A DNA stretch of 64,000 nucleotides from Ruminiclostridium josui JCM 17888 (GTDB lineage Bacteria > Bacillota > Clostridia > Acetivibrionales > DSM-1351): assembly GCF_000526495.1 (NCBI RefSeq), contig NZ_JAGE01000001.1, positions 3,294,001-3,358,000 on the forward strand, read 5' to 3'. Both the position numbers and the translations under genes were made by a program. Of the stretch, positions 1 to 64,000 are shown in pieces (position 1 is the first letter of the stretch; every line of letters starts with the position of its first letter). The notes under the pieces are model-generated. The model saw only the letters and a list, made by a program, of their open reading frames with translations, searched no databases and was not told the DNA's origin.

Positions 1-28
1 ACAATATAGATAGATAATAGTATTTTCA

Positions 29-98
29 ATTATGTATCATAATTAATATTGACACAATGACAAAAAGTGGATATAATTGTATCATAATTAATTATGAT
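29..98 (+). promoter_or_regulatory. Sigma-A promoter flanked by palindromic operators
   Basis: TTGACA at 49-54 and TATAAT at 72-77 are separated by exactly 17 bp, a consensus vegetative promoter. It is bracketed by two related dyads. A perfect 18-bp palindrome lies at 81-98 (ATCATAATTAATTATGAT), and an imperfect dyad with the same GTATCATAATTAAT core lies at 29-47. Their positions over and just after the promoter fit a repressor operator. I infer autoregulation by the HTH protein encoded at 110. Confidence 0.7.
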
Positions 99-109
99 AA
101 GGTGATGTT

Positions 110-484
110 ATGAAAAGAAAAACAATCAAAGACTATGAAGAACAAGTAAAATCTCTTGAAAGGTTAATTGAATACTTGCAAAAAGATAAACACGATTTAA
201 TAATTGAAAAGCAAAACATCCTTCTAAAGTATAATGTTGTACCAAAAGCTGAGTATGATGCTCTAGTACAACAGTTTAACGATTTACAAGCGAGATATGA
301 CTTACTTAAAAGTATACAGGCAAACAAGAAATATAACGAGCGTAATGCTGGCCGTAAAAGAAAACTCTCTGACAATGAAGTATTAGAGTTAAGAAAATCC
401 GGAAATACAGTAAGGGAAATTGCAGCTATACTAAATGTTGGGACAGCGACTGTTAATAGAATTTTAGCTAGATATCGAAATTAA
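110..484 (+). CDS. Coiled-coil plus helix-turn-helix protein (Hin/resolvase-type HTH)
   Basis: This 124-aa protein has two parts. Residues 1-75 are charged and heptad-like (a predicted coiled coil). Residues 85-124 follow an N-A-G-R-K-R-K-L-S pattern and then the helix-turn-helix segment VREIAAILNVGTATVNRIL, which is typical of the C-terminal DNA-binding domain of serine resolvases. No recombinase catalytic domain is present. The ATG is preceded by AAGGTG at 99-104. The promoter carries palindromes, so it is probably a self-regulating DNA-binding protein of a mobile element. The biological role is not known. Confidence 0.6.
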   Translation: MKRKTIKDYEEQVKSLERLIEYLQKDKHDLIIEKQNILLKYNVVPKAEYDALVQQFNDLQARYDLLKSIQANKKYNERNAGRKRKLSDNEVLELRKSGNTVREIAAILNVGTATVNRILARYRN

Positions 485-638
485 TTATAATACAACAAAA
501 TTTAAAAATAACTGGACAAAAGAGGGGATGGTGCTATCCGGCAAGATAAGTTCACCAAACCCCAGTACGTCCCACGAGGAGACAAACTAATTATATCACT
601 GTCTTATCTCCTCGTACAAGAGAGGGGTAAATAAAATT
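485..638 (+). other. Non-coding leader with strong hairpin before the tyrosine recombinase
   Basis: There is no gene here. A 9-bp perfect stem (ACGAGGAGA at 574-582 pairing with TCTCCTCGT at 607-615) brackets an AT-rich 24-nt loop, and a polypurine ribosome binding site follows at about 621-627. It could be an RNA leader controlling the recombinase or part of a recombination site. The sequence alone does not decide. Confidence 0.4.
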
Positions 639-1631
639 ATGTTAAAAGAAGATGTAATTATTCGTATCATGGGCAAGGCTGTTGAGTTTCTTGCTCATGA
701 AGATGCAGTTCAGGTTAGAAATATTTTAGAAGAAGAACTTTATAATTATGATTTGCAGCCTGCCGAAAACGCAATTGTTCCTTATGAGGGAATTCCAGAA
801 AAATTGGTTCTTTTCATCACAACTAAAAAATTAGAAGGTTTATCATCAAAGACGTTGAAGAGTTACAGCCTGCATTTGACCAGGTTTTCAAAAAATGTAC
901 AAAAAAGAATCGAAGACATAGATGTAATGGATATAAGAAGATATCTGGCACAATATTCGCAAACGGGAATAAAGAAATCAACATTGAATACAGAAATTAG
1001 TATTTTAAGAAGTTTTTTTAATTGGCTGGAAGCAGAGGATTATATTTTAAAGAGTCCTATGAGGAAGGTTAAACCTGCCAAAAAGGCAAAAAGAGTGAGA
1101 AAGGCATTATCCCAGGAAGAAATGGAAATACTCAGAATGACATGTAAAACCAAAAGGGATAAGGCTATGATGGAGTTTTTTTACAGCACCGGCTGTCGCT
1201 TGGATGAAGTTTATAAATTAAATAAACAGGACATTGACTGGAATAAGGGGACGGTCAATGTAATCGGAAAAGGGGATAAAGAACGGACGGTATTTTTAAA
1301 TGCTAGAGCAAAGGTTCATTTGTGGAGTTATTTAGAAACCAGGGCAGATAAAAACGAAGCCTTATTCGTGAGTGCTAAAAAGCCATTTAACCGTCTTGGA
1401 CATCGGGGATATCAAAAGATATTTAATGAGTTAGGGAAGATGGCAGGAATAACAAAATCAGTCCATCCACACCTATTGAGACACACTACAGCAACAACGG
1501 CCGTAAATAACGGTGCAAGTATTCAAGCCGTTCAGAAAATTCTAGGTCATACAGACCCGGCTACAACACAAATTTATGCGGATCTTAATAATGAAGAAGT
1601 ACAGCTTAATCATAAGAAATTTATAGCTTAA
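639..1631 (+). CDS. Tyrosine recombinase (XerC/XerD-like integrase)
   Basis: This 330-aa protein is a site-specific recombinase that cuts and rejoins DNA through a tyrosine. A SAM-like core-binding domain covers about residues 50-140. The catalytic domain follows, with the first Arg in TGCRLDEV (about 190), the Lys of GKGDKERTVFL (about 212-222), the HxxR box HPHLLRHT (about 278-285), the LGH box and the nucleophilic Tyr in TTQIYA (about 315). All expected catalytic residues are visible, so it looks intact. It is followed by a 14-bp stem terminator. It may be the integrase of whatever element occupies the left edge of the window; no attachment site for it was recognised. Confidence 0.9.
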   Translation: MLKEDVIIRIMGKAVEFLAHEDAVQVRNILEEELYNYDLQPAENAIVPYEGIPEKLVLFITTKKLEGLSSKTLKSYSLHLTRFSKNVQKRIEDIDVMDIRRYLAQYSQTGIKKSTLNTEISILRSFFNWLEAEDYILKSPMRKVKPAKKAKRVRKALSQEEMEILRMTCKTKRDKAMMEFFYSTGCRLDEVYKLNKQDIDWNKGTVNVIGKGDKERTVFLNARAKVHLWSYLETRADKNEALFVSAKKPFNRLGHRGYQKIFNELGKMAGITKSVHPHLLRHTTATTAVNNGASIQAVQKILGHTDPATTQIYADLNNEEVQLNHKKFIA

Positions 1632-1640
1632 GAAATGTGA

Positions 1641-1679
1641 ACACCAATAAAGAGCGTCATTTGCACTCTTTATTGGTGT
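1641..1679. terminator. Bidirectional hairpin between convergent genes
   Basis: A perfect 14-bp stem (ACACCAATAAAGAG at 1641-1654 with its complement at 1666-1679) and an 11-nt loop lie between the convergent recombinase and PD-(D/E)XK genes. The T-run after it is poor on both strands, so termination strength is uncertain. Confidence 0.6.
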
Positions 1680-1694
1680 GTAGTATTTGAATTT

Positions 1695-2774
1695 TTATTG
1701 GCCATCTTTTATATATCTTCTTGCAACATCAAGAATAGATTGTTTATAGTTTGATATATCATCAAGGTTTTCCAAAGGATATTTTAGTTGACCTTTTCCA
1801 GTATCCGGGAGAAATATATATTTTTTTATTCCATCAAGTTTAAACCTACAAATCCATTTCCAAGAATTATTGTCATATAATATTCCAAAGTAGGATTCGG
1901 TATCTTTATAGGTTATCAAATCTCTTGAAACTATTTCGCTAAGAAACTGGCGAACAATAAAGAAAGCCTCTAGTTCATCTTGAGTTGTATTTATTTTTGA
2001 TTCATGAGTATTAATTTCAGTTTCAGGATTTAATACAGCTGCAGATTCTTCTTGAATCTCGTTGCTTGATTTTAAGGCAGTTGTTATTTTATCATTCATT
2101 AATTCGTTTACAAACTGATTTAGGGATTTCTTAATAATATCTCGGAATTTTTCTATAACGTTTTGTGTTTTTATTCCGGAATATACTTCTCCCAAAACAT
2201 ATTTAATAAAGTTATCCGATGGTGTTTTGAGTTGTTGGGTCATTAACTTAATTATTTCATTAGAATACTTTAATTCAGAGGCTGTATTAAATATTGTTTC
2301 TATATCAAAATTGATTTTGTTAAACTTCTTAAGTTCTTGCACATAGCCATCTTTAATATCTAAAATATTAAATTCTAAGAAAGGCTTCATGTCCATTTTG
2401 TTTGATTCGTCCAGATCGGTATAAAATTTATATATTATACCATTAGTTAATATTCCAAATTTGGCTTCGGAAGTTCCGAAGTATCTGAATAGTTGGGAAC
2501 CATGCTTGTCTAAGTTTTCACCGCACCATTTAGCTTCAACAAGAATTGTAGGTTTCCCGTCCATTATTATAGCATAATCAACCTTCTCACCTTTCTTAAT
2601 TCCTACATCAGCTGTAAATTCAGGTAGAAACTCATGTGGGTCAAAAACATCATAGCCTAGTAATGAAAAAAACGGCATAATGATAGAAGTTTTAGTTGCT
2701 TCCTCCGTAAGAATTTTATCTTTTATATTTTCTACTCTTTTGGAGAATTGCTTTAATTCATCAATAAAATCCAT
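1695..2774 (-). CDS. PD-(D/E)XK nuclease-domain protein (type I restriction HSDR_N-like)
   Basis: The protein is 359 aa when read from the ATG at 2774, which has AGGCGGTG 6 nt upstream; a GTG three codons earlier is less likely. Residues about 20-130 match the N-terminal nuclease fold of type I restriction subunit R and related stand-alone proteins. The catalytic pattern is Asp66 (VDYAII) followed by Glu80-x-Lys82 (VEAKW). There is no helicase motor, so this is not a complete HsdR, and no methylase or specificity gene is adjacent. The C-terminal part (about residues 260-350) has a small aromatic-rich beta domain of unknown role. It may be an orphan nuclease or a defence or maintenance gene of the left-hand element. 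Confidence 0.75.
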   Translation of the reverse strand: MDFIDELKQFSKRVENIKDKILTEEATKTSIIMPFFSLLGYDVFDPHEFLPEFTADVGIKKGEKVDYAIIMDGKPTILVEAKWCGENLDKHGSQLFRYFGTSEAKFGILTNGIIYKFYTDLDESNKMDMKPFLEFNILDIKDGYVQELKKFNKINFDIETIFNTASELKYSNEIIKLMTQQLKTPSDNFIKYVLGEVYSGIKTQNVIEKFRDIIKKSLNQFVNELMNDKITTALKSSNEIQEESAAVLNPETEINTHESKINTTQDELEAFFIVRQFLSEIVSRDLITYKDTESYFGILYDNNSWKWICRFKLDGIKKYIFLPDTGKGQLKYPLENLDDISNYKQSILDVARRYIKDGQ

Positions 2775-2876
2775 AATAAACACCGCCTAATTATAATTAA
2801 ATTTCCAATAATTACATTTTATAGTTAATCTATTAATTATGCAACTAGATTTAATCATTGATAACATTATGGTACT

Positions 2877-2896
2877 AATTCTTCTGTACCTATATC
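2877..2896 (-). other. cotJC: Third piece of cotJC and left attachment site of the 35-kb ICE
   Basis: Read on the minus strand this encodes DIGTEEL, the conserved continuation of CotJC (usual family sequence LTDIGTEE followed by LAHLE). The 9-bp core ACCTATATC (2888-2896, plus strand) is repeated exactly at 37945-37953, where the preceding cotJC piece ends. Beyond 2877 the similarity to CotJC stops at once (next codons Val, Pro, stop). This is therefore the ICE left junction plus only about 11 bp of host gene before another unexplained break. Confidence 0.7.
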
Positions 2897-2929
2897 CGTA
2901 CCGAAAGGACGATTTGAATTAATGACTTG

Positions 2930-2957
2930 AAACCCTTGATATCAAGGGTTTTTATTA
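2930..2957 (+). terminator. Palindrome with T-run just inside the ICE left end
   Basis: A perfect 22-bp palindrome (AAACCCTTGAT and its complement, 2930-2951) is followed by TTTATT. It lies between the attachment core and the first ICE gene. That position suits insulation of the element from outside transcription. It could alternatively be an arm-type protein binding site. Confidence 0.45.
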
Positions 2958-2996
2958 TGTGTGAATTATATCATAAATATGAATGGAGGTAAATAA

Positions 2997-3773
2997 ATGG
3001 AAAGAACCCAAGAAAAATTATTATATGGGGCAATATCAGGTAAGCTAATTTATTATCTGAGGACTATGGGCTATGGAGCTAAATCAGTTAATACCAGCGG
3101 AAAGGAAGGGAATTGGGATACTGAAAAAATATGTGTAACCAAAGACGGCAGAGATTTGTGTGATATCAATTGTATTGAAGGTACGATTACATATCATAAT
3201 GCTTCTGAGCAGGAGGAAATCAATTTAATCCGAGACCTTATTAATGAGCTTGAGGAACAGGAATTGATTTTTAACAGAGCTGAGCCTATGAAAGTTGAAG
3301 GGCTCAAACATTATAGGGTTCTAGCTGAATACAATAACGTTATTCTTGCTGCTTGTGAAACAGAAGGTATAAATTCTTCATTGCATAAGGTTAATAGCTA
3401 TCAATATGTTACATGGGAAAGAGATAAAGGAGGCTCACAAATGGGTGTTCACTCCGGAATTTATTTTAGTGATAACTATACTGGAGCAAAAGAGAATTTT
3501 GTTATCAGATCCGGATTTATGAGAAAAAGTAAGCTGTTGAGTGAGACTGAAATGATGGCTATATATAGCGGAATTGTAAAGCTCGAAGATTTTGATATTA
3601 ACAATGATGACAGTTACAAAATATTTAGACAAATAAAAGAAAAAATACAAGACATAATTCCTGATATTGAAGCAAGGATTTACAGGAATGATCCTAGGTT
3701 TATTACTAACTTAGTTAATGAATCAGAAGCTATTGAGGAAGATATTGAGCTATATGATCAAGAAATTCGGTAA
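2997..3773 (+). CDS. ICE-associated hypothetical protein (DUF3849-like region)
   Basis: This 258-aa protein is preceded by GGAGGT and is directly followed by the methylase gene (stop TAA, then the next frame). Residues about 100-170 contain VILAACETEGINSS, then WERDKGGSQMGVHSG and YTGAKENFVIRSG. This resembles a block I recall from conjugative-element proteins that neighbour LtrC-like methylase/helicases. No catalytic motif is evident. Function unknown; context suggests a role in ICE DNA processing or antirestriction. Confidence 0.5.
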   Translation: MERTQEKLLYGAISGKLIYYLRTMGYGAKSVNTSGKEGNWDTEKICVTKDGRDLCDINCIEGTITYHNASEQEEINLIRDLINELEEQELIFNRAEPMKVEGLKHYRVLAEYNNVILAACETEGINSSLHKVNSYQYVTWERDKGGSQMGVHSGIYFSDNYTGAKENFVIRSGFMRKSKLLSETEMMAIYSGIVKLEDFDINNDDSYKIFRQIKEKIQDIIPDIEARIYRNDPRFITNLVNESEAIEEDIELYDQEIR

Positions 3774-3836
3774 GTGAAAAGTCATTTCTTATCTTACGAA
3801 ATAAAATATATTAATACAGAAAGGATTTTTAGGAAA

Positions 3837-6290
3837 ATGCTTAGTTTCAAAACAATGTTTAATGAAACTATGAAGCAGATTACGAGGAGTGACAGCGAGT
3901 GGAAAAAGTTTCTAGGTTTCTCAGGACAGTTATTCAAGTATGGTTTTTACGAAACTGTCCTTATTTACAATCAAAGACCTGATGCAACTATTGTTGCAGA
4001 TATGGATACATGGAATAAAAGAGTAGGAAGATGGATAAATCGTGGTAGCAGGGCAATTAAGGTTTATGATGCTAATAGTAAAGGTGTACGGTATTTATTT
4101 GATATATCAGATACACACGGTAACTATACAAGTAGAATTAAAAGCTACACAATAAAAACAGATGCAGCACAAAGTTTCGTTATGGAATATTTAGGTGTAG
4201 AAAAAGAAAGGGATTTTGAGGGCTTTGTAGAAAGTTTATGTACTGAGTTTTTAGACAAACATGAGTACCCGGGAGAATACTTTGATTACTTTGTACAACA
4301 AAGTGTTGTATATTCTGTGTTCAGCAGGCTTAAGTTTGATACTGAAGGAAAATTTCATTTTGAGGATATTTTGAAACAGATTGACATAGGCCAAGCAACT
4401 GAGTATGCTTCAATAATATGTGAAATAAGCAAACAGGTTTTAAGACTTTTGGAAAAGCCGGCACGAATTTATGAAAATAAGGAGATAAATAGAAATGAGA
4501 GCCAAATACATAGAAGGAATTGGATTGGTGGAGTATCCGGAGACACCGGAAGAAATGCAGGAAGCTATGAGCAAAGAAGCAAGGGAAATAAAGAAACAGG
4601 AACCGATATCCAAAACAGATTATCGGGAGGGAGCAGACGGGATATTATATCCTATGATATCACCGGACGAGAATCGGGAGTTGGACAAAATACCGGAAGG
4701 GATATTCGCAGCGGAGGCAGTGAAATACCTAGTGCAGAACTACCCCAAAAGAGTACAAGAATTGAAAATACAGGGTACGTGGTTCAGTACAATTTATCAG
4801 ATAGACAATCAGGCATTGGAAATGATGGACAAGGTTCAACAAGAACTGAAGAAGAAACACCCGATACCTCAGACGGAGGATTTTACCGAGTTGGCCAGAT
4901 ACAACAACTGGATCAGGGAAACGGCTCAGGAAATAGTAATGAAGGAAGTAGTCAGAGTTCCGAGATAAAGGATAATAAAAGTGACGAAGTTAAAGAGTCA
5001 TCAGAAAATGGTGGCTCTATTATTTTGCCTCAAAAACAGCAAACGCTTTTGGAATTTATTAAAGATGAAGAATCTGAGCGGTCTAAGAAAGATGTAGAAA
5101 GTGAAAACATAACTTTTAATATTGCTTCAAATAAAACTAGAATAAATTATACTTATAATCCTTCAGATGATATTGGTGCTGGTGGTCAAAAGACAAAATA
5201 TAAAGCCAATGTCGAAGCAATTAAGCTGCTCAAGGATATCGAAAAGGAAAACCGTCTTGCAACAAGCCAAGAACAAAGTATTCTTATTCGATACACTGGA
5301 TGGGGTGGATTATCACAGGTATTTAATGCTGAAACTAAAGGCTGGGAAAGGGAGTACCAGGAATTAAAAGAACTTCTTACTGATGAGGAATATATCAGTG
5401 CAAGAGCATCTACGCCCAATGCCCATTATACAGATTCACAAGTAATCAAAGCTATATACAAAGCCTTAAACAGGTTTGGCTTTAAAGGAGGTAACATCCT
5501 TGAACCCTCTATGGGTACTGGATTATTTTATTCTTTAATTCCTGAAGATGTTTCTAATAAGTCCAAGTTATATGGCGTAGAACTGGACAGCATATCGGGT
5601 AGAATATCAAAGCAGCTTTACCAAAAGGCTGATATAAGGATTCAGGGGTTTGAAGATGCAGACTATCCGGATAATTTCTTTGATATTGCAGTAGGAAATG
5701 TACCTTTTGGAGACTATAAGCTCCATGATAAAAGATATGACAAGCTCAACCTTAACATACACGATTACTTCTTTGCAAAGACATTGGACAAGGTTCGTCC
5801 CGGTGGAATTATAGCATATATAACCAGCAAAGGAACGCTGGATAAGGCAAACGGTTCTTTCAGAAGATACATTGCGGAACGTGCCGAACTGATAGGAGCA
5901 ATAAGGCTTCCAAACAATGCCTTCAGGCAGATAGCAAATACAGATGTAACAACAGATATCATTTTTCTTCAGAAGCGTGAGCACGCAATTATTTTAGATG
6001 AAGAACCGGCTTGGACAGGACTGGGACAGACTGATGACGGAGTACCTGTAAATCAGTATTATCTGGATAATCCTGATATGCTCCTTGGGAAAATGATTTT
6101 TGATAAAAGAATGTTTGGAAGTGACGGAAAATATACAAGCCTTGTTGCAGAGGACAATTTCAATTTAGTAGAAGTACTTGACAGAGTAGTTGAAAAACTA
6201 CATGCAAGGATAGATACAAATGATACCGGAAAAGAAAATCAGGAAGAAGAATATATCCCTGCAGAGCCGGAAGTCAAAAACTATACATAA
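3837..6290 (+). pseudogene. ICE ArdC-like/N6-adenine methylase protein, truncated (helicase half deleted)
   Basis: This is the N-terminal half of the very large ICE methylase-helicase protein. Residues about 10-130 are ArdC-like (FYETVLIYNQRPDATIVADM). Residues about 220-400 form a Gly/Ser/Arg/Gln-rich linker. The methylase domain follows, with motif I EPSMGTG (about 555) and a catalytic NPPY-like NVPFG (about 620). Intact relatives continue into a SNF2-type helicase. Here the frame stops at 6290 and the true C-terminus resumes a few bases later in another frame, so an internal deletion removed the helicase. ATG 3837 is preferred; a GTG at 3774 is possible. The linker overlaps an alternative-frame gene at 4495-4968. 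Confidence 0.8.
4495..4968 (+). CDS. tnpV: TnpV-family protein encoded wholly inside the methylase gene (+1 frame)
   Basis: This is a 157-aa open frame with its own AAGGAG at 4479-4484, 10 nt before ATG. It matches the TnpV pattern: DGILYP, an AVKYL..NYPKRVQELK segment, the IDNQALEMM block and a C-terminal NNWIRETAQEIVMKEVV. TnpV proteins are transposon- and ICE-encoded and of unknown function. The reading frame of the host gene over the same bases is low-complexity and probably disordered, while this frame looks globular. That asymmetry supports a real overprinted gene rather than a chance ORF. Confidence 0.75.
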   Translation: MRAKYIEGIGLVEYPETPEEMQEAMSKEAREIKKQEPISKTDYREGADGILYPMISPDENRELDKIPEGIFAAEAVKYLVQNYPKRVQELKIQGTWFSTIYQIDNQALEMMDKVQQELKKKHPIPQTEDFTELARYNNWIRETAQEIVMKEVVRVPR

Positions 6291-6292
6291 GT

Positions 6293-6712
6293 GTCGGAAC
6301 CTACAAAGGTTTTGATTTAAAGCTTGAATACAATGAGTTTCTGAGCGGGTTTAATCTACATATTACAGGCAAATATCAGTACACAATTGAGCTTGGTGGG
6401 AATCCCATCGGGAATATCACACGTATAGACAATGCACTGGAAGGAATGGAACCGACATTGCAAAGATGTTGTAATCAGTTGGAACAACTTAACCAGGACT
6501 TTGAAACAGCAAAGGCAGAATATGAAAAACCGTGGCGTTACGAGGAAGAATACAAGACAAAATTAGCACGTCAGGCAGAACTAAACATTGAGCTTGATTT
6601 AAACAAACAGGATGAAGTTTTGGGAGATGAGGCATCAATTGAAGACAAAGAGGTAGCAATAAATGCTTCGTATGTAGTCTCTGATGAAGAAGAGCAGGAA
6701 ATGGAGATGTAA
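6293..6712 (+). pseudogene. C-terminal remnant of the ICE helicase protein
   Basis: Translation in the frame of 6293 gives VGTYKGFDLKLEYNEF, then TIELGGNPIGNITRIDNALE and a coiled-coil tail ending at 6712. This is the characteristic C-terminus of ICE SNF2-type helicases. It follows the truncated methylase by only a few bases, out of frame. A deletion of the whole motor domain, with a frame change at about 6275-6292, explains the arrangement. An ATG at 6446 could start an 88-aa fragment, but it lacks a convincing ribosome binding site. Confidence 0.75.
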
Positions 6713-7038
6713 ATAATTTAGGAAAGGGTGAGGAAAATTTATGGATATTTGAGTATTAGGATGTCAAAATCAAAGGACTGAAAAGCGATGTTTGTCGAAC
6801 ATAAGACCTCTTTTGCAAGGATTTCTCATATCAAATGGTTACGTTACGTAGCCAAAAAAGAAATTAAAATAAGAATAAGCAATTGGCAGATATTGTAAGT
6901 CAACTTCGTATAATCTGGAGTATTTGCTAAATATCAATATACTGCCAGTTGATAGTTAAGAAATTAACTGGTAACATAACTTAGTAAATATTTACAATTT
7001 TTCATTAAAAAACTATATTTCACCTTAGGAGGACTTAT
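6713..7038. other. Non-coding stretch with a long-range dyad
   Basis: No gene was recognised. CAATTGGCAG (6880-6889) pairs with CTGCCAGTTG (6942-6951) across a 52-nt loop. The ribosome binding site TTAGGAGG for the next gene lies at the right end. Nothing else is supported. Confidence 0.3.
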
Positions 7039-7671
7039 ATGAAAAAAAATCGTTTTTTAGCAATTTTATTAGTTTTTACAGTTTTATTATCGTTTACCTC
7101 AGCTGTTTCCGCTAAATCACTTCAAAGTGATACAACCTCGCAACAAAAGTACATATTAACACAAAAAGAAATAAGCAAATTTAATCAGTATGTCTCATTA
7201 AAAAATGGTCAGTTCTCTATTGATAATATTGCAAAAAAAGAATTATCAGATAGTGAGTATGATAAATTAGAATTTAATATTAACAAAAATAATCAAATAA
7301 TTAATAAAATAAATAAAGATTCTATTATGATAGTTGACCCCAAAAAACAAGAAGCGAATGCAGAATCAAACAATACATTTGCTGCAGCAACAACTTATCA
7401 TGAAGGAGTAACAAAATGTGATATGTATTGGTGGGGTGCAAGAATATACTTATCCAAAACAGTGGTAAATAATTTAGGAAATGGTATTGGGTTTGGAATG
7501 ATATGGATACCAGAAGCAGTAGTTACCAAAATTATAGCTTCTGTAGGATTTGTATTGGCATTATGCCCAGGGGGAGTAATTATTGACTGCAACTTATGGC
7601 TTGCAGGTTGGAATTTTATATCACCAATCGATGTTCCACTTAATGCTTGCACATTTTACGGATGGCAGTAA
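7039..7671 (+). CDS. Secreted protein with Gly-rich hydrophobic C-terminal region
   Basis: This 210-aa protein has a clear signal peptide (residues 1-25, cleavage after AVSA). A Lys/Asn-rich propeptide-like segment runs to about residue 118. The C-terminal about 90 residues are aromatic and hydrophobic: YWWGARIYLSKTVVNN, then GFVLALCPGG and an NLWLAGWNF tract with three Cys. The layout recalls secreted antimicrobial-type proteins in which a hydrophobic C-terminal module is the active part. That is inference; no enzyme motif is seen. It has its own AGGAGG and a terminator. A two-helix membrane protein follows at 8015 and could be a partner. Confidence 0.55.
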   Translation: MKKNRFLAILLVFTVLLSFTSAVSAKSLQSDTTSQQKYILTQKEISKFNQYVSLKNGQFSIDNIAKKELSDSEYDKLEFNINKNNQIINKINKDSIMIVDPKKQEANAESNNTFAAATTYHEGVTKCDMYWWGARIYLSKTVVNNLGNGIGFGMIWIPEAVVTKIIASVGFVLALCPGGVIIDCNLWLAGWNFISPIDVPLNACTFYGWQ

Positions 7672-7694
7672 AACAAATATACACCGTGTATAAT

Positions 7695-7746
7695 AATTGT
7701 AAATCTTGCTTAATATTATTGAGCAGGATTTGCAATTTTTTTCTCT
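7695..7746 (+). terminator. Rho-independent terminator
   Basis: The AATTGTAAATCTTGCT stem pairs, with G-U pairs, with AGCAGGATTTGCAATT, and a run of T follows. It lies just after the secreted-protein gene. From here to 8014 only AT-rich sequence without genes is seen. Confidence 0.85.
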
Positions 7747-8014
7747 TACAATAAAAATCCTATGGATCAATTTTCTAGTGGAAAATTAAAAAATAAAATA
7801 TCATAATGGGATAACTTTGTATACTTGAAAAACAAGTATGAAATCTTCGGTTTTGTTGAGAAGGATATCTTACTTGACTATACATATATTTTTATTCTAT
7901 GATTTGAATACCTAGTATTCTTATTATAGTAGCTATTGATTTTAGTGTTCTTTTTTTAAAATTATTAAATATATTAACTAGGTATTTACTGTTAATAGAA
8001 AGGAGAAATCACTT

Positions 8015-8188
8015 ATGGAAAATAAAAAAAAGCTTCTTATTATTAGAATTATTCTATCAGTATTATTAATTATGACACTTGTTTCAAAAAGGGCACATTT
8101 AATCTCAGATAATGTATATTCAATAATAATAATTCTTATAGCAGTTGTTATAATATTTGGACCAAGCAAATTTATTAAAGAAAAATAG
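8015..8188 (+). CDS. Small two-helix membrane protein
   Basis: This 57-aa ORF has a strong GAAAGGAG at 7998-8005, about 9 nt before ATG. The product is KKKLLIIRIILSVLLIMTL, a short polar turn, then YSIIIILIAVVIIFGP and a basic tail: two transmembrane segments with positive ends. No family is recognised. It lies downstream of a secreted hydrophobic protein, which is the usual position of a small immunity protein, but that role is only a guess. Confidence 0.55.
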   Translation: MENKKKLLIIRIILSVLLIMTLVSKRAHLISDNVYSIIIILIAVVIIFGPSKFIKEK

Positions 8189-8255
8189 TATCCGTCGATG
8201 AGAAATCACCGTAAGGAGTACGGTTTTCTATAGAAATTAAATCAATACATAAAGA

Positions 8256-8283
8256 AACAGGCTTATTGCCTGTTATTTTTTTA
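8256..8283 (+). terminator. Rho-independent terminator
   Basis: The AACAGGC/GCCTGTT stem (8256-8262 and 8268-8274) has a 5-nt loop and an A followed by eight T. It terminates the small membrane-protein transcript and lies 40 bp before the parA remnant. Confidence 0.85.
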
Positions 8284-8323
8284 TAAAAAATTATTCCAGA
8301 ATAATGAGAGGAGAAAAACAAAA

Positions 8324-8413
8324 ATGGGAAAAGTAATTGCAATTGCAAATCAAAAAGGCGGTGTAGGTAAAACCACAACCGCTGTAAACATTTGTAACAG
8401 CAATAGACAATAA
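8324..8413 (+). pseudogene. ParA/Soj N-terminal fragment
   Basis: It begins [20 protein letters not shown], the deviant Walker A of ParA-type partition ATPases, behind GAGAGGAG. After about 23 codons the similarity ends and the frame stops at 8413. ParA proteins are normally about 250 aa, so more than 90 percent is missing. The break coincides with the start of the ankyrin-like fragment, so one deletion fused parA to the interior of that gene. Confidence 0.85.
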
Positions 8414-9026
8414 CATTGATTCAGCATTGAGTATATACAAATATGCAGATGCAAACCTACATGGAGAAGCACAGTTTGATACCATGAGAGGGTTTCTCAG
8501 TCATGCATTAACCACCTTACCGGATGCAGATGCAGAAAAATTTATTAAGTCAAGTTCAAAAGCCTTAAATGATACAGTAATATTCAAAGAATTAATACGA
8601 GCCGGAAAATATGGACTACTCAATTCAGGTCTTATGAAATGCCGAAACATAGATGAACATGCACCGGCACTTTTCTATTATGCAGCACAGCATAAGGATG
8701 CTGATGCAATGCATACACTTATTAGCCGAGGAGCTGATGTTAATTCAAACAATGGTGAAGCCCTCTATACATGCTATGAAACCAACAAGCTTGAGGCAGC
8801 AAAAGTCCTAATAAACTATGGGGCAGATATCAATTACCTTACAAACTATATCAGTCAAATAAAAGATGTAAGACCAAATATTCATTTCTTACAAGAGCTA
8901 TGTAAACACAGTGGAATAACTGAAAATGAACTAGACAATAAATTGCAGTCAGTACAGGAGACACCAGAAGATGAAGTCGTTGGTGAATATGGTGTGTATG
9001 ATGGATTTGATAGTAGTTGGGAGTGA
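8400..9026 (+). pseudogene. Ankyrin-like ICE protein, N-terminally truncated
   Basis: In the frame of 8400 the translation runs [18 protein letters not shown] through an ankyrin-like block (DADAMHTLISRGADVNSNNG, then LEAAKVLINYGADINYL) to a stop at 9026, about 208 aa. No start codon with a ribosome binding site fits; its 5' part was removed by the deletion that also truncated parA. It ends 8 bp before the toprim gene, so it may have been part of that operon. Function unknown. Confidence 0.6.
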
Positions 9027-9034
9027 TACGATAG

Positions 9035-10057
9035 ATGAAACGATTTACAGATGATCAAATTTATCAAGCGAATCACGTCAGCATATACGAATTAGCAAAG
9101 CAGCTTGGATATAATCCGGAAAAACGTGGTTCAAACTATCATATCAAGAATCATGGAGGCCTGTATATCGACGATACCAAAAACTCATTCTATTGCTGGG
9201 CTGCTGAACGTGGAGGTGGCCCAATACAGTTCTTAATGTTTATTGAAAATATGAGTTGGGTAGATTCTATGAAATACCTTGTAGGTGACGGAGAAATCCA
9301 ACAAACTCAAAAAGCGAGCTTGAAACAGCATAAACCTGTAGAAAAAAAGCAGGTAGAATTCAAACTTCCGGATAAAGCCAGTCCGTACAAGAGATTGTTT
9401 GCATACCTTATAAAAACCCGCGGGCTGGATAAGGATATAGTAACCGATCTTGTTTACAAGAAAAAAATATATGAAAGCCTACCTCATCACAATATTGTAT
9501 TTGTAGGTTATGATGAAAATGGTGAAGCAAGGCAGGCCTTTCAGCGTGGAACAGTAACCGGCTTATCATTCAAAGGAATTGTTCCGGGAAGTAATATGAA
9601 CTATTGCTTTGAAATGGAAGGTAAAGGAGACAGCCTCACAGTATACGAAGCTGCAATAGATGCAATAAGTCATGCAAGTATATATAAAAGTCTTGGTATG
9701 GAATGGAAAAAGGAACACAGGATAGCACTAGGCTGTCTATCTGATAATGCATTGGCTTGTTACTTAAAGCGACATCCGGAAATAAAAAATATAACCTTTG
9801 CATTGGATAATGATGATGAGGCAAAGTTCTCTAACGGAAAACCTGCACCAAACTGGGGACAAGAAGCAGCTAATAAGTATGCAGAGAAATATGCAAAACT
9901 AGGTTACAACACAACTATAGAAAAACCTCTTGCGAAGGATTGGAATGAGGATCTGCTGAATATACGACTTGTACAGCAGGACTTAGCGAACAGACATGAA
10001 GAAGACCGTTTGCAGCTTCTTATGGGAAGCAATGAAGAACTTGAGGCAGCTTTATAA
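9035..10057 (+). CDS. Toprim/DUF3991 primase-like ICE protein
   Basis: The protein is 340 aa. Residues 1-85 resemble a CHC2-type primase N-domain without zinc cysteines (GLYIDDTKNSFYCWAAERGG). A DUF3991-like middle follows at about 115-180. A toprim-like domain follows, with the acidic Glu in LTVYEAAIDAIS (about 208) and FALDNDDEA (about 255). Such proteins accompany ICE relaxases and probably prime or process DNA after transfer. It looks intact. Confidence 0.8.
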   Translation: MKRFTDDQIYQANHVSIYELAKQLGYNPEKRGSNYHIKNHGGLYIDDTKNSFYCWAAERGGGPIQFLMFIENMSWVDSMKYLVGDGEIQQTQKASLKQHKPVEKKQVEFKLPDKASPYKRLFAYLIKTRGLDKDIVTDLVYKKKIYESLPHHNIVFVGYDENGEARQAFQRGTVTGLSFKGIVPGSNMNYCFEMEGKGDSLTVYEAAIDAISHASIYKSLGMEWKKEHRIALGCLSDNALACYLKRHPEIKNITFALDNDDEAKFSNGKPAPNWGQEAANKYAEKYAKLGYNTTIEKPLAKDWNEDLLNIRLVQQDLANRHEEDRLQLLMGSNEELEAAL

Positions 10058-10160
10058 ACAAGATGGAAGGCTGTTGGATAATGAGATTTCCGGCAGCCTT
10101 CTTAAAATATTGAGGTGAACATGAAAATTACTCAAAAATATTTCTTTTTTCAGTATCCTT

Positions 10161-10345
10161 TTTCAGAGTTTTGCTCTGAAAAAACAGGGGGCATGGGGGA
10201 GAATCCCCCGATTTCCGTACAGAAAACCGCACCTTTTTGGGGCGGGTATGTACGGCAGGAATAGTCGGGTGACACACCCGACGGTATACAGCTTGCCAAC
10301 AGAGTTGGCAACGGGTGACGATGTAATATATGGGTGGCAAAGGGG
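10161..10345. other. Candidate origin of transfer (oriT)
   Basis: This GC-richer island lies in an AT-rich gene-free gap (10058-10523) directly upstream of the RHH mobilisation gene. It is packed with inverted repeats: TTTCAGAG/CTCTGAAA (10161-10181), GGGGGA/TCCCCC (10195-10209), CCGTAC/GTACGG (10215-10255), GTCGGGT/ACCCGAC (10264-10282) and TTGCCAA/TTGGCAA (10293-10311). Stacked inverted repeats next to a MobC-like gene are the usual appearance of an oriT. The nick site was not identified. Confidence 0.6.
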
Positions 10346-10523
10346 TGGCAGAAAAGGTGTAATGTTGATGTAGTAAGGGTTTTAGAGGTTGGAGTAATAT
10401 GTGGTTTAGAATAGGAATATATAAAGTTTGAAATTAACAAAAAAATTAAATAAATAAATAAGAGAAGGTAACTGTGTTGCTGTGGCATAATGCTACGACT
10501 TTTGTTTTGTCAGGAGGTGCAAA

Positions 10524-10982
10524 GTGACTAAAAAGAAAACTAACCCGGAGGAACTCAAAAGGTCAATTAGGTTTAAAGCCAAAAGTATTGAAGATATGAA
10601 AAAGCTTGCAGCTGTCAGAGGTATATCCGTTTCAGATATAGTCAGAGAGTTTGTTGAAAAGGGTCTAACAGTTGACGGCTATAAAAGGGACATTGATTTT
10701 ATTACAGAAATCATTCACAAAGAGCTGAAGGAAGTACTGGAACCGCAAATAAACAGAATAGTAAAAATGCTTATGAAAATAGGAAAAGCATCAGCTGGAA
10801 CTATGTATTCAAATTTGAGACTTATTCAGCTGATAAGTGACGAGGATCAGGAAGCTTTCTATGAGATGATTAACAGAAGTTTACGGCTTGGAGTTGAGTA
10901 TATGAAGAAGAAGGATGTAGAGATAGACCAATATTTGAGCCAGGCTGATGAAGTGGGTAAGGATAGTAGGAGGGTGAAGTAA
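10524..10982 (+). CDS. Ribbon-helix-helix relaxosome accessory protein (MobC-like)
   Basis: This 152-aa protein starts at GTG, 4 nt after a perfect AGGAGGTG (10512-10519). Residues 10-50 (KRSIRFKAKSIEDMKKLAAV, then GISVSDIVREFVEKGL) fit a ribbon-helix-helix DNA-binding fold. The remainder is helical. MobC-type proteins bind oriT and help the relaxase nick. The repeat-rich candidate oriT lies just upstream and the relaxase 9.3 kb downstream; the intervening cargo probably arrived later. Confidence 0.65.
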   Translation: MTKKKTNPEELKRSIRFKAKSIEDMKKLAAVRGISVSDIVREFVEKGLTVDGYKRDIDFITEIIHKELKEVLEPQINRIVKMLMKIGKASAGTMYSNLRLIQLISDEDQEAFYEMINRSLRLGVEYMKKKDVEIDQYLSQADEVGKDSRRVK

Positions 10983-11096
10983 GGCCATTATTTTTAAGGG
11001 AACAGGAGAGTGAGACTGTGGAAACAGAAAACAAAAAAAATTCACTGGGAGTTGGGTATGTGACAACTGTAGGAGAATATATGAAAAAAATCCGAT

Positions 11097-11201
11097 GGGT
11101 GCAAGGTGATAGTAGTTGATCCAGAGGTTGAATATACTGCGCTGATGAAAGAAGGAGTGACTGAACATCAGTGTAAGAGAATTAATCCGCTTGAGATATA
11201 G
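11097..11201 (+). pseudogene. VirB4/TraE-type conjugative ATPase remnant
   Basis: The translation GCKVIVVDPEVEYTALMKEG followed by VTEHQCKRINPLEI and a stop resembles the VIVIDPEREY strand of VirB4-type ATPases. Only 34 codons remain and there is no Walker A or B. The rest of the 10983-11287 gap has no recognisable gene. It indicates that a mating-pore module once followed mobC and was deleted. Confidence 0.5.
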
Positions 11202-11287
11202 TAAACTTACAATTACAATAAATTTACATATATGCAAGTATATTGTATAATTATTTGTGGTTCTATTGACATTGAGGGGGGTGTTGC

Positions 11288-11863
11288 ATGCGAAAAGTTG
11301 TATTTATAGGTGGGATTCATGGTGTTGGTAAAAGTTATTTATGTGAATTATTGAAAGAAAAGACGCATCTAAATATATATTCGGCAAGTGAATTAATAAG
11401 AATATTCCAAAAGGATCAAACAGATATTAATAAACGAGTCCCCAATATTAATAAAAACCAAGATGTTTTAATTACCGCAATAGAAGAAAATGTACCTGAG
11501 AATATATGTTTAGTATTAGATGGACATTTCTGTTTGCTAGATAGTAATCAAAACATAAAAAGGATTCCGTATAGTACATTCGAACAGTTAAATATAATCG
11601 CTATTATTACCTTGGTTGGTGAGCCTAATATCATTAAAAATCGCCTTAATTTAAGAGATAATTCTCAATACACTGAAAATTTCATTAGTGATTTTCAAGA
11701 TTCTGAACTTAATTATTCAAAAGATGTAGCCAAAAAGCTTCACGTAAATCATTTAACGTATGATATTCAAAAAGATAATATTGATACTATTTTGGATTAC
11801 CTTAACAATAATTTAGGAAAGGATAAGTTTGATGAGCGACAATTTGCAACTCTTAAAATTTAA
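11288..11863 (+). CDS. P-loop NTPase, kinase-like (AAA_33/AAA_18 type)
   Basis: This 191-aa protein has Walker A GGIHGVGKS at residues 8-16 and CLVLDGHFCLL (about 77-87) in the place of a Walker B or substrate loop. It contains an LRDNSQY-type lid (about 126-132). The size and pattern resemble nucleotide or polynucleotide kinases rather than AAA+ motors. It overlaps the next gene by 32 nt, and that gene overlaps the ASCH gene by 23 nt, so the three form one tightly coupled operon. A role in RNA or nucleotide modification, or in defence, is possible but not shown. Confidence 0.6.
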   Translation: MRKVVFIGGIHGVGKSYLCELLKEKTHLNIYSASELIRIFQKDQTDINKRVPNINKNQDVLITAIEENVPENICLVLDGHFCLLDSNQNIKRIPYSTFEQLNIIAIITLVGEPNIIKNRLNLRDNSQYTENFISDFQDSELNYSKDVAKKLHVNHLTYDIQKDNIDTILDYLNNNLGKDKFDERQFATLKI

Positions 11864-12884
11864 TGAGATAGATTTAAATGATAGGTTTTTTGATTCACTT
11901 AAGGCGGATTACGAGGAATTTGAAGATTGGTTTATACGTAAAGGAAATAGCAAGGCATATATCAAGTATGATGATGAAAATAATATCGAAGGATTTCTAT
12001 ACTTTAAGATGGAGCATGATACCGTTGATGATATAACACCATCAATAGAAGCTAAAAATGTACTTAAAATTGGAACATTTAAAATAAATCCTCATGGAAC
12101 ACGACTGGGCGAGAGATTCATAAAAAAATCATTAGATTATGCAATCATTAATAATGCAAGTTTTTGCTACGTAACTGTATTTGGGAAACAAACTACACTA
12201 ATTAAACTATTCCAAAATTATGGCTTTTTAGAGTATGGCGTAAAGGAAACGCCAAATGGAAAAGAAATTGTCCTCTTGAAAAATTTAAGTAAAATCACAG
12301 GTGATGTAAATATTGATTATCCGCTTATAAAACCAGAAAAACGAGATAAATATGTATTAAGTATCTATCCTCAATATCATTCCATAATGTTCCCGGATTC
12401 AATTTTACGAACAGAAAAAATGGACATTCTTACTGATGTTTCATATACCAACTCAATACATAAAATTTATGTTTGCAGTATGAGAGATGTGAATAAATTA
12501 AAGTATGGAGACATACTAATTATTTATAGGACATCCCCGGAACCTGGGCAAGCAGAATATAAATCGGTTGTTACATCAATTTGCGTTGTTGAAGAAGTCA
12601 GAGAACAGAATGAATTTAAAGATTTTAATCATTTTTATAAGTATGCAAGTAAATATAGTGTTTTTGACAAAAGAGATTTAAAGTACTGGTACAACAAAGG
12701 TGGTTGTACGGTTATAAAAATGACATATAATATCGCCTTGACTAAAAAAATTAATAGGCATAAAATGATAGAAGAACTAATGTTCGACAGAGATATATAT
12801 TGGGGATTTTTTAAGATAACTGATGAGCAATTCCAAAATATTTTAATAGGCGGCGAGGTAAATGAAGGTTTTATTATCGATTAA
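11832..12884 (+). CDS. GNAT acetyltransferase fused to a C-terminal PUA-like domain
   Basis: This 350-aa protein (ATG 11832; a TTG one codon earlier is possible) has a GNAT-like N-domain at about residues 1-150, with IGTFKINPHGTRLGERFIKK as the acetyl-CoA loop. After a linker, the C-domain (about 170-345) begins YVLSIYPQYHSIMFPDS and contains YGDILIIYRTSPE, a beta-rich fold resembling ASCH/PUA-like domains. The fusion and the following stand-alone ASCH gene suggest acylation linked to RNA recognition. The substrate is unknown. Confidence 0.6.
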   Translation: MSDNLQLLKFNEIDLNDRFFDSLKADYEEFEDWFIRKGNSKAYIKYDDENNIEGFLYFKMEHDTVDDITPSIEAKNVLKIGTFKINPHGTRLGERFIKKSLDYAIINNASFCYVTVFGKQTTLIKLFQNYGFLEYGVKETPNGKEIVLLKNLSKITGDVNIDYPLIKPEKRDKYVLSIYPQYHSIMFPDSILRTEKMDILTDVSYTNSIHKIYVCSMRDVNKLKYGDILIIYRTSPEPGQAEYKSVVTSICVVEEVREQNEFKDFNHFYKYASKYSVFDKRDLKYWYNKGGCTVIKMTYNIALTKKINRHKMIEELMFDRDIYWGFFKITDEQFQNILIGGEVNEGFIID

Positions 12885-13260
12885 ACCAGATTTTGTACAG
12901 GAAATGGCAAGAGGTAGAAAACGATTTGAATATAGGAGAAGGATTTTTAAACAGGATGTTGATAGTGTTGTAATTTATGCTTGTAGGCCAGTAGGAAAAA
13001 TAGTCGGTGAATTTAAGGTTGAGGATATAATTTCTAAGTCACCTGATGATTTATGGGAAGTAACTGAAAAATATGCAGGTATATCAAAGGAGTTTTTTAA
13101 CAGCTACTTTAAAGGCCGGGATGAAGCCTATGCTATAAAAATAAAAGACTTCCATATGTATGATAAACCAATTAATCCATATGAGATATTTGATAATTTC
13201 GTTGCACCTCAATCTTACAGGTATTTTGATAAAAGACAGGAAGCTCTTTTGGATACGTAA
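12862..13260 (+). CDS. ASCH-domain protein
   Basis: This 132-aa protein begins MKVLLSIKPDFVQEMARGRK, the hallmark opening of ASCH domains (PUA-like, often RNA-binding), followed by FEYRRRIFK and VVIYACRPVGKIVGEF. It is the last gene of the ATPase-GNAT-ASCH operon and overlaps its neighbour by 23 nt. Some ASCH proteins hydrolyse modified cytidines and others accompany toxin-antitoxin or translation genes. Nothing here picks one role. Confidence 0.75.
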   Translation: MKVLLSIKPDFVQEMARGRKRFEYRRRIFKQDVDSVVIYACRPVGKIVGEFKVEDIISKSPDDLWEVTEKYAGISKEFFNSYFKGRDEAYAIKIKDFHMYDKPINPYEIFDNFVAPQSYRYFDKRQEALLDT

Positions 13261-13283
13261 AAATTTATACGAATCAATATAAG

Positions 13284-13317
13284 AAACGCGTAATCTCTAG
13301 TGATTGCGTGTTTTTTT
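13284..13317 (+). terminator. Rho-independent terminator of the ASCH operon
   Basis: A 12-bp stem (13284-13295 with 13302-13313, two G-U pairs), 6-nt loop and T-run lie 24 bp after the ASCH stop codon. Confidence 0.9.
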
Positions 13318-13379
13318 ATTATGAAAAGATTTATGAAAAGAAAGCTAAACAAGAATTATAACTAAAAAATTATAATTTA

Positions 13380-13504
13380 AGACCAGCTAATTAAAGTCAA
13401 GAGTTTTTAAGAAAAAGCTTTATGAATTTTTGAAAACTCCTGACATAGAAAAAATGCATAACAACAAGACCACCTTTGCGAAGTAGACATAAAATAGCTG
13501 GTCT
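13380..13504. other. Nested inverted-repeat region beside the IS110 element
   Basis: AGACCAGCTA (13380-13389) pairs with TAGCTGGTCT (13495-13504). Inside it GTCAAGAGTTTT (13396-13407) pairs with AAAACTCCTGAC (13433-13444, one mismatch). The fold lies just outside or at the transposase 3' side of the insertion sequence. It may be the pre-existing target, a small RNA, or the distal end of the element. Confidence 0.4.
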
Positions 13505-13552
13505 AAAATGAAATACTGATCCTTGAAAACTAAACATCAAGTGCAGGTACTG

Positions 13553-14842
13553 CTAAGCTGCTATATGCTTTGCTGCTAATATCTGAGCATGTTCCTGAGG
13601 ACTGCGTAACTGGTACGGTTTTCTGTCCCTTAGAACAGCAAAGATGTAAATGATGATCTTACGCATAACTGCTCCCAAAGCTACCTTCTTAGGTTTACTC
13701 TGGCATTTTTGCTTGTAGAATTCAAGTAATACAGGGTTGCAAGCCTCTTTATTCCGCTTAGTTCGGATATTGGCAAGAGCAGTTGTAAAAAGAACCCTGC
13801 GAAGTAGCCTGGAACCTCTCTTGGACATTTTATTCCGTGTGCCGGTAAATTCTCCGGATTGCATCACAGAGGGGTCAATGCCAAAGTAAGCAACCAGTTT
13901 TCCCGGCTTAGAGAAAGCGGAAAAATCGCCGATTTCTGCTAGAATGGTGGCAGCAGTAAGAAGGCCAATACCTGGCAGGCTCTGAAAAAGTTCAAGAGTT
14001 AATGCTAGCATGGGCATATCCTTTGCCATATCTTCAGCGATCAATAGATGAATGGTTTTTAGGACCTTCGCCAAGTTATCTTCCAGAGTTCTGATCATGG
14101 ATATGTAGACACCCAGCATAGCAATGTTCGAGGAATTATGAACAGTCAAAGGCGCAAACTCTCTGGCTTTGGAGACCAAAAGATTATACTTTGCAGTTGA
14201 CCACTTAAGGCTTCTGCGAGAATTCTTCTGGATCAGTGCAATCAACTTGTTCCTGTTCGCTTTAAGAATATGCGCAGGCGTAGGATATTTCTCCAATACT
14301 GCAAGAGCAGCCTTTGAAAAGATGTTGGGGAATACATCCTTGAAGTTTAACATGAGTTGGTCAACAATACCCGTAAGCCTGTTTTTGTAGGCAGTAAGTT
14401 CGTCAGAGAGCTTGTAGTACTGTCGGCAAAGACTTCGCAGGCATTCAATATCCTCATCGGGGATATTAGTAGTTTTAAGCTCCTGAAATCTGTATAGCAG
14501 GGCAATTTTCCGGGCATCAGCTTTATCATTTTTCACTTTTCTGATTCCAATATTTTTGATAGAATCAGTCTGGATGGGGTTTATGATGGAGACCTCCAAT
14601 CCAGCTTTACAAAGTGAATGGAAAAGGATTTTGTGATAGTGCCCGGTGGATTCCATGACGACGAAAGGCCTAGAATCAAAGTCCTTTTCCGTTTTTTTCA
14701 GTAATTCAACGACTCTTTCAACGTCAGAACTGGAATCATGGTGGATCTTCATGCGGGCAATCACTTCATTGGATGGAGAAAGAATTGCCATCTCACTGAA
14801 GAATTTACCTACATCGATTCCTGCAATAGGTCTGAAATTCAT
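13553..14842 (-). CDS. IS110-family DEDD transposase
   Basis: This 429-aa protein starts at ATG 14842 behind AAGGAGG. The N-terminal RuvC-like DEDD domain carries Asp in AGIDVGK (about 10), Glu in VMESTGHYH (about 65) and the KNDKADARKIA motif (about 103-113). The C-terminal Transposase_20 domain has the helix-hairpin-helix LFQSLPGIGLLTAATILAEI (about 290-310), AYFGIDPSV and the serine-containing KMSKRGSRLLRR region. All expected motifs and the usual length are present, so it is likely active. Such enzymes use a bridge RNA to pair donor and target DNA. Confidence 0.92.
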   Translation of the reverse strand: MNFRPIAGIDVGKFFSEMAILSPSNEVIARMKIHHDSSSDVERVVELLKKTEKDFDSRPFVVMESTGHYHKILFHSLCKAGLEVSIINPIQTDSIKNIGIRKVKNDKADARKIALLYRFQELKTTNIPDEDIECLRSLCRQYYKLSDELTAYKNRLTGIVDQLMLNFKDVFPNIFSKAALAVLEKYPTPAHILKANRNKLIALIQKNSRRSLKWSTAKYNLLVSKAREFAPLTVHNSSNIAMLGVYISMIRTLEDNLAKVLKTIHLLIAEDMAKDMPMLALTLELFQSLPGIGLLTAATILAEIGDFSAFSKPGKLVAYFGIDPSVMQSGEFTGTRNKMSKRGSRLLRRVLFTTALANIRTKRNKEACNPVLLEFYKQKCQSKPKKVALGAVMRKIIIYIFAVLRDRKPYQLRSPQEHAQILAAKHIAA

Positions 14843-14845
14843 CAA

Positions 14846-15132
14846 AATGCCTCCTTAAAAAATTAATGGACTTAAAAGCCTCCATTCCTTCTCATGTAAG
14901 CAAACAACCTTGCATGTGACACGAGGAACCAGCTAAAAAGCTGGCCTCAACCAGCCAAATCATGTAGACTTACCGGAATGGAAAAATACTCTTTCATACG
15001 GGTAATCGGCCCGCCAAGGTCCGTCCCAGGAGGTGAAACACACACCTTCCAAGTCCGGAAGATATTATACATGATTGTCAAAGTTCAGGCCAACAAACGC
15101 TGGCATAATGGCTAAGATGTGAAGCCGGATGA
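14846..15132 (-). ncRNA. Probable IS110 bridge RNA region
   Basis: This is a 290-nt non-coding 5' flank of the transposase, where IS110-group elements encode their bridge RNA. It is highly foldable: CCATTCC (14882-14888) closes with GGAATGG (14975-14981). Inside are CATGTAAG/CTTGCATG (14893-14916) and GAGG-CCAGCT/AGCTGG-CCTC with an AAAA loop (14923-14948). The segment 14995-15060 is also GC-rich and self-complementary. Exact RNA ends and the two target/donor loops were not determined. Confidence 0.6.
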
Positions 15133-15257
15133 TGTGCTTGATGTTTGGAAAAGAATAAAATTTGAAGTGTTATGTTAACTATGACTTTTAATGGGTCGAA
15201 CAGTGGCTTTGGTCACTGATTTAATACAAAATAATTGTACAAGGAAGTGAATTAAAA

Positions 15258-15899
15258 ATGAAGAGAATAGATAAATGGAGCGGTTATTATTTAAAAAAAT
15301 ATAGGCTTTTGACTAAAATATTGGACGGGAATAGTGATTGGTCAAATAAGTGTACAGAGGCAAAGAATCTTGAGGCAAGAGAAGCTTTAGTAAAGTTCTA
15401 CAATGAGTACAAAAAGTGTAGACCGGATAGAAAATATTGTGCCAGCACTGACTTTGGATATTTCTCATATTTGACGTATATTGATCCTGTAAGGCAAGCA
15501 TTAGTTGACAGACTATATCAACGAGCTTGTAATGAAACATATTCATTATTACACTATGACTACTTTTTACAAAAAAGAATTATGAATAGCCTTCTGTCAG
15601 TGCTTGAAGAAAACTTGGATATAAAAAGTAGAATAGAAATGAAAGGGACTAACTGTAAAAAAGAATCAATTGATATAAAAAGCCTACTTAATTACATATC
15701 TGATGATTCGGAACAGGGGTATTACGTGGGGAATGGAAATGCAAACGGTGAACTTGTGACAATAGATATTGTTGATTATAAGAATAGAAATAGGGAGCAT
15801 CCGGTTGATATTTTTATTGGAAAAGTAGGAAAAGGAAAGGGATATAAAATTCCTAAGATGAAAAATGAATTAAATATTATGTCGAATTCTTTCTATTGA
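15258..15899 (+). CDS. Hypothetical protein
   Basis: This 213-aa protein has AAGGAAG before ATG. It is mostly helical in the first 115 residues, with many Tyr, Cys and charged residues, and has a short beta-rich tail (VTIDIVDYKNRNREHPVDIF). It has no signal peptide, membrane span or recognised motif. It is flanked by the IS110 copy and a secreted-protein gene; function unknown. Confidence 0.55.
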   Translation: MKRIDKWSGYYLKKYRLLTKILDGNSDWSNKCTEAKNLEAREALVKFYNEYKKCRPDRKYCASTDFGYFSYLTYIDPVRQALVDRLYQRACNETYSLLHYDYFLQKRIMNSLLSVLEENLDIKSRIEMKGTNCKKESIDIKSLLNYISDDSEQGYYVGNGNANGELVTIDIVDYKNRNREHPVDIFIGKVGKGKGYKIPKMKNELNIMSNSFY

Positions 15900-15969
15900 T
15901 AAATTATTATAATATGGCACCATAATATTACATAAATTAAATTATTATACATAAAAGGGAGATTAAACT

Positions 15970-17172
15970 ATGAAAAAAACAAAAGCAACTTTTAAAATTT
16001 TTACTATGGTACTTGCTTTGTGCATATGTTTTTCAGGTATTCCAACTACATTTGCAGTAAACTCTGAATCGGATTATTTATCCATCACTGTTTTTTCTAA
16101 TGATTCACAATTAGGTGATACGTTCAAGGCATTATCCGAATCTTCGTTAAATATTGTAAAAGGTCAGACTATGGATTTCAATAGCGATATGATTATTACA
16201 CAAGAAAATTTTAGCGATATAAAGAATAACAAGAGTAAAATACAAAAACTACTGGGAAAGGGTAAACTTTTTGCATTATATAATTATGATGGTACCGGTT
16301 TGAGAATAGATAATGAAATTGAGTATCCGATTACTGTTGAATCTGAAAAAGATGAAAATTTAAAAACCGTTGCTAGAATATTTTATATTGGAGAAGACAA
16401 TAAGTTTAATATTCAAGACATATCAGTCGCAAAAAATTATTCTAAAGAAGATAGTATAAAAGAAGTAAAAAGAGTAATAAAGGAAATAGTAAAACCGCGT
16501 TTGAAGAAAGACAAGAATAAAATAATTAAAGATATTAATCCTACTATAACAGCCATGGCTGCTTCAAGTTGGAAATCAATAGGAACTTATGGTAATAGCA
16601 AGGCAGGTTCCCCTTATGGATACATGCAGATTTCTTATGAGGTACAAACTCTACAAGATACAAATAGTAGAGACTACTACAGTATTCACTCTTATATAAC
16701 ATGTACTCCAGGTGAGGCATTAACTACACAAGGATATGATTCTAAGTGGGTAAGTGAAAAAATGGTTACTCAAATGTATTTATCTACTCCACAAACTGAC
16801 AGCATGATTTACAAATATGGTCCATATAATGCTATTGATACAAGTACATATACCGTTAGTGTAGGTATCGATAGTGCACCAGGTTTTAGCTGGACAAAAA
16901 ATAATACAGATGTAGATATTACTGCAAACGTTCCAGACAAATGGACACCAAATTGGACGGCGGAATTTGATAGCCTAGGTGATGCAAGACACAGTACTTT
17001 CACATTTGAACCAGGAATCACCGCTTACGTACCACAAAGTACAACTTCTGCTTTATTTGCATTAAGGAATATCTATACTGTCGATTCATGGACAACATCG
17101 CCAGTTACTGCGGTTGATTTTACATGTAAATTAACATGTTTACCAGATAGAATAAGTGGGATAAGCTGGTAA
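15970..17172 (+). CDS. Secreted protein of unknown function
   Basis: This 400-aa protein has a signal peptide (residues about 1-29, ending TTFAV). An N-terminal alpha/beta part (30-190) is Lys-rich. A C-terminal beta-rich, Ser/Thr/Tyr/Trp-rich domain begins at SSWKSIGTYGNSKAGSPYGY (about 197) and contains TPNWTAEFDSLGDARHSTF. The layout suits an extracellular beta-sandwich effector or toxin. No catalytic motif is recognised. It has its own GGGAGA ribosome binding site and a strong terminator, so it is a single-gene unit. Confidence 0.6.
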   Translation: MKKTKATFKIFTMVLALCICFSGIPTTFAVNSESDYLSITVFSNDSQLGDTFKALSESSLNIVKGQTMDFNSDMIITQENFSDIKNNKSKIQKLLGKGKLFALYNYDGTGLRIDNEIEYPITVESEKDENLKTVARIFYIGEDNKFNIQDISVAKNYSKEDSIKEVKRVIKEIVKPRLKKDKNKIIKDINPTITAMAASSWKSIGTYGNSKAGSPYGYMQISYEVQTLQDTNSRDYYSIHSYITCTPGEALTTQGYDSKWVSEKMVTQMYLSTPQTDSMIYKYGPYNAIDTSTYTVSVGIDSAPGFSWTKNNTDVDITANVPDKWTPNWTAEFDSLGDARHSTFTFEPGITAYVPQSTTSALFALRNIYTVDSWTTSPVTAVDFTCKLTCLPDRISGISW

Positions 17173-17186
17173 TACTTTTAATATGT

Positions 17187-17232
17187 GAAAAGGGGCTTAA
17201 TATCCAAATTGTCGGATATTAAACCCCTTTTC
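17187..17232 (+). terminator. Rho-independent terminator
   Basis: A long stem pairs GAAAAGGGGCTTAATATCC with GGATATTAAACCCCTTTTC (one mismatch) across an 8-nt loop, 15 bp after the secreted-protein gene. Confidence 0.85.
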
Positions 17233-17235
17233 TAT

Positions 17236-17330
17236 TATGGGCTTTAGCCTGTTGAGCATGAGGCGAGTTTCTCGGAAGAGAAATGAGCCATGCGAAATAA
17301 TTAACCACCTGCTACGGGTGGTCATGACTG
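17236..17330 (+). ncRNA. Structured RNA-like segment, possible IS200/IS605 right end or omega-RNA remnant
   Basis: Nested stems are present: GCATG (17256-17260) with CATGC (17289-17293) enclosing TTTCTC-GGAA-GAGAAA (17268-17283, a GNRA tetraloop), then ACCACC/GGTGGT (17304-17309 and 17317-17322). The base composition is richer in G+C than its surroundings. The compact hairpin near one end followed by CATGACTGAAC resembles right ends of IS200/IS605-type elements, where TnpB guide RNAs terminate. No tnpA or tnpB is nearby. Confidence 0.35.
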
Positions 17331-17340
17331 AACCTTTCAC

Positions 17341-17604
17341 TTATTTTTTAACTTTATTTTTAAGCACTTCTCCTATTGCAGTTATTATAGTAAGTAGTCC
17401 AAATAATACTACTATTAAATAACCTAAAAAATAGAGAATTGCAGAAAAATCTTCGAAAAAGTTTGTGTTTATAATACTATAACTTGTAGCATTTTCAAAT
17501 AACGATACACACATGAACCCAATTCCAATTAAAAAGATTAAGAAAAAGCTTAAATTTTTTTTTATAGAAATCACATCCTTATTATAAGTTATTTTAAGTT
17601 TCAT
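17341..17604 (-). CDS. Small two-helix membrane protein
   Basis: The protein is 87 aa. LSFFLIFLIGIGFMCVSLF (about 18-36) and ILYFLGYLIVVLFGLLTIIT (about 56-75) are transmembrane; the ends are Lys-rich. No convincing ribosome binding site precedes the ATG at 17604, so the start is uncertain. It lies opposite to and just before the SIR2 gene, leaving room for divergent promoters. Function unknown. Confidence 0.4.
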   Translation of the reverse strand: MKLKITYNKDVISIKKNLSFFLIFLIGIGFMCVSLFENATSYSIINTNFFEDFSAILYFLGYLIVVLFGLLTIITAIGEVLKNKVKK

Positions 17605-17734
17605 ATAATTATAACATATTATCCAGTTTATGGAATGTTTTTTAGTTAAAAAATTATTTTCAATGAAATATAGAAAAATCTGGTATATAATAATTATACA
17701 ATACTAAATAAAAAGAGATTAAGGAGTATTATTT

Positions 17735-20188
17735 ATGATAAATTTCCCTGATAGCCTGTATTATAAAATTAAAGATAAAAAGTGTATTTTATTTTTAGGT
17801 TCGGGTGCCACAGTACAATCAGGTGGATGCTTTGGAGAAGACCTTTCACGTTATATTTATGGTCAAATAAATACTGAAATAAAATTTTCGAAAGATTTAG
17901 CTAAATATACACAACTTTTAGTAGGTAGTGGTTATAGAGAAGAAATTGAGAAAATAATTAGAAAAAGGTTTAGTAAGCAGAAACCAAGTGAAAGTTTTAG
18001 AAAAATTTCATCGTTACCATGGAAAGCAATTTACACAACTAATTATGATGATTTAATTGAGAAATCATATGAAAAACAAGATTACTATCAGTATGTTAAC
18101 GAAGATATAGAAAATCCAGGTTATATGTACAACGATAATGATATACCGTTATATAAGCTTAACGGTGATATTAGAAAAGCATTTGATGAGAAACATCCAT
18201 TAATTATAACGATGACAGATTTAAAGAAAAGCAAAATTGCCAATGAAAGGATTGTTTCCAGATTAACTGATGACTTAAATGATACTTTTGTTTTCATAGG
18301 ATACAGTTTTCAGGATAAAATTATTACAGATATATTAGATTGCTTTATGGCTACGCCAAGATGGGAATCGATTAAAGAGAAGTACATTGTTTCACCAGAA
18401 TTGTCTGAAGACGATGAGCTACAATTAAGTATATATAATATAAAGCACATTAAAGCATCATCAGATGACTTTTTTGATTATTTAGATAATAGATCACAAT
18501 CTGATTATCAGATTAAATTGCAACGGATAAAAGCAATGGTTACAAAAAATTCTCCTTTATCAGGATTAAAACCAAGAACTATTAACAATATTTTAGAATG
18601 TTTTGAATATTATAACCCTGAAAGTTTGTACCCTTCTGATGGTAAATATTTTTATAGAGGTGGTAATGCAGACTGGGGAATAATAATTAAAGAGTATGAT
18701 ATAAGCAGGAAATTAAAAGTAGTTGATTTAAAAACCAAAACATGTACAGACTATACTTCGTACGATGTTCATAGGATATTTTCTGATATTCATAATACTG
18801 GAATAAAGAAGGTATTATTATGTGGCCCTGCAGTTTCAGGAAAAACTACGACATTATATAGAATTGCATATAATTTAATAAAAGAAAATATTTTGTGTTT
18901 AGTATTTAAACAACAAGCCAACTATAAGAGGGGAATATTAAAAGATGTAAATCAACAAATTCATAGTGGATTTGTAGTTTTTATTGACAATTTAACTATA
19001 AATATAGGTGAAATCCATAAAATGATAGAAGAAGCTACTGAAAATAATATTCCTATTACTTTTTGTATGGCAACTAGATTTTCTGAATGGCAAAATTCGG
19101 TGAATGAGTTTAATAAGGCAAAGTTAGAACCAGTTAATTACCAAGTGGAGATGGAAGACTTTATTGAAGAGATTGAGTGTGAGAAGTTATTATCCAAATT
19201 GAGTGAAATAAATTTGGTAACTATAAGTAATAAGGCTGAAAAAAGTGCAATGATAAAGAAATTTAGTACAAGTAAGAACCTAATTAAGATTTTATTAGAA
19301 ATCATTGATAGAAGTAATATTTCAAAGTCTATTTGTTCAGAATATGAGGATCTGTCTCCAGAGGCAAAAATGGCATACGGACTTGTATCTCAGACATACC
19401 AATACGATTTAATGATAAAATGGGAAGTATTAAGGCGTGCAATAGAAAAAAAATTTATTTTTGAATGGGATGACTTTATTAAGAAAATATTTAAAGGCGA
19501 TGCGAGAGGAAATTTATTTGAAGAATTTCTCCAAGGTAATCATTTTATTAGAGGTAGACACCGTTACATATCGAAATTTATTATTGATATCCATTATAAG
19601 GGGAGTTTTAAAAATGAAAAGGAAGATATTTTATCTCTAATAAGTGCTGTTACAGAAAATCCTTATGAGGAACGATTTATTGGTTCAGTATTAAATGCAA
19701 TAATATCAGATGATGAAAGAAATTTAACAAATAATGATTGCTATGAAATTTTAGATGCTGCTATAGATAAATTCTACAATAGTAAGAATATAGCTTTCAT
19801 CATTCACCTGAAGGGTGAGCTTTTTCTTAAAGAAAGATTATATAAGGATGCACTAAAGTGTTTTGATACAAATGTGCAAAATAAGGAAAACCTTCCACAT
19901 TCACTTCATTCATTAGGTAAAACATATTTTTATTTGGCACAAGATAAAGAATTAAACAGTGGTGAATTTAGAAATAGTATTAACACTGCATTAGAAAAGC
20001 TATTTGAGGGATTGGAACTATTTCGGTATAATGAATTTTATTATTCAATGATAATATCTATATTCAAGTATCTAAAACAACATGACAAGTTTAGTGACTT
20101 GGATAGGAAACGAGAAATGAAATTTGAAGAAAGAGCGAAAATAGGTATTGGGATAGATAAATATAAAGAGTTATTAGATGCAAAGTAA
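17735..20188 (+). CDS. SIR2-domain/STAND-like NTPase defence-type protein
   Basis: The protein is 817 aa and starts behind AAGGAG. Residues about 10-260 form a SIR2-like domain with the nucleotide loop FLGSGATVQSG (20-30) and YTTNYDDLIE (about 100). The sirtuin catalytic His position (KLHG) reads KLNG (about 141). A P-loop NTPase follows with Walker A CGPAVSGKTTT (about 362-372) and Walker B FVVFIDN (about 412). The C-terminal about 200 residues are helical and TPR-like. SIR2-NTPase-sensor fusions are a known antiphage architecture that kills by NAD depletion. It is a single-gene unit and ICE cargo. Confidence 0.7.
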   Translation: MINFPDSLYYKIKDKKCILFLGSGATVQSGGCFGEDLSRYIYGQINTEIKFSKDLAKYTQLLVGSGYREEIEKIIRKRFSKQKPSESFRKISSLPWKAIYTTNYDDLIEKSYEKQDYYQYVNEDIENPGYMYNDNDIPLYKLNGDIRKAFDEKHPLIITMTDLKKSKIANERIVSRLTDDLNDTFVFIGYSFQDKIITDILDCFMATPRWESIKEKYIVSPELSEDDELQLSIYNIKHIKASSDDFFDYLDNRSQSDYQIKLQRIKAMVTKNSPLSGLKPRTINNILECFEYYNPESLYPSDGKYFYRGGNADWGIIIKEYDISRKLKVVDLKTKTCTDYTSYDVHRIFSDIHNTGIKKVLLCGPAVSGKTTTLYRIAYNLIKENILCLVFKQQANYKRGILKDVNQQIHSGFVVFIDNLTINIGEIHKMIEEATENNIPITFCMATRFSEWQNSVNEFNKAKLEPVNYQVEMEDFIEEIECEKLLSKLSEINLVTISNKAEKSAMIKKFSTSKNLIKILLEIIDRSNISKSICSEYEDLSPEAKMAYGLVSQTYQYDLMIKWEVLRRAIEKKFIFEWDDFIKKIFKGDARGNLFEEFLQGNHFIRGRHRYISKFIIDIHYKGSFKNEKEDILSLISAVTENPYEERFIGSVLNAIISDDERNLTNNDCYEILDAAIDKFYNSKNIAFIIHLKGELFLKERLYKDALKCFDTNVQNKENLPHSLHSLGKTYFYLAQDKELNSGEFRNSINTALEKLFEGLELFRYNEFYYSMIISIFKYLKQHDKFSDLDRKREMKFEERAKIGIGIDKYKELLDAK

Positions 20189-20215
20189 ATTGCAATTGTA
20201 AATTTCAAATTATGA

Positions 20216-20247
20216 AGATGTATGGCTGAGATGCATACATCTTTTTT
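20216..20247 (+). terminator. Rho-independent terminator
   Basis: The AGATGTATG/CATACATCT stem (20216-20224, 20234-20242) has a 9-nt loop and TTTTTT. It lies between the SIR2 and relaxase genes. Confidence 0.9.
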
Positions 20248-20280
20248 CTACCCAAAATCCATTTAAGAAGGTGATTACTT

Positions 20281-21495
20281 TTGTCAGCAGTTTTCTATAA
20301 ACAGTGGTTTAAGCCAGTAAATGAAACTCGCACACCAAATAAAAATGCTGAGCATATCCGGTATATTGGTACTCGTCCCGGAGCAATAAAAAATGAGGGA
20401 GAAAAGCATGGACTTTTCGGTAACTTGTATGATTCCGATACTCTCGAAGTCAAACATAAGATAAAGGATGTAATGAATATAGTCAAGAAAAAGTCCGAAG
20501 AAGGAAAAAACATTTTCAGATCAGTAATTTCATTTTCTCCTGAAAATGCAGCAATAAAGGTAGGAGAACCGATAACAAAAGAGGCATGGCAAGAGCTTAT
20601 AAAACAACAAATCAGGATAATTGCAGAGGGAAACAACATAAAGATGTCAGATTTCAAATGGGTTGCTGCAGCTCATAACACACCCAGCCATCCCCATGTA
20701 CATATTGTTTTCTGGGATGAACGTCAGGAGATACGAAAAAACTGGGTCAATCCCAAAGTACCGGACAAAATCAGAGGTAAACTGGTCAAGAACATATTTG
20801 AGGATGAGCTGAAAGAATATTATGAGAAAAGAGATGAGAAAAAGTATTTACTTAGGGATATTACAAATGAGATGACAGGTGAGTTTGAAGCCTATCTGGA
20901 TAAAATGAGCAAGAGAGAATATTCAACACTTACAGATGCAGAATTCTTTTCTGATAAACCGGATAGTCAATTCTGCAAATACCTGGCTCAAAGGCTATTT
21001 GAAATAAGAAAAGAGATACCAAAAGGTTCATTAAAGTTTGAGTATCTCAAACCTGATGTAAAGGACAAGCTTATTTCTTTAGTCAGAGAGATGGTTGACA
21101 TAGATGAAAACCTACAGGAAGCCATATCAGAGTATGTTGAATCAAAGCTGGACATTGCCGGAATGTATTCATTAAAGGAATTGGAACTGGATGCAAAAGC
21201 TGATGAATATGAAAAGGAGGCTGAGAAGATTATCGCAAACAAGCTTTTGGGGCTTACAAGGAAATTTATTAAAAAGGAGTGGGATATAAAAAATGAAGAG
21301 TTTGAAGCCGGTATTAGAGAACGGGCGACAGGACAGTTGTTAACAGAAATTTTTTCAACTCTGGCAAGGCTTACAAAGAATAATAGGAAGAATCGCATAT
21401 CCCGTAAGCATGTTATGGGTGGCGACCTTTCCAAGCAGGCCAGAAAGGAAAAAGCAAAGGAAATGGAATCAACCGGTTGGGATATTGAAAAATAA
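20281..21495 (+). CDS. MobP-type relaxase (MobP3-like)
   Basis: This 404-aa protein starts at TTG with GAAGGTGAT upstream. The N-terminal relaxase domain contains EHIRYIGTRPGA (about 24-35) with the likely catalytic Tyr and the metal-binding histidine motif HPHVHIVFW (about 138-146). The C-terminal half (about 220-404) is a long charged helical region. Relaxases nick oriT and pilot single-stranded DNA to the recipient. Residues from about 221 onward are duplicated in the fragment at 25342-25893. A decayed coupling-protein copy follows 23 bp downstream. Confidence 0.8.
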   Translation: MSAVFYKQWFKPVNETRTPNKNAEHIRYIGTRPGAIKNEGEKHGLFGNLYDSDTLEVKHKIKDVMNIVKKKSEEGKNIFRSVISFSPENAAIKVGEPITKEAWQELIKQQIRIIAEGNNIKMSDFKWVAAAHNTPSHPHVHIVFWDERQEIRKNWVNPKVPDKIRGKLVKNIFEDELKEYYEKRDEKKYLLRDITNEMTGEFEAYLDKMSKREYSTLTDAEFFSDKPDSQFCKYLAQRLFEIRKEIPKGSLKFEYLKPDVKDKLISLVREMVDIDENLQEAISEYVESKLDIAGMYSLKELELDAKADEYEKEAEKIIANKLLGLTRKFIKKEWDIKNEEFEAGIRERATGQLLTEIFSTLARLTKNNRKNRISRKHVMGGDLSKQARKEKAKEMESTGWDIEK

Positions 21496-21620
21496 ATAGT
21501 GCAAGGAGGGACATATTCATGCACAACAGACATTTGAAAGTACAGTACGCCACTGTATTTTTTGTATTTATAGTACTTTCAGTATTCTGTGTATTTGCCT
21601 CAATGGCATTTCATAAAATA
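20943..21620 (+). repeat. Direct repeat A (relaxase 3' end plus coupling-protein 5' end)
   Basis: Bases 20943-21620 recur nearly unchanged at 25341-26018 (constant offset 4398). Only scattered substitutions are seen, for example in codons for RE(M/L)VDIDEN and towards the right end. The block spans the relaxase C-terminus, the intergenic GGAGGG and the first codons of the VirD4-type gene. Confidence 0.9.
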
Positions 21621-21943
21621 CTAATAGAAGCTGACAGAGCACCAAGATTCTACCCTATAAAAAATGAATTGAAAGTATAAATGAGGTTTAATGTATTCTT
21701 TTAGGACTTTGCACAGTGGGAAAGCAAGTACGATGAAAAGGGTGCCAAAACAATAAAAGGAACTTGTCAGTAATTGCATTACCTACAGACACCCTCATCT
21801 TTGGTAAGTGTAAATTTTGCCAGGAAGGCCGTTACTTATAACCAACCGTTACATCCAAGTAAAACCCCGAAAAATGTATTTTCCCGATCTTTCAAAATTT
21901 AACTTCAACACTATGCTTGGTTTTGGCAATAAGAAACAATGAA
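21519..21943 (+). pseudogene. Decayed VirD4-type coupling protein copy
   Basis: The first 35 or so codons match the intact gene at 25917, then the frame ends at 21680. From about 21700 the sequence matches the C-terminal coding region of the intact copy (DFAQ(L/W)ESKYDEKGAKTIKG and later DLSKFNFNTMLGFGNKK) with stops and frameshifts. The Walker A and B core is deleted. The remainder up to 22127 holds no gene. Confidence 0.85.
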
Positions 21944-22127
21944 AGATTACAGAGGGAGATATAAATATATTTACAAAAATGGAAATAAATGTTAGTATAA
22001 AAGAGACATGTCTTCTATTGCTCTATAGAGTCAAATAAAGTAATAATCTGATATGAATTATATTTCTAGTGTATATGGATTATTGGAGTAACACTACTTA
22101 ACCAAAAAAATTTACGGAGGTCTAAAA

Positions 22128-22919
22128 ATGAAAGGATTAAAAAAAGTTTTAATTGCAAGCTGAATAATTGCATCTCTATGTGTTCAGTCATTTTCCGTTT
22201 TTGCCCAGTCTGAAACAAATATAAGTTCTAACGAAAATTTTAAAACCATATTGAGTCAAGCAAAAAACGGAGGATATATCAATTTAGATTTCATAGATAA
22301 AGTTGATTCAAAGTCTCACAAAAAAACCCAGGTGTTTGAAAACGGGGAGTTATATACAAAGACGGAATTTACTAACAAGCAGGAAATGAAAGATTTAATG
22401 GAGTTATATAATGAAAAGGCGCCTGATGGTTATAAAATAGAAAAGGTAGAACTTGTTAGGGCAGATAATACTATAGCCCCCCAAAACACTACAAACACTG
22501 TTGGAACTAATGCTGTAGTTTGGGACTATTATATTAAGTCAACAACTGATTATGGCAGCGGGTGGTACAACAGTACAGATGACCTTTTGGACGATTCAAC
22601 CTGGAATGGACCAGACACGGCGGTAGTACAAATATCAGAGAAAGTTTCAGCTACATATAGTGGTGAATTTGGTGTTTCTGTTTCAGATATTTCAGCCAAG
22701 GTTGGTTTTAGTGTTACGGGAGAAGTGACATTAACTAAGTCAAGTACCACACCTGTACCAGCCGGAAAGAAACTTAATGTAAAAACCTATGCAACATTCC
22801 ATAAGGTATCCTACGATGTATGGGCAGACAATATTTTAGCAGATGATACCTATTATGCTACAGGTTACGCGTATGACCCCAATGGAGTATATTTTGCGAA
22901 ATTCTGGTATACTCTTTAA
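22128..22919 (+). pseudogene. Secreted beta-rich protein with in-frame TGA in its signal peptide
   Basis: ATG 22128 has an ideal ACGGAGG 7 nt upstream. It encodes MKGLKKVLIAS, a TGA at 22161-22163, and then, in the same frame, IIASLCVQSFSVFAQSE and 240 further codons without a stop. The body (263 codons in all) has alternating polar/hydrophobic Ser/Thr/Val-rich stretches (YSGEFGVSVSDISAKVGFSV, EVTLTKSSTTPVPAGKKL) resembling beta-hairpin pore formers or adhesins. An internal TTG at 22251 would give a protein without a signal peptide. It is probably a recent nonsense mutant. Confidence 0.7.
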
Positions 22920-22958
22920 TACTAAATACTTTTACAATAAATAATAAAATTTATTATC

Positions 22959-22996
22959 AATGGCTGTCTTGTTTATTAATGAGACAGCCATTCTAT
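22959..22996 (+). terminator. Hairpin terminator
   Basis: AATGGCTGTCT (22959-22969) pairs with AGACAGCCATT (22982-22992); the trailing T-run is weak. It lies 40 bp after the secreted-protein pseudogene. Confidence 0.7.
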
Positions 22997-23049
22997 ATAT
23001 ATTAGAATTTAAGCATTTAACAATAATAAAGGAGTGACAAACTACTACC

Positions 23050-23165
23050 ATGAACTGGGGAACTATACAGTTTGCATTTATTTTTAAATCAATGTGATAG
23101 CTTTAATAGTCATGTATGTTAACAAATTTACCAAATTATTATATGATAAAATCAAATATTTTTAA
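23050..23165 (+). pseudogene. Frameshifted small hydrophobic peptide gene
   Basis: An AAAGGAG (23028-23034) precedes a short frame MNWGTIQFAFIF that runs into a stop. A second frame continues INVIALIVMYVNKFTKLLYD to a stop at 23165. Together they would make a one-helix peptide of about 37 aa resembling small phage or bacteriocin-associated membrane peptides. The evidence is weak. Nothing else occupies 22997-23231. Confidence 0.25.
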
Positions 23166-23231
23166 ATAATCTATTTTAACCAATAAAAACCTTATCTTCA
23201 TACGTCTATATATTTGAAAGGAGAATTTGAT

Positions 23232-23750
23232 GTGGATTATGATAAACAACTAATAGAGATATCACTAGGCAATATTCAAGAATTCGAAAGTTTGTATAAT
23301 AAATATAAGAAGGACGTATTTGCAATTGCGTATTCCATATTAAGGGATACTGAACTGTCTAAGGACATATTACAGGAGGTATTTATTAAGCTTTTTTTAC
23401 ATTTAAAAAGAAACAGCATAAAAAATGTAAAAGCATGGCTTATAAGTGTATCAAGAAATGCGGCATTAGACATTTATAGGAAAAGACTTAATGAAGTAAC
23501 TAACTTTGATAATAAAGTATTTGATAATATAGAATTTTTATCCGAAGATCCACTCGAAAGGGTCACAATGTTAAAATACTTAGAGGTCTTAGATTATAGT
23601 GAAAGACAGATTGTAGTACTCAAGGCCATTTCGGGGTTAAAGCATAGAGAAATATCAAAAATAGTTGAAATGCCATTAGGGACAGTATTGTGGAAATATA
23701 GATCGGCATTAGAAAAGCTTAGAAAGAATATAGATTTAAGCCAAGAATAA
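23232..23750 (+). CDS. ECF-type RNA polymerase sigma factor
   Basis: This 172-aa protein is read from GTG 23232, which has GGAG 8 nt upstream; a TTG at 23214 lies before that site. Region 2 is YKKDVFAIAYSILRDTELSK and LQEVFIKLF with a KAWLISVSRNAALDIYRK core binding -10 DNA (about 55-85). Region 4 is YSERQIVVLKAISGLKHREI (about 125-160), the HTH for -35 recognition. The following gene encodes a DUF4179-type membrane protein, the usual cognate anti-sigma. The target genes are unknown; the neighbouring secreted-protein gene is a candidate. Confidence 0.9.
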   Translation: MDYDKQLIEISLGNIQEFESLYNKYKKDVFAIAYSILRDTELSKDILQEVFIKLFLHLKRNSIKNVKAWLISVSRNAALDIYRKRLNEVTNFDNKVFDNIEFLSEDPLERVTMLKYLEVLDYSERQIVVLKAISGLKHREISKIVEMPLGTVLWKYRSALEKLRKNIDLSQE

Positions 23751-23810
23751 AAATTTTTAAAATTAATACTATAGAAATTTAAGCAACAGTGATTTAAGGA
23801 GGAGTTTATT

Positions 23811-25202
23811 ATGAAAAGAAAGGAAATACTTAATCATTTGGCGTCAGGAATTCAAAAGCAGATCCCGGAAGTATTTGACGAGATCAAGAACGAGATACGG
23901 GATTTGGAAGATAACAGTTACCGGGAGGATAGTTTAAGAAGCAATATTTGTAATTCTGATAAAAAGAGGAATCGTCTCAAGAAATTATCTATTGCAACAG
24001 CTGCATGTTTAACACTACTATTAACATTTACGTTTACTCCTGCGCGGGCATATATTGAAAATAGTATAAGCAAAATATTTGGTAATGCATACCATGACAA
24101 AGGAGTCAGTGGTGCTATAGATAAAGGGATTGGGCAAGTCATAAATCAGAGCCATACTGATAATGGAGTCACGGTAAATATTAATGGAATAATTAATGAT
24201 GCAAATCGTTCCGTACTACTTTTATCACTCAATAGTCAAAAAACGAATCTTAAGGACGCTACTATTGATAGTATTCAAATTATGGACAGAAAAGGTAAGA
24301 GTATTTCAACAGGTGGTATAATGAGATATTCCTACGATAATAAAAAAAATGAAAGAAAGATTGTTTATTCTATAGAACCCCTAAGTAGCTACTTAGATAA
24401 GAACATTATATTAAAAATTAATAAGATAAACACCAATAATAATAAGGAAAGCTTATCGGAATTTAATACTGGGATACAGTTAAACGATAAGAGTGTTAAT
24501 AATTTAGAAAAAGACTTTGATAAGATAATACCATATATTGAATCTTTCGTAATTAGAAGGTACCAAGTAACGGAAGGAGAAGCATCTATAGAAATTGAAT
24601 ACAAAATAAAGGAAGAATATAAAGATAGTATGGTATTTTTCAAACTTGTTTACGAGAAAGGTCAGGAGTTGGAAACAATAAATGAACAAATAATACCTTT
24701 CACAATTAATTCCAATAATGATCAATCATCTAAAAAAGTAAGTGCTGGGTATCAATCATATAAACTTATTGGAAGGTATCATGTTGAGAATAATACTCTT
24801 GCCACAGAAGGAATAAATGTTATTGCAAATTGTGTTAATACTAATAACACAAGTATAAATGGCAATTGGAGTTTTGATTTTAATTTGGAGAAGGCGAATT
24901 TAGATGGGAATTATACTAAAAAATTAGAGATAAATAAAAACTTCAGTTACAATGGTAAAACTTATAAAATAGAACGTGTAGTCTTTTCTGCAAGTGAAAC
25001 GAGAGTATATATTAAATCAGATAATGGCTCTCCTGCAGTTGATATTATGAAGATATCTCTAAAAACTGACGACGCGATTATATCATGCAATCATTATTTT
25101 AAAGGTGAAGATGGCATACAAGTATATTGTTTTGAACCAAGTGTTGGCTATGAGAACACATTTCAAATAGCTGAGGATGTAAAAGTTCTTTTATGTGAAT
25201 AG
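23811..25202 (+). CDS. DUF4179 membrane-anchored anti-sigma-like protein
   Basis: This 463-aa protein has AGGAGG before ATG. The cytoplasmic N-terminus (1-57) has conserved MKRKEILNHLASGIQKQIPE. One transmembrane helix follows (about 60-77), then a large extracellular domain with the DUF4179 opening ARAYIENSISKIFGNAYHD. It is 60 bp downstream of the ECF sigma gene, the typical sigma/anti-sigma pair arrangement. It probably holds the sigma factor at the membrane until an outside signal is sensed. Confidence 0.8.
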   Translation: MKRKEILNHLASGIQKQIPEVFDEIKNEIRDLEDNSYREDSLRSNICNSDKKRNRLKKLSIATAACLTLLLTFTFTPARAYIENSISKIFGNAYHDKGVSGAIDKGIGQVINQSHTDNGVTVNINGIINDANRSVLLLSLNSQKTNLKDATIDSIQIMDRKGKSISTGGIMRYSYDNKKNERKIVYSIEPLSSYLDKNIILKINKINTNNNKESLSEFNTGIQLNDKSVNNLEKDFDKIIPYIESFVIRRYQVTEGEASIEIEYKIKEEYKDSMVFFKLVYEKGQELETINEQIIPFTINSNNDQSSKKVSAGYQSYKLIGRYHVENNTLATEGINVIANCVNTNNTSINGNWSFDFNLEKANLDGNYTKKLEINKNFSYNGKTYKIERVVFSASETRVYIKSDNGSPAVDIMKISLKTDDAIISCNHYFKGEDGIQVYCFEPSVGYENTFQIAEDVKVLLCE

Positions 25203-25230
25203 TTGGAGCTTATCAATATATGAGTAAATA

Positions 25231-25266
25231 AGGGAGGTTGGATTTATAGTCCACCTCCCGATTTTT
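25231..25266 (+). terminator. Rho-independent terminator
   Basis: A GGGAGGTTGGA stem pairs with its partner ending TCCACCTCCC, followed by ATTTTT; it ends the sigma/anti-sigma operon. Confidence 0.9.
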
Positions 25267-25340
25267 ATGTATTTTTTTCAAATAAAGATAAAACGACTTT
25301 TGTCAATAAATTCTTTTCATTGGTGGATTTCCGCAAGTTT

Positions 25341-26018
25341 ATTCTTTTTTGATAAACCGGATAGTCAATTCTGCAAATACCTGGCTCAAAGGCTATTTGA
25401 AATAAGAAAAGAGATACCAAAAGGTTCATTAAAGTTTGAGTATCTCAAGCCTGATGTAAAGGACAAGCTTATTTCTTTAGTTAGAGAGCTGGTTGACATA
25501 GATGAAAACCTACAGGAAGCCATATCAGAGTATGTTGAATCAAAGCTGGACATTGCCGGAATGTATTCATTAAAGGAATTGGAACTGGATGCAAAAGCTG
25601 ATGAATATGAAAAGGAGGCTGAGAAGATTATCGCAAACAAGCTTTTGGGGCTTACAAGGAAATTTATTAAAAAGGAGTGGGATATAAAAAATGAAGAGTT
25701 TGAAGCCGGTATTAGAGAACGGGCGACAGGACAGTTGTTAACAGAAATTTTTTCAACTCTGGCAAGGCTTACAAAGAATAATAGGAAGAATCGCATATCC
25801 CGTAAGCATGTTATGGGTGGCGACCTTTCCAAGCAGGCCAGAAAGGAAAAAGCAAAGGAAATGGAATCAACCGGTTGGGATATTGAAAAATAAATAGTGC
25901 AAGGAGGGACATATTCATGCACAACAGACATTTGAAAGTACAGTACGCCACTGTATTTTTTGTATTTATAATACTGTCAGTATTCTGTGTATTTGCCTCA
26001 ATGGCGTTTCATATGATA
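25341..26018 (+). repeat. Direct repeat B
   Basis: Second copy of the block at 20943-21620. The 3.7 kb between the copies holds the coupling-protein remnant, secreted pseudogene and sigma/anti-sigma genes. Confidence 0.9.
25342..25893 (+). pseudogene. Relaxase C-terminal fragment (second copy)
   Basis: From residue FFDKPDSQFCKYLAQRLFEI onward the translation is almost identical to the C-terminal 184 residues of the relaxase at 20281. The HxH domain and start are missing; the upstream bases (25267-25341) code nothing related. It sits 23 bp before the intact coupling-protein gene, the mirror of copy A where the relaxase is intact and the coupling protein broken. Confidence 0.9.
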
Positions 26019-28310
26019 TTAATAGGAGCTGACAGCGCACCAACATATTACCCTATAAAAGAATGTATCGAAAGCATAAAAACAGTCAAAAAACACCGAC
26101 TGCTTTTTTTATGCTTTGAGGGACTATCCTTCTGTCTAGCAGCAGCACTTATGGTAAGTTACAGCAGAAACTATATTAGCAAGCTACAGTGTATAACACC
26201 CAAGATATATACACCGGTAGCCGCAGGGCAGAACCAGTTCGGATCAGCCAGATGGATGACTGAAAAGGAAAAAACAAAAGCCTTTGATACAGCAGTTTTA
26301 AATCATAAAGATGAATTCTATATAGCTTTGTTAGAAGCTGGGAAAAAGGATAGGGCCATAATAAAAAAGCATGTTATTGACAAGGAAGATAAGCAGGAGC
26401 AAAAGAAGTTACATTTTCAATATATTAAATGGTTTGTGGAAAAGGTACTGCCAGAAGAAAAAAGGCATATACTCCGAGAAAAACTCAGACTATATTATGA
26501 TGAAATCCTTAGAAAGTACTTTCCGAGTATATGGGAAAGTATGCAGCATACAAAGAAGGTTAAGCCTACACTAAAAGAAAGATTCAGGAGATATGTAGAT
26601 GACAACCTGAAAAAATACTTCCCAAGTATATGGCAAATAAAAGAGCAGCGGAACATTGACAAGCTTGCCGATTTATTTGAATGTGAATTTGATGTTTCAA
26701 AAAAAGATTCAAAGGCTGATATAGAACCAAAAAGTATTGAAACCATTGCCCAGACCGATACTCAATGCTTCAGTTCTGGTGGAATGGTTATTGGAATGAA
26801 AAAGCTTCGTGGAGGAAAGGAACTCTTTTATTACATTGGCGATGATACACATTTACTAGGTATAGGAGCAACCCGTTCAGGTAAAAGTCGAACACTGGTA
26901 ATACAAAGTATATGTTTTTTAGCTCTAGCGGGAGAAAGTATGATTGTATCGGATTTAAAGGGAGAATTGAACCAGTATACAGGAACCTTCTTAAAAAGAC
27001 TTGGGTACAACGTTATAATCCTGGACTTCAAGAATCCCTTAAAAAGCGATAGGTACAATCTTCTACAGCCAATAATAGATGCAATAGATGAAGATAACAT
27101 ACCCAAGGCAACAGAATGTGTATGGGATTTAGTCGGTATCCTGGTTGGAGATGCGAAAGGCGAAAAAATATGGAACAACGGTGAAGCCTCAACAATAGCC
27201 TGTGCCATAATGTCGGTTGTATATGACAACAGAGAAGGGGAACGTAGAAAGTACCAGACATTGACCAATGTATATTACTTCATAGCTGAAATGTGCAAGC
27301 CAATTGGAAAGAATATTCCCATAGTGGAATACGTCAAAGAATTGCCGGACAATCATCCTGCCAAGCCGTTGGTAGCCATATCTGAAATAGCTCCTGAGAG
27401 AACAAGAGGAAGTTTTTATACTGCAGCACTTACTACACTGAAGCTCTTTACATCAAGTTACATAAATGCAATGACCATGGCAAGTGACTACAACCCAAAA
27501 GACCTCGGCAGAAAAAAGACAGCACTGTTTATGGTACTTCCAGATGAGCGAACAACATATTACAGCATTGCATCATTACTTGTTCTTCAGCATTACATAC
27601 AGTTGGTAAATGAAAGTGATGGCAGGGGAGGACGTCTTAAAAAAAGAGTAAACTTTATACTTGATGAATTTGGAAACTTTGCTGCTATACCTTCCTTTGA
27701 CACACTACTTACAGTTGGCGGAGGCAGAGGAATGAGATTCAACTTATTCCTTCAGGACTTTGCTCAGTTGGAAAGCAAGTACGATGAAAAGGTTGCTAAA
27801 ACAATAAAAGGAAATTGTCAGGTATGGGATTACTTGCAGACAAACTCTCCCGAAACTCTGAAAGAAATATCAGAAAAGCTTGGAAACTACACTGTATCAA
27901 CCTATTCACTATCCAGTCAAAGCAGTAAATACCAAACACCTTCATCATCCGCAAGTGTAAACCTGACAGGCAGAGCATTACTAATGACAAACGAAATAGC
28001 TCAAATTGACAGACCATATAGCCTAGTTACATCCAAGGAAAACCCGGCAATAATGTATTCCCCGGATTTGTCAAAATGGAACTTCAACACAATGCTTGGC
28101 CTTGGTAATAAGAAACACAATGAAAAGGTAAGAGATTACAGAGAAAAACAAAGAATTGAGAGAATGACCAAACAGGAAGCAGAAAAAATAGAGCTTTGGA
28201 GCGAGTGTTGGAAGTATTGGCAGAAACAATGCGAGGGGATGCAGCAACCACAGCAACAGCCAAATCTTTTAAGGAGAACAATTTCAAGGAGGGAGGATGA
28301 TTTTTATTAG
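25917..28310 (+). CDS. VirD4/TraG-type type IV coupling protein
   Basis: The protein is 797 aa. Two N-terminal transmembrane helices (about 10-35 and 58-78) are followed by a charged insert (about 120-265). The ATPase domain has Walker A GIGATRSGKSRTL (about 315-327), SDLKGEL and Walker B FILDEFGNFAAI (about 580). This hexameric motor brings relaxase-DNA to the mating channel. The insert holds an internal near-repeat (LRKYFPSIWESM and LKKYFPSIWQIK). The gene is intact, but the channel genes it would feed are absent. Confidence 0.9.
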   Translation: MHNRHLKVQYATVFFVFIILSVFCVFASMAFHMILIGADSAPTYYPIKECIESIKTVKKHRLLFLCFEGLSFCLAAALMVSYSRNYISKLQCITPKIYTPVAAGQNQFGSARWMTEKEKTKAFDTAVLNHKDEFYIALLEAGKKDRAIIKKHVIDKEDKQEQKKLHFQYIKWFVEKVLPEEKRHILREKLRLYYDEILRKYFPSIWESMQHTKKVKPTLKERFRRYVDDNLKKYFPSIWQIKEQRNIDKLADLFECEFDVSKKDSKADIEPKSIETIAQTDTQCFSSGGMVIGMKKLRGGKELFYYIGDDTHLLGIGATRSGKSRTLVIQSICFLALAGESMIVSDLKGELNQYTGTFLKRLGYNVIILDFKNPLKSDRYNLLQPIIDAIDEDNIPKATECVWDLVGILVGDAKGEKIWNNGEASTIACAIMSVVYDNREGERRKYQTLTNVYYFIAEMCKPIGKNIPIVEYVKELPDNHPAKPLVAISEIAPERTRGSFYTAALTTLKLFTSSYINAMTMASDYNPKDLGRKKTALFMVLPDERTTYYSIASLLVLQHYIQLVNESDGRGGRLKKRVNFILDEFGNFAAIPSFDTLLTVGGGRGMRFNLFLQDFAQLESKYDEKVAKTIKGNCQVWDYLQTNSPETLKEISEKLGNYTVSTYSLSSQSSKYQTPSSSASVNLTGRALLMTNEIAQIDRPYSLVTSKENPAIMYSPDLSKWNFNTMLGLGNKKHNEKVRDYREKQRIERMTKQEAEKIELWSECWKYWQKQCEGMQQPQQQPNLLRRTISRREDDFY

Positions 28311-28348
28311 TAAAAATTAAATGCGATGATAAAGTAAAACCTAGAAAG

Positions 28349-28377
28349 TTGACAAGTCATAACGAAAAATATATAAT
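28349..28377 (+). promoter_or_regulatory. Consensus sigma-A promoter
   Basis: TTGACA (28349-28354), exactly 17 bp, then TATAAT (28372-28377). It should drive the secreted-protein gene at 28509 after a leader of about 125 nt. Confidence 0.8.
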
Positions 28378-28508
28378 ATGTAAATAAAAGGTAATATATA
28401 CAAATTATGGTAAGAAAGGGAGTGCGAATACGGAGGTGCAACATCCTTCACAGCTTTGTATATAATATCCTTACTAAAAAATAATTTAATAAGGAGTTGT
28501 ATGTATTT

Positions 28509-29039
28509 ATGAAAAAAGGATTAGTTTTTCTTATTTTAATTGTAACTATTTTAGCTACGTTTAGTACTTCGGTTTTTGCGTATACTCCAGCAATAAGAAC
28601 AAGTGATGGACAAACTTTAGAAGCAGAGCCAAATGATTATGATGAAGATGCAACAATACTTTGGAGAACATCTACTGGTCCTTATCTATGTCTTGGTACA
28701 ATAAGATATATTGAAGATACTGATAATTATGTATTTCAAAGTCCTACAACGCAAACAAGAACTTTAAAACTTCAAAATAATTCATCCTTAAGAGTCACTG
28801 ATGCATATACTTACTTATCAATCTATGATATAACTGCTAATAATGTTGTATCTGAACAACATGTTGAATATACTGGTGGGGGTGAAGCAGCACTAGTTCC
28901 ATTCCAAGCTATTGCGGGCCACGATTATATAATAACTGTTGCACTTGAAGGACCTGTTAATGCTATACAAGCTAGGTTAGATTATCTTGCAACGATAAAT
29001 GGTGGTAAAGGCTATACATATGTTGTTTTCGTAAATTAA
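28509..29039 (+). CDS. Secreted PPC-like beta-sandwich protein
   Basis: The protein is 176 aa. ATG 28509 begins MKKGLVFLILIVTILATF, a signal peptide cleaved after SVFA; AAGGAG lies 12 nt upstream, and an upstream TTG is less likely. The mature part (EAEPNDYDEDATIL, GTIRYIEDTDNYVFQSP and a final IAGHDYIITVALEGP) matches the pattern of bacterial pre-peptidase C-terminal (PPC) domains. These are usually attached to enzymes; here the domain stands alone. It may bind polymer or partner proteins outside the cell. Confidence 0.6.
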   Translation: MKKGLVFLILIVTILATFSTSVFAYTPAIRTSDGQTLEAEPNDYDEDATILWRTSTGPYLCLGTIRYIEDTDNYVFQSPTTQTRTLKLQNNSSLRVTDAYTYLSIYDITANNVVSEQHVEYTGGGEAALVPFQAIAGHDYIITVALEGPVNAIQARLDYLATINGGKGYTYVVFVN

Positions 29040-29137
29040 TTTAACATATGAGGACAATTATAATAAAGGTACCCACTTACTATTGTTAATTAAAAAATTA
29101 AGAAAAGAGAATTACTTTAAATAAAGCACTACAAATA

Positions 29138-29175
29138 GGGGTATGGGCAGATTTTTGCAAAAATCGTACGCTAAG
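29138..29175 (+). repeat. Tn3 terminal inverted repeat, left
   Basis: The repeat is 38 bp, beginning GGGGTATGGGCAG and ending GTACGCTAAG, the typical Tn3-family end. A partial second copy of the inner end (TGTACGCTAAG) lies at 29206-29216, overlapping the tnpA stop region, and an inverted CCATACCCCTT follows the repeat. Confidence 0.95.
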
Positions 29176-29211
29176 CTTCCATACCCCTTAAATTCTGATC
29201 AAATTTGTACG

Positions 29212-32196
29212 CTAAGGAATATTCAAATTGCTTGGTTCATTTAGTGACCGTAAGTTGGTCAATGATGTAATGTTTTTCATGTTAAAGGTGTATTCGCCCA
29301 AGAAATTTATATGCTCCCAGTCCAAAGGAGATATATAATTAAGCAGCTCTTCCTTCAGGGCATTTTTCTCCTTCAGATATTCTATAGCTTTTTCAAGATA
29401 CACTGTATTCCATACGCTTATAGCATTGATGATTATGTTCAGGGCACTTGCCCTTTGCAGTTGGTCTTTCAGTGCCTTTTCATGCAGTTCACCACGTTTG
29501 CCAAAGAATATAGCTCTAGCCAATGCATTTGTGGCTTCACCTTTGTTAAGTCCTTTCTGAATTCTTCGGCGTAAAGCTTCGTTGGATATGTAATCGAGGA
29601 TGAATATTGTCTTTTCTATTTTGCCCATTTCTTTCAGGGCAGCAGCCAGTTTATTTTGTCTTGCATATGAACCAATCTTACTCATTATGAGAGAACCTGA
29701 CACTTTACCTTCCCGGATGGAATGGGCAAGTCTCAGTACATCATCAAAGTTTTCCTGAATAAGTTTTTTATTTATCTTGGATTTCAAAAGCTTTTCTATT
29801 TTAGGAAATTCCGAAGGCTGATTAAACGTAAATAAATCCAAATCTGATAAATCCCTGAGCCTTGGGGCAAACCTGAATCCAAGCAAATGACATAATCCAA
29901 ATATCTGGTCGCTATACCCGGCAGTATCGGTGTAATGCTCCTGTATTTCCAGATCTGTTTCATGGTGCAGTAGCCCATCTACGAAATGAATGGCATCCCT
30001 TGTGTTTGTATTAACAACCTGAGCATAAAAAGATGAAAACTGGTCACTAACCCATCTGTAAATAGTTGCTCCTTTGCCTGAGCCATAGTGCGGATTATGA
30101 ACAGAATTCAAGGCATTTACACCGATAGGTACACGCATACCGTCACTTGATGAAGTTTTTCCTTCTCCCCAATAGGTCGGCAATAACAATGAGTGATGGA
30201 AGTTTATAAGGGTGGCCTGAGCCTTATTAAAGGCATCATCATACATTCGCCATTCAACAGTATTGGCCATTTGATAATATGTGATACCAGGTGTGGCTTC
30301 TGCCATTTTTACAAGACCGACATTTGTGCCCATTGCCATAAGTGTAGCCATGACAATAGGTTTTTCTTCTTCCTTGGGTTTTTTGCCAGTGGACGTATGT
30401 ACAAACTGTTCATCAAAATTAGTCCAGTTCGCTACTTCAAGCAATAAATCCGTAAGCTTTATTTTTGGTAGCATACTGTAAAGGAGCTGACTGAAAGCTT
30501 TTGCTTCATCAGGAGTATCCTTTTCAAGCCTTTTTACATGAATCTCACCATTTTCAATAGTTATACCATCCAAGCCTTCAATGCTTTTGGATACATATTG
30601 CAGCCTTTCATTCAGTGATTGCATTCTTTCCTGAATGTATTCATCAAATGAAGTACTAACATCTAACCTTGTCCCTGCATCACGAGCCGACTCCCATTCG
30701 TTTCTTGAAAACAGGTAATCTTCGAAGTGCTTATACTGACGGCTGCCAACAACAGATATGTCACCGGAACGTATGCAGTTCCTCAATTCTGTAAGTGCAG
30801 CCAATTCATAATACTGTCTGTTAATTGAACCGTCCGGCTGAAATACATGTTTTGTCCATCTGTTTGGAATAAAGGATATTGGTGCATCCGATGGAATAGT
30901 TCTCTTTTTTGCTTTGTTCATATCTTTTATGATATTTAATCCATCAACCAGTGGTTTGGTTGATTTACTGGACTTAAATTCTAAGCTACTCAAAAGTGTT
31001 GGGGTATATTTTCTGAGATAATTAAATCTGGTAGTCAATAAATCAAGATAGTCATAATCCATAGGCCGAGCCAGCTTATCGGCTTCCTCAGCAGATGAAA
31101 TGAGCTTGTCCCACGGCATGACAGCAACCTCAATAGTCTGAAATAGGTCTAGACCTTCATTCCTTGCTTTTACAAGTGCTTTAACTAAGCTTGCATAATA
31201 CACCACTTTTTCATTTAAGGCCTTGCCATTCTGAACCTGCATTTCCTGCTGAATTTTTCTGCCATTGGATAGCAAACTGTTCATTTGCCTATCATGTATC
31301 TCTATTGCTTGGTCTACTAAATCTTGACTTAAATCAAGTAAGAATATGGCAAGTATAGCATACCTTTTTGATGCATCAAACTTTTTAAAAGCGTATGGTT
31401 CATATCTTGCCCCAAGCCTTGATAATTGTCTGAGCCTGTTTTGATGTATACCTGATGTATGGATAGAAAGATTCAGACAACGGACATATTCGAGCCTTTC
31501 TATTACTTTGATAAAGGTTTCAGGGGAGTGGTTGCCGGGTATTTCCTTGAGCCATGCCAAACGAGTAATACCATTTTCAACCTTTGTATTAAGCATTCCA
31601 TCTAATCGTCTTTTTTGTTCATCATCAAGACAGTCATTTACAATTTTATATATCTTAGCTTCTGCTTTATTTCTTACATCCCAAACGATTCTTTCAACAG
31701 TAGTTATTGCCGGAATTATGATCTTCTTATTTCTCAGTTCATCAAGTGCCGTTCTAATGAGATACATTGAATTGCCATTTTCCATGGCATAGGGGATAAG
31801 GCTCTAAGCTATACCACGATAATCTATTACAGAAAAGCTTTTATAGCCATATTCCTGACGGATTTCTTCAAGATGCTCACGTTTGGTTGGATCTCTTTGA
31901 GCATATAAAAAGAAATCATCAGGACTTGCATCAATCTGTCTAGCAATATATTCAAGAACATTGTATGGGATACTGTCAATTTCGGTTAAAGGCCATCCCG
32001 GATAGCGAAGTACACTTAACTGTACTGCAAAGCCAAGCCTATTGTGGCTTCTCCTGTGACGGTTTATGATTCCAATGTCATGCTGAGAAAACGAATAGTA
32101 TGCTGCCATTTCTCTTGCATTCAGATCAGCCGGTATTTGTTTTAGTTCCTGACGTTGTTCCTCTGTTAATAATTCTCTACTTTTTAAGTACCCCAT
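29212..32196 (-). pseudogene. tnpA: Tn3-family transposase TnpA with an in-frame amber stop
   Basis: The full frame is 994 codons, a normal Tn3 length. Codons 1-130 (DUF4158 domain) end at TAG (31804-31806), and the same frame continues SLIPYAMENGNSMYLIRTAL without any shift. The DDE core is visible downstream: SSSDGMRVPIG, HYTDTAGYSD and the Glu region LNKGEATNALARA with NAISVWNTVYL. A ribosome binding site (AGGGGAA) precedes ATG 32196, 20 bp after tnpI. A single nonsense change makes it a recent pseudogene unless the codon is suppressed. Confidence 0.9.
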
Positions 32197-32216
32197 AAAT
32201 TATTCCCCTATAATTT

Positions 32217-33071
32217 CTATAGTTTCTCCATTTTCTCCTGAAGCTTCTTTTTATCAGGATTCGTATACAGTAAAGTAGTATGAATGTTAGAGTGCCCGGC
32301 CTGATTTGCAACTTCATGTGGAAGCATACCTTTTTCTAAAGCATTGGTACAGAAGAAATGTCTTAACTGGTGCGGAGTGATTATATCACTATACTTTTGA
32401 AATATCCTATTGACCGTTGTTCTGTCCAATTTTTTGTTTTTCTTGCTGACAAAAAGGTAATCGGAGTTCTGTGATGATTTAATATTATCCCTGTCTTTCA
32501 AATACCCTCTAATTGCATTTATAACCTTGGTATTAAGTATTACAGTCCTTTGCTTATCACCTTTGCCATTTCTGATAACACACTCTTTTCCGGATAAATC
32601 AAAATCATCCATCCTGATATTAAGAGCTTCCGAAATTCTCATGCCGGTATAAGCTATAAGAACCATCAATGCATAATTACGGGTGTTCCTGCTTTCAAGT
32701 ACAGTCTGTAAAAAATGTTTTACTTCCAATTCAGTTACCTTAGTCGGTGAAGCATATTGAAGCTGCACTTTTATTTTATCACTGTTATCAATAGCAATAT
32801 CATCCTGATAGTTATTGGCAATAAGAAATAGGTTATATTTCAACAGACTGCTTAGTTTATGATTAATGGTTTTGGCATCATTTCTACGGATATTTTGAAG
32901 ATAGCTTTTATACTCCATTACATTCTGATGGAGCAGTATTGTAAACTCCTTTGAGAAGGATTCCTCAAACCATTTGAAATAGTCTCTTATATCTGATATG
33001 TAGCCTTTTATTGTATTGATACTTTTCCCTTCATTGGTAAGGTATTGCATAAATTCATCCAAAATTTTCAC
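32217..33071 (-). CDS. tnpI: TnpI-type tyrosine recombinase (cointegrate resolution)
   Basis: This 284-aa protein has a GTG start (the ribosome binding site is weak). The N-terminal SAM-like domain covers about 1-105. Catalytic residues are Arg in YTGMRISEAL (about 150), Lys in NGKGDKQRTVIL (about 180), HQLRHFF (about 235-241), AGHSN and Tyr in TTLLYTN (about 270). All are present. It would resolve Tn3 cointegrates at an internal site. The gene lies immediately upstream of tnpA on the same strand, as in Tn4430-like transposons. Confidence 0.85.
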   Translation of the reverse strand: MKILDEFMQYLTNEGKSINTIKGYISDIRDYFKWFEESFSKEFTILLHQNVMEYKSYLQNIRRNDAKTINHKLSSLLKYNLFLIANNYQDDIAIDNSDKIKVQLQYASPTKVTELEVKHFLQTVLESRNTRNYALMVLIAYTGMRISEALNIRMDDFDLSGKECVIRNGKGDKQRTVILNTKVINAIRGYLKDRDNIKSSQNSDYLFVSKKNKKLDRTTVNRIFQKYSDIITPHQLRHFFCTNALEKGMLPHEVANQAGHSNIHTTLLYTNPDKKKLQEKMEKL

Positions 33072-33098
33072 CTGTCTCTTATTCTTAAAATATTTATT

Positions 33099-33236
33099 GG
33101 TGAAGAATTCACCGATTTTTATAAACAGGCAGTGGGAGCATCCGTGTCACCAAGGGCAACGTAAATAGCGCAAAAGGCTATTGTCATTAACTGTGAATAA
33201 TAAGCTACTTTTCACTACATGACACAAATGCTCCCA
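33099..33236. other. Inverted-repeat region upstream of tnpI
   Basis: GGTGAA/TTCACC (33099-33113) is present, and a 17-bp inverted pair TGGGAGCATccGTGTCA (33133-33149) and its complement (33220-33236; two central mismatches) flanks about 70 bp. It lies in the tnpI leader and may be regulatory or a terminator for the gene at 33243. Confidence 0.4.
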
Positions 33237-33242
33237 TTACCC

Positions 33243-33674
33243 CTATTTATTTTCATTTACTAATTTACTTATAACTTCTGTGGACAGTCTTGTCAGATAT
33301 GAAACATGAGTCTCATTTTCAGATAAAAAATCGAATAATATTTTTATTTTAGTATTTAAATCAAAATCTAATATAAGAGGATACCATTCATACCTATAAT
33401 TTGGGTTCATTTTCTTTACCTTATAAAGCCATGTTTTTAAAGTAGGTTCTGGAACATGAAATAATTTACTTACAGTATCAGTATTTCCACACAGCATACA
33501 TATAAGTGTTAAATTTTCTTTTGCCTTTTTTGTATATTTGTTATGAGAAGTCCCAAATGCGAAGAATTTCTCAGATACACTATTTGGTTCCCAAGGCATC
33601 CGCTCTTCTTGAAATTTCTTTTCAAGTGATTGGTAAATTTCAGTATAATCAGTTTTGTCATTTAACATCTCCAT
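33243..33674 (-). CDS. Transposon-encoded hypothetical protein with HTH-like segment
   Basis: This 143-aa protein has GGGAGG 12 nt before ATG. Residues about 60-90 (LICMLCGNTDTVSKLFHVPE followed by PTLKTWLYKVKK) look like a helix-turn-helix of transposase type. The flanks are acidic and helical. It lies between tnpI and the repeat array at 33722, so it may regulate tnpI or assist recombination. No named family recognised. Confidence 0.5.
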   Translation of the reverse strand: MEMLNDKTDYTEIYQSLEKKFQEERMPWEPNSVSEKFFAFGTSHNKYTKKAKENLTLICMLCGNTDTVSKLFHVPEPTLKTWLYKVKKMNPNYRYEWYPLILDFDLNTKIKILFDFLSENETHVSYLTRLSTEVISKLVNENK

Positions 33675-33721
33675 GACATTAATCCTCCCTGGTAATTCTA
33701 TTCACATAATAATGAGTTAAG

Positions 33722-33829
33722 TTGTGTTGCATCAGTATTTTTGTTAATTGCATAAATTGTGTTGCATAATATAAGGATATACTACCATTTTTTGATTAAC
33801 TATGCAATACAATTTATATTGTGTTGTAT
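33722..33829. other. Candidate internal resolution site for TnpI
   Basis: An 11-bp motif recurs four times. TTGTGTTGCAT occurs at 33722-33732 and 33757-33767 as direct repeats. A core follows of ATGCAATACAA (33802-33812), 6-bp spacer TTTATA, and TTGTGTTGTAT (33819-33829) as inverted repeats. A two-arm inverted core plus two accessory direct repeats is the architecture described for Tn4430-type sites. It also overlaps the promoter region of the gene at 33243. Confidence 0.7.
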
Positions 33830-33903
33830 TAGATGTCTTTATAGAATTGGAGGTACAAATCCTCATGTACAGAGCACACGCCTGAAATTTCTAAAAAAAA
33901 GAC

Positions 33904-34290
33904 TCATACATGTTTATTAAAAAGTTTACTTTTTCGAAATAGAAATGTTGTAATAAGAAAATAAATAAAAGTTATAGACATGACTATAACAGAAACTAAT
34001 ATTTTTATCGTAATAGAGTAAAAATCCAGGAAATTGAGCGATAGTATGAATCCACCGACAAGTACAAATGCAATAGATATTACTTTTATTTTTTGATTGG
34101 ACACAAATATATAAATAATATGTGTAAGCAACCATAACGAAATGAAATACGAAGGTAAAAAAAGTGCTATGGCAGTAAAATCAGTAAATAAAGGATTTGC
34201 CATATCATCAGTATGGTAGTATGGTTTAAACTCTATCATTCCTGTAATTGATAGAGCCAATGTAATTATTGTCCAAATCAAATAAATCAT
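33904..34290 (-). CDS. Four-helix membrane protein
   Basis: This 128-aa protein starts at ATG 34290 behind GAGGAAG; a GTG seven codons earlier lacks a site. Hydrophobic segments lie at about 3-20, 38-62, 68-88 and 94-120. It has no motif. It lies downstream of a secreted DUF6973-like protein on the same strand, separated by a strong terminator. It could be an immunity or accessory protein of the passenger region, which is inference only. Confidence 0.55.
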   Translation of the reverse strand: MIYLIWTIITLALSITGMIEFKPYYHTDDMANPLFTDFTAIALFLPSYFISLWLLTHIIYIFVSNQKIKVISIAFVLVGGFILSLNFLDFYSITIKILVSVIVMSITFIYFLITTFLFRKSKLFNKHV

Positions 34291-34313
34291 ATATCTTCCT
34301 CGCTTATTCACGT

Positions 34314-34358
34314 AGTATAAAAAGTAACATGGTTTTGAACCATGTTACTTTTTATACT
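34314..34358. terminator. 21-bp perfect-stem terminator
   Basis: Bases 34314-34334 and 34338-34358 are perfectly complementary around a 3-nt loop, with A- and T-rich edges able to act on either strand. It ends the secreted-protein gene at 34372. Confidence 0.9.
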
Positions 34359-34371
34359 TAACTTAATAATT

Positions 34372-35352
34372 TTAATAATAAGCTTGCAAATTCCACAAAT
34401 TTCTTTTCTGTGTATCTCCAACTGAACTTTCACTTTTTATAATAGCACCATCTGCAATTGCTTTGTCAAAAGCACCCTTATAGTTACTAGCACTAAAATT
34501 AAAAGTGTAATATCTGCCTTCAAAGTTGTTAGTTAAATCCATGATATTACTTGCATCCATGAAACCACTAAAGAAACTGTAACCTGCTTTACAATATCTA
34601 ACTATTGTCTCTTTCATAATAGGAATGTAATTAACAGTATCTGAAAAAGCCCATACTGAAGAATTTTCACTAGAATACCCGTCACTTATATAGCTTTGAT
34701 ATTGAGAATCATAATAGTTTGTCATCGGTTCTAGTAAAAGTAATCCCCATTCATGATTAACAGTTCCTATGTAGGTAGGGTTCATTCCGAGAGAACTATT
34801 AAAAGTAGATATAAAATTCCATGTAAAATGTCTATATGCATCTTGAAGCATAACATCATTTGGATATTGAGATGCTGCAATACTTCTAGCACTATTGGCA
34901 GTTGTTATACCCAAAGCATATATTTGAGATGCAGTCATCCCTTCATCATCATCTAAAATCCCCTCAATAAAGTTTCCTTCTCTTAATTTCGCTTTATTTG
35001 AATCATATGAAGATGAGGCAGCTGCTGTGTTAAATGATGGCTGAGGATCGGAAATATTTTTATTACTTGTATTAAAAATAGATTCAATCCTTGATGCTTT
35101 CTCTAAAGCCGCCTTTCTCTCAGATTCAGTTGATTTGTGGCTTTTTCGATAGTTTTCTTGAATATCACTGATTTTTTTGTTTATTTCATCTTTGCTTAAA
35201 GGCTTTTCATATGAAAAGTTTTGTGAACTAATGGAAATTTGATTTTGATGCATTTTAATAATATCCGATTCTCTGTCAGCAGCAAATGTTACTGTTGATA
35301 AAAAACTAAATATGAGAGTTACCGTAAGTAATGCAGATATCTTTTTTTTCAT
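34372..35352 (-). CDS. Secreted DUF6973-like protein
   Basis: This 326-aa protein has a signal peptide at residues 1-24 (VTFAA). A Ser/Lys-rich linker runs to about 118. The C-terminal domain contains DVMLQDAYRHFTWNFIST (about 165-182) and NHEWGLL (about 199-205). The paired His in a DAxRH..W and NHEW context suggests a metal-dependent helical enzyme such as a lipase or toxin. The match to DUF6973 is by these motifs only. AAGGAG precedes the ATG. It is a passenger of the Tn3 transposon. Confidence 0.55.
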   Translation of the reverse strand: MKKKISALLTVTLIFSFLSTVTFAADRESDIIKMHQNQISISSQNFSYEKPLSKDEINKKISDIQENYRKSHKSTESERKAALEKASRIESIFNTSNKNISDPQPSFNTAAASSSYDSNKAKLREGNFIEGILDDDEGMTASQIYALGITTANSARSIAASQYPNDVMLQDAYRHFTWNFISTFNSSLGMNPTYIGTVNHEWGLLLLEPMTNYYDSQYQSYISDGYSSENSSVWAFSDTVNYIPIMKETIVRYCKAGYSFFSGFMDASNIMDLTNNFEGRYYTFNFSASNYKGAFDKAIADGAIIKSESSVGDTQKRNLWNLQAYY

Positions 35353-35627
35353 ATAAAAATTTTCTCCTTGCTTGATTGTAAATTAAATTTCTCAACTAGT
35401 TAAGTTATTAACATGATACCATAATTGTAAATAACTGTAAATAAAATTGACTATATTTATTCAATTATGTTGTATTACCTTTATAGTGATAGTAGATTTT
35501 ATAGTAAAGTGGTTTTGATCATACTATATTTTTAAAATGGAAGCTTACTTGCCAGTGATAACAAGATGCTACACAAGAAACTCACTTCTTAACTTACAAA
35601 AATAAAATGATTTTCTATATAGATACC

Positions 35628-35665
35628 CTTAGCGTACGATTTTTGCAAAAATCTGCCTATACCCC
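35628..35665 (-). repeat. Tn3 terminal inverted repeat, right
   Basis: This 38-bp complement of 29138-29175 has one difference (GGGGTATAGG versus GGGGTATGGG). The orientation is that of a transposon outer end. Confidence 0.95.
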
Positions 35666-36089
35666 ATTAATTGTATCGGTGTCTCAGGCGTCCGTCAACA
35701 GCAAAGGAAATAAATAGTTAAATGTGAGATGGGTTTGCTTGGACATTTGACTATAGATGAGGAGTGGAATATGTACGCCAATTGTACAGCAGTGAAATAA
35801 ATTTTGTGTTCTATGTATAAAGAGAACTGCATTCGGCGGTTCACATGGATAATGGCAATATGCCAGGCACAAATAGCTGCTGATAATACCGGAGCGGAGC
35901 CAAGAGGTTAAACCCTGCGAGGAAATTATAATTAAAGTTTGAATTGGCGAAAAAGATAATTTAATTTATGTGTTTTCACAATAGACCATGCACTGGAATG
36001 CAGTTTCCATATGCCAGTGCGTGGATGTGCTGTGAAAATGAATTAACCATTTATTTACTTTTGAATAGAATGTATTGGGGGTTGATAGT
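35666..36089. other. Gene-free stretch with a large cruciform-like dyad
   Basis: No gene was recognised in 424 bp. From 35973 to 36038 there is a long dyad: TTTTCACA (35973-35980), CCATGCACTGG (35986-35996), then CCAGTGCGTGG (36014-36024) and TGTGAAAA (36031-36038). It precedes the small ORF and integrase and could be an operator or a folded leader. Confidence 0.45.
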
Positions 36090-36242
36090 ATGACAATTAA
36101 AAATAACAGGATTGAACTTACTTCAGAAGAAAGTAACATATTTACCCGCCAGTTTAAAATAGGAATAATCAAGCAGCTGTATAAAGAGAAGCTGCTGACT
36201 GGTGAGCAATATGATCAGGTGATTAAAGCAATTAATAGCTAG
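36090..36242 (+). CDS. Small SHOCT-like protein upstream of the integrase
   Basis: This 50-aa ORF contains RQFKIGIIKQLYKEKLLTGE followed by QYDQVIKAI, the short helix-turn pattern of SHOCT domains. It ends 68 bp before the integrase start. Small ORFs in the same place occur before the other two large serine recombinases in this window (40994 and 59496), so it may be a recombination directionality or accessory factor. It is untested and not recognisable as a known excisionase. Confidence 0.55.
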   Translation: MTIKNNRIELTSEESNIFTRQFKIGIIKQLYKEKLLTGEQYDQVIKAINS

Positions 36243-36310
36243 TGATTCCTACAAACGGCCTGCTTGTAATTAAAAGTAGGCTCTTATTTTATATAATCAG
36301 AGGTAAATGT

Positions 36311-37915
36311 ATGAAAGTAAAAGTTGGTGCTTACTGCAGAGTTTCAACGGAAAAGGATGATCAGGTAAATTCACTTCAGAGCCAAAAAAAATATTTTGAA
36401 GAATATATAAGGAATAGACCTGACTGGGAATTTGTTGACATTTATGCTGATGAGGGAATTAGTGGGACCCAGGCCGAGAACAGAATGGAATTTCAGAGGA
36501 TGATCTCTGATGCTAAATACAAAAGGTTGGATTTGATATTAACAAAAGAGATTTCAAGATTTGCAAGGAATACAAAGATTAGTATTGATTATACACGTAT
36601 GCTTAAAGAGCTTGGAGTAGGTGTCATCTTTATTAATGATAATATTAATACTCTTGACGGAGATGGTGAATTAAGGCTTACTATCATGTCAGCTATTGCC
36701 CAGGATGAAAGTAGAAAAACATCCGAAAGGGTAAAGTGGGGACAAAAAAGAAGGATGGAGCAGGGTGTTGTTTTTGGAAGAGAGCTATTTGGATACAACT
36801 TATATAAAGGCGTTTTAACTGTTAATGAGGAAGAAGCTGAAATAGTAAGATTAATTTTTCACAAGTATACCATCGAAGGAAAAGGTACTCATGTAATTGC
36901 TAGAGAGCTATATGAAGACAATATACAATCAAAAAGATATAAAAACAGGTGGTCAAATACCGTAATTTTGAGACTTCTGAAAAATGAAAAATATGTTGGA
37001 GATCTGGCCCAAAAAAAGACCATAACTCCAAATTACTTAAATCATAAAAAGAAATACAACAGGGGAGAAGAAGAGATTATTTATATAAAAAACCATCATA
37101 CACCTATCATATCAAGGGAATTATGGGATGCAACACAAGAACAGATTAGTCAACGATCAGCATCAAAGGAGCAAAAAAGCAAATACAGCAATAAATATTG
37201 GTGCTCGGGAAAGCTAATTTGTGGCGAATGTGGAAGTAAATTTGTGGGGAGAAGCAAAAAACTAAAAAACGGGGAAGTTTACAAGGCTTGGAGATGTAAT
37301 CAGGCTAAAAGTTATGGCAGTCTCAAGATTGATGTAAATGGAAATCAGGTTGGTTGCAACAATAAGAGCATTAATCACATAGTGCTGAGTAAAATAGTAA
37401 AAACAGTTTTGTACTCAATAAATTCAAATAAAGAAAAAATAATATCCGAGTTGGTATCGGAAATTAAGAAATTGAACAAGTTGACTGATATAAAGAGTAC
37501 GGATTCATTTACAAGAAAAATAGAAGACCTGAACCGTAAAAAGCAGGAAGTAATTAACCTAATGATTGAAGGAAGCATATCTAAGGATGATATGGTTTTA
37601 ATGAATAAAAGGTATGACTTTGAGATAAATAAAGCTAAAACGGAGATTAAAAATATTGAAGAAATCAATCTTATAAATAGCAGGAATGCAGATAAGCTAC
37701 AGCTATATATAGACAGGATAAATTCTCTGGTTAACCGGATTGAAGAAAAAGATTCAGAGGAAGTATTTAAGCTGACAGTAAAAAAGGTTATCTTATATAA
37801 AAATAACATTATGGAATTATACTTAACATGTATGCCTGAGCCAATAAAACTAAAGTATAAAAGCAAAGGTAAAAATGGTAACTATAGTGTTGAATACAGC
37901 TTTATAGACAATTGA
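36311..37915 (+). CDS. Large serine recombinase, integrase of the 35-kb ICE
   Basis: This 534-aa protein starts at ATG 36311 (AGAGGTAA upstream; the in-frame extension back to 36242 has no site). The resolvase domain has nucleophile Ser in AYCRVSTEKDD (about 11), DEGISGT and the LTKEISRFARN arginines (about 68-78). A Recombinase domain follows with EAEIVRLIFHKYTIEGKG (about 175). The zinc beta-ribbon is LICGECGSKF..WRC (about 305-330). A C-terminal coiled coil runs about 385-480. The stop codon is 29 bp from the right attachment core, so this enzyme is the likely mover of the 2888-37944 element. Confidence 0.9.
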   Translation: MKVKVGAYCRVSTEKDDQVNSLQSQKKYFEEYIRNRPDWEFVDIYADEGISGTQAENRMEFQRMISDAKYKRLDLILTKEISRFARNTKISIDYTRMLKELGVGVIFINDNINTLDGDGELRLTIMSAIAQDESRKTSERVKWGQKRRMEQGVVFGRELFGYNLYKGVLTVNEEEAEIVRLIFHKYTIEGKGTHVIARELYEDNIQSKRYKNRWSNTVILRLLKNEKYVGDLAQKKTITPNYLNHKKKYNRGEEEIIYIKNHHTPIISRELWDATQEQISQRSASKEQKSKYSNKYWCSGKLICGECGSKFVGRSKKLKNGEVYKAWRCNQAKSYGSLKIDVNGNQVGCNNKSINHIVLSKIVKTVLYSINSNKEKIISELVSEIKKLNKLTDIKSTDSFTRKIEDLNRKKQEVINLMIEGSISKDDMVLMNKRYDFEINKAKTEIKNIEEINLINSRNADKLQLYIDRINSLVNRIEEKDSEEVFKLTVKKVILYKNNIMELYLTCMPEPIKLKYKSKGKNGNYSVEYSFIDN

Positions 37916-37944
37916 TTTAAGATGTACCCTACTGATACAGATAC

Positions 37945-38043
37945 ACCTATATCTGTGAGGGTACCCTTTGCTTGCTCATAGGGCATTGTATATCTCTGAT
38001 TCAGGTAACGTAGAGATGCAGCAAGTTCTCCATCAGGCCCGCC
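37945..38043 (-). CDS. cotJC: cotJC middle fragment (codons 31-62) between two elements
   Basis: The minus-strand translation GGPDGELAASLRYLNQRYTM followed by PYEQAKGTLTDIG is the conserved CotJC (manganese-catalase-like spore coat protein) sequence. It begins at core CCGCC (38039-38043), shared with 42712-42716, and ends at core ACCTATATC (37945-37953), shared with 2888-2896. With the N-terminal piece it forms exactly 62 in-frame codons. The longer open frame through it (37882-38109) is a chance fusion with element sequence. Confidence 0.85.
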
Positions 38044-38290
38044 GGATTTCAAGTTTTTACAAATTCGCCCTTTAAACACAATCATGCAAAAATGAAGAAA
38101 TTTTAACAATATATTACTTTAATTTATGATATAATTTAAGTTAATATAGTAAAAATATGTTAAAAAACAGATTTAAATTATCATTTGAACATTAGGGCGA
38201 AAATTAAAAAAGAAAGGAGGATATAGAAATTATAATTTGCCCGAGTGGAATCGAATGAGTAAAAAAAATATAAAAGGAGACTTAAGTTAA

Positions 38291-40876
38291 ATGGCGAAAG
38301 TAACAAAAATGAGAAAGGTTGGAGCATTGGTTGTTGGATCTGCATTGCTTTTTACAACTATGATTCCTGCAAGCATCTCTTCAGTAGCTGCAAGCGAAGC
38401 AATAAATGTAAGTATAGACACAAATGCTGAGAGAGCTGCAATAAGCCCTTATATTTATGGAGGTAACTGGGAATTCAATAATGCAAAGTTGACTTCAAAA
38501 AGATTAGGTGGTAACAGAACAACAGGTTACAACTGGGAAAACAATTACTCCAACGCAGGTAGTGACTGGCAGCATTCTAGCGACACTTATTTGCTGACAA
38601 GCAACAATATCCCTGAAGAAAAATGGGATGAACCGGGCGTAGTTATAACAGATTTCCAAGACAAAAATATTGCAGCAGGCGAAGAGTATTCATTAGTAAC
38701 TTTGCAGGCAGCTGGATATGTATCTGCAGATGCGAATGGAACTGTAACAGAAGAAGAAGTAGCACCGTCAGAAAGATGGAAAGAGGTAAAATTCAAAAAA
38801 GATGGACCTTTATCTCTTACTCCGGATACAACTGACAACTACGTATACATGGATGAGTTGGTAAACTTCCTTGTTAATAAATATGGAACTGCCTCTACAC
38901 CAACAGGTATAAAAGGATATGCTATTGACAATGAGCCGGCTCTATGGCCAAGTACACACCCAAGAATTCATCCTGAACAGCCAACCTGTGCAGAGATTGT
39001 AGACAAGAATATAAACCTTGCAAAAGCAGTAAAGGGCGTGGACCCAAGTGCAGAAACATTTGGTCTTGTAGCATATGGATTTGCTGAATATAACGAATTT
39101 CAGTCTGCACCAGATTGGGCAGGTTTAAAGGGCGATTACACATGGTTCCTTGATTATTATCTGGACAGCATGAAAAAGGCTTCAACTGAAGCAGGAACAC
39201 GTTTGATAGATGTTCTTGATTTGCACTGGTATCCTGAAGCAAAGGGTGGAGGACAAAGAATATGCTTTGGAGAAGACCCAACAAATATATTATGTAACAA
39301 AGCACGTCTACAGGCAGCTAGAACATTATGGGATCCTACATATACAGAAGACAGCTGGATAGCACAGTGGTGCAGCTTTGGACTTCCTTTGATTCCAAAG
39401 GTACAGGAATCCATAGATAAATACAACTCTGGAACAAAGCTTGCTTTCACAGAATATTCATATGGTGCTGATAACCACATAACTGGTGGTATAGCTGAAG
39501 CCGACGTATTGGGTGTATTCGGTAAATACGGTGTTTATCTTGCAACTGTTTGGGGTGGCGGAAGCTACACAGCAGCAGGTATAAACATGTATACAAACTA
39601 CGACGGTAACGGTTCAAAATATGGAGACATAAAGGTAAAAGCAGAAACTTCTGATATAGAAAATACTTCTGTATATGCTTCAGTTGATTCAAAAGACGAT
39701 TCAAAATTACATGTTATACTAATTAACAAAAATTATGATAGTCCAATGACAGTAAACTTTGATATAAACAGCGACAAGCAGTATACATCAGGAAGAGTAT
39801 GGTCATTTGACAGAAGTAGTGCAAATATAACAGAAAAAGCTCCTATAGATGCTATAAACGCTAACAAATTAACTTACACAATACCTGCATTAACCGTATG
39901 CCACATAGTGCTTGATTCAAATACTCCTTCTTTACTGTACGGTGATGCAAATGACGATGGAACTGTTGATGCTATAGACTATGCATTATTTAAGAAATTT
40001 TTATTGAACGCTGAATCAAATTATGATAAAAAATATGATTTAAATCTTGATAACTCTGTTGACGCAGTAGATTTCGGAATATTAAGACAATACTTGCTTG
40101 GAAAAATATCTAGCTTACCACTCAAAAATATAACAGAAAACAAACCACCGGTGGCTGCCTTTACAGTATCACCAAAAGCAGCATTTACTGGAGATAACAT
40201 AAATTTTGATGCAACTGCTTCATCTGACCCTGACGGAAATGTTCATATTTATTCTTGGGATTTCGGTGACGGAACAGAAGGTACTGGCGCTAAAATTATC
40301 CACAAGTACAAAGCTCCAGGAACATATACAATAAAATTGACAGTTTTTGATGAACAAGGCTTGTCAAATTCAGTAACGGATACAGTTGCTATAGAATCAG
40401 CTACAGGTGATAATGCTGATATTAATTTTGAAGATGGAGAATTAAACGGATTTACAACAAATGAACCTACAACAACAAAATTATCAGTTACCTCTGAAAA
40501 GGCTTTCCAAGGAAATAAGTCACTTAAATGGGAAGCTGTAGGTTCAAAAGACGGTAAAGTAGACGCTGAAATAAACAGCAGCGTACATGTTCTAAAACCA
40601 GGAGAATCAATGACATTCAGAATTTGGATTCCTGAAGGAGCTCCAATAAAATCAATTCAGCCATACTATATGCCACATAATCCTGATTGGACAGCAGTAG
40701 AATGGAATTCTTCATGGAAGAGCTACGACATGATAAAGAAGGGTGACTGGAATGAATTTACAGTAACACTTCCTCTTACTACAGATACTACCTTAACCCA
40801 GGCCCAGTTTGGTATACAGGTTGAAACATCTGGAGAAGGCAACTTTACAATGTATGTAGATTCAATAGATTGGTAA
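38291..40876 (+). CDS. Cellulosomal GH44 endoglucanase/xyloglucanase with dockerin, PKD and CBM44-like modules
   Basis: The protein is 861 aa. A signal peptide covers about 1-35. The GH44 catalytic region (about 36-540) has the acid/base Glu in YAIDNEPALW (about 216) and the nucleophile Glu in LAFTEYSYGAD (about 388). A type I dockerin (about 549-612) has the two duplicated calcium-binding segments GDANDDGTVDAIDYALFKKF and DLNLDNSVDAVDFGILRQYL. A PKD domain (about 617-700, SWDFGDGTEGTG) and a C-terminal carbohydrate-binding domain follow. The order GH44-dockerin-PKD-CBM44 equals the C-terminal part of C. thermocellum CelJ. The enzyme docks onto a scaffoldin outside the cell. It has AAAGGAG and its own terminator. 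Confidence 0.9.
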   Translation: MAKVTKMRKVGALVVGSALLFTTMIPASISSVAASEAINVSIDTNAERAAISPYIYGGNWEFNNAKLTSKRLGGNRTTGYNWENNYSNAGSDWQHSSDTYLLTSNNIPEEKWDEPGVVITDFQDKNIAAGEEYSLVTLQAAGYVSADANGTVTEEEVAPSERWKEVKFKKDGPLSLTPDTTDNYVYMDELVNFLVNKYGTASTPTGIKGYAIDNEPALWPSTHPRIHPEQPTCAEIVDKNINLAKAVKGVDPSAETFGLVAYGFAEYNEFQSAPDWAGLKGDYTWFLDYYLDSMKKASTEAGTRLIDVLDLHWYPEAKGGGQRICFGEDPTNILCNKARLQAARTLWDPTYTEDSWIAQWCSFGLPLIPKVQESIDKYNSGTKLAFTEYSYGADNHITGGIAEADVLGVFGKYGVYLATVWGGGSYTAAGINMYTNYDGNGSKYGDIKVKAETSDIENTSVYASVDSKDDSKLHVILINKNYDSPMTVNFDINSDKQYTSGRVWSFDRSSANITEKAPIDAINANKLTYTIPALTVCHIVLDSNTPSLLYGDANDDGTVDAIDYALFKKFLLNAESNYDKKYDLNLDNSVDAVDFGILRQYLLGKISSLPLKNITENKPPVAAFTVSPKAAFTGDNINFDATASSDPDGNVHIYSWDFGDGTEGTGAKIIHKYKAPGTYTIKLTVFDEQGLSNSVTDTVAIESATGDNADINFEDGELNGFTTNEPTTTKLSVTSEKAFQGNKSLKWEAVGSKDGKVDAEINSSVHVLKPGESMTFRIWIPEGAPIKSIQPYYMPHNPDWTAVEWNSSWKSYDMIKKGDWNEFTVTLPLTTDTTLTQAQFGIQVETSGEGNFTMYVDSIDW

Positions 40877-40890
40877 TATAGTAATAAATT

Positions 40891-40934
40891 AACAAATGCT
40901 CCAAAGGGTTATTACCCTTGGGAGCATTTGTTTT
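40891..40934 (+). terminator. Rho-independent terminator of the GH44 gene
   Basis: The AACAAATGCTCC/GGAGCATTTGTT stem extends through AAGGGT/ACCCTT and ends in TTTT. Confidence 0.9.
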
Positions 40935-40993
40935 ACTAAGAAGCAAATCACCAAAAGTATTTCTCCCCCATATAATAGATTTGGGGTGGGTTT

Positions 40994-41122
40994 ATGACTA
41001 AAAATGAAGTGATTGATGAAGTTATTGAAATTCTTATAAAAAGAGCCTTAGAAGAAAAAACGCTAAATTCAAGGGGTGAAAAAGAAAATGGAGTATATTC
41101 CTCCTTTGGTTATTGCAAATAA
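40994..41122 (+). CDS. Small ORF overlapping the recombinase start
   Basis: This 42-aa ORF begins MTKNEVIDEVIEILIKRALE after GGGGTGGGTTT and overlaps the recombinase start by 35 nt in another frame. It is charged and helical. It occupies the same place as the small ORFs before the other two serine recombinases and may be an accessory factor. It is too short to classify. Confidence 0.45.
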   Translation: MTKNEVIDEVIEILIKRALEEKTLNSRGEKENGVYSSFGYCK

Positions 41123-42695
41123 GTTCGAAGAGTATAATGATATCAGAAATTCTATAGGAGAAGTTGGCTTGGAGGTAGGAGGATACATACGAATATCTAC
41201 AAAAAAGGACAGTCAGATATCTTCAATTGAAAATCAAAAAAAATATATATCAGAATGGGCAAGTGTTAATGGTTATAAAATAATTGATTTTTACATAGAC
41301 ATGAAGACCGGTGCATACAGTTACCTAAGACAGGAAATGGTGAGGATGAAAAACGATATTTCATCAGGAAAAATAAAAGGCATTGTATCAAAGGAAATAT
41401 CCAGAACCTCCCGTGATATACTTGACATAATTGAACTTAAAAGGAGCCTTGCAAATCAAGGAGCTTTTTTTATTTCTATAAAAGAAGGCTATGACAGCAG
41501 GACTGACGATGATGAGTTTCTTCTAGTAATACATGCAGGACTTGCACAAAAAGAGAGAAAAGTAACTGGTTCAAGAGTTAAAATAACTCAGATGATAAAG
41601 GCACGGGAAGGAAAAACCAATGTACCAACGCCTGCTTTCGGATACATGTTGTCTCCTGACGGTCAGCACCTTGTAATAAATCCTGAAACAGCAGAAGTGT
41701 ACAAAATGATAGTGGATAAATTTCTTGAAGGCTGGGGAAGGCTTAAAATATGCAAATATCTTAACTCACAAGGAATTAGGACAAACAGGGGAAATGTCAA
41801 TTGGAGTACCAATTCCATATATGCCATTCTGACAAACCCTGTATACCTAGGTATAACCATATACAATGTAACTTTGACAGTACGTGATGATACAGGTAAG
41901 GCAAAACGAATGGTAAGACCACGTGAACAATGGATAGTACGGGAAAATACCCACCAACCGCTTATTACAAAAGAAAAATTCGATAGAATTCAGCAGTTGA
42001 TTCAGGATAAAAAGCAAAATGAAGTAAAAGAATGGAGCTGCACGAAAAAATACCTTTTATCAGGACTGGTATACTGCAAGTCATGCGGCAGTAAATTATA
42101 TGGAGGAAGGTTCCCAAAAAAGGAGGCAAAGTTAAAAAATAAGTCAGAAAGAACAAGAGAGGATTACTATTACTATTACTTTGACAGAAAAACCTCCGGT
42201 GTTTGCAAGAACAGAAAGGCAAATTATCACATGGATATTGTTGAAAGAAAGGTAATTGAAAAGGTAAAAGATATTCTTTTATCCTATGACAAACTGGAGG
42301 AAATAATTAATAGTAAGAAATTCCTTTACGATACAAGATTTAATAAAGAGAAAATGGATTACCAACGACTTAAAGACAAGCTTCAAGCTGTTGAAAACGC
42401 AATGAGAAGAGAACAAATAGCTTACGAAGAAGAAGTAATTACCATAGAGGAATATAAAACACGGTTAGATGAGCTTCGCCTTCAGAAACTTTCTTTATTA
42501 AATAAACTTGAAATAATAAAATCCATACCTGCCGAAACAAGTTATTTGGAGCTAGTAAAAAAGATAAAAGAAATAATAGTAAATTTACATAATGAAGATT
42601 CTGAATTTCAGTATGAAATAATACGTAAATTAATAAGCAAAATATATATTAATGATAATTATTCTCTTGAGTTTGAATATACTTTTAATTTATAA
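41088..42695 (+). CDS. Large serine recombinase of the GH44 element
   Basis: This 535-aa protein is read from ATG 41088 (AAGGGG 11 nt upstream); GTG 41076 is the alternative. The resolvase domain has nucleophile Ser in GGYIRISTKKDSQ (about 35) and SKEISRTSRDILD (about 100). A Recombinase domain follows (AEVYKMIVDKFLEGWG, about 205-220). The zinc ribbon is LVYCKSCGSKLYGG (about 325) with a later Cys, and a C-terminal coiled coil is present. It is only distantly similar to the ICE recombinase. The stop is 17 bp before the attachment core. Confidence 0.9.
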   Translation: MEYIPPLVIANKFEEYNDIRNSIGEVGLEVGGYIRISTKKDSQISSIENQKKYISEWASVNGYKIIDFYIDMKTGAYSYLRQEMVRMKNDISSGKIKGIVSKEISRTSRDILDIIELKRSLANQGAFFISIKEGYDSRTDDDEFLLVIHAGLAQKERKVTGSRVKITQMIKAREGKTNVPTPAFGYMLSPDGQHLVINPETAEVYKMIVDKFLEGWGRLKICKYLNSQGIRTNRGNVNWSTNSIYAILTNPVYLGITIYNVTLTVRDDTGKAKRMVRPREQWIVRENTHQPLITKEKFDRIQQLIQDKKQNEVKEWSCTKKYLLSGLVYCKSCGSKLYGGRFPKKEAKLKNKSERTREDYYYYYFDRKTSGVCKNRKANYHMDIVERKVIEKVKDILLSYDKLEEIINSKKFLYDTRFNKEKMDYQRLKDKLQAVENAMRREQIAYEEEVITIEEYKTRLDELRLQKLSLLNKLEIIKSIPAETSYLELVKKIKEIIVNLHNEDSEFQYEIIRKLISKIYINDNYSLEFEYTFNL

Positions 42696-42711
42696 AAACT
42701 AGAAATCCGGG

Positions 42712-42803
42712 CCGCCAAGCTGAGTTATTATAGCTTTAGCAAGAGCCGCATTTGGTCTGGTTATTTTTACCGGGTACTCCAATTTTTTTTCATAAATCCA
42801 CAT
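42712..42803 (-). CDS. cotJC: cotJC N-terminal fragment (codons 1-30)
   Basis: Minus strand from ATG 42803 (GGGAGGTG upstream, overlapping the cotJB end) encodes MWIYEKKLEYPVKITRPNAA followed by LAKAIITQLGG, the canonical CotJC start. After the CCGCC core the frame runs into element sequence and stops within three codons. Without excision only a useless 33-residue peptide is made. Confidence 0.9.
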
Positions 42804-42809
42804 ATGTTA

Positions 42810-43178
42810 TTACACCTCCCGTCCGATTTCCCATGGCCATGGATTTTCAATCCATTTCCAGGTAGATAAATCATTATCCATGTGAGTAGCGGTAAGGGGA
42901 CCAAACCTTTTGGTAAATTCAGATTCCAACTGGTTTTTCATGTCACGGTACTGTTTAAAATAAGACAGTGCTGTCTTATCGTTGGGATTGTTATTTAAAA
43001 ACAAACCTACTTCTGTACAGGCAAATTCGTAAGCCTGAATCTTCCAAAGCAGTGCTTCACGCTCATTGAGAGGCTTCATACCACTGGGAATACCTGGTTG
43101 CCCCATGCCGCCTATATTGCCGCAATCATCCATATTTCCCATATGGCCCATGCCGCCCATACCTATGTTAGTATTCAT
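42810..43178 (-). CDS. cotJB: Spore coat protein CotJB
   Basis: The protein is 122 aa. ATG 43178 has GGGAGGGGG upstream and overlaps the cotJA end by 11 nt. It has a Met/Gly/Asn-rich N-terminus (about 1-30), then the CotJB core LNEREALLWKIQAYEFACTE and YFKQYRDMKNQLESEFTKRF, ending TWKWIENPWPWE. Known role: a coat/cortex-associated protein made in the mother cell under sigma-E. It is intact and in the usual cotJA-B-C order. Confidence 0.9.
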   Translation of the reverse strand: MNTNIGMGGMGHMGNMDDCGNIGGMGQPGIPSGMKPLNEREALLWKIQAYEFACTEVGLFLNNNPNDKTALSYFKQYRDMKNQLESEFTKRFGPLTATHMDNDLSTWKWIENPWPWEIGREV

Positions 43179-43380
43179 ACCTGTTTCCCCCTCCCAAGAA
43201 AGGTTTATCAAGTGACGGGAAAAGAGTACCTCTGTCTAGTCCTTCATTCACATCAAAGGGTTTTTCCCAAAGCTGTGCAGGAACAAATGCCATTGCTAGT
43301 GATATTTTAGAAGAGTTAAAGGGTTTTATAGCACTGTCGGCTCTTTCCTGATAATCGTAACCATTTACTAAGTCATCCAT
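43168..43380 (-). CDS. cotJA: Spore coat-associated protein CotJA
   Basis: The protein is 70 aa. AAAGGAG lies 6 nt before ATG. It contains the CotJA signature SLAMAFVPAQLWEKPFDVNE and GLDRGTLFPSLDKPF. It is first gene of the cotJABC operon and divergent from the DUF4825 gene. Confidence 0.9.
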   Translation of the reverse strand: MDDLVNGYDYQERADSAIKPFNSSKISLAMAFVPAQLWEKPFDVNEGLDRGTLFPSLDKPFLGGGNRYEY

Positions 43381-43570
43381 TATGCTTCTCCTTTCAAATA
43401 AAACGAATAACTTCCTCTATATCTAGAATATGAAGACATAATTATTTAAGTTACATAAAGTTGAATTAATTTAATTATGAAAATAAATGAATAGCGCTTG
43501 ACAGGAAATATCTTACAAGTGTAATATTTAATATAAAACAAATCAGTTCTTTATGAGGGGGTAATCTATT

Positions 43571-44509
43571 ATGAATAAGTCTGCAAAAAAAGTTGTGACA
43601 GTACTTATTTCTATTATGTGTGTTTTTGCATTAGTAATTATATTAGTATTTGCTACCAAGGGGAATACCCCCGAAACTATTGATTCTAACAATAGTACAA
43701 AGATGGATGCAAAAGGACAAGTTTACAATGCAGATAACTTATTTGAAAATAAAACTCCCTACGTAGGAAACAACAGCAAGGTTTTACATATTATTGACAA
43801 CCTGCAGTTTAGCAACTACAGAGAAGAAGTATCACTTCAAACTGAAAAAGCTCCTTATGGAGTGACTGTTAATTATAATTTTCAGAATTTAGTTGAAGGA
43901 GATTACCAAAAAGCAAAAATAGAAAATGAAGAACGATTGAAACTTGCTTTTAAAAGAAATGCTGCAATGATGTTTTGTCTCATAGAAAACCTGGATAATA
44001 TTACCTTTATATGTCATACAAATAATGGGTCAGTTGAATACAACTATACCAGAGAAGAAGTACAAAAAGACTATAATGAAGATTTAAGAGAATTTTCAAA
44101 GGACAAAAATAAGTTCGGCGACTTTGCTATTACATTAAATAATGACAATCTAATAATACATTCAATGAAAAATTATTCTCCTGCCATGTCCAGTGTATTT
44201 GGATTGAAAATTATGTCTACCTATGAGGGGAAAGCAGATAAAATACGATATACAGCAACAAATGGCATACTAATGATAAATATTAGTTCCGAAAATCGGG
44301 AGAAGACATTGACAGTCCCGACAGATACACCTATTTATTGGAGTCCAATTACAGGAGATGATACAAGTTCCGAGGCTGATAAAATAACTGTTAAAGTTGA
44401 AGCGCTAAACGAAGGAATAAAGATTGCTGAGCAAATACTTTGCATTAACAAAGAAGGTATAGTATATACTATAGAAGAAAATACTAATGTCATAGCAGAT
44501 GTAAAATAA
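43571..44509 (+). CDS. DUF4825-domain membrane-anchored protein
   Basis: This 312-aa protein has GAGGGGG before ATG. One N-terminal transmembrane anchor (about 8-28) leads into an outer domain. That begins NLFENKTPYVGNNSKVLHII, the usual DUF4825 opening, followed by a beta-rich region to about 210. Its exact role is unknown. It lies between cotJA and sigK and belongs to the ancestral chromosome. Confidence 0.75.
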   Translation: MNKSAKKVVTVLISIMCVFALVIILVFATKGNTPETIDSNNSTKMDAKGQVYNADNLFENKTPYVGNNSKVLHIIDNLQFSNYREEVSLQTEKAPYGVTVNYNFQNLVEGDYQKAKIENEERLKLAFKRNAAMMFCLIENLDNITFICHTNNGSVEYNYTREEVQKDYNEDLREFSKDKNKFGDFAITLNNDNLIIHSMKNYSPAMSSVFGLKIMSTYEGKADKIRYTATNGILMINISSENREKTLTVPTDTPIYWSPITGDDTSSEADKITVKVEALNEGIKIAEQILCINKEGIVYTIEENTNVIADVK

Positions 44510-44527
44510 CATTTTATTTTTGGACAT

Positions 44528-44556
44528 GCATCATTTTATATATATAATCATAGAAT
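44528..44556 (+). promoter_or_regulatory. Candidate sigma-E promoter of sigK
   Basis: CATAGAAT (44549-44556) fits the sigma-E -10 pattern CATAnnnT. GCATCAT 14 bp upstream fits 5 of 7 of the -35 consensus. sigK is transcribed by sigma-E in other spore formers. This is a visual match only. Confidence 0.4.
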
Positions 44557-44613
44557 GGAAAGGTACACTATTTTGAGGTATTAATTACTTCATTATCATG
44601 GGGGGTGCCTTGC

Positions 44614-44965
44614 TTGATTGATATACTATTTTACACAATATTTAATGTATTAAGCAATTTTTTCGTGATGATTGGGTACGTATCAAATGTGAATTCCTTC
44701 CCCCAGCCTTTAAAACCGGAGGAGGAGCAATACTATGTTGAGGCATACAAAAATGGTAGTGAGGAAGCAAGAAACATTCTAATTGAAAGAAACTTGAGGC
44801 TGGTTGCACATATAGTAAAAAAATACGGTTCGTGCGGCAGTGACAGTGATGACCTTATTTCAATAGGTACAATAGGTTTGATTAAAGCAATATCTACATT
44901 TAATATGGATAAAGGAACTCGTCTTGCAACCTATGCTGCCAGGTGTATAGAAAATGCAATTCTAA
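44614..44965 (+). CDS. sigK: sigK 5' half (interrupted RNA polymerase sigma-K)
   Basis: It encodes the pro-sequence MIDILFYTIFNVLSNFFVMI, then region 2: NILIERNLRLVAHIVKKYGS, DDLISIGTIGLIKAISTF and TRLATYAARCIENAIL. TTG 44614 follows GGGGGTG; GTG 44605 is possible. The frame enters the skin element at core ATTCTAA (44959-44965) and stops at 45045. Joined to 61359-61717 it makes 236 codons, the normal sigma-K length. Sigma-K directs late mother-cell transcription. Confidence 0.92.
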
Positions 44966-45140
44966 CACTACGGAAACATTCAGAGGCTAATACCACTACT
45001 CTACATTGGAAAGCATTTCAGATATGTCTGTTGTCAAAAAATTAAAAAGTAAAGGGTTTAAGTTTTCAAATTTAAGTATAAAGGTTACATATTACTAAAA
45101 CTTGTTTTAACCAATATAATGTAAACTTTTGGAGAAAGTA

Positions 45141-45169
45141 TTGAAAATAATGGTAAACAGTGGTATAAT
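45141..45169 (+). promoter_or_regulatory. Sigma-A promoter for the asnB-like gene
   Basis: TTGAAA (45141-45146), 17 bp, TATAAT (45164-45169). It lies about 145 bp before the ATG. Nothing else is seen between 45046 and 45312. Confidence 0.7.
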
Positions 45170-45312
45170 TTGGTAATAAAGAGAAAATATGAATCACATA
45201 ATATGTTGCAGATTATAAAATTATGTAATTTACCGTGAGGAGTTTGAGGTGTTTACAAAAACAGAAAACTAAAGTTTAAATGTTTGGTTCGTCTGTAGAA
45301 CGGAGAATTATA

Positions 45313-47241
45313 ATGTGTGGTATTGTGGGAGCTGTTTCGTTAGAAAATAGTATTCCTGACCGGTTAATTGAAAAAATGACTGGTGCTATCGTACATAGAG
45401 GACCGGACGGTGAGGGTTACTATTATAGTTCTATGGTTCAATTAGGCGCGAGAAGACTGAGTATCGTTGACACGAAGAATGGGGGACAACCCATGTTTAA
45501 TGAGAATAAGTCCATCGTTGCAGTATTTAACGGCGAAATATACAATTATATAGAATTAATGAATCAGTTAATTTCAAAGGGACATGCCTTTAATACATTA
45601 TGCGATGCTGAAGTTATTGTGCATTTATATGAGGAATATGGAGTGGAAATGCTGGAAAAAATTGATGGCCAGTTTTCATTCGCAGTATACGACCAGTATG
45701 GCAGTAGGGTGTTTATCGCTCGAGACAGGAATGGCATTTGTCCTCTTTTTTATTCTGTAGTAAATAATACAGTATATTTTGGATCGGAGATTAAAGCAAT
45801 TGCGCAGGTGGATGAAGTTGAAATTCGTCCAAGTATGCAGGGGTTGTACGAACAGTTTGTATACTGGTCACCTGCAGAGAGACGAACGGTTTTTGAGAAT
45901 ATCTATCAGATTCCATCATCAGGGTATGCCATAATTGATAAAAAAAATGGTTTACAGGTAAAACTATACCATCGTTTTAGTGACTATGCTCAAGAGTTTG
46001 ATTATAGTAGTATTAATGAGCTTAAGAATGAAATACGTACAACCCTTAAGAAAGCCATTTTAGAAAGGCTTATGTGTGATTCAGATGTAAAATGGGGAAT
46101 TTACTTAAGTGGAGGACTTGACTCTACGATTTTGATAAAATTATTATACGAATGTGGATATGATGAAATTCCTACATTTTCTCTAGGATTTAAAGATTAT
46201 AGAATTGATGAATCTGCATACCAGGCATTGGGTTTAGAAGGGAATAAAGGGCAACACACAAAAATTACGGTCAGTGATGAAGATATCATTTCACAACTTT
46301 CAAAAGTAATAAAACATTGTGAGGTTCCACTATATAAGTTGGGTGCTGTTCCAATGTATATGCTTTCCAAAGCAGCGCATAAAAATGGTGTCAAGTTTGT
46401 TTTGAGTGGAGAAGGAGCAGATGAGCTGTTTTATGGTTATGATATCTATAAAGAAACACTTTATAGAAAGTACTGTTCACTAAATCCCGCATCCAATATT
46501 CGTACAGATGGAATTAAAAATTTCATTCCATCGGGCAATATGATTAGCAGCTATGTACTAGAAGGTTATAAAAAATATTATTCAACTTTCTTCCAGGGAA
46601 GTAATGAGTTTATCTATTCTATGCAGTCACGCATTACAGCCAGTTCTTCTATTCTAGAATATTTCAATCAAGAAAACAAGGCATGCATTGACTTGAAAAA
46701 AATATCTGACGAGGTCTTTAAGCAATTTAGTTTGGAATCAAAAGAGTTGACTGTGTTAAAGAAGTGTCAAGCTGTTCAGATGCAATTACTTTTATCAGGT
46801 TATCTTTTATCAACACAAGGGGACCGGGTACTAATGGCAAATTCCGTAGAGGGAAGATATCCATTCCTTGATCGTCGCTTAATTAGACTTGCATATTCTA
46901 TTCCAGACAATTTAAAGTTAGCAGGTTACAATGAAAAGTATATTTTAAAAGAAACATTTTCTGATATTGTACCTGAACCAATCATAAAAAGAGCCAAGTA
47001 TCAATACTCTACACCAGGAGTAGAGCTTTTCTTAAAAAATATTAATCAATTTGAAACCTATTTGACTAAAAACACCTTTGATAAGTATGGTGTTTTTGAT
47101 TACGGTAAAGTCCATAAGCTAATAAAAGAATTAAAGGAAAATTCAGATAATTTTCAAAGAAATATTACACAAGATATGACTATGATTTATGTGATTACAA
47201 CACATATGCTTTTTGAATCAGCCTATGGAAAATTTGTTTAG
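45313..47241 (+). CDS. AsnB-like glutamine-dependent asparagine synthetase
   Basis: The protein is 642 aa. It is read from ATG 45313, so that Cys2 (MCGIVGAVS) becomes the catalytic N-terminal Cys of the glutaminase domain; CGGAG is 7 nt upstream. Domain 1 (about 2-210) contains MTGAIVHRGPDGEG and VFNGEIYNYIEL. The ATP-pyrophosphatase domain has the PP-loop YLSGGLDST (about 260). Reaction: Asp + Gln + ATP to Asn, or a related amidation. It lies just upstream of the peptide cluster on the same strand. It could be housekeeping cargo, a tailoring enzyme or an immunity factor. Confidence 0.85.
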   Translation: MCGIVGAVSLENSIPDRLIEKMTGAIVHRGPDGEGYYYSSMVQLGARRLSIVDTKNGGQPMFNENKSIVAVFNGEIYNYIELMNQLISKGHAFNTLCDAEVIVHLYEEYGVEMLEKIDGQFSFAVYDQYGSRVFIARDRNGICPLFYSVVNNTVYFGSEIKAIAQVDEVEIRPSMQGLYEQFVYWSPAERRTVFENIYQIPSSGYAIIDKKNGLQVKLYHRFSDYAQEFDYSSINELKNEIRTTLKKAILERLMCDSDVKWGIYLSGGLDSTILIKLLYECGYDEIPTFSLGFKDYRIDESAYQALGLEGNKGQHTKITVSDEDIISQLSKVIKHCEVPLYKLGAVPMYMLSKAAHKNGVKFVLSGEGADELFYGYDIYKETLYRKYCSLNPASNIRTDGIKNFIPSGNMISSYVLEGYKKYYSTFFQGSNEFIYSMQSRITASSSILEYFNQENKACIDLKKISDEVFKQFSLESKELTVLKKCQAVQMQLLLSGYLLSTQGDRVLMANSVEGRYPFLDRRLIRLAYSIPDNLKLAGYNEKYILKETFSDIVPEPIIKRAKYQYSTPGVELFLKNINQFETYLTKNTFDKYGVFDYGKVHKLIKELKENSDNFQRNITQDMTMIYVITTHMLFESAYGKFV

Positions 47242-47428
47242 AATAGGTTTTACATAAATACAATGAAATAATTTATGTATAAGAATTCCTTTTATATTTG
47301 GATAAATCCAATTATTTAAGAGGAAATCTTATCATATATCAAATGATAAATAAAGTTTTGTGCTTAGTGTTTGACATTTGAGCAAAGCGGTACAAGACTT
47401 GGTTTATTGAACAAAGGAGGTGAAACGT

Positions 47429-47554
47429 ATGTTAAAGCACACCAGATACAATTGTGCAACAAGTATCGTAACGGGGACAGTTCAAGTAAGCCCCGGAGCA
47501 TCGACTACATGTACTGGATCAGCTTGTTCATGTTGCAGCTGCACATGTTGCTAA
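47429..47554 (+). CDS. SagA-like TOMM precursor peptide
   Basis: This 41-aa ORF has a perfect AGGAGG (47415-47420), 8 nt before ATG. The leader MLKHTRYNCATSIVTGTVQV plus SPG parallels streptolysin S SagA (MLKFTSN..ATSVAETTQVAPG). The core after Gly23 is 18 residues, ASTTCTGSACSCCSCTCC, of which 15 are Ser, Thr or Cys, ideal for conversion to thiazolines and oxazolines. SagB, SagC and SagD follow in order. The mature product is presumably an exported cytolysin or bacteriocin. Confidence 0.88.
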   Translation: MLKHTRYNCATSIVTGTVQVSPGASTTCTGSACSCCSCTCC

Positions 47555-47649
47555 TTCGATAGTACATAAGATTATTCTAGGTTAATCTTCATAAAGATTA
47601 ATTGGTTGCATTTTATAAACTGCGACTTTGCAAGTATCTTTATCGAAGA

Positions 47650-47691
47650 ATGAGCAGGTTGGAGTTTATGTAACAATTCTAACCTGCTCAT
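47650..47691 (+). terminator. Intercistronic hairpin between precursor and sagB
   Basis: The ATGAGCAGGTTGGA/TCTAACCTGCTCAT stem (14 bp, one G-U) has a 14-nt loop and no T-run. It resembles the partial terminator after sagA in streptococci, which makes precursor mRNA exceed enzyme mRNA. A smaller TTAATCTT/AAGATTAA hairpin lies at 47582-47601. Confidence 0.6.
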
Positions 47692-47750
47692 AAAGTACAA
47701 ATAACACCTTTTAATTTATAAAGAGGTTAAATATAAAAGGAGATGTTTAC

Positions 47751-48689
47751 ATGGATAGCAAGGGGAAGAAGTATTTAGAAGAACATGCACATTATCGTGA
47801 AACTATAAGTATGAGTTCACAATATGCTTTGATTTCACCTTATGCCGATACTACAGTTGTTTGCACCCCTGAAGTAGTACTAAAGGGAATATATCACTCT
47901 AGGGTAAATCGATTTATTAGTGAAGAGTATTTGCTTAATTTTCGTACATACAGCGCAAGGCTTGACTTTAGAATTGGAATTAGCAGATTTCGTGCAAGGG
48001 ATGCAATGCTTTCATTTGCAATGCGTAATAAAAAAGAACAGGCATATGATGACATAATAAAACTCCCCAAGGCAAAAAAAATAAAAGCTAATTTCAGTGC
48101 AGTGTTACAAGCTAGAAGAAGTGTAAGAACATTTAAAGGCTCTATTCCTTTAAATGACTTCGCAACCATTCTTTACTACTCACAGGGGATTACAGGATAT
48201 CTGCAATTAAAAGATAAAGAGGCGGATGCAGAACGTATTATGCTTCGTGCTGCTCCATCAGGAGGCGGCTTTTACCCAATTAAACTATATATTGTTGCAT
48301 GGAATATCGATGGACTGGAGAAGGGGATTTATGAATATTATCCTTATACACATTCTCTCAGGTTAATAGAGAAGGGATATAGTGAGGAAGATTTGAATGC
48401 TCTTGCTGGTTTTGGAGATATAAAAGTTGAAGATTCAGCTTTTTGTATTGCATATGTATATGAATTGTATACAAATTCTCATAAATACGGTAATGCGGGT
48501 GCTGCGTATGCATTCATTGAAGCAGGGGAAATAGCAGAAAATGCACAGTTGACTACAACGGCACTGGGATATGGTGCATGTGATTTAGGAGGATATGATA
48601 AGCAATTTATTGAAAAAAGATTTGGCCTTGATGGACTTAGTAAGCAAGTCATACATTTTACAGTTTTTGGAAATGGAGGAGTTATTTAA
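47751..48689 (+). CDS. SagB-type FMN-dependent azoline dehydrogenase
   Basis: This 312-aa protein has GGAGATG upstream. The nitroreductase-like domain (about 105-312) has the FMN contacts RRSVRTFKGSI (about 122-132) and APSGGGFYPIKLYI (about 165-178), and ends with LGYGACDLGGYD and a C-terminal strand. It oxidises azolines to azoles on the modified precursor. Its stop overlaps the sagC ATG by 1 nt. The N-terminal about 100 residues are the usual SagB extension. Confidence 0.88.
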   Translation: MDSKGKKYLEEHAHYRETISMSSQYALISPYADTTVVCTPEVVLKGIYHSRVNRFISEEYLLNFRTYSARLDFRIGISRFRARDAMLSFAMRNKKEQAYDDIIKLPKAKKIKANFSAVLQARRSVRTFKGSIPLNDFATILYYSQGITGYLQLKDKEADAERIMLRAAPSGGGFYPIKLYIVAWNIDGLEKGIYEYYPYTHSLRLIEKGYSEEDLNALAGFGDIKVEDSAFCIAYVYELYTNSHKYGNAGAAYAFIEAGEIAENAQLTTTALGYGACDLGGYDKQFIEKRFGLDGLSKQVIHFTVFGNGGVI

Positions 48690-49795
48690 TGTCTAAAGAT
48701 TCTAATAATTTGGTTTTTCGTGATAATGTAAATGTTTATGATAATGGTGCAAATGAAATTCGTTTGCGTATGGGCGTATTAAATTATGAGGAAGCAGAAT
48801 TAGATTTGTCTACATTAACAGAAAATTTGGCTACTTTTATGAGAAAGGTATTTAATGATCTTCAAAGTGAAGAGGGGTACAATGAGGAAACTATTAATGA
48901 AGTACTTCTGGAGCCATATGAAAAAGAAGTGGTGCAATCATTATTAAACGAGCTTCGTGCAACAAACTATATTACATCGGTTGAAACAAAGGGTATAGAT
49001 GAAGAGCTGACACTAGCTTTGTTAGGATATTTACAACATGAAGATATTAAATCGGAAGATGATGCAGATAAAAAGCAAGTTTTATTTTTTGCAGATGATG
49101 AATATACTGTGAATTCGGCTATAAGTCTTGCAAAAGAAATGAATTTTAATTTAAATATCATGGATGCTCAAACAATGCAGGAAATTAAAAATGCAGATTT
49201 GACTTCCAATATGGATGGCTTGTCTCGTGTACAACAGATGAGTCATTTTAAAGATATGTTTAAGAAGTATGATGCTGTTGTTGGTTGTATGAAAAACCTC
49301 TCTATTATTTTAATGAGAAACATAAATCGAATTTGTCTAGAAGCTGAAATTCCAATAGTTTTTACTTTTATTGATGGACCAGTGGTTTGTGCACTTGCTA
49401 CTAATCCATATTCCACAGGATGCTTAGAATGCTTTGAATTGAGAGCCCTTGCAAGATTGGAAGACCATGTTCAATATCACAATTTTGTTAAGGTTGAAAA
49501 AAATTCATCGAAGTATACGTCTAAAGGAAATAAAGGACTTGTTCCATTATTAAACTTGTTGGTGAACTTAGCAGTTTCTGAGGCTTATTTGATAAGAAAA
49601 ATCGGGGTTTCTAAATTTACCGGAAGATTGTTAACTATTTACCTTCCAACTCTTGAGATACAGGCTCAGGATATTTTACGTGTGCCGTTCTGTCCTGCAT
49701 GTGGTGCTGTTTCTAAGATTAAGTTGGAAGAGAAAAATATTTCGTCACGTGCATTAGTAGATGAAATGGTTGCTAATACAATTAAGATTAAATAA
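48689..49795 (+). CDS. SagC-type cyclodehydratase partner (ThiF/E1-like)
   Basis: The protein is 368 aa. A winged-helix-like peptide-binding N-domain covers about 1-110. An E1-like domain follows with KYDAVVGCMKNL (about 190-201). The zinc tetra-Cys site is TGCLECFE (about 248) plus PFCPACGAVS (about 335-344). There is no adenylating ATP loop, as usual for SagC. It recognises the leader peptide and presents the core to SagD. It is translationally coupled to sagB. Confidence 0.85.
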   Translation: MSKDSNNLVFRDNVNVYDNGANEIRLRMGVLNYEEAELDLSTLTENLATFMRKVFNDLQSEEGYNEETINEVLLEPYEKEVVQSLLNELRATNYITSVETKGIDEELTLALLGYLQHEDIKSEDDADKKQVLFFADDEYTVNSAISLAKEMNFNLNIMDAQTMQEIKNADLTSNMDGLSRVQQMSHFKDMFKKYDAVVGCMKNLSIILMRNINRICLEAEIPIVFTFIDGPVVCALATNPYSTGCLECFELRALARLEDHVQYHNFVKVEKNSSKYTSKGNKGLVPLLNLLVNLAVSEAYLIRKIGVSKFTGRLLTIYLPTLEIQAQDILRVPFCPACGAVSKIKLEEKNISSRALVDEMVANTIKIK

Positions 49796-49819
49796 ATATT
49801 AAAAATATGGAGTGGTAAT

Positions 49820-51178
49820 ATGATAAGATTTTATCCATCGTATGAACATATTATGAATCAATATAAATATATTGGTGGAAATCAAACAGGCATTTTGCAT
49901 GGGGTTTTAGCACCTATGGTTCACATGCCGCCTGAGCCTTGTCTAAAATCTGTAACAGGACGTATGCCCAACTATCATAAAATAACTTTCAATAATCCTG
50001 AGAAACATGTTGAGTACCATCTGAGTGGATATGGAATGTATCATGAGGAAGCATTGATTAAGTTAATTGGGGAAAGTGTAGAACGTTATTCGTCTGTAAG
50101 TACAGAAAAGATTTTAAGAGAGAAAGCAGTTTATTGTAGTTATAAAGAAATGAAAAAGCAAGGAAAGGTAATGCCATTAGAATACCTTAATATTTTTTCC
50201 AGTGAGCAGCAAAAGGTCTTAGCCCAGATGATGCCAGAATATTCACCTGTACATGCAACAGAAGACGATATCATCGGGTGGATTAAATGTGCATCATTGG
50301 TTCATCCTGGTGAAGACGTATGGGTACCTATGCAAATATTGTGTATCGGATTTGTTAAGAATTCTGAGAAAGGTGAAAAATTCTTTACACCTTCCTTTTC
50401 AACAGGAACTGCATCCCATCGTTCATTAAAAAAAGCTTTATTAAATGCATTAGTGGAATATATCCAAATAGATTCTTTTGTCCTTTCATGGTACACAAAG
50501 CATAAATCTAAAAGAGTTATAATAGATGACCCGGATGTTTTAAAATGTCTTGAAGATTGCGGACTTGGAAAGGATTCTCCTTATGAGGTGATTCCATTAC
50601 TTGTAACTATGCCAGATATGGACTTACCGGTTTATCTTAATATACTTAAGAGAAAAGATAAAAAGCTTCCATATTTAATTGTTGGTACCCAAGGAGATTT
50701 GAATGCAAAAAATGGTGTTTTAAGAGGCTCAATGGAGGCGACAGCCATCATATTTATGCATATGTTTAATGCATTGTTTGATCCTGAAAAAATAGAATTT
50801 TCTAATACCACATCTGCATTTGCAGATTTGGATACCAATGTTTTATATTATGGGGTTCCCGATAAAGCAAAAGAAATTGATGCTTTATTGGAGCAACTTA
50901 CAGGAGAGACAATAAAATTGTCGGAAATAGAATCTCGTTGGGAAAACGATGTTGATGCTCAAATTTCACATTTGCTAAAAGAAGTAGCAAAAGTTAGTGA
51001 ATATGCAGTTTATGTAGATATTACACCGCCTGAGGTTATAGATAAAGGGTGGAGTGTTATAAGAACATTGATACCTGAACTTTGTGGTATGTGTTTACCT
51101 GGTTTTCCTTTTAAGAATCATCCTAGAATGAAGAAATTTGGTGGTGTAACAAATGAATATCCACATCCTTTGCCATAG
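49820..51178 (+). CDS. SagD-type YcaO cyclodehydratase
   Basis: This 452-aa protein contains the YcaO ATP-binding motifs GMYHEEALIKLIGESVERYS (about 74-93), SFSTGTASHRSLKKALLNAL (about 193-212) with VEYIQ, and RGSMEATAIIF (about 298). The C-terminus ends YPHPLP, the proline-rich tail needed for catalysis in TOMM YcaO proteins. It phosphorylates the amide backbone with ATP to cyclise Cys, Ser and Thr. The last 26 nt overlap the protease gene. Confidence 0.9.
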   Translation: MIRFYPSYEHIMNQYKYIGGNQTGILHGVLAPMVHMPPEPCLKSVTGRMPNYHKITFNNPEKHVEYHLSGYGMYHEEALIKLIGESVERYSSVSTEKILREKAVYCSYKEMKKQGKVMPLEYLNIFSSEQQKVLAQMMPEYSPVHATEDDIIGWIKCASLVHPGEDVWVPMQILCIGFVKNSEKGEKFFTPSFSTGTASHRSLKKALLNALVEYIQIDSFVLSWYTKHKSKRVIIDDPDVLKCLEDCGLGKDSPYEVIPLLVTMPDMDLPVYLNILKRKDKKLPYLIVGTQGDLNAKNGVLRGSMEATAIIFMHMFNALFDPEKIEFSNTTSAFADLDTNVLYYGVPDKAKEIDALLEQLTGETIKLSEIESRWENDVDAQISHLLKEVAKVSEYAVYVDITPPEVIDKGWSVIRTLIPELCGMCLPGFPFKNHPRMKKFGGVTNEYPHPLP

Positions 51179-51815
51179 CCTTTTAGTACTATTAGCAACG
51201 GTGTACCCAGTTTCGATTCCACAAATTGCTCTCAACTTTACCAGAGGGTACCCAAGAAAAAATCAACAAATTTTATATTTAATGAATTGTGTAATCGTAA
51301 GTTCTGCTTTATTATTACTAAGCTTAATTTTAATACCTATGCACGGTAAGATTGTTATTATGTCCGAATTTATATGGTATATAATGGCAATCATTTCTGC
51401 GCCTGTGTTAATTGCTATAGAATTAGCTGTTGGCGGAATAATGCTTAGGTTATTAAAAATAAAGGTCAAAGGGATTTCCATAAATGCAAACTGGTCAAGG
51501 ATTTCTGTATTTGGATGCATTTTAACTGTCCTCCTTGCAATCATTGAAGAACTTATATATAGACAACTGTGGAGTACTGTAATTATAGATAATTTAAACT
51601 GGGGTATTGGTGCATTTGTATTTATAAGTTCCGTTGTGTATGGTTTAAACCATCTCTATTATGGATTTACGACATTTTTGCAAAAAACTATTAGTGGGAT
51701 TATCTTTGCAGTTATATTTTTGCTTAGTGGAGGATGTATCCTTGTTCCGCTTATTGCACATTCATTACAGAATATAATTATTCTAATTATGGGGAGATGC
51801 AAGAAAAATGGATAA
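51153..51815 (+). CDS. CPBP (CAAX/ABI) membrane protease, SagE-like
   Basis: The protein is 220 aa with about six transmembrane helices. The CPBP motifs are intact: AIIEELIYRQLW (EExxxR, about 131), VYGLNHLYYGF (about 163) and LIAHSLQN (His, about 204). In SLS clusters SagE is thought to remove the leader and/or give self-immunity. It overlaps sagD by 26 nt and the next gene by 8 nt. Confidence 0.8.
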   Translation: MNIHILCHSLLVLLATVYPVSIPQIALNFTRGYPRKNQQILYLMNCVIVSSALLLLSLILIPMHGKIVIMSEFIWYIMAIISAPVLIAIELAVGGIMLRLLKIKVKGISINANWSRISVFGCILTVLLAIIEELIYRQLWSTVIIDNLNWGIGAFVFISSVVYGLNHLYYGFTTFLQKTISGIIFAVIFLLSGGCILVPLIAHSLQNIIILIMGRCKKNG

Positions 51816-52539
51816 ATCTTTAATTGTTGCTGTTGTTGGTTACTGTTGTATGTTTGTATGGCTTTTTATATTTAAGCAGTCTTATAAAAATACATATACA
51901 AAAAATAGGATAACCCTTTTTATGTCGTCCTTGTTTGGATTACCGGCATCCTACTCTTATTCGGTTTTTGCATCTTTTTTATATTGTGCTTTGCCTACAA
52001 TAAGTTGTATTGTTGTGGCAAGAACGGCAAAAATCCATATTTTTAACTTATTTCCCTTTGTGATGAGTCTTAAGATTTTTGCAACGATAATCCTTGGAGT
52101 CGTGGCTGCTATGTCATTAGTATCTGTATTCATTATTGTTAGCCTGAAGTTAGTGCCGAGTATGGATATTGCAAGTGAGATATCCAGAATTAAATGGATA
52201 GAAGGTATTTTTCAAATACCAAAAAAGGTAGCATGGTTATTACCGATTTTAAGTGCAAGTTTTGAAGAAGTATTTTTTAGAGGAGTATTTCTTAAAGGGT
52301 TGGTTTCAAATGGTATGAATACTGGTATAGCAGTTCTTCTGATTACTGTAGCTTTTGTATTAAATCAGGTTTTATTGACAGATACAAAGGTACAGGGATT
52401 GGTTCTTGGTTTTTCTAGTTTTTCTATTTCTATAGTAGGAAGTATTATGTTTTTTGCAACTGGTAGCATTATTCCGTCCATGATTATGCATGCTTCCTTT
52501 GCAGGGTTTTATGCAAACGGAAATGATTATAAGTCATAG
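51808..52539 (+). CDS. Second CPBP-family membrane protein
   Basis: The protein is 243 aa with several hydrophobic helices. SFEEVFFRGVFLKG (about 150) keeps EExxxR and SMIMHASFAGF (about 225) keeps the last His. The middle motif reads VLNQVLL, with Gln in place of the usual His, so activity is doubtful. It may be a dedicated immunity protein paired with the active SagE-like enzyme. Confidence 0.75.
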   Translation: MDKSLIVAVVGYCCMFVWLFIFKQSYKNTYTKNRITLFMSSLFGLPASYSYSVFASFLYCALPTISCIVVARTAKIHIFNLFPFVMSLKIFATIILGVVAAMSLVSVFIIVSLKLVPSMDIASEISRIKWIEGIFQIPKKVAWLLPILSASFEEVFFRGVFLKGLVSNGMNTGIAVLLITVAFVLNQVLLTDTKVQGLVLGFSSFSISIVGSIMFFATGSIIPSMIMHASFAGFYANGNDYKS

Positions 52540-52692
52540 GTTTAAAACTATGATATAATTATTGTATACTTGGAATATTATGGTAAGGCGTCTTACCATT
52601 AATCTTTGGATACATATAGCAAATGCCAAACGCCTGCACTGGCGTATTTCATAAGCTTTGAACATTATTTAGTAAAGGAGCGTATTGCTATA

Positions 52693-53616
52693 ATGATTAC
52701 AGTTGATTCACTTAGTATTAAGTATAAAGACTTCTGTGCTGTGGATAATATTTCCTTCTCGGTAAATAAGTGTGAGATTTTTGGTATTATTGGAGCTAAT
52801 GGAGTGGGAAAAACATCTACAGTTGAGTGCATTGAAGGCCTTCGTAAGCCAACAAGTGGCAGAATTAGTGTTATGGGGCTTGATCCTTGGAAGGATAGAA
52901 AAAAGCTACAAGAAATAATGGGAGTTCAATTACAGGATACTTCTTATCAGGACCGGGCAAAAGTATATGAAATTTGTGAATTGTTTTCTTCTTTTTACAA
53001 TAATCCTATGCCCTATAATGAATTACTTAATACAATGGGGTTAGAAGAAAAAAGGAAGTCATATATTTCCAAACTCTCTGGTGGGCAAAAACAAAAATTG
53101 GCTATAGTATTATCGTTAATTTCAAATCCTAAATTAGTTTTCTTGGATGAGCTTACAACAGGTTTGGATCCAAAAGCACGCAGACAGATGTGGGATTTGA
53201 TTTTAAAGCTGCGTGAAAATGGGCTTACAATTGTAATTGTTTCACACTTTATGGATGAGGTGGAAACCCTTTGTGACAGAATTGCAATAATGAGTAAGGG
53301 TCACATACAAAACATAGGGACAGTTGACAGTATTATTAGCAAATACAATTTAAAGCAAAAAATATCTTTCAAGGCTGCCAATCTTGATATTGAAAGCATG
53401 AAAAAGTTAGGGTTTGAAGTAACCGTACAAAAGGAAAATGATGTTATTACTATGCTTGGTAAAGCTGATGATTATGTAAGTCGCGTGTTAGCATATTTAA
53501 CTGAGAATAATATAGCGTATAAGGATTTAACTGTTAAAAGCCCAGATTTAGAAGATGTATTTCTGGATATGGTTGGATATGTGCCGGAAGATGAAGTTAC
53601 TCATGATAAAAATTAA
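52693..53616 (+). CDS. ABC exporter ATPase (SagG-like)
   Basis: The protein is 307 aa. ATG 52693 has AAAGGAG 12 nt upstream; the longer frame from 52606 has no site. Walker A is GANGVGKTS (about 36-44), the signature LSGGQKQKLAI (about 135), Walker B LVFLDELTTGLDP (about 155-167) and the H-loop VSHFMDEVE. The DrrA/CcmA type pairs with the ABC-2 permease that follows. It probably exports the mature peptide and confers resistance. Confidence 0.88.
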   Translation: MITVDSLSIKYKDFCAVDNISFSVNKCEIFGIIGANGVGKTSTVECIEGLRKPTSGRISVMGLDPWKDRKKLQEIMGVQLQDTSYQDRAKVYEICELFSSFYNNPMPYNELLNTMGLEEKRKSYISKLSGGQKQKLAIVLSLISNPKLVFLDELTTGLDPKARRQMWDLILKLRENGLTIVIVSHFMDEVETLCDRIAIMSKGHIQNIGTVDSIISKYNLKQKISFKAANLDIESMKKLGFEVTVQKENDVITMLGKADDYVSRVLAYLTENNIAYKDLTVKSPDLEDVFLDMVGYVPEDEVTHDKN

Positions 53617-53676
53617 AAGATATGCCATTATTCATTACTAATTGAACCACCATGGGGTGGCGAAGTGGAGGTTACA

Positions 53677-54426
53677 ATGAAATCAAAAATAATGTTAAGG
53701 CTAACAATATTTGAATTTAAATTGTTTTTACGTAATTTTATCAATATATTTTTCCTATTAGTATTCCCTACTCTAATGATTTTACTTTTTGGGGGGATAT
53801 ATGGAAATACTCCTAATGAATTGTATGGTGGGGCAGGAATGGTAGATGTATCAGTACCGGCATATGCAGGAATGATTATTTCGGTAACGGGACTTATGAG
53901 CTTGCCTCTCACTATATGTGAATACAGAGAGAAAAAAGTGCTCAAAAGATATATGGCCACACCAATAAAACCAGCGTATGTAATTGTTTCGCAAGTATGT
54001 GTTAACACATTAATGACAATTACTGGAATGGCTTTGTTGATTGTAGTTGCAAAGATTGTATTTAATCTTAATTTTACAGGAAATGCCCTAGAAGTTATAC
54101 TTGTCTTTCTTTTATCGATTTTTAGTATTTTTTCCATAGGATTTCTCATTGCCAGTATTGCACCAAACATGAAGGCTGCCAGCGCAACTGCAAATCTTAT
54201 TTATTTTCCAATGCTTTTTTTAACAGGGGCGACTGTTCCTATAGAGATTATGCCTGATTTTATGCAACGCATTTCAAAAGTCTTACCTGTGACTCATGTA
54301 GTTGAGGCAATGAAACATGTATGGTTAGGGGATGGCATTTCTTCATGCTGGCAGAGTATTTTAATACTTGTTGGTGTTATGGCAGTATGCTTTGCTTTAT
54401 CAATAAAATTTTTCAGGTGGGAGTAA
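53677..54426 (+). CDS. ABC-2 type exporter permease (SagH/SagI-like)
   Basis: This 249-aa protein starts at ATG 53677, 4 nt after GTGGAGGT. There are six hydrophobic segments. YREKKVLKRYMATPIKPAYV (about 90-110) is the usual cytoplasmic loop, and LPVTHVVEAMKHVWLGDG (about 208-225) is the conserved ABC-2 C-terminal motif. It partners the ATPase at 52693. Streptococcal clusters have two permeases; only one is seen here, so it may homodimerise. Confidence 0.85.
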   Translation: MKSKIMLRLTIFEFKLFLRNFINIFFLLVFPTLMILLFGGIYGNTPNELYGGAGMVDVSVPAYAGMIISVTGLMSLPLTICEYREKKVLKRYMATPIKPAYVIVSQVCVNTLMTITGMALLIVVAKIVFNLNFTGNALEVILVFLLSIFSIFSIGFLIASIAPNMKAASATANLIYFPMLFLTGATVPIEIMPDFMQRISKVLPVTHVVEAMKHVWLGDGISSCWQSILILVGVMAVCFALSIKFFRWE

Positions 54427-54428
54427 GA

Positions 54429-54677
54429 GTGGATACCTTTATTTTGAATTTTATAGAAAAGAATAACTTGGTTAAAATTACTTCAAAAGATGAAAGTTTA
54501 TTTTTACAGGGTAAAATACACCAAAGTTTCTTTATGTATTTAATAATTGAAATTGAGGAAAAGTATGGTATTTTTTTTGAAGATGAAGAATTGGTAATTG
54601 AGAATTTTGATACTATACAGCTAATTGAGTCAATGATCAGTAGTAAACTAAAAAAATTACATAATTGTGTAAAGTAG
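54429..54677 (+). CDS. Acyl-carrier-protein-like small protein
   Basis: This 82-aa protein starts at GTG 54429, 2 nt after the permease stop, with GGGAG upstream. The C-terminal half (YLIIEIEEKYGIFFEDEELV, NFDTIQLIESMI) fits helices II-IV of acyl carrier proteins. The phosphopantetheine Ser position of the DSL motif reads HQS (Gln at the Ser place by my alignment, a Ser next to it). It may be a non-canonical carrier or a structural relic. Its place as last gene of the peptide operon is unusual. Confidence 0.55.
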   Translation: MDTFILNFIEKNNLVKITSKDESLFLQGKIHQSFFMYLIIEIEEKYGIFFEDEELVIENFDTIQLIESMISSKLKKLHNCVK

Positions 54678-54734
54678 GCTAAAGAAACATTAATTGGGAT
54701 TGACAACATTACCTGAAACATAGATGAAAAGAAA

Positions 54735-54783
54735 TGTTTCTGTAGTGTCTGGAGAAAAAAGGATTTCTAACACTACAGAAACA
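54735..54783. terminator. Hairpin between convergent peptide and importer operons
   Basis: TGTTTCTGTAGTGT (54735-54748) pairs perfectly with ACACTACAGAAACA (54770-54783). It lies between the plus-strand cluster and the minus-strand ABC gene. Confidence 0.8.
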
Positions 54784-54794
54784 ATTTAAACATG

Positions 54795-55565
54795 CTAAAT
54801 ATAGTATTCTGTCTTATCAGGACTTTTCATGTTAAACTCAGAAAATACTCTGTCACGAATTTTCAAAAAATCATGACTTGTTCGGTCACGTTTTCTTGCC
54901 AATGGAACACTAATAATAGATTTAATTTTACCAGGATTAGGAGTCATTATAACAATCCTGTCAGCAAGGAAAACAGCTTCTTCAATATCATGAGTAACAA
55001 AGATAATAGTCTTTTTCTGCTTCTCCCAGATATTTGAAATTTCATCCTGCATTTTAAGCCTTGTTAATGCATCCAAGGCACCGAAAGGCTCATCCATAAA
55101 AATAATTTCAGGATCAACAGCCAGAGCGCGGGCTATAGCAACACGTTGCTGCATACCGCCTGATAGCTGAGAGGGATGGCTTTTGCTGAATTTTGAAAGT
55201 CCAACTAAATCAATGTATTTACTGGCAATATCATGTCTTTCCTTTTTAGATAGCTTTTTACTTTCCAAACCTAACTCAACATTTTTTTGCACTGTCCTCC
55301 AAGGAAGAAGACCGTAGTTCTGAAAAATGGTTACATTGCTGATGCTCGGCTCCAACACCTGCTTACCGTCTATTTGTATACTGCCTGTGTTAACTTTTTC
55401 AAAGCCTGCAATGGAATTTAGAAGTGTAGTCTTGCCGCAGCCGCTTGGACCCAGTAGGCATATAAACTCTCCCTTTTCAATTTGCAAGGATACGTGATCC
55501 AAGGCTTTAAAAGTTGAATTGCTTTGTAAATATTCTTTTGAAACATCATTAATATCAATGAACAT
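54795..55565 (-). CDS. SsuB/TauB/NrtD-type ABC importer ATPase
   Basis: The protein is 256 aa. ATG 55565 has GGAGG upstream. Walker A is [12 protein letters not shown] (about 33-44), Q-loop [10 protein letters not shown], signature [15 protein letters not shown] (about 134) and Walker [13 protein letters not shown] (about 155). It energises uptake together with the permease and binding protein upstream in the same operon. Substrates of this family are sulfonates, nitrate or pyrimidine precursors; here the neighbour is CooS. Confidence 0.9.
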
Positions 55566-56322
55566 TGTTACCTCCAATAACTCCCCATCTTTTCAAGAGT
55601 TGCTTCTCTGCAAGACCAATCAAACTGTCTAAAATAAGTCCTATAAGACCGATGGATAATATTCCTGATAGCAATAAATCTGATCTTAGATTATTTCTTG
55701 CATCAATAATCATAAAACCTAATCCGGTCTGAGCTCCAACCATTTCGCCTGCTACCAGAAACACCCACGCTGTACCCAATGCTATATGCAGACCTGAAGC
55801 AATGGCAGGAAAAGCGGAAGGCAGAATTATTTTTGTAAGTAGATGGGGTTGCTTAATACCAAAATTTTTTGCAACCTTAATATAAGTTGGGTCAACTTTA
55901 CCTACAGCGCTTACAGTTGTTAAAAGTATAGGAAAGAATGCTGCAATAAAAATTATGACAATTGCAGGAAGGTCTCCTATCCCAAAGAGAAGTACAATAA
56001 AAGGAAACCATGCTATTGGTGAAATAGGCCTTACCAATTGTACTACAGGATTTACAAAACTCCATGCATTTCTAAACCAACCCAGAATAAGACCCAGAGT
56101 AATTGCCGTAATGGCAGCTAAAATATATCCTATGAAAAACCTGTACATACTGGCTTTAATACCTGTAAAAAGAGTTCCGTCTAGAATAAGCTCCCCAAAT
56201 CCTTTTCCTACATCTGCAGGAGAGGGAAGTAGGGCTTGATTCCAGGGTCCAAACCACACGACTGTCTGCCATAAAATCAATAATAATGTGAACGACACTA
56301 TAATATGAATCAATTTCTTCAT
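55555..56322 (-). CDS. SsuC/TauC-type ABC importer permease
   Basis: The protein is 255 aa with about six membrane helices. The EAA-type loop [20 protein letters not shown] (about 155-175) contacts the ATPase. It overlaps the ATPase gene by 11 nt and lies 15 bp after the binding-protein gene. Confidence 0.9.
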
Positions 56323-56337
56323 GATTTATTCTCCCTT

Positions 56338-57276
56338 CTATTTTTTGGAAAGGCTTGAATCTACAAAATCATCATAAGTCGGAGGATTTGAAGATATACC
56401 GAATTCCTTAATTTTAGAAGTAAGACTGTCATATGCTTCTTTTGTAATTTCAAGGTCATTGTAGGAAATCCATTTCATGGATAAATCCAGAACCTTGTCG
56501 TCGAGATTAAGATATTTCTTTGCAAAAGTATTTGCTTCGCCCTTGTGGGAATCTATGTATTCACCGGCTTCTCTATATTTGGATACAACCTCTTTTGCTG
56601 CATCCCTATTGCTGCTAATAAATTTGTCAGACAAAACCAGAGAGCAGCATATGGAATTCTTCCATAATTCATTTGATTCAAAAAGTACTTTTCCTGCCTC
56701 CAAAGCCACAGACTTTGCACCGAATGGTTCTGCAACACAATATCCAGCTATCTGGCCTTGAGCAAGGGCTGACGGCATTTCAGGAGGAGGAAGTTCAACA
56801 ATGTCTACATCCTTGTAAGAAAGTCCGGCATTTTGAAGCATTTGTCCCAAAAGGATATTATGTGAGGATTGTCTGTGGGGAATGGCGAATTTCTTACCTT
56901 TTAAATCCGATGCAGTTTTAATATTAGGGGATACAACAATTACGTTGCCATCTTTATGTCCAAGTGCTACAGCCTTGACTCCAACACCCTGTTCCTTTGC
57001 TTTCATGGCAAGCTCAATAAGTACTGATGCACCGTCAATATGACCTGTGTTCAAGGCATCCATCAATTCAGGCCATGAGCCGTACTTGACCAGTTCAATT
57101 TTATATTTTTGACCTGTTTTATCCTGTAATTCATTTTCCACAAACACAGGAAGAGCGTGAGTTATTGGAAGATAGGCAATTTTTACGGTTTTTATATCTG
57201 CAGTTTTTCCGCAGGCTGCAGTACCTGTAATTATTCCTAAAAGCAAAGATGCTATAATAAACTTTTTAAAATTCAT
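56338..57276 (-). CDS. SsuA/NMT1-like substrate-binding lipoprotein
   Basis: This 312-aa protein starts at ATG 57276 with GGAGGG upstream (a longer frame overlaps cooS). Lipobox: LLLGIITGTAACGK, lipidated Cys at about 20. The mature part contains VKIAYLPITHALPVFVE and LAQGQIAGYCVAEPFGAKSV, typical of periplasmic-type receptors for small organic anions. It is 22 bp after cooS and co-transcribed. The substrate is unknown; linkage to CooS suggests a C1 or metal-related compound. Confidence 0.85.
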   Translation of the reverse strand: MNFKKFIIASLLLGIITGTAACGKTADIKTVKIAYLPITHALPVFVENELQDKTGQKYKIELVKYGSWPELMDALNTGHIDGASVLIELAMKAKEQGVGVKAVALGHKDGNVIVVSPNIKTASDLKGKKFAIPHRQSSHNILLGQMLQNAGLSYKDVDIVELPPPEMPSALAQGQIAGYCVAEPFGAKSVALEAGKVLFESNELWKNSICCSLVLSDKFISSNRDAAKEVVSKYREAGEYIDSHKGEANTFAKKYLNLDDKVLDLSMKWISYNDLEITKEAYDSLTSKIKEFGISSNPPTYDDFVDSSLSKK

Positions 57277-57298
57277 AGTTACCCTCCATAAAATCATT

Positions 57299-59290
57299 TT
57301 AATCCCATCCCAGAGCTTTTCTCTGCTCTTTGAGGTTGTTGACAATCTCATTTGCCAATTCGGTGTGATTAACATTTACAATCATTCTCGAACCCAGAAT
57401 ATCCTTAAATCCGTTACTCATAAATTCTGTTACATTATCTGAGCCTTGAGTAGGTGCATAAACGCAGTGATAAGAATCAATTCCCAGCAATCTGAAACTA
57501 AGGGCCGCACAGATTCCCTTTTCATTAGACCATTCAGGACTGGCAAAAGCATAAGGCATATCCTTTATGTAAATGTCCGAAGCCTCTGCAACAGCTTTAA
57601 ATAATGCGGATGCTCTTGCATTATCTAAACATTCTCCCATGTGCCATACAGGAGGAAGATCCTTTAAAAAGCCTTTTAGTTTATCACCTGTACGCTTCAA
57701 AGCAGCAGTAGAGCAATATCCAAGCTTCATCAACGGAAAGGAGGCACACCCGTTAGTTAGAACCAGAACATTGTTCTCTAAAAGAATGTCTGTAAGCTCA
57801 ACTATGGCCTTTTCATAAACAATACGTGGATTGTTGCAGCCCACAAGGTTAACAATACCAAGAATTTCTCCACTTTTTAGGGCCTCTGCAATAGGCTTTA
57901 CACTTCCGAAATGCTTATTAATATATTCAACGGAAAAACCTACTTCAGCTTCAATTTCATAAGGTGGAATATAAACCGGAATCTCTCTTCGTTGGGTAAA
58001 ACTTTCAATAGCCCTATTTAGAATCTTTGTTGCGAGCTCAGTAGTCTGATTCATATTAGAATGATGGTGGTCAAAACCGTAATGCTCAGCACCGGGCAAT
58101 CTTGCAGAATCATTTGTGGTAACTACAGTTGTTTTAAAACACTTTGCAACTTCCATAATGGAAGGGAAAATATCCTGAACGTCAGCTACCCATAAATCCA
58201 AAGCTCCTGTTCCAAGAACCAACTCAGCACCGATAGCATTAGAAAGGGGTATAACTCCGCCATATCTGTACATTGCAGAAAGCCCCGAACAGCAAATACC
58301 GTAAAACTTGATTCCCAAAGCTCCGTTTTTCCTTGCTAATTCCTGAAATTCATCTGAATTGCCAAGCTTTACGATTTCACTTACTAAAATCGGAGAATGA
58401 CCATGAATTCCTATGTTAACATAACCTTTTTCTAAAGCACCAATATTAACTTTTGAAGTACTTCTTACAGGAAGTCCGAACAAACTGTCCATAGCAATGG
58501 ATGAACCTAAAACACAGGACCATGCGAAGGCTATTCCTGTCCTCATCATTTGCTTCATAATGTTATACCAATCACTGTCATTTCCTGTACCTGTTCTGTT
58601 AAGACTCTCAAAAACTTCATGGTAAGGACTGATAGGAAGAATATCAAGCTCACTCCATACCTTAATTCGTTCTTTAGAAGCGAATGCATTAAGAGTACGA
58701 TGAGGTCCCGGAACAGTTCTGGACAAATCCTCCAGAAGGATGTCGGCAATTAATCCCGCTAGTTCCTTAATGCTTTTATTTTCAGTGTCAAGACCAAATG
58801 CTTTAGCAGTGGCTAATACTTTACTTTCTCCCTCAATAGGAATATTTGCTATACCTTCAGAGGCGTACTTCAAAGCCAGCATACTTTCACGTCCTCGGCC
58901 ACCGTGTTCTGCAGCGCCTGCAGCTACGCTCCTAAGAATATTTCTTGCTACAATTACGTCGGCATCAGCTCCGCAAACACCTTTTGGACTCTTTTTTGTA
59001 ATTTTACATGGCCCCATGTTGCATATTCTGCAGCAAACTCCCGCAAGACCAAAGCTACACTGTGGCTTTTGGGCATCAAATCTGTCGAAAACAGTATCAA
59101 TCCCTTTTTCTTCCATATGTAAAAGCATAGCTTTAACTGCAGGATCAGGAGTTTCTTGAAGAACATCCTTCTTAGAAGCAAAACTTCTCCTGTATTCAGC
59201 TACGGCTGTAGCATAATCATTACAGCCTGAATCATTATGGTGGTGATTTTCTGAATGATCAAATTTTATATGATGATATCTAAAATCCAT
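57299..59290 (-). CDS. cooS: Anaerobic carbon monoxide dehydrogenase catalytic subunit
   Basis: This 663-aa protein oxidises CO to CO2 at a Ni-Fe-S C-cluster. The B-cluster/D-cluster cysteine region is CSFGLAGVCCRICNMGPC (about 73-90). C-cluster ligands are visible: His in GIHGHSPIL (about 290), Cys in GICCSGLSAMYRYGG (about 332), Cys in VGCNNPR (about 475), NGCASFPLMK (about 510) and MGECLDNAR (about 553). The length is normal. No CooF, accessory CooC or acetyl-CoA synthase gene adjoins it. It is on the skin element and would be lost from the mother cell on excision. Confidence 0.92.
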   Translation of the reverse strand: MDFRYHHIKFDHSENHHHNDSGCNDYATAVAEYRRSFASKKDVLQETPDPAVKAMLLHMEEKGIDTVFDRFDAQKPQCSFGLAGVCCRICNMGPCKITKKSPKGVCGADADVIVARNILRSVAAGAAEHGGRGRESMLALKYASEGIANIPIEGESKVLATAKAFGLDTENKSIKELAGLIADILLEDLSRTVPGPHRTLNAFASKERIKVWSELDILPISPYHEVFESLNRTGTGNDSDWYNIMKQMMRTGIAFAWSCVLGSSIAMDSLFGLPVRSTSKVNIGALEKGYVNIGIHGHSPILVSEIVKLGNSDEFQELARKNGALGIKFYGICCSGLSAMYRYGGVIPLSNAIGAELVLGTGALDLWVADVQDIFPSIMEVAKCFKTTVVTTNDSARLPGAEHYGFDHHHSNMNQTTELATKILNRAIESFTQRREIPVYIPPYEIEAEVGFSVEYINKHFGSVKPIAEALKSGEILGIVNLVGCNNPRIVYEKAIVELTDILLENNVLVLTNGCASFPLMKLGYCSTAALKRTGDKLKGFLKDLPPVWHMGECLDNARASALFKAVAEASDIYIKDMPYAFASPEWSNEKGICAALSFRLLGIDSYHCVYAPTQGSDNVTEFMSNGFKDILGSRMIVNVNHTELANEIVNNLKEQRKALGWD

Positions 59291-59347
59291 TATTTTTGCT
59301 CTCCCCTTAATTAATCCATAGAAAACCGGTAAAAATAGTATGAAATG

Positions 59348-59376
59348 ATTATAATAACCTAATTATAAAAAGTCAA
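59348..59376 (-). promoter_or_regulatory. Sigma-A promoter of the cooS operon
   Basis: On the minus strand TTGACT (59371-59376), 17 bp, TATAAT (59348-59353). It lies about 58 bp before the cooS ATG. Confidence 0.75.
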
Positions 59377-59495
59377 TAATAATTTTAAATAATTCATATA
59401 TAAATACTATGTAATTAAAAAGAATTCTCTGAAACACATTTGTACGAGTAGTACTATCATATAGATAAACAGCGAGTAAATCAGGGAGTTCAAAG

Positions 59496-59684
59496 ATGGG
59501 AAAGAAGAAAAAGGAATATGAAATTATTATTTTTACTCCTGAGACTAATGAACAAGCTATGTGTCTTAAAAATGAAATAGGAAGAGCATATGGTGAATTT
59601 ATAATAAAACATCTGATTAAATTAGAAATTCCTAATAAACAAAAGTCTTGTATATTTAGAAGAATAATAAAGGAAATCAGGTGA
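59496..59684 (+). CDS. Small basic protein upstream of the skin recombinase
   Basis: The protein is 62 aa. GGGAG lies 8 nt before ATG. Sequence character: KKKKEYEIIIFTPETNEQAM, a helical middle and a basic tail (RRIIKEIR). It ends 7 bp before the recombinase. The position matches small ORFs before the other two recombinases, so a directionality factor or regulator is plausible. No family recognised. Confidence 0.5.
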   Translation: MGKKKKEYEIIIFTPETNEQAMCLKNEIGRAYGEFIIKHLIKLEIPNKQKSCIFRRIIKEIR

Positions 59685-59691
59685 TTTTTCC

Positions 59692-61350
59692 ATGAGAGCT
59701 GCTATCTATTCCAGAAAAAGCAGGTTTACCGGGAGAGGAGAAAGTATAGAAAATCAAATTCAAATGTGCAAAGAATATGCTATAAAAAATATTGGACTAT
59801 CTGAAAACGAATTTGTAATTTTTGAAGATGAGGGATTTTCAGGGGGGAATACAAACAGGCCCAAGTTCAAGGAAATGATGCGGGAAGCACGAAGTAAAAA
59901 AATTGATATAATAATCTGCTACAGGCTGGATCGTATAAGCAGAAATGTATCTGACTTTTCACAGTTGATAAATGAACTTGAAAAATATAACGTAAGCTTT
60001 ATTTCTGTGAAGGAGCAATTCGATACAACTAAGCCCATGGGAAGGGCTATGATGTATATAGCATCGGTATTCTCTCAACTGGAAAGAGAGACCATTGCTG
60101 AAAGAATAAGAGATAACATGCTGCAGCTTGCAAAAACAGGAAGATGGCTTGGAGGTATTACCCCAACAGGGTATAAATCCGAAATGCTGGATAAAAATGA
60201 TTCGTCCATAAAGCAGAGCAGAATTTTCAGGCTTAAGATTATACCTGAAGAAGCAGAACTTGTAAAAGATATTTATGATAAATTTATTATTTTCAAATCA
60301 ATAACAAAGGTAGAGAAAAACCTTCTTGAAAACAGACTTACAACAAAAAATGGAGTGGATTTTTCAAGGTTCTCCTTGCGATTTATACTTACAAATCCCG
60401 TATATGCAATTGCTGATAGGAATTTATACAATTTTTTATCCCAACAGGGGTATGAGATATATTCAGATATAAAGGAATTCAACGGTGTTAACGGACTTAT
60501 GGCCTACAACAAAACAAGGCAGGGGAAGAACACATTAGGAGAAAAATACAGAGAGCCAAAGGATTGGATAATAGCCGTAGGGATGCATCCGGGAATAGTA
60601 CCGTCAGGTAAATGGATAGAAGCTCAGAAGTTGCTGAAAAGAAATAAAACAAAAGCCTATAGGAAAATTAAAAATACAAGTGCACTGCTGTCTGGGATAC
60701 TAAAATGTGAAAACTGCGGCAGTTATATGAGACCCAAAACAACTTCAAGACTGGATTCGGAAGGGAAAAAGGTTTACTACTATATTTGTGAGTTGAAAGA
60801 AAAAAGTAATAAAATTCGTTGTGATACTCCAAATATAAACGGAAATCTTTTGGACTCCTTAATACTTAAAAGATTAGTCAGTCTCATAAAAGACTATCCC
60901 CCGAAAGTTAGCCCCGGCTTATTAATGACCCTGAATGATAGCCTGTATACTATTCAAAACCCTGAATTAAAACTAATAAAAGACAAACTTGTAGCAGCAG
61001 AAACAGAGATGAAGAACCTTATAAGACTTGCAGCAAAACAAGGAGACGAAAATATACAATCCTTGATATTAAATCGCATGAAAAATATTTCAAATGATAT
61101 CGAAATATATAAAAGCAAAATCAAACAATTGGATGAAGCTCCTGAAAAAAAATACATTGAAGAGGTCAACCAAGAGGAATTTGTGCAAATGTTATCCAAT
61201 CCGGGTTACTGTATTATGAATCTAATGGATACGGAGGAAAAGAGGGAGATTTTAAAAAGTGCAATTGAACTTATTTCATGGGATGGCATACAGATAAAGA
61301 TTTGGCTTAACAGCAGTAAAATGTTGCCGGAGTGTAAGGATTGCAAATGA
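59692..61350 (+). CDS. Large serine recombinase of the skin element (SpoIVCA/SpoIVCA-like)
   Basis: The protein is 552 aa. The catalytic Ser lies in AIYSRKSRFTGRGES (about 7-10), the resolvase core has CYRLDRISRNVSDFSQLI (about 80-97), then a Recombinase domain (EEAELVKDIYDKFIIF, about 185-200). The zinc ribbon is LKCENCGSYMRP..YYICE (about 340-365), and a coiled-coil tail is present. SpoIVCA in B. subtilis excises skin to rebuild sigK; position, orientation beside sigK and domain makeup agree. TGA is 1 bp before the attachment core. Confidence 0.92.
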   Translation: MRAAIYSRKSRFTGRGESIENQIQMCKEYAIKNIGLSENEFVIFEDEGFSGGNTNRPKFKEMMREARSKKIDIIICYRLDRISRNVSDFSQLINELEKYNVSFISVKEQFDTTKPMGRAMMYIASVFSQLERETIAERIRDNMLQLAKTGRWLGGITPTGYKSEMLDKNDSSIKQSRIFRLKIIPEEAELVKDIYDKFIIFKSITKVEKNLLENRLTTKNGVDFSRFSLRFILTNPVYAIADRNLYNFLSQQGYEIYSDIKEFNGVNGLMAYNKTRQGKNTLGEKYREPKDWIIAVGMHPGIVPSGKWIEAQKLLKRNKTKAYRKIKNTSALLSGILKCENCGSYMRPKTTSRLDSEGKKVYYYICELKEKSNKIRCDTPNINGNLLDSLILKRLVSLIKDYPPKVSPGLLMTLNDSLYTIQNPELKLIKDKLVAAETEMKNLIRLAAKQGDENIQSLILNRMKNISNDIEIYKSKIKQLDEAPEKKYIEEVNQEEFVQMLSNPGYCIMNLMDTEEKREILKSAIELISWDGIQIKIWLNSSKMLPECKDCK

Positions 61351-61351
61351 G

Positions 61352-61717
61352 ATTCTAATGCAAATCAGAGCATCCAAGAAAATTCAGAATGAAGTTTCTC
61401 TGCAAGACCCTATAGGTGTAGATAAAGAGGGGAACGAAATAACATTAATAGACTTAATCAGTAATGATTCCGAGTCCGTAGTCGACGAGGTTGAATTAAA
61501 AATGCAGGTTAAAAAGTTGTACAGCAAAATGAAAGGTACCTTGAAAAACAGAGAAAAGGTAGTCTTGGAATTAAGGTATGGACTCCTAAACGGTTCAAGT
61601 AAAACCCAGAGAGAGATAGCTAAAATGTTGGGAATTTCCAGATCATATGTATCAAGAATTGAAAAGAAAGCAATAAAAAAATTAAGCAAGGAACTTAAAC
61701 CGGAGGGCTGCCATTAA
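61352..61717 (+). CDS. sigK: sigK 3' half
   Basis: From core ATTCTAA the frame reads ILMQIRASKKIQNEVSLQDP (region 3) to region 4 KNREKVVLELRYGLL, KTQREIAKMLGISRSYVSRI and KKAIKKLSKEL, ending TAA 61717. This is the canonical sigma-K C-terminus. It has no start of its own with a ribosome binding site, so it is silent until the skin element is removed. Confidence 0.92.
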   Translation: MLMQIRASKKIQNEVSLQDPIGVDKEGNEITLIDLISNDSESVVDEVELKMQVKKLYSKMKGTLKNREKVVLELRYGLLNGSSKTQREIAKMLGISRSYVSRIEKKAIKKLSKELKPEGCH

Positions 61718-61729
61718 TGGCAGCCTTTT
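61706..61729 (+). terminator. Rho-independent terminator of sigK
   Basis: The 20-bp palindrome GGCTGCCATTAATGGCAGCC (61706-61725), which contains the stop codon, is followed by TTTT. Confidence 0.85.
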
Positions 61730-61897
61730 GGATGTAAAGATAGCAGTTTCTACATATCATGGCTCAAATAGAAAATATACGTTTGTATACTGGTATTCGA
61801 AAGTTGCATATAATACTTTTCAGAGTTAAAATATATGTGAAAAATGTCGAAAATTATTTAATTTATTGATTAAATTACAAAAGGCCGTGATAATACT

Positions 61898-63226
61898 TTG
61901 TATACCAAAAAAGATTTATTACGCCTCTTTTTTCCTGCTCTGACCGAACAGTTTCTTTCTACGGCAATAGGTGTGGTAAATACTATGATGGTAAGCGGAT
62001 TAGGGGCATTTGCAGTATCAGCTGTAGGCATAGTAGATTCTATCAACTTTGTAGTTATGAATCTGTTTGTTGCTGTGTCCACAGGTGCCACAGTTACTAT
62101 AGCACAGCATCTGGGAGCATCAAACAGGAAAGACGCTTCAAAGACTGCAGCTCAGGCAATTACGGCTGTGCTTTTAATGTCTACAATAGCAGGACTTGGA
62201 CTATATGTGTTTGGAAACCAGATAATAAATTTCCTTTTTGGCGATGCCGAAAACACTGTTAAGTCGGCTGCCAGAACATACATGGTTTGTTCAGCTATAT
62301 CATATCCGATACTGGGATTTTTTGATGTATGTACAGGTATATTAAGGGCAAGCAATAATTTCAGAGCATCAATGTTTGCAGTTGTTGCATCAAATTTGGT
62401 TAATTTTATGGCTGGAGCCCTTTTGATTTTTGAATTTGATTTCGGGGTACTGGGAGCCGGAATCGGCCTGATATGTGCTCGACTAACAGGAGCAATCATT
62501 GTAGGATATTCGTTACTTAAGTCACATCATTTGGATATTTTGCACAGCTCATTTAAGATTACTTCAAAAATATTAATGCCTGTTTTATATATAGGACTTC
62601 CGGCAGGGATAGACAGTCTTGTTTTTAACGGAGGAAAACTTTTGGTGCAAACAATAGTGGCATCCCTTGGAACAGCTGCACTTGCTGCAAACAGTATTGC
62701 AAGCTCCACCAACTCACTTCTGAATATACCGGGGAATGCAATAACAATAGTAGCAGTAACAGTTGTAGGCCACTATGCCGGAGCAGGATTAAAAGAGGAT
62801 TTAAACAAGATTATAAAAAAGCTAATGGTTTATACAATGGTACTGTTAGGTGCTGTTTCTCTAGTATTTTTCCCATTTGTACACCATTTTCTTAAACTGT
62901 ATTCACCTGCACCAGATGTGGCAAGTCTTGCATTGCATATAACATATCTTACACTTATATGTATACCGATTTTTTGGCCAGCGGCCTTTCTACTGCCAGC
63001 ATGTCTGAGAAGTACAAGGGATGTTGTATTTGTAACAGTGATTTCCATAATGAGTATGTGGGTTATAAGGGTTTTTGGAGGTTATATGTTAGTTAGATTT
63101 ACAGGCCTTGGACTTATGGGAATATGGGTAGCCTGGTGCTTTGACTGGGTAACAAGGGGAATTCCGTTCTTGGGAAGAGTATTTGCAAGGCGGTATGAAA
63201 AATACTTGCCACAAACAGATAAATGA
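61898..63226 (+). CDS. MATE-family efflux transporter
   Basis: This 442-aa protein starts at TTG 61898 after AAAGG. There are twelve hydrophobic helices in two homologous halves, beginning LLRLFFPALTEQFLSTAIGV and GLGAFAVSAVGIVDS. It exports cationic or amphipathic compounds in exchange for Na+ or H+. It belongs to the ancestral chromosome after sigK. Confidence 0.88.
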   Translation: MYTKKDLLRLFFPALTEQFLSTAIGVVNTMMVSGLGAFAVSAVGIVDSINFVVMNLFVAVSTGATVTIAQHLGASNRKDASKTAAQAITAVLLMSTIAGLGLYVFGNQIINFLFGDAENTVKSAARTYMVCSAISYPILGFFDVCTGILRASNNFRASMFAVVASNLVNFMAGALLIFEFDFGVLGAGIGLICARLTGAIIVGYSLLKSHHLDILHSSFKITSKILMPVLYIGLPAGIDSLVFNGGKLLVQTIVASLGTAALAANSIASSTNSLLNIPGNAITIVAVTVVGHYAGAGLKEDLNKIIKKLMVYTMVLLGAVSLVFFPFVHHFLKLYSPAPDVASLALHITYLTLICIPIFWPAAFLLPACLRSTRDVVFVTVISIMSMWVIRVFGGYMLVRFTGLGLMGIWVAWCFDWVTRGIPFLGRVFARRYEKYLPQTDK

Positions 63227-63254
63227 AGTGTCTTCTAAAAAATTATTAAAAAGA

Positions 63255-63283
63255 TTGATAAATATTTTTCAATGTGTTATACT
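63255..63283 (+). promoter_or_regulatory. rpsB promoter
   Basis: TTGATA (63255-63260), 17 bp, TATACT (63278-63283). Confidence 0.7.
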
Positions 63284-63303
63284 ATCAAACGGCAAAATAC
63301 ACA

Positions 63304-63352
63304 CGCATTTTTAAGTTAAGGTGTCGGACAGGTCCGATGAGACAGAAATGCG
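63304..63352 (+). promoter_or_regulatory. Folded rpsB leader, possible ribosomal-protein S2 autoregulation site
   Basis: CGCATTT (63304-63310) pairs with AAATGCG (63346-63352), enclosing TCGGAC/GTCCGA (63324-63329, 63332-63337). It lies 32 nt upstream of the rpsB start. S2 represses its own operon through leader RNA in several bacteria; here this is inferred from position and folding. Confidence 0.5.
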
Positions 63353-63384
63353 GAGGTATTAACTTTAACGGAGGTGTTTATATT

Positions 63385-64000
63385 ATGGCAGTTATTTCAA
63401 TGAAACAACTTTTGGAGGCAGGTGTTCACTTCGGTCACCAGACTAGAAGATGGAACCCTAAGATGGCAGAATATATCTTTACAGAGCGTAACGGTATATA
63501 CATCATAGACCTTCAGAAAACAGTAAAAAAGGTTGACGATGCATACTTCTTCATAAGAGAAGTAGCTATGAACGGACAGGATGTATTGTTTGTTGGAACT
63601 AAGAAACAAGCACAGGATTCAATCAAGGAAGAAGCTGAAAGAAGCGGACAGTTCTTTGTAAACAACAGATGGTTGGGCGGAATGCTTACAAACTTCAAAA
63701 CTATTACAAAGAGAATAGACAGACTTAATCAGTTAAATGCTATGGAAGCAGACGGAACTTTTGAAGTTCTTCCTAAGAAAGAAGTAAGCAAGCTAAAGAA
63801 AGAAATGGCTGATCTTGAAAAGAATCTTGGCGGAATCAAGAACATGAAGAAGCTTCCTGGTGCAATGTTTGTTGTTGACCCAAGGAAGGAAAGAAATGCT
63901 ATTCTTGAAGCAAAGAGACTTGGTATCCCAGTTGTAGCTATTGTTGATACAAACTGTGATCCTGATGAAGTTGATTTCGTAATCCCAGGTAATGACGATG
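63385..64000 (+). CDS. rpsB: 30S ribosomal protein S2 (partial, runs off the window)
   Basis: GGAGGTG precedes [38 protein letters not shown] and [16 protein letters not shown] are diagnostic for S2. About 205 of roughly 240-260 residues are in the window. It belongs to the ancestral chromosome; translation elongation factor Ts usually follows. Confidence 0.98.

Follow-up and report, generated by a model that had tools for sequence, protein, structure and literature searches.

In the literature covered here, programmed DNA rearrangements in sporulation are known from a few genes (sigK, spsM, spoVFB, gerE, and yabG), each carrying one element. The nif and hup elements of heterocyst-forming cyanobacteria are likewise excised in a terminally differentiated cell, and some genes carry several of them, although these genes, organisms, and the developmental setting are unrelated to those considered below. 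Nitrogen fixation cases are also mentioned in PMC8987985. In Bacillus subtilis and Clostridioides difficile, the skin element of sigK is a serine recombinase element in a mother-cell gene that is rebuilt by excision (PMC5025042), and the elements in cotJC of Ruminiclostridium josui JCM 17888, analyzed here in a stretch of 64,000 nucleotides (the window), are likewise serine recombinase elements in a mother-cell gene. They differ from skin in the interrupted gene, in the recombinase family, and in their number of up to three per gene. The directionality factor of C. difficile skin is the 72-aa CD1234, controlled by sigma-E and SpoIIID (PMC5025042), whereas the candidate small protein of the cotJC system has its gene immediately upstream of the gene of recombinase A, which it overlaps, with sigma-K-like control suggested. 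The element gin in gerE of Bacillus cereus (PMC5595907) resembles element A of cotJC as a non-phage element with a serine recombinase in a sporulation gene, but comprises 28.6 kb and three recombinase genes, whereas element A has one, from a recombinase family found across several classes. SPbeta, an active prophage that splits the spore-envelope gene spsM and is excised in sporulation, can be compared to the 41-kb prophage E3, known from sequence; SPbeta is a single element, whereas the cotJC prophage is stacked on a second one (PMC4191935). Two more intervening elements, vfbin and yin, reside in other sporulation genes (spoVFB and yabG, respectively) and are both called prophage-like (PMC10747680). 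In C. difficile, a prophage has a cotJC homolog downstream of its attR, which is not called split (PMC11222575). A literature search, the scope of which excluded most subscription journals and preprints, found no description of an interrupted cotJC.

In R. josui, three elements, distributed over two sites, interrupt cotJC, and all of them encode a large serine recombinase. The insertions are located inside the coding sequence of this sporulation gene, with a large serine recombinase gene near one element end. The first piece (42705..42803, minus strand) comprises codons 1-30 (42803-42714) and the site A core (codons 30-33; match to 42705), the second (37945..38043, minus strand) codons 30-62. 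A preliminary description of the window had placed codons 1-30 and 31-62 in this order on the minus strand, which agrees with our analysis, as do the distances between the pieces (~4.66 and 35.06 kb) and the shared cores, GGCGG (in its longer form GGCGGSCCKGAT) at site A and GATATAGGT at the second site. Removal of the first insert regains ITQLGGPDGEL, as had been proposed. The alleged codons 63-66 at 2877-2887, in contrast, are not a third piece of the gene: reading past GATATAGGT at 2896-2888 yields DIGTEELVP and then a stop, and this sequence is the junction (2871..2907, minus strand) between element B and the end of a further element, the prophage. The true remainder (codons 63-201) is located outside the window, ~38.3 kb to the left of its first base (G000:C1:3255734-3255312, minus strand), and adjoins a further recombinase. 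The second join thus does not read TLTDIGTEEL, as formerly claimed, but TLTDIG followed directly by AEELAHMEI. In silico, precise removal between the short cores common to both ends restores the frame of cotJC, and the rejoined gene has 201 codons free of stops. The serine recombinase elements in cotJC beside a split sigK are confirmed, but there are three of them and not two independent ones, since two are stacked at the codon 62/63 site and the far boundary lies outside the window.

The genes named cotJA (43168..43380, minus strand; 70 aa) and cotJB (42810..43178, minus strand; ATG start, with a longer 133-aa TTG reading frame also listed) presumably are those genes, judging by position. The catalase activity of CotJC is said not to be needed for coat assembly (PMC3533761). 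A search for a second intact cotJC revealed one further Mn-catalase gene (C1:2650779, 236 aa), which was ruled out as a second copy by its diverged, MFKHDK-type sequence; copies of this type in relatives share 34% (G003) and 38% (G008, partial) identity with CotJC.

Element A (38044..42704, 4661 bp) consists of a recombinase operon and a cellulosomal enzyme with GH44, dockerin, and PKD domains as cargo (38291..40876, plus strand), which occurs at the same position with 88-91% identity in four relatives (G002, G005, G006, and G007). Recombinase A (41076..42695, plus strand) is a large serine recombinase of 539 aa with Resolvase, Recombinase, and Zn_ribbon_recom domains. A reading frame of 42 aa (40994..41122, plus strand), identified by a search with a loose pattern, is a candidate directionality factor and has no Pfam match. 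The ends of element A form a near-palindromic attP (15/18 positions; maximum of 13 in 300 shuffles). In the same inverted-repeat test, element B (11/18; shuffles up to 12), the prophage (13; up to 15), and element C, the third interruption found in some relatives (14; up to 14), did not exceed the shuffles. Viral relatives of recombinase A were limited to three loci with 23% identity over part of the length, and a phage nature of element A was thus rejected.

Element B (2888..37944, 35 kb) is ICE-like and contains both MobL/Relaxase matches (20281-21495) and a T4SS coupling protein (25917-28310). Its recombinase (36242..37915, plus strand) starts at Met24 (window position 36311) in most relatives, and its P arm directly adjoins the cotJC tail in G002, G005, G006, and G007. 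The 41-kb, myovirus-like prophage E3, of which the window contains the right end (1..2887), extends to the left to about G000:C1:3255735 and encodes its recombinase at G000:C1:3255760-3257364 (minus strand, outside the window). A terminase, portal, tail sheath, tape measure, and an integrase at the att site identify it as a temperate myovirus. Element B and the prophage are mobile elements; a second attB within cotJC serves both of them, and they probably leave it by an active-lysogeny-like excision.

The neighbor of the cotJ genes, sigK, is also split, by 16.4 kb. Its 5′ part is in a reading frame at 44605..45045 (plus strand; TIGR02846 match 44635-44973) and its 3′ part at 61340..61717 (plus strand; TIGR02846 match 61340-61696), and the sigK element encodes its large serine recombinase at 59692..61350 (plus strand). 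In the recombinase tree the latter was placed far outside recombinase A, as a very remote outgroup. The cotJC elements therefore do not belong to the skin family proper: they are located in cotJC, and recombinase A is far from the sigK type. The neighboring sigK element itself is in sigK.

Putative promoters were matched against the sigma-K consensus. Similar motifs precede the cotJ operon (43424..43451, minus strand; AC-N17-CATATTCTA) and the recombinase A operon (40950..40977, plus strand; AC-N17-CATATAATA). Of the 11 Ruminiclostridium genomes, 10 have a sigma-K-like motif, placed by eye and without shuffle control, directly before cotJA (absent in G009), and 10 have one before recombinase A (absent in G003; mean of 0.25 and maximum of 3 in 300 shuffles). 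Genome-wide the pattern was not enriched (76 matches versus 95 in the reversed control). Outside the genus, no clear motif was seen before cotJA at 10 loci of the order and none was recognized before recombinase A; within 200 bp of 8 B and 7 C recombinases, no sigma-E/K motif was detected.

Among the 11 Ruminiclostridium genomes analyzed, cotJC is broken after residue 32/33 in all (39 in one row), and an empty site A was found in none. Such a consistent break is more than chance. The site A split occurs with the same recombinase family in Acetivibrio relatives, in Pelotomaculum/Desulfotomaculum, and in heliobacteria. At the order level, cotJC is split in 21 of 47 genome sequences, and an A-type recombinase is present in 17/17 genomes split at site A (G028 left out). 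A scan led by the recombinase recovered cotJC pieces at 25 of 29 loci; 11 of the 29 were already known, and pieces were found at 14 of the 18 new ones. All nine non-own matches in a phylum sample stem from genomes in which a piece of cotJC is cut off at site A, eight of them being on the same contig as this piece, and the recombinase tree broadly follows taxonomy. The same cut in distantly related spore-formers suggests that the pieces are rejoined in sporulating cells. In G331, the pieces lie 484 kb apart on opposite strands and thus cannot be rejoined by simple excision. G222 encodes complete Mn-catalase-family genes alongside a split piece.

Substitution rates were compared for five genomes (10 pairs). 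The mean dS was 0.59 for recombinase A, 0.44 for GH44, and 0.45 for the cotJC tail, with dN/dS values of 0.11 for recombinase A and 0.054 for the tail, which is under purifying selection. With a dS like that of cotJC, element A has co-diverged with its host, and it is a vertically kept intervening element. Since the tail has a dN/dS of ~0.05 next to a co-diverging element A, the gene seems to be used, which would require excision. The dS of recombinase B is about half that of cotJC, indicating that element B is younger or was exchanged. The earlier suggestion that both inserts are sporulation-intervening elements is thus supported by comparison for A (host co-divergence, purifying selection, no close viral recombinase, promoters) and less so for the ICE-like B; comparative support for the prophage in this role is also less than for A.

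On these data, cotJC is probably a split gene whose function is kept through developmentally timed DNA excision, and its elements are best read, from their sequences, as a new family of sporulation-intervening elements with deep conservation. Removal of the sigK element in the mother cell would allow sigma-K to be made, which, given the matching promoters, would transcribe both the cotJ operon and the operon of the small reading frame and recombinase A. The small protein may assist recombinase A as directionality factor, recombination of the two GGCGGSCCKGAT cores would remove element A, and the B recombinase and prophage integrase would remove their own elements at GATATAGGT. Together, these deletions would rejoin codons 1-30, 31-62, and 63-201, and the elements would stay in the forespore chromosome. 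This reading is weakened by the promoter pattern (not enriched genome-wide, missing in G003 and G009, and not seen before the B and C recombinases), the low dS of recombinase B, the inverted-repeat test that favors attP for element A alone, the arrangement in G331, the complete Mn-catalase-family genes of G222, and the statement on the catalase activity of CotJC. We lean slightly toward an even broader scenario, in which the splitting of cotJC is ancient and stable across several classes of spore-formers and is sustained by a recombinase of its own, passed on vertically, together with a small directionality protein encoded alongside; the repair of cotJC in Ruminiclostridium would be the second step of a cascade (sigK excision, sigma-K, then cotJ operon expression and element A excision), and some species would need three excisions to join four pieces, one of them of 24 bp.

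It is unlikely that cotJC is just an attachment-site hot spot, a dispensable coat gene that is dead once split and is hit by frequent and recent insertions. Such a situation would fit the low dS of recombinase B, the Mn-catalase paralog elsewhere in the genome, and the use of site B by integrases of two types that have numerous relatives in viruses, with 13 of 80 E3-type and 9 of 22 B-type viral loci flanked by cotJC sequence (one of the nine weak). It is at odds, however, with the co-divergence of element A and host, the same cargo in five genomes, the open cotJC tail and its low dN/dS, and the lack of close relatives of recombinase A on viral contigs. Slightly less probable still is a real but non-developmental excision, occurring at random in few cells or upon phage induction and sufficient as such; element B and the prophage do resemble ordinary mobile elements, but recombinase A and cotJ have sigma-K-like promoters in common, and site A is empty in none of the 11 genomes of the genus. 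That the pieces, which remain open, function as genes in their own right or become joined at the RNA or protein level is very improbable, because pieces of 30 and 8 codons hardly represent stand-alone genes and the boundaries coincide with shared cores, a nearby serine recombinase, and, for element A, palindromic arms.

If developmentally timed excision of the cotJC elements holds true, it would show that a gene can stay split as a stable, heritable feature and not through a passing infection, as the same codon and recombinase family are involved from Ruminiclostridium to heliobacteria, with strong selection where measured. It would also imply a two-step DNA cascade from sigK to cotJC, provide recombinases whose natural target sites are strict, and make cotJC an example of several intervening sequences in one bacterial gene, two of them separated by a 24-bp piece. 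The phage origin retained for E3 is doubtful for element C, whose recombinase has viral relatives at seven loci with at most 29% identity, save one 34-residue match at 56%. The C-type recombinase had one match in a phylum sample of 398 genomes (G335); the flanks retrieved with it contained no piece of cotJC, and PF05067 matched the G335 genome only weakly. The third interruption itself (site C) was found in four genomes, where a 24-bp piece encoding KG(T/V)LTDIG lies between sites C and B, and rejoined cotJC was free of stops in 13 of 13 genes.

The cotJC gene is split by three inserts (element A, element B and a 41-kb prophage), each of which carries a large serine recombinase. In the window (G000:C1:3294001-3358000), the genes cotJA and cotJB lie with cotJC codons 1-30 at 43380-42705 (-), and codons 30-62 lie at 38043-37945 (-), which confirms the separate minus-strand pieces (codons 1-30 and 31-62) reported in the preliminary description. 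The first insert, element A (4661 bp), encodes the large serine recombinase A (41076-42695) and a GH44-dockerin-PKD enzyme (38291-40876). The sequence GGCGGSCCKGAT is common to both of its ends, which when combined give a near-palindromic attP in which 15 of 18 positions pair, against a mean of 9.3 and a maximum of 13 in 300 shuffles.

The second insert begins past codon 62 at GATATAGGT. A final cotJC piece had initially been assigned to its far end at 2877-2887, but translation onward from there reads DIGTEELVP followed by a stop, and when the complete genome was searched with PF05067, the remaining cotJC turned up 38 kb to the left of the window, at C1:3255363-3255743 (-), adjacent to another serine recombinase (3255760-3257364, -). 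The arm CAAATCGTC(A/T)TTTCGGT, which directly adjoins the cotJC tail in the relatives G002, G005, G006, and G007, recurs with one change at the 2871-2907 junction in the window, which places the end of element B at this junction. Between this junction and the cotJC tail lie 41 kb that encode terminase, portal, tail sheath and tape measure proteins along with a VanY-family protein, which mark a myovirus-like prophage stacked on element B. By eye, the other side of the junction forms an inverted repeat (CATTGATAACATTGTGGTAC / GTACCATAATGTTATCAATG) with the sequence that precedes the cotJC tail; an automatic 18-base test of the prophage ends gave 13 matches (maximum in shuffles 15) and thus did not support it on its own, nor did this test support inverted repeats for element B (11; maximum 12) or the C insert found in relatives (14; maximum 14). 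In silico removal of element B and the prophage yields ...TLTDIGAEELAHMEI... within a 201-codon frame.

Element B encodes a T4SS coupling protein, a relaxase-like ORF, Tn3 and IS110 transposases, and a SIR2-STAND NTPase protein (17735-20188) that is perhaps an anti-phage defence gene. The C-terminal half of a relaxase-like ORF occurs in two near-identical versions (20281-21495 and 25267-25893) on either side of about 4 kb that hold a DUF4179 protein and, judged by eye, a sigma-factor-like ORF; this arrangement looks like a duplication or insertion. The Tn3-family transposase lies with a tyrosine recombinase (the latter by eye) at 29212-33071. Adjoining the prophage integrase, ORFs resembling AgrB and an Agr-type membrane kinase (by eye; G000:C1:3257436-3258993, L005) form a possible quorum system in the phage.

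In all 11 genomes of the genus compared, cotJC breaks off after residue 32/33, with 39 as the break in one row. Its tail is unsplit from residue 28-30 in four of them (G001, G004, G009, G010), split again in six (G000, G002, G003, G005, G006, G007), and was not found in G008. G003, G005, G006, and G007 carry a third recombinase type at a third site, C (codon 55/56), and in these genomes the 24-bp piece between sites C and B (the latter at codon 62/63) encodes KGVLTDIG or KGTLTDIG with mostly synonymous differences. At the order level, sequence-level evidence showed a split gene in 21 of 47 genomes (G000-G011, G014-G017, G024, G026, G027, G029, G030; G028 by rows only), in some with the pieces on separate contigs, and two of the 47 had no cotJC match. 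Five further order genomes that were read contain an unbroken CotJC with 64-67% identity to the joined window protein across 190-199 residues. Insert A ranges from 3.2 to 75.7 kb in the 14 genomes with both ends on one contig. In G014-G017 (Acetivibrio/Herbivorax group; L068-L072) a conserved protein of 340-380 aa that contains MGNKKDINLLPEE replaces GH44 in element A, and in G003 a MFKHDK-type Mn-catalase paralogue lies inside the cotJC-splitting B element (L043:7482-8192).

The recombinase of element A (A-type) was present in all 17 order genomes examined with a split at site A (codon 30-33). A scan of named genomes with 11 A-type proteins retrieved 29 loci, 25 of them with a cotJC fragment broken at site A; 11 loci were already known from the earlier comparison, and 14 of the 18 new ones had such a fragment. 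The four loci without a fragment are L095, L101, and L110, on contigs of 3.2-4.1 kb, and L108, a partial match. Hosts include Pelotomaculum, Desulfotomaculum/Desulfoscipio MAGs, Thermacetogenium, Heliobacterium, and Heliorestis, and two MAGs labeled Armatimonadetes and Deltaproteobacteria are perhaps misbinned. In a phylum sample, whose species probably overlap in part with those of the named-genome scan, 10 of 398 genomes (own genome included) had an A-type recombinase at E <= 1e-90; all nine others contain a cotJC piece cut at site A, in eight of them (all but G432) on the contig of the recombinase. G222 yielded the 3' piece alone, plus two complete Mn-catalase-family genes. The Heliobacterium-like G352 (L239), whose A and C inserts (3.8 kb and 4.9 kb, respectively) fall inside 10 kb, is the smallest doubly split version among the loci examined and suits experiments. 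The A-type tree broadly tracks taxonomy; its deep nodes are weak and its outgroup is distant.

Viral contigs contained nothing close to recombinase A (3 loci, 23%) and C-type matches of at most 29% (7 loci; one 34-residue match excepted), whereas 22 B-type and 115 prophage-type relatives (80 kept) were found. cotJC flanks nine of the 22 B-type (one weak) and 13 of the 80 prophage-type loci, counts from viral contigs that may have lost host flanks. These results make site B a recurrent attachment site for phages, and element A looks like a resident.

Mean dS over the 10 pairs of G000, G002, G005, G006, and G007 was 0.59 for recombinase A, 0.44 for its GH44 neighbor, 0.45 for the cotJC tail, and 0.24 for recombinase B; recombinase C had 0.25 (three pairs; tail 0.49, 0.39, 0.15 for the same pairs). 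The GH44 cargo is kept in the same order across these five genomes, and element A seems to predate their split, as measured against genes of the locus and not an independent host-gene clock. Throughout this period dN/dS stayed at 0.054 for the cotJC tail, which is separated from its own promoter and start codon, and at 0.11 for recombinase A. Of 14 genomes with an entered first piece, 13 were joined in silico (G026 had no second-piece entry), and all 13 genes lacked stops over 186-201 codons, some ending at the end of the alignment. Since cotJC is split throughout yet under selection, it would have to be rejoined, and joining at the DNA level is favored because an 8-codon piece can hardly act otherwise. 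We infer such rejoining strongly for element A and more weakly for element B and the prophage, which may be ordinary passengers. Excision is a proposal drawn from genome comparison, and some observations speak against it. In the Heliorestis-like G331 (L240, L241), which has an A-type recombinase next to cotJC pieces, these pieces are separated by 484 kb and lie on opposite strands, so that either the gene is broken there or it would take an inversion to join them. One study reports that the catalase activity of CotJC does not matter for assembly of the coat (PMC3533761).

A small ORF (42 aa, MTKNEVIDEVIEILIKRALEE...) directly upstream of recombinase A, overlapping its gene in the window, is a candidate directionality factor. 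Of 31 loci examined, 30 (all but L101) matched a loose pattern for this ORF, ambiguously in the heliobacteria, and the ORF had no Pfam match; the factor of skinCd is a 72-aa protein (PMC5025042). Except in G003, the genus genomes (10 of 11), which are related and not independent, have the motif AC-N15..18-CATANNN[AT] <=60 bp upstream of the small ORF (300 shuffles: mean 0.25, maximum 3/11). The same architecture precedes cotJA in all of them but G009 (10 of 11), a placement made by eye among a few other matches in 1400 bp and without shuffles. The strict motif occurs three times in 147 kb around the locus, two of these being the cotJA and small-ORF sites, and is not enriched genome-wide (76 vs. 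95 for the reversed pattern). The consensus derives from B. subtilis, and because the -10 elements of sigma-E and sigma-K are similar, "mother-cell sigma" is a safer label than "sigma-K." At 10 order loci outside the genus, the motif was absent before the small ORF and had no clear case before cotJA (the G026 match at -671 has no obvious start after it).

The cotJC elements would work like skin, SPbeta/spsM, gin/gerE, vfbin, and yin but differ from them in gene, recombinase family, depth of conservation, and number and stacking of interruptions. Literature searches, as far as the retrieved texts extend, gave no description of an interrupted cotJC, and a heliobacterial genome paper, in its passage on this protein, has CotJC encoded in the genomes it lists with no remark on interruption (PMC9147875). 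The neighboring sigK element (44980-61340, 16.4 kb) encodes an asparagine synthase, a YcaO protein, a nitroreductase-family protein and a prismane/CO dehydrogenase, and ABC transporters were recognized there by eye; together they may form a modified-peptide cluster within sigK.
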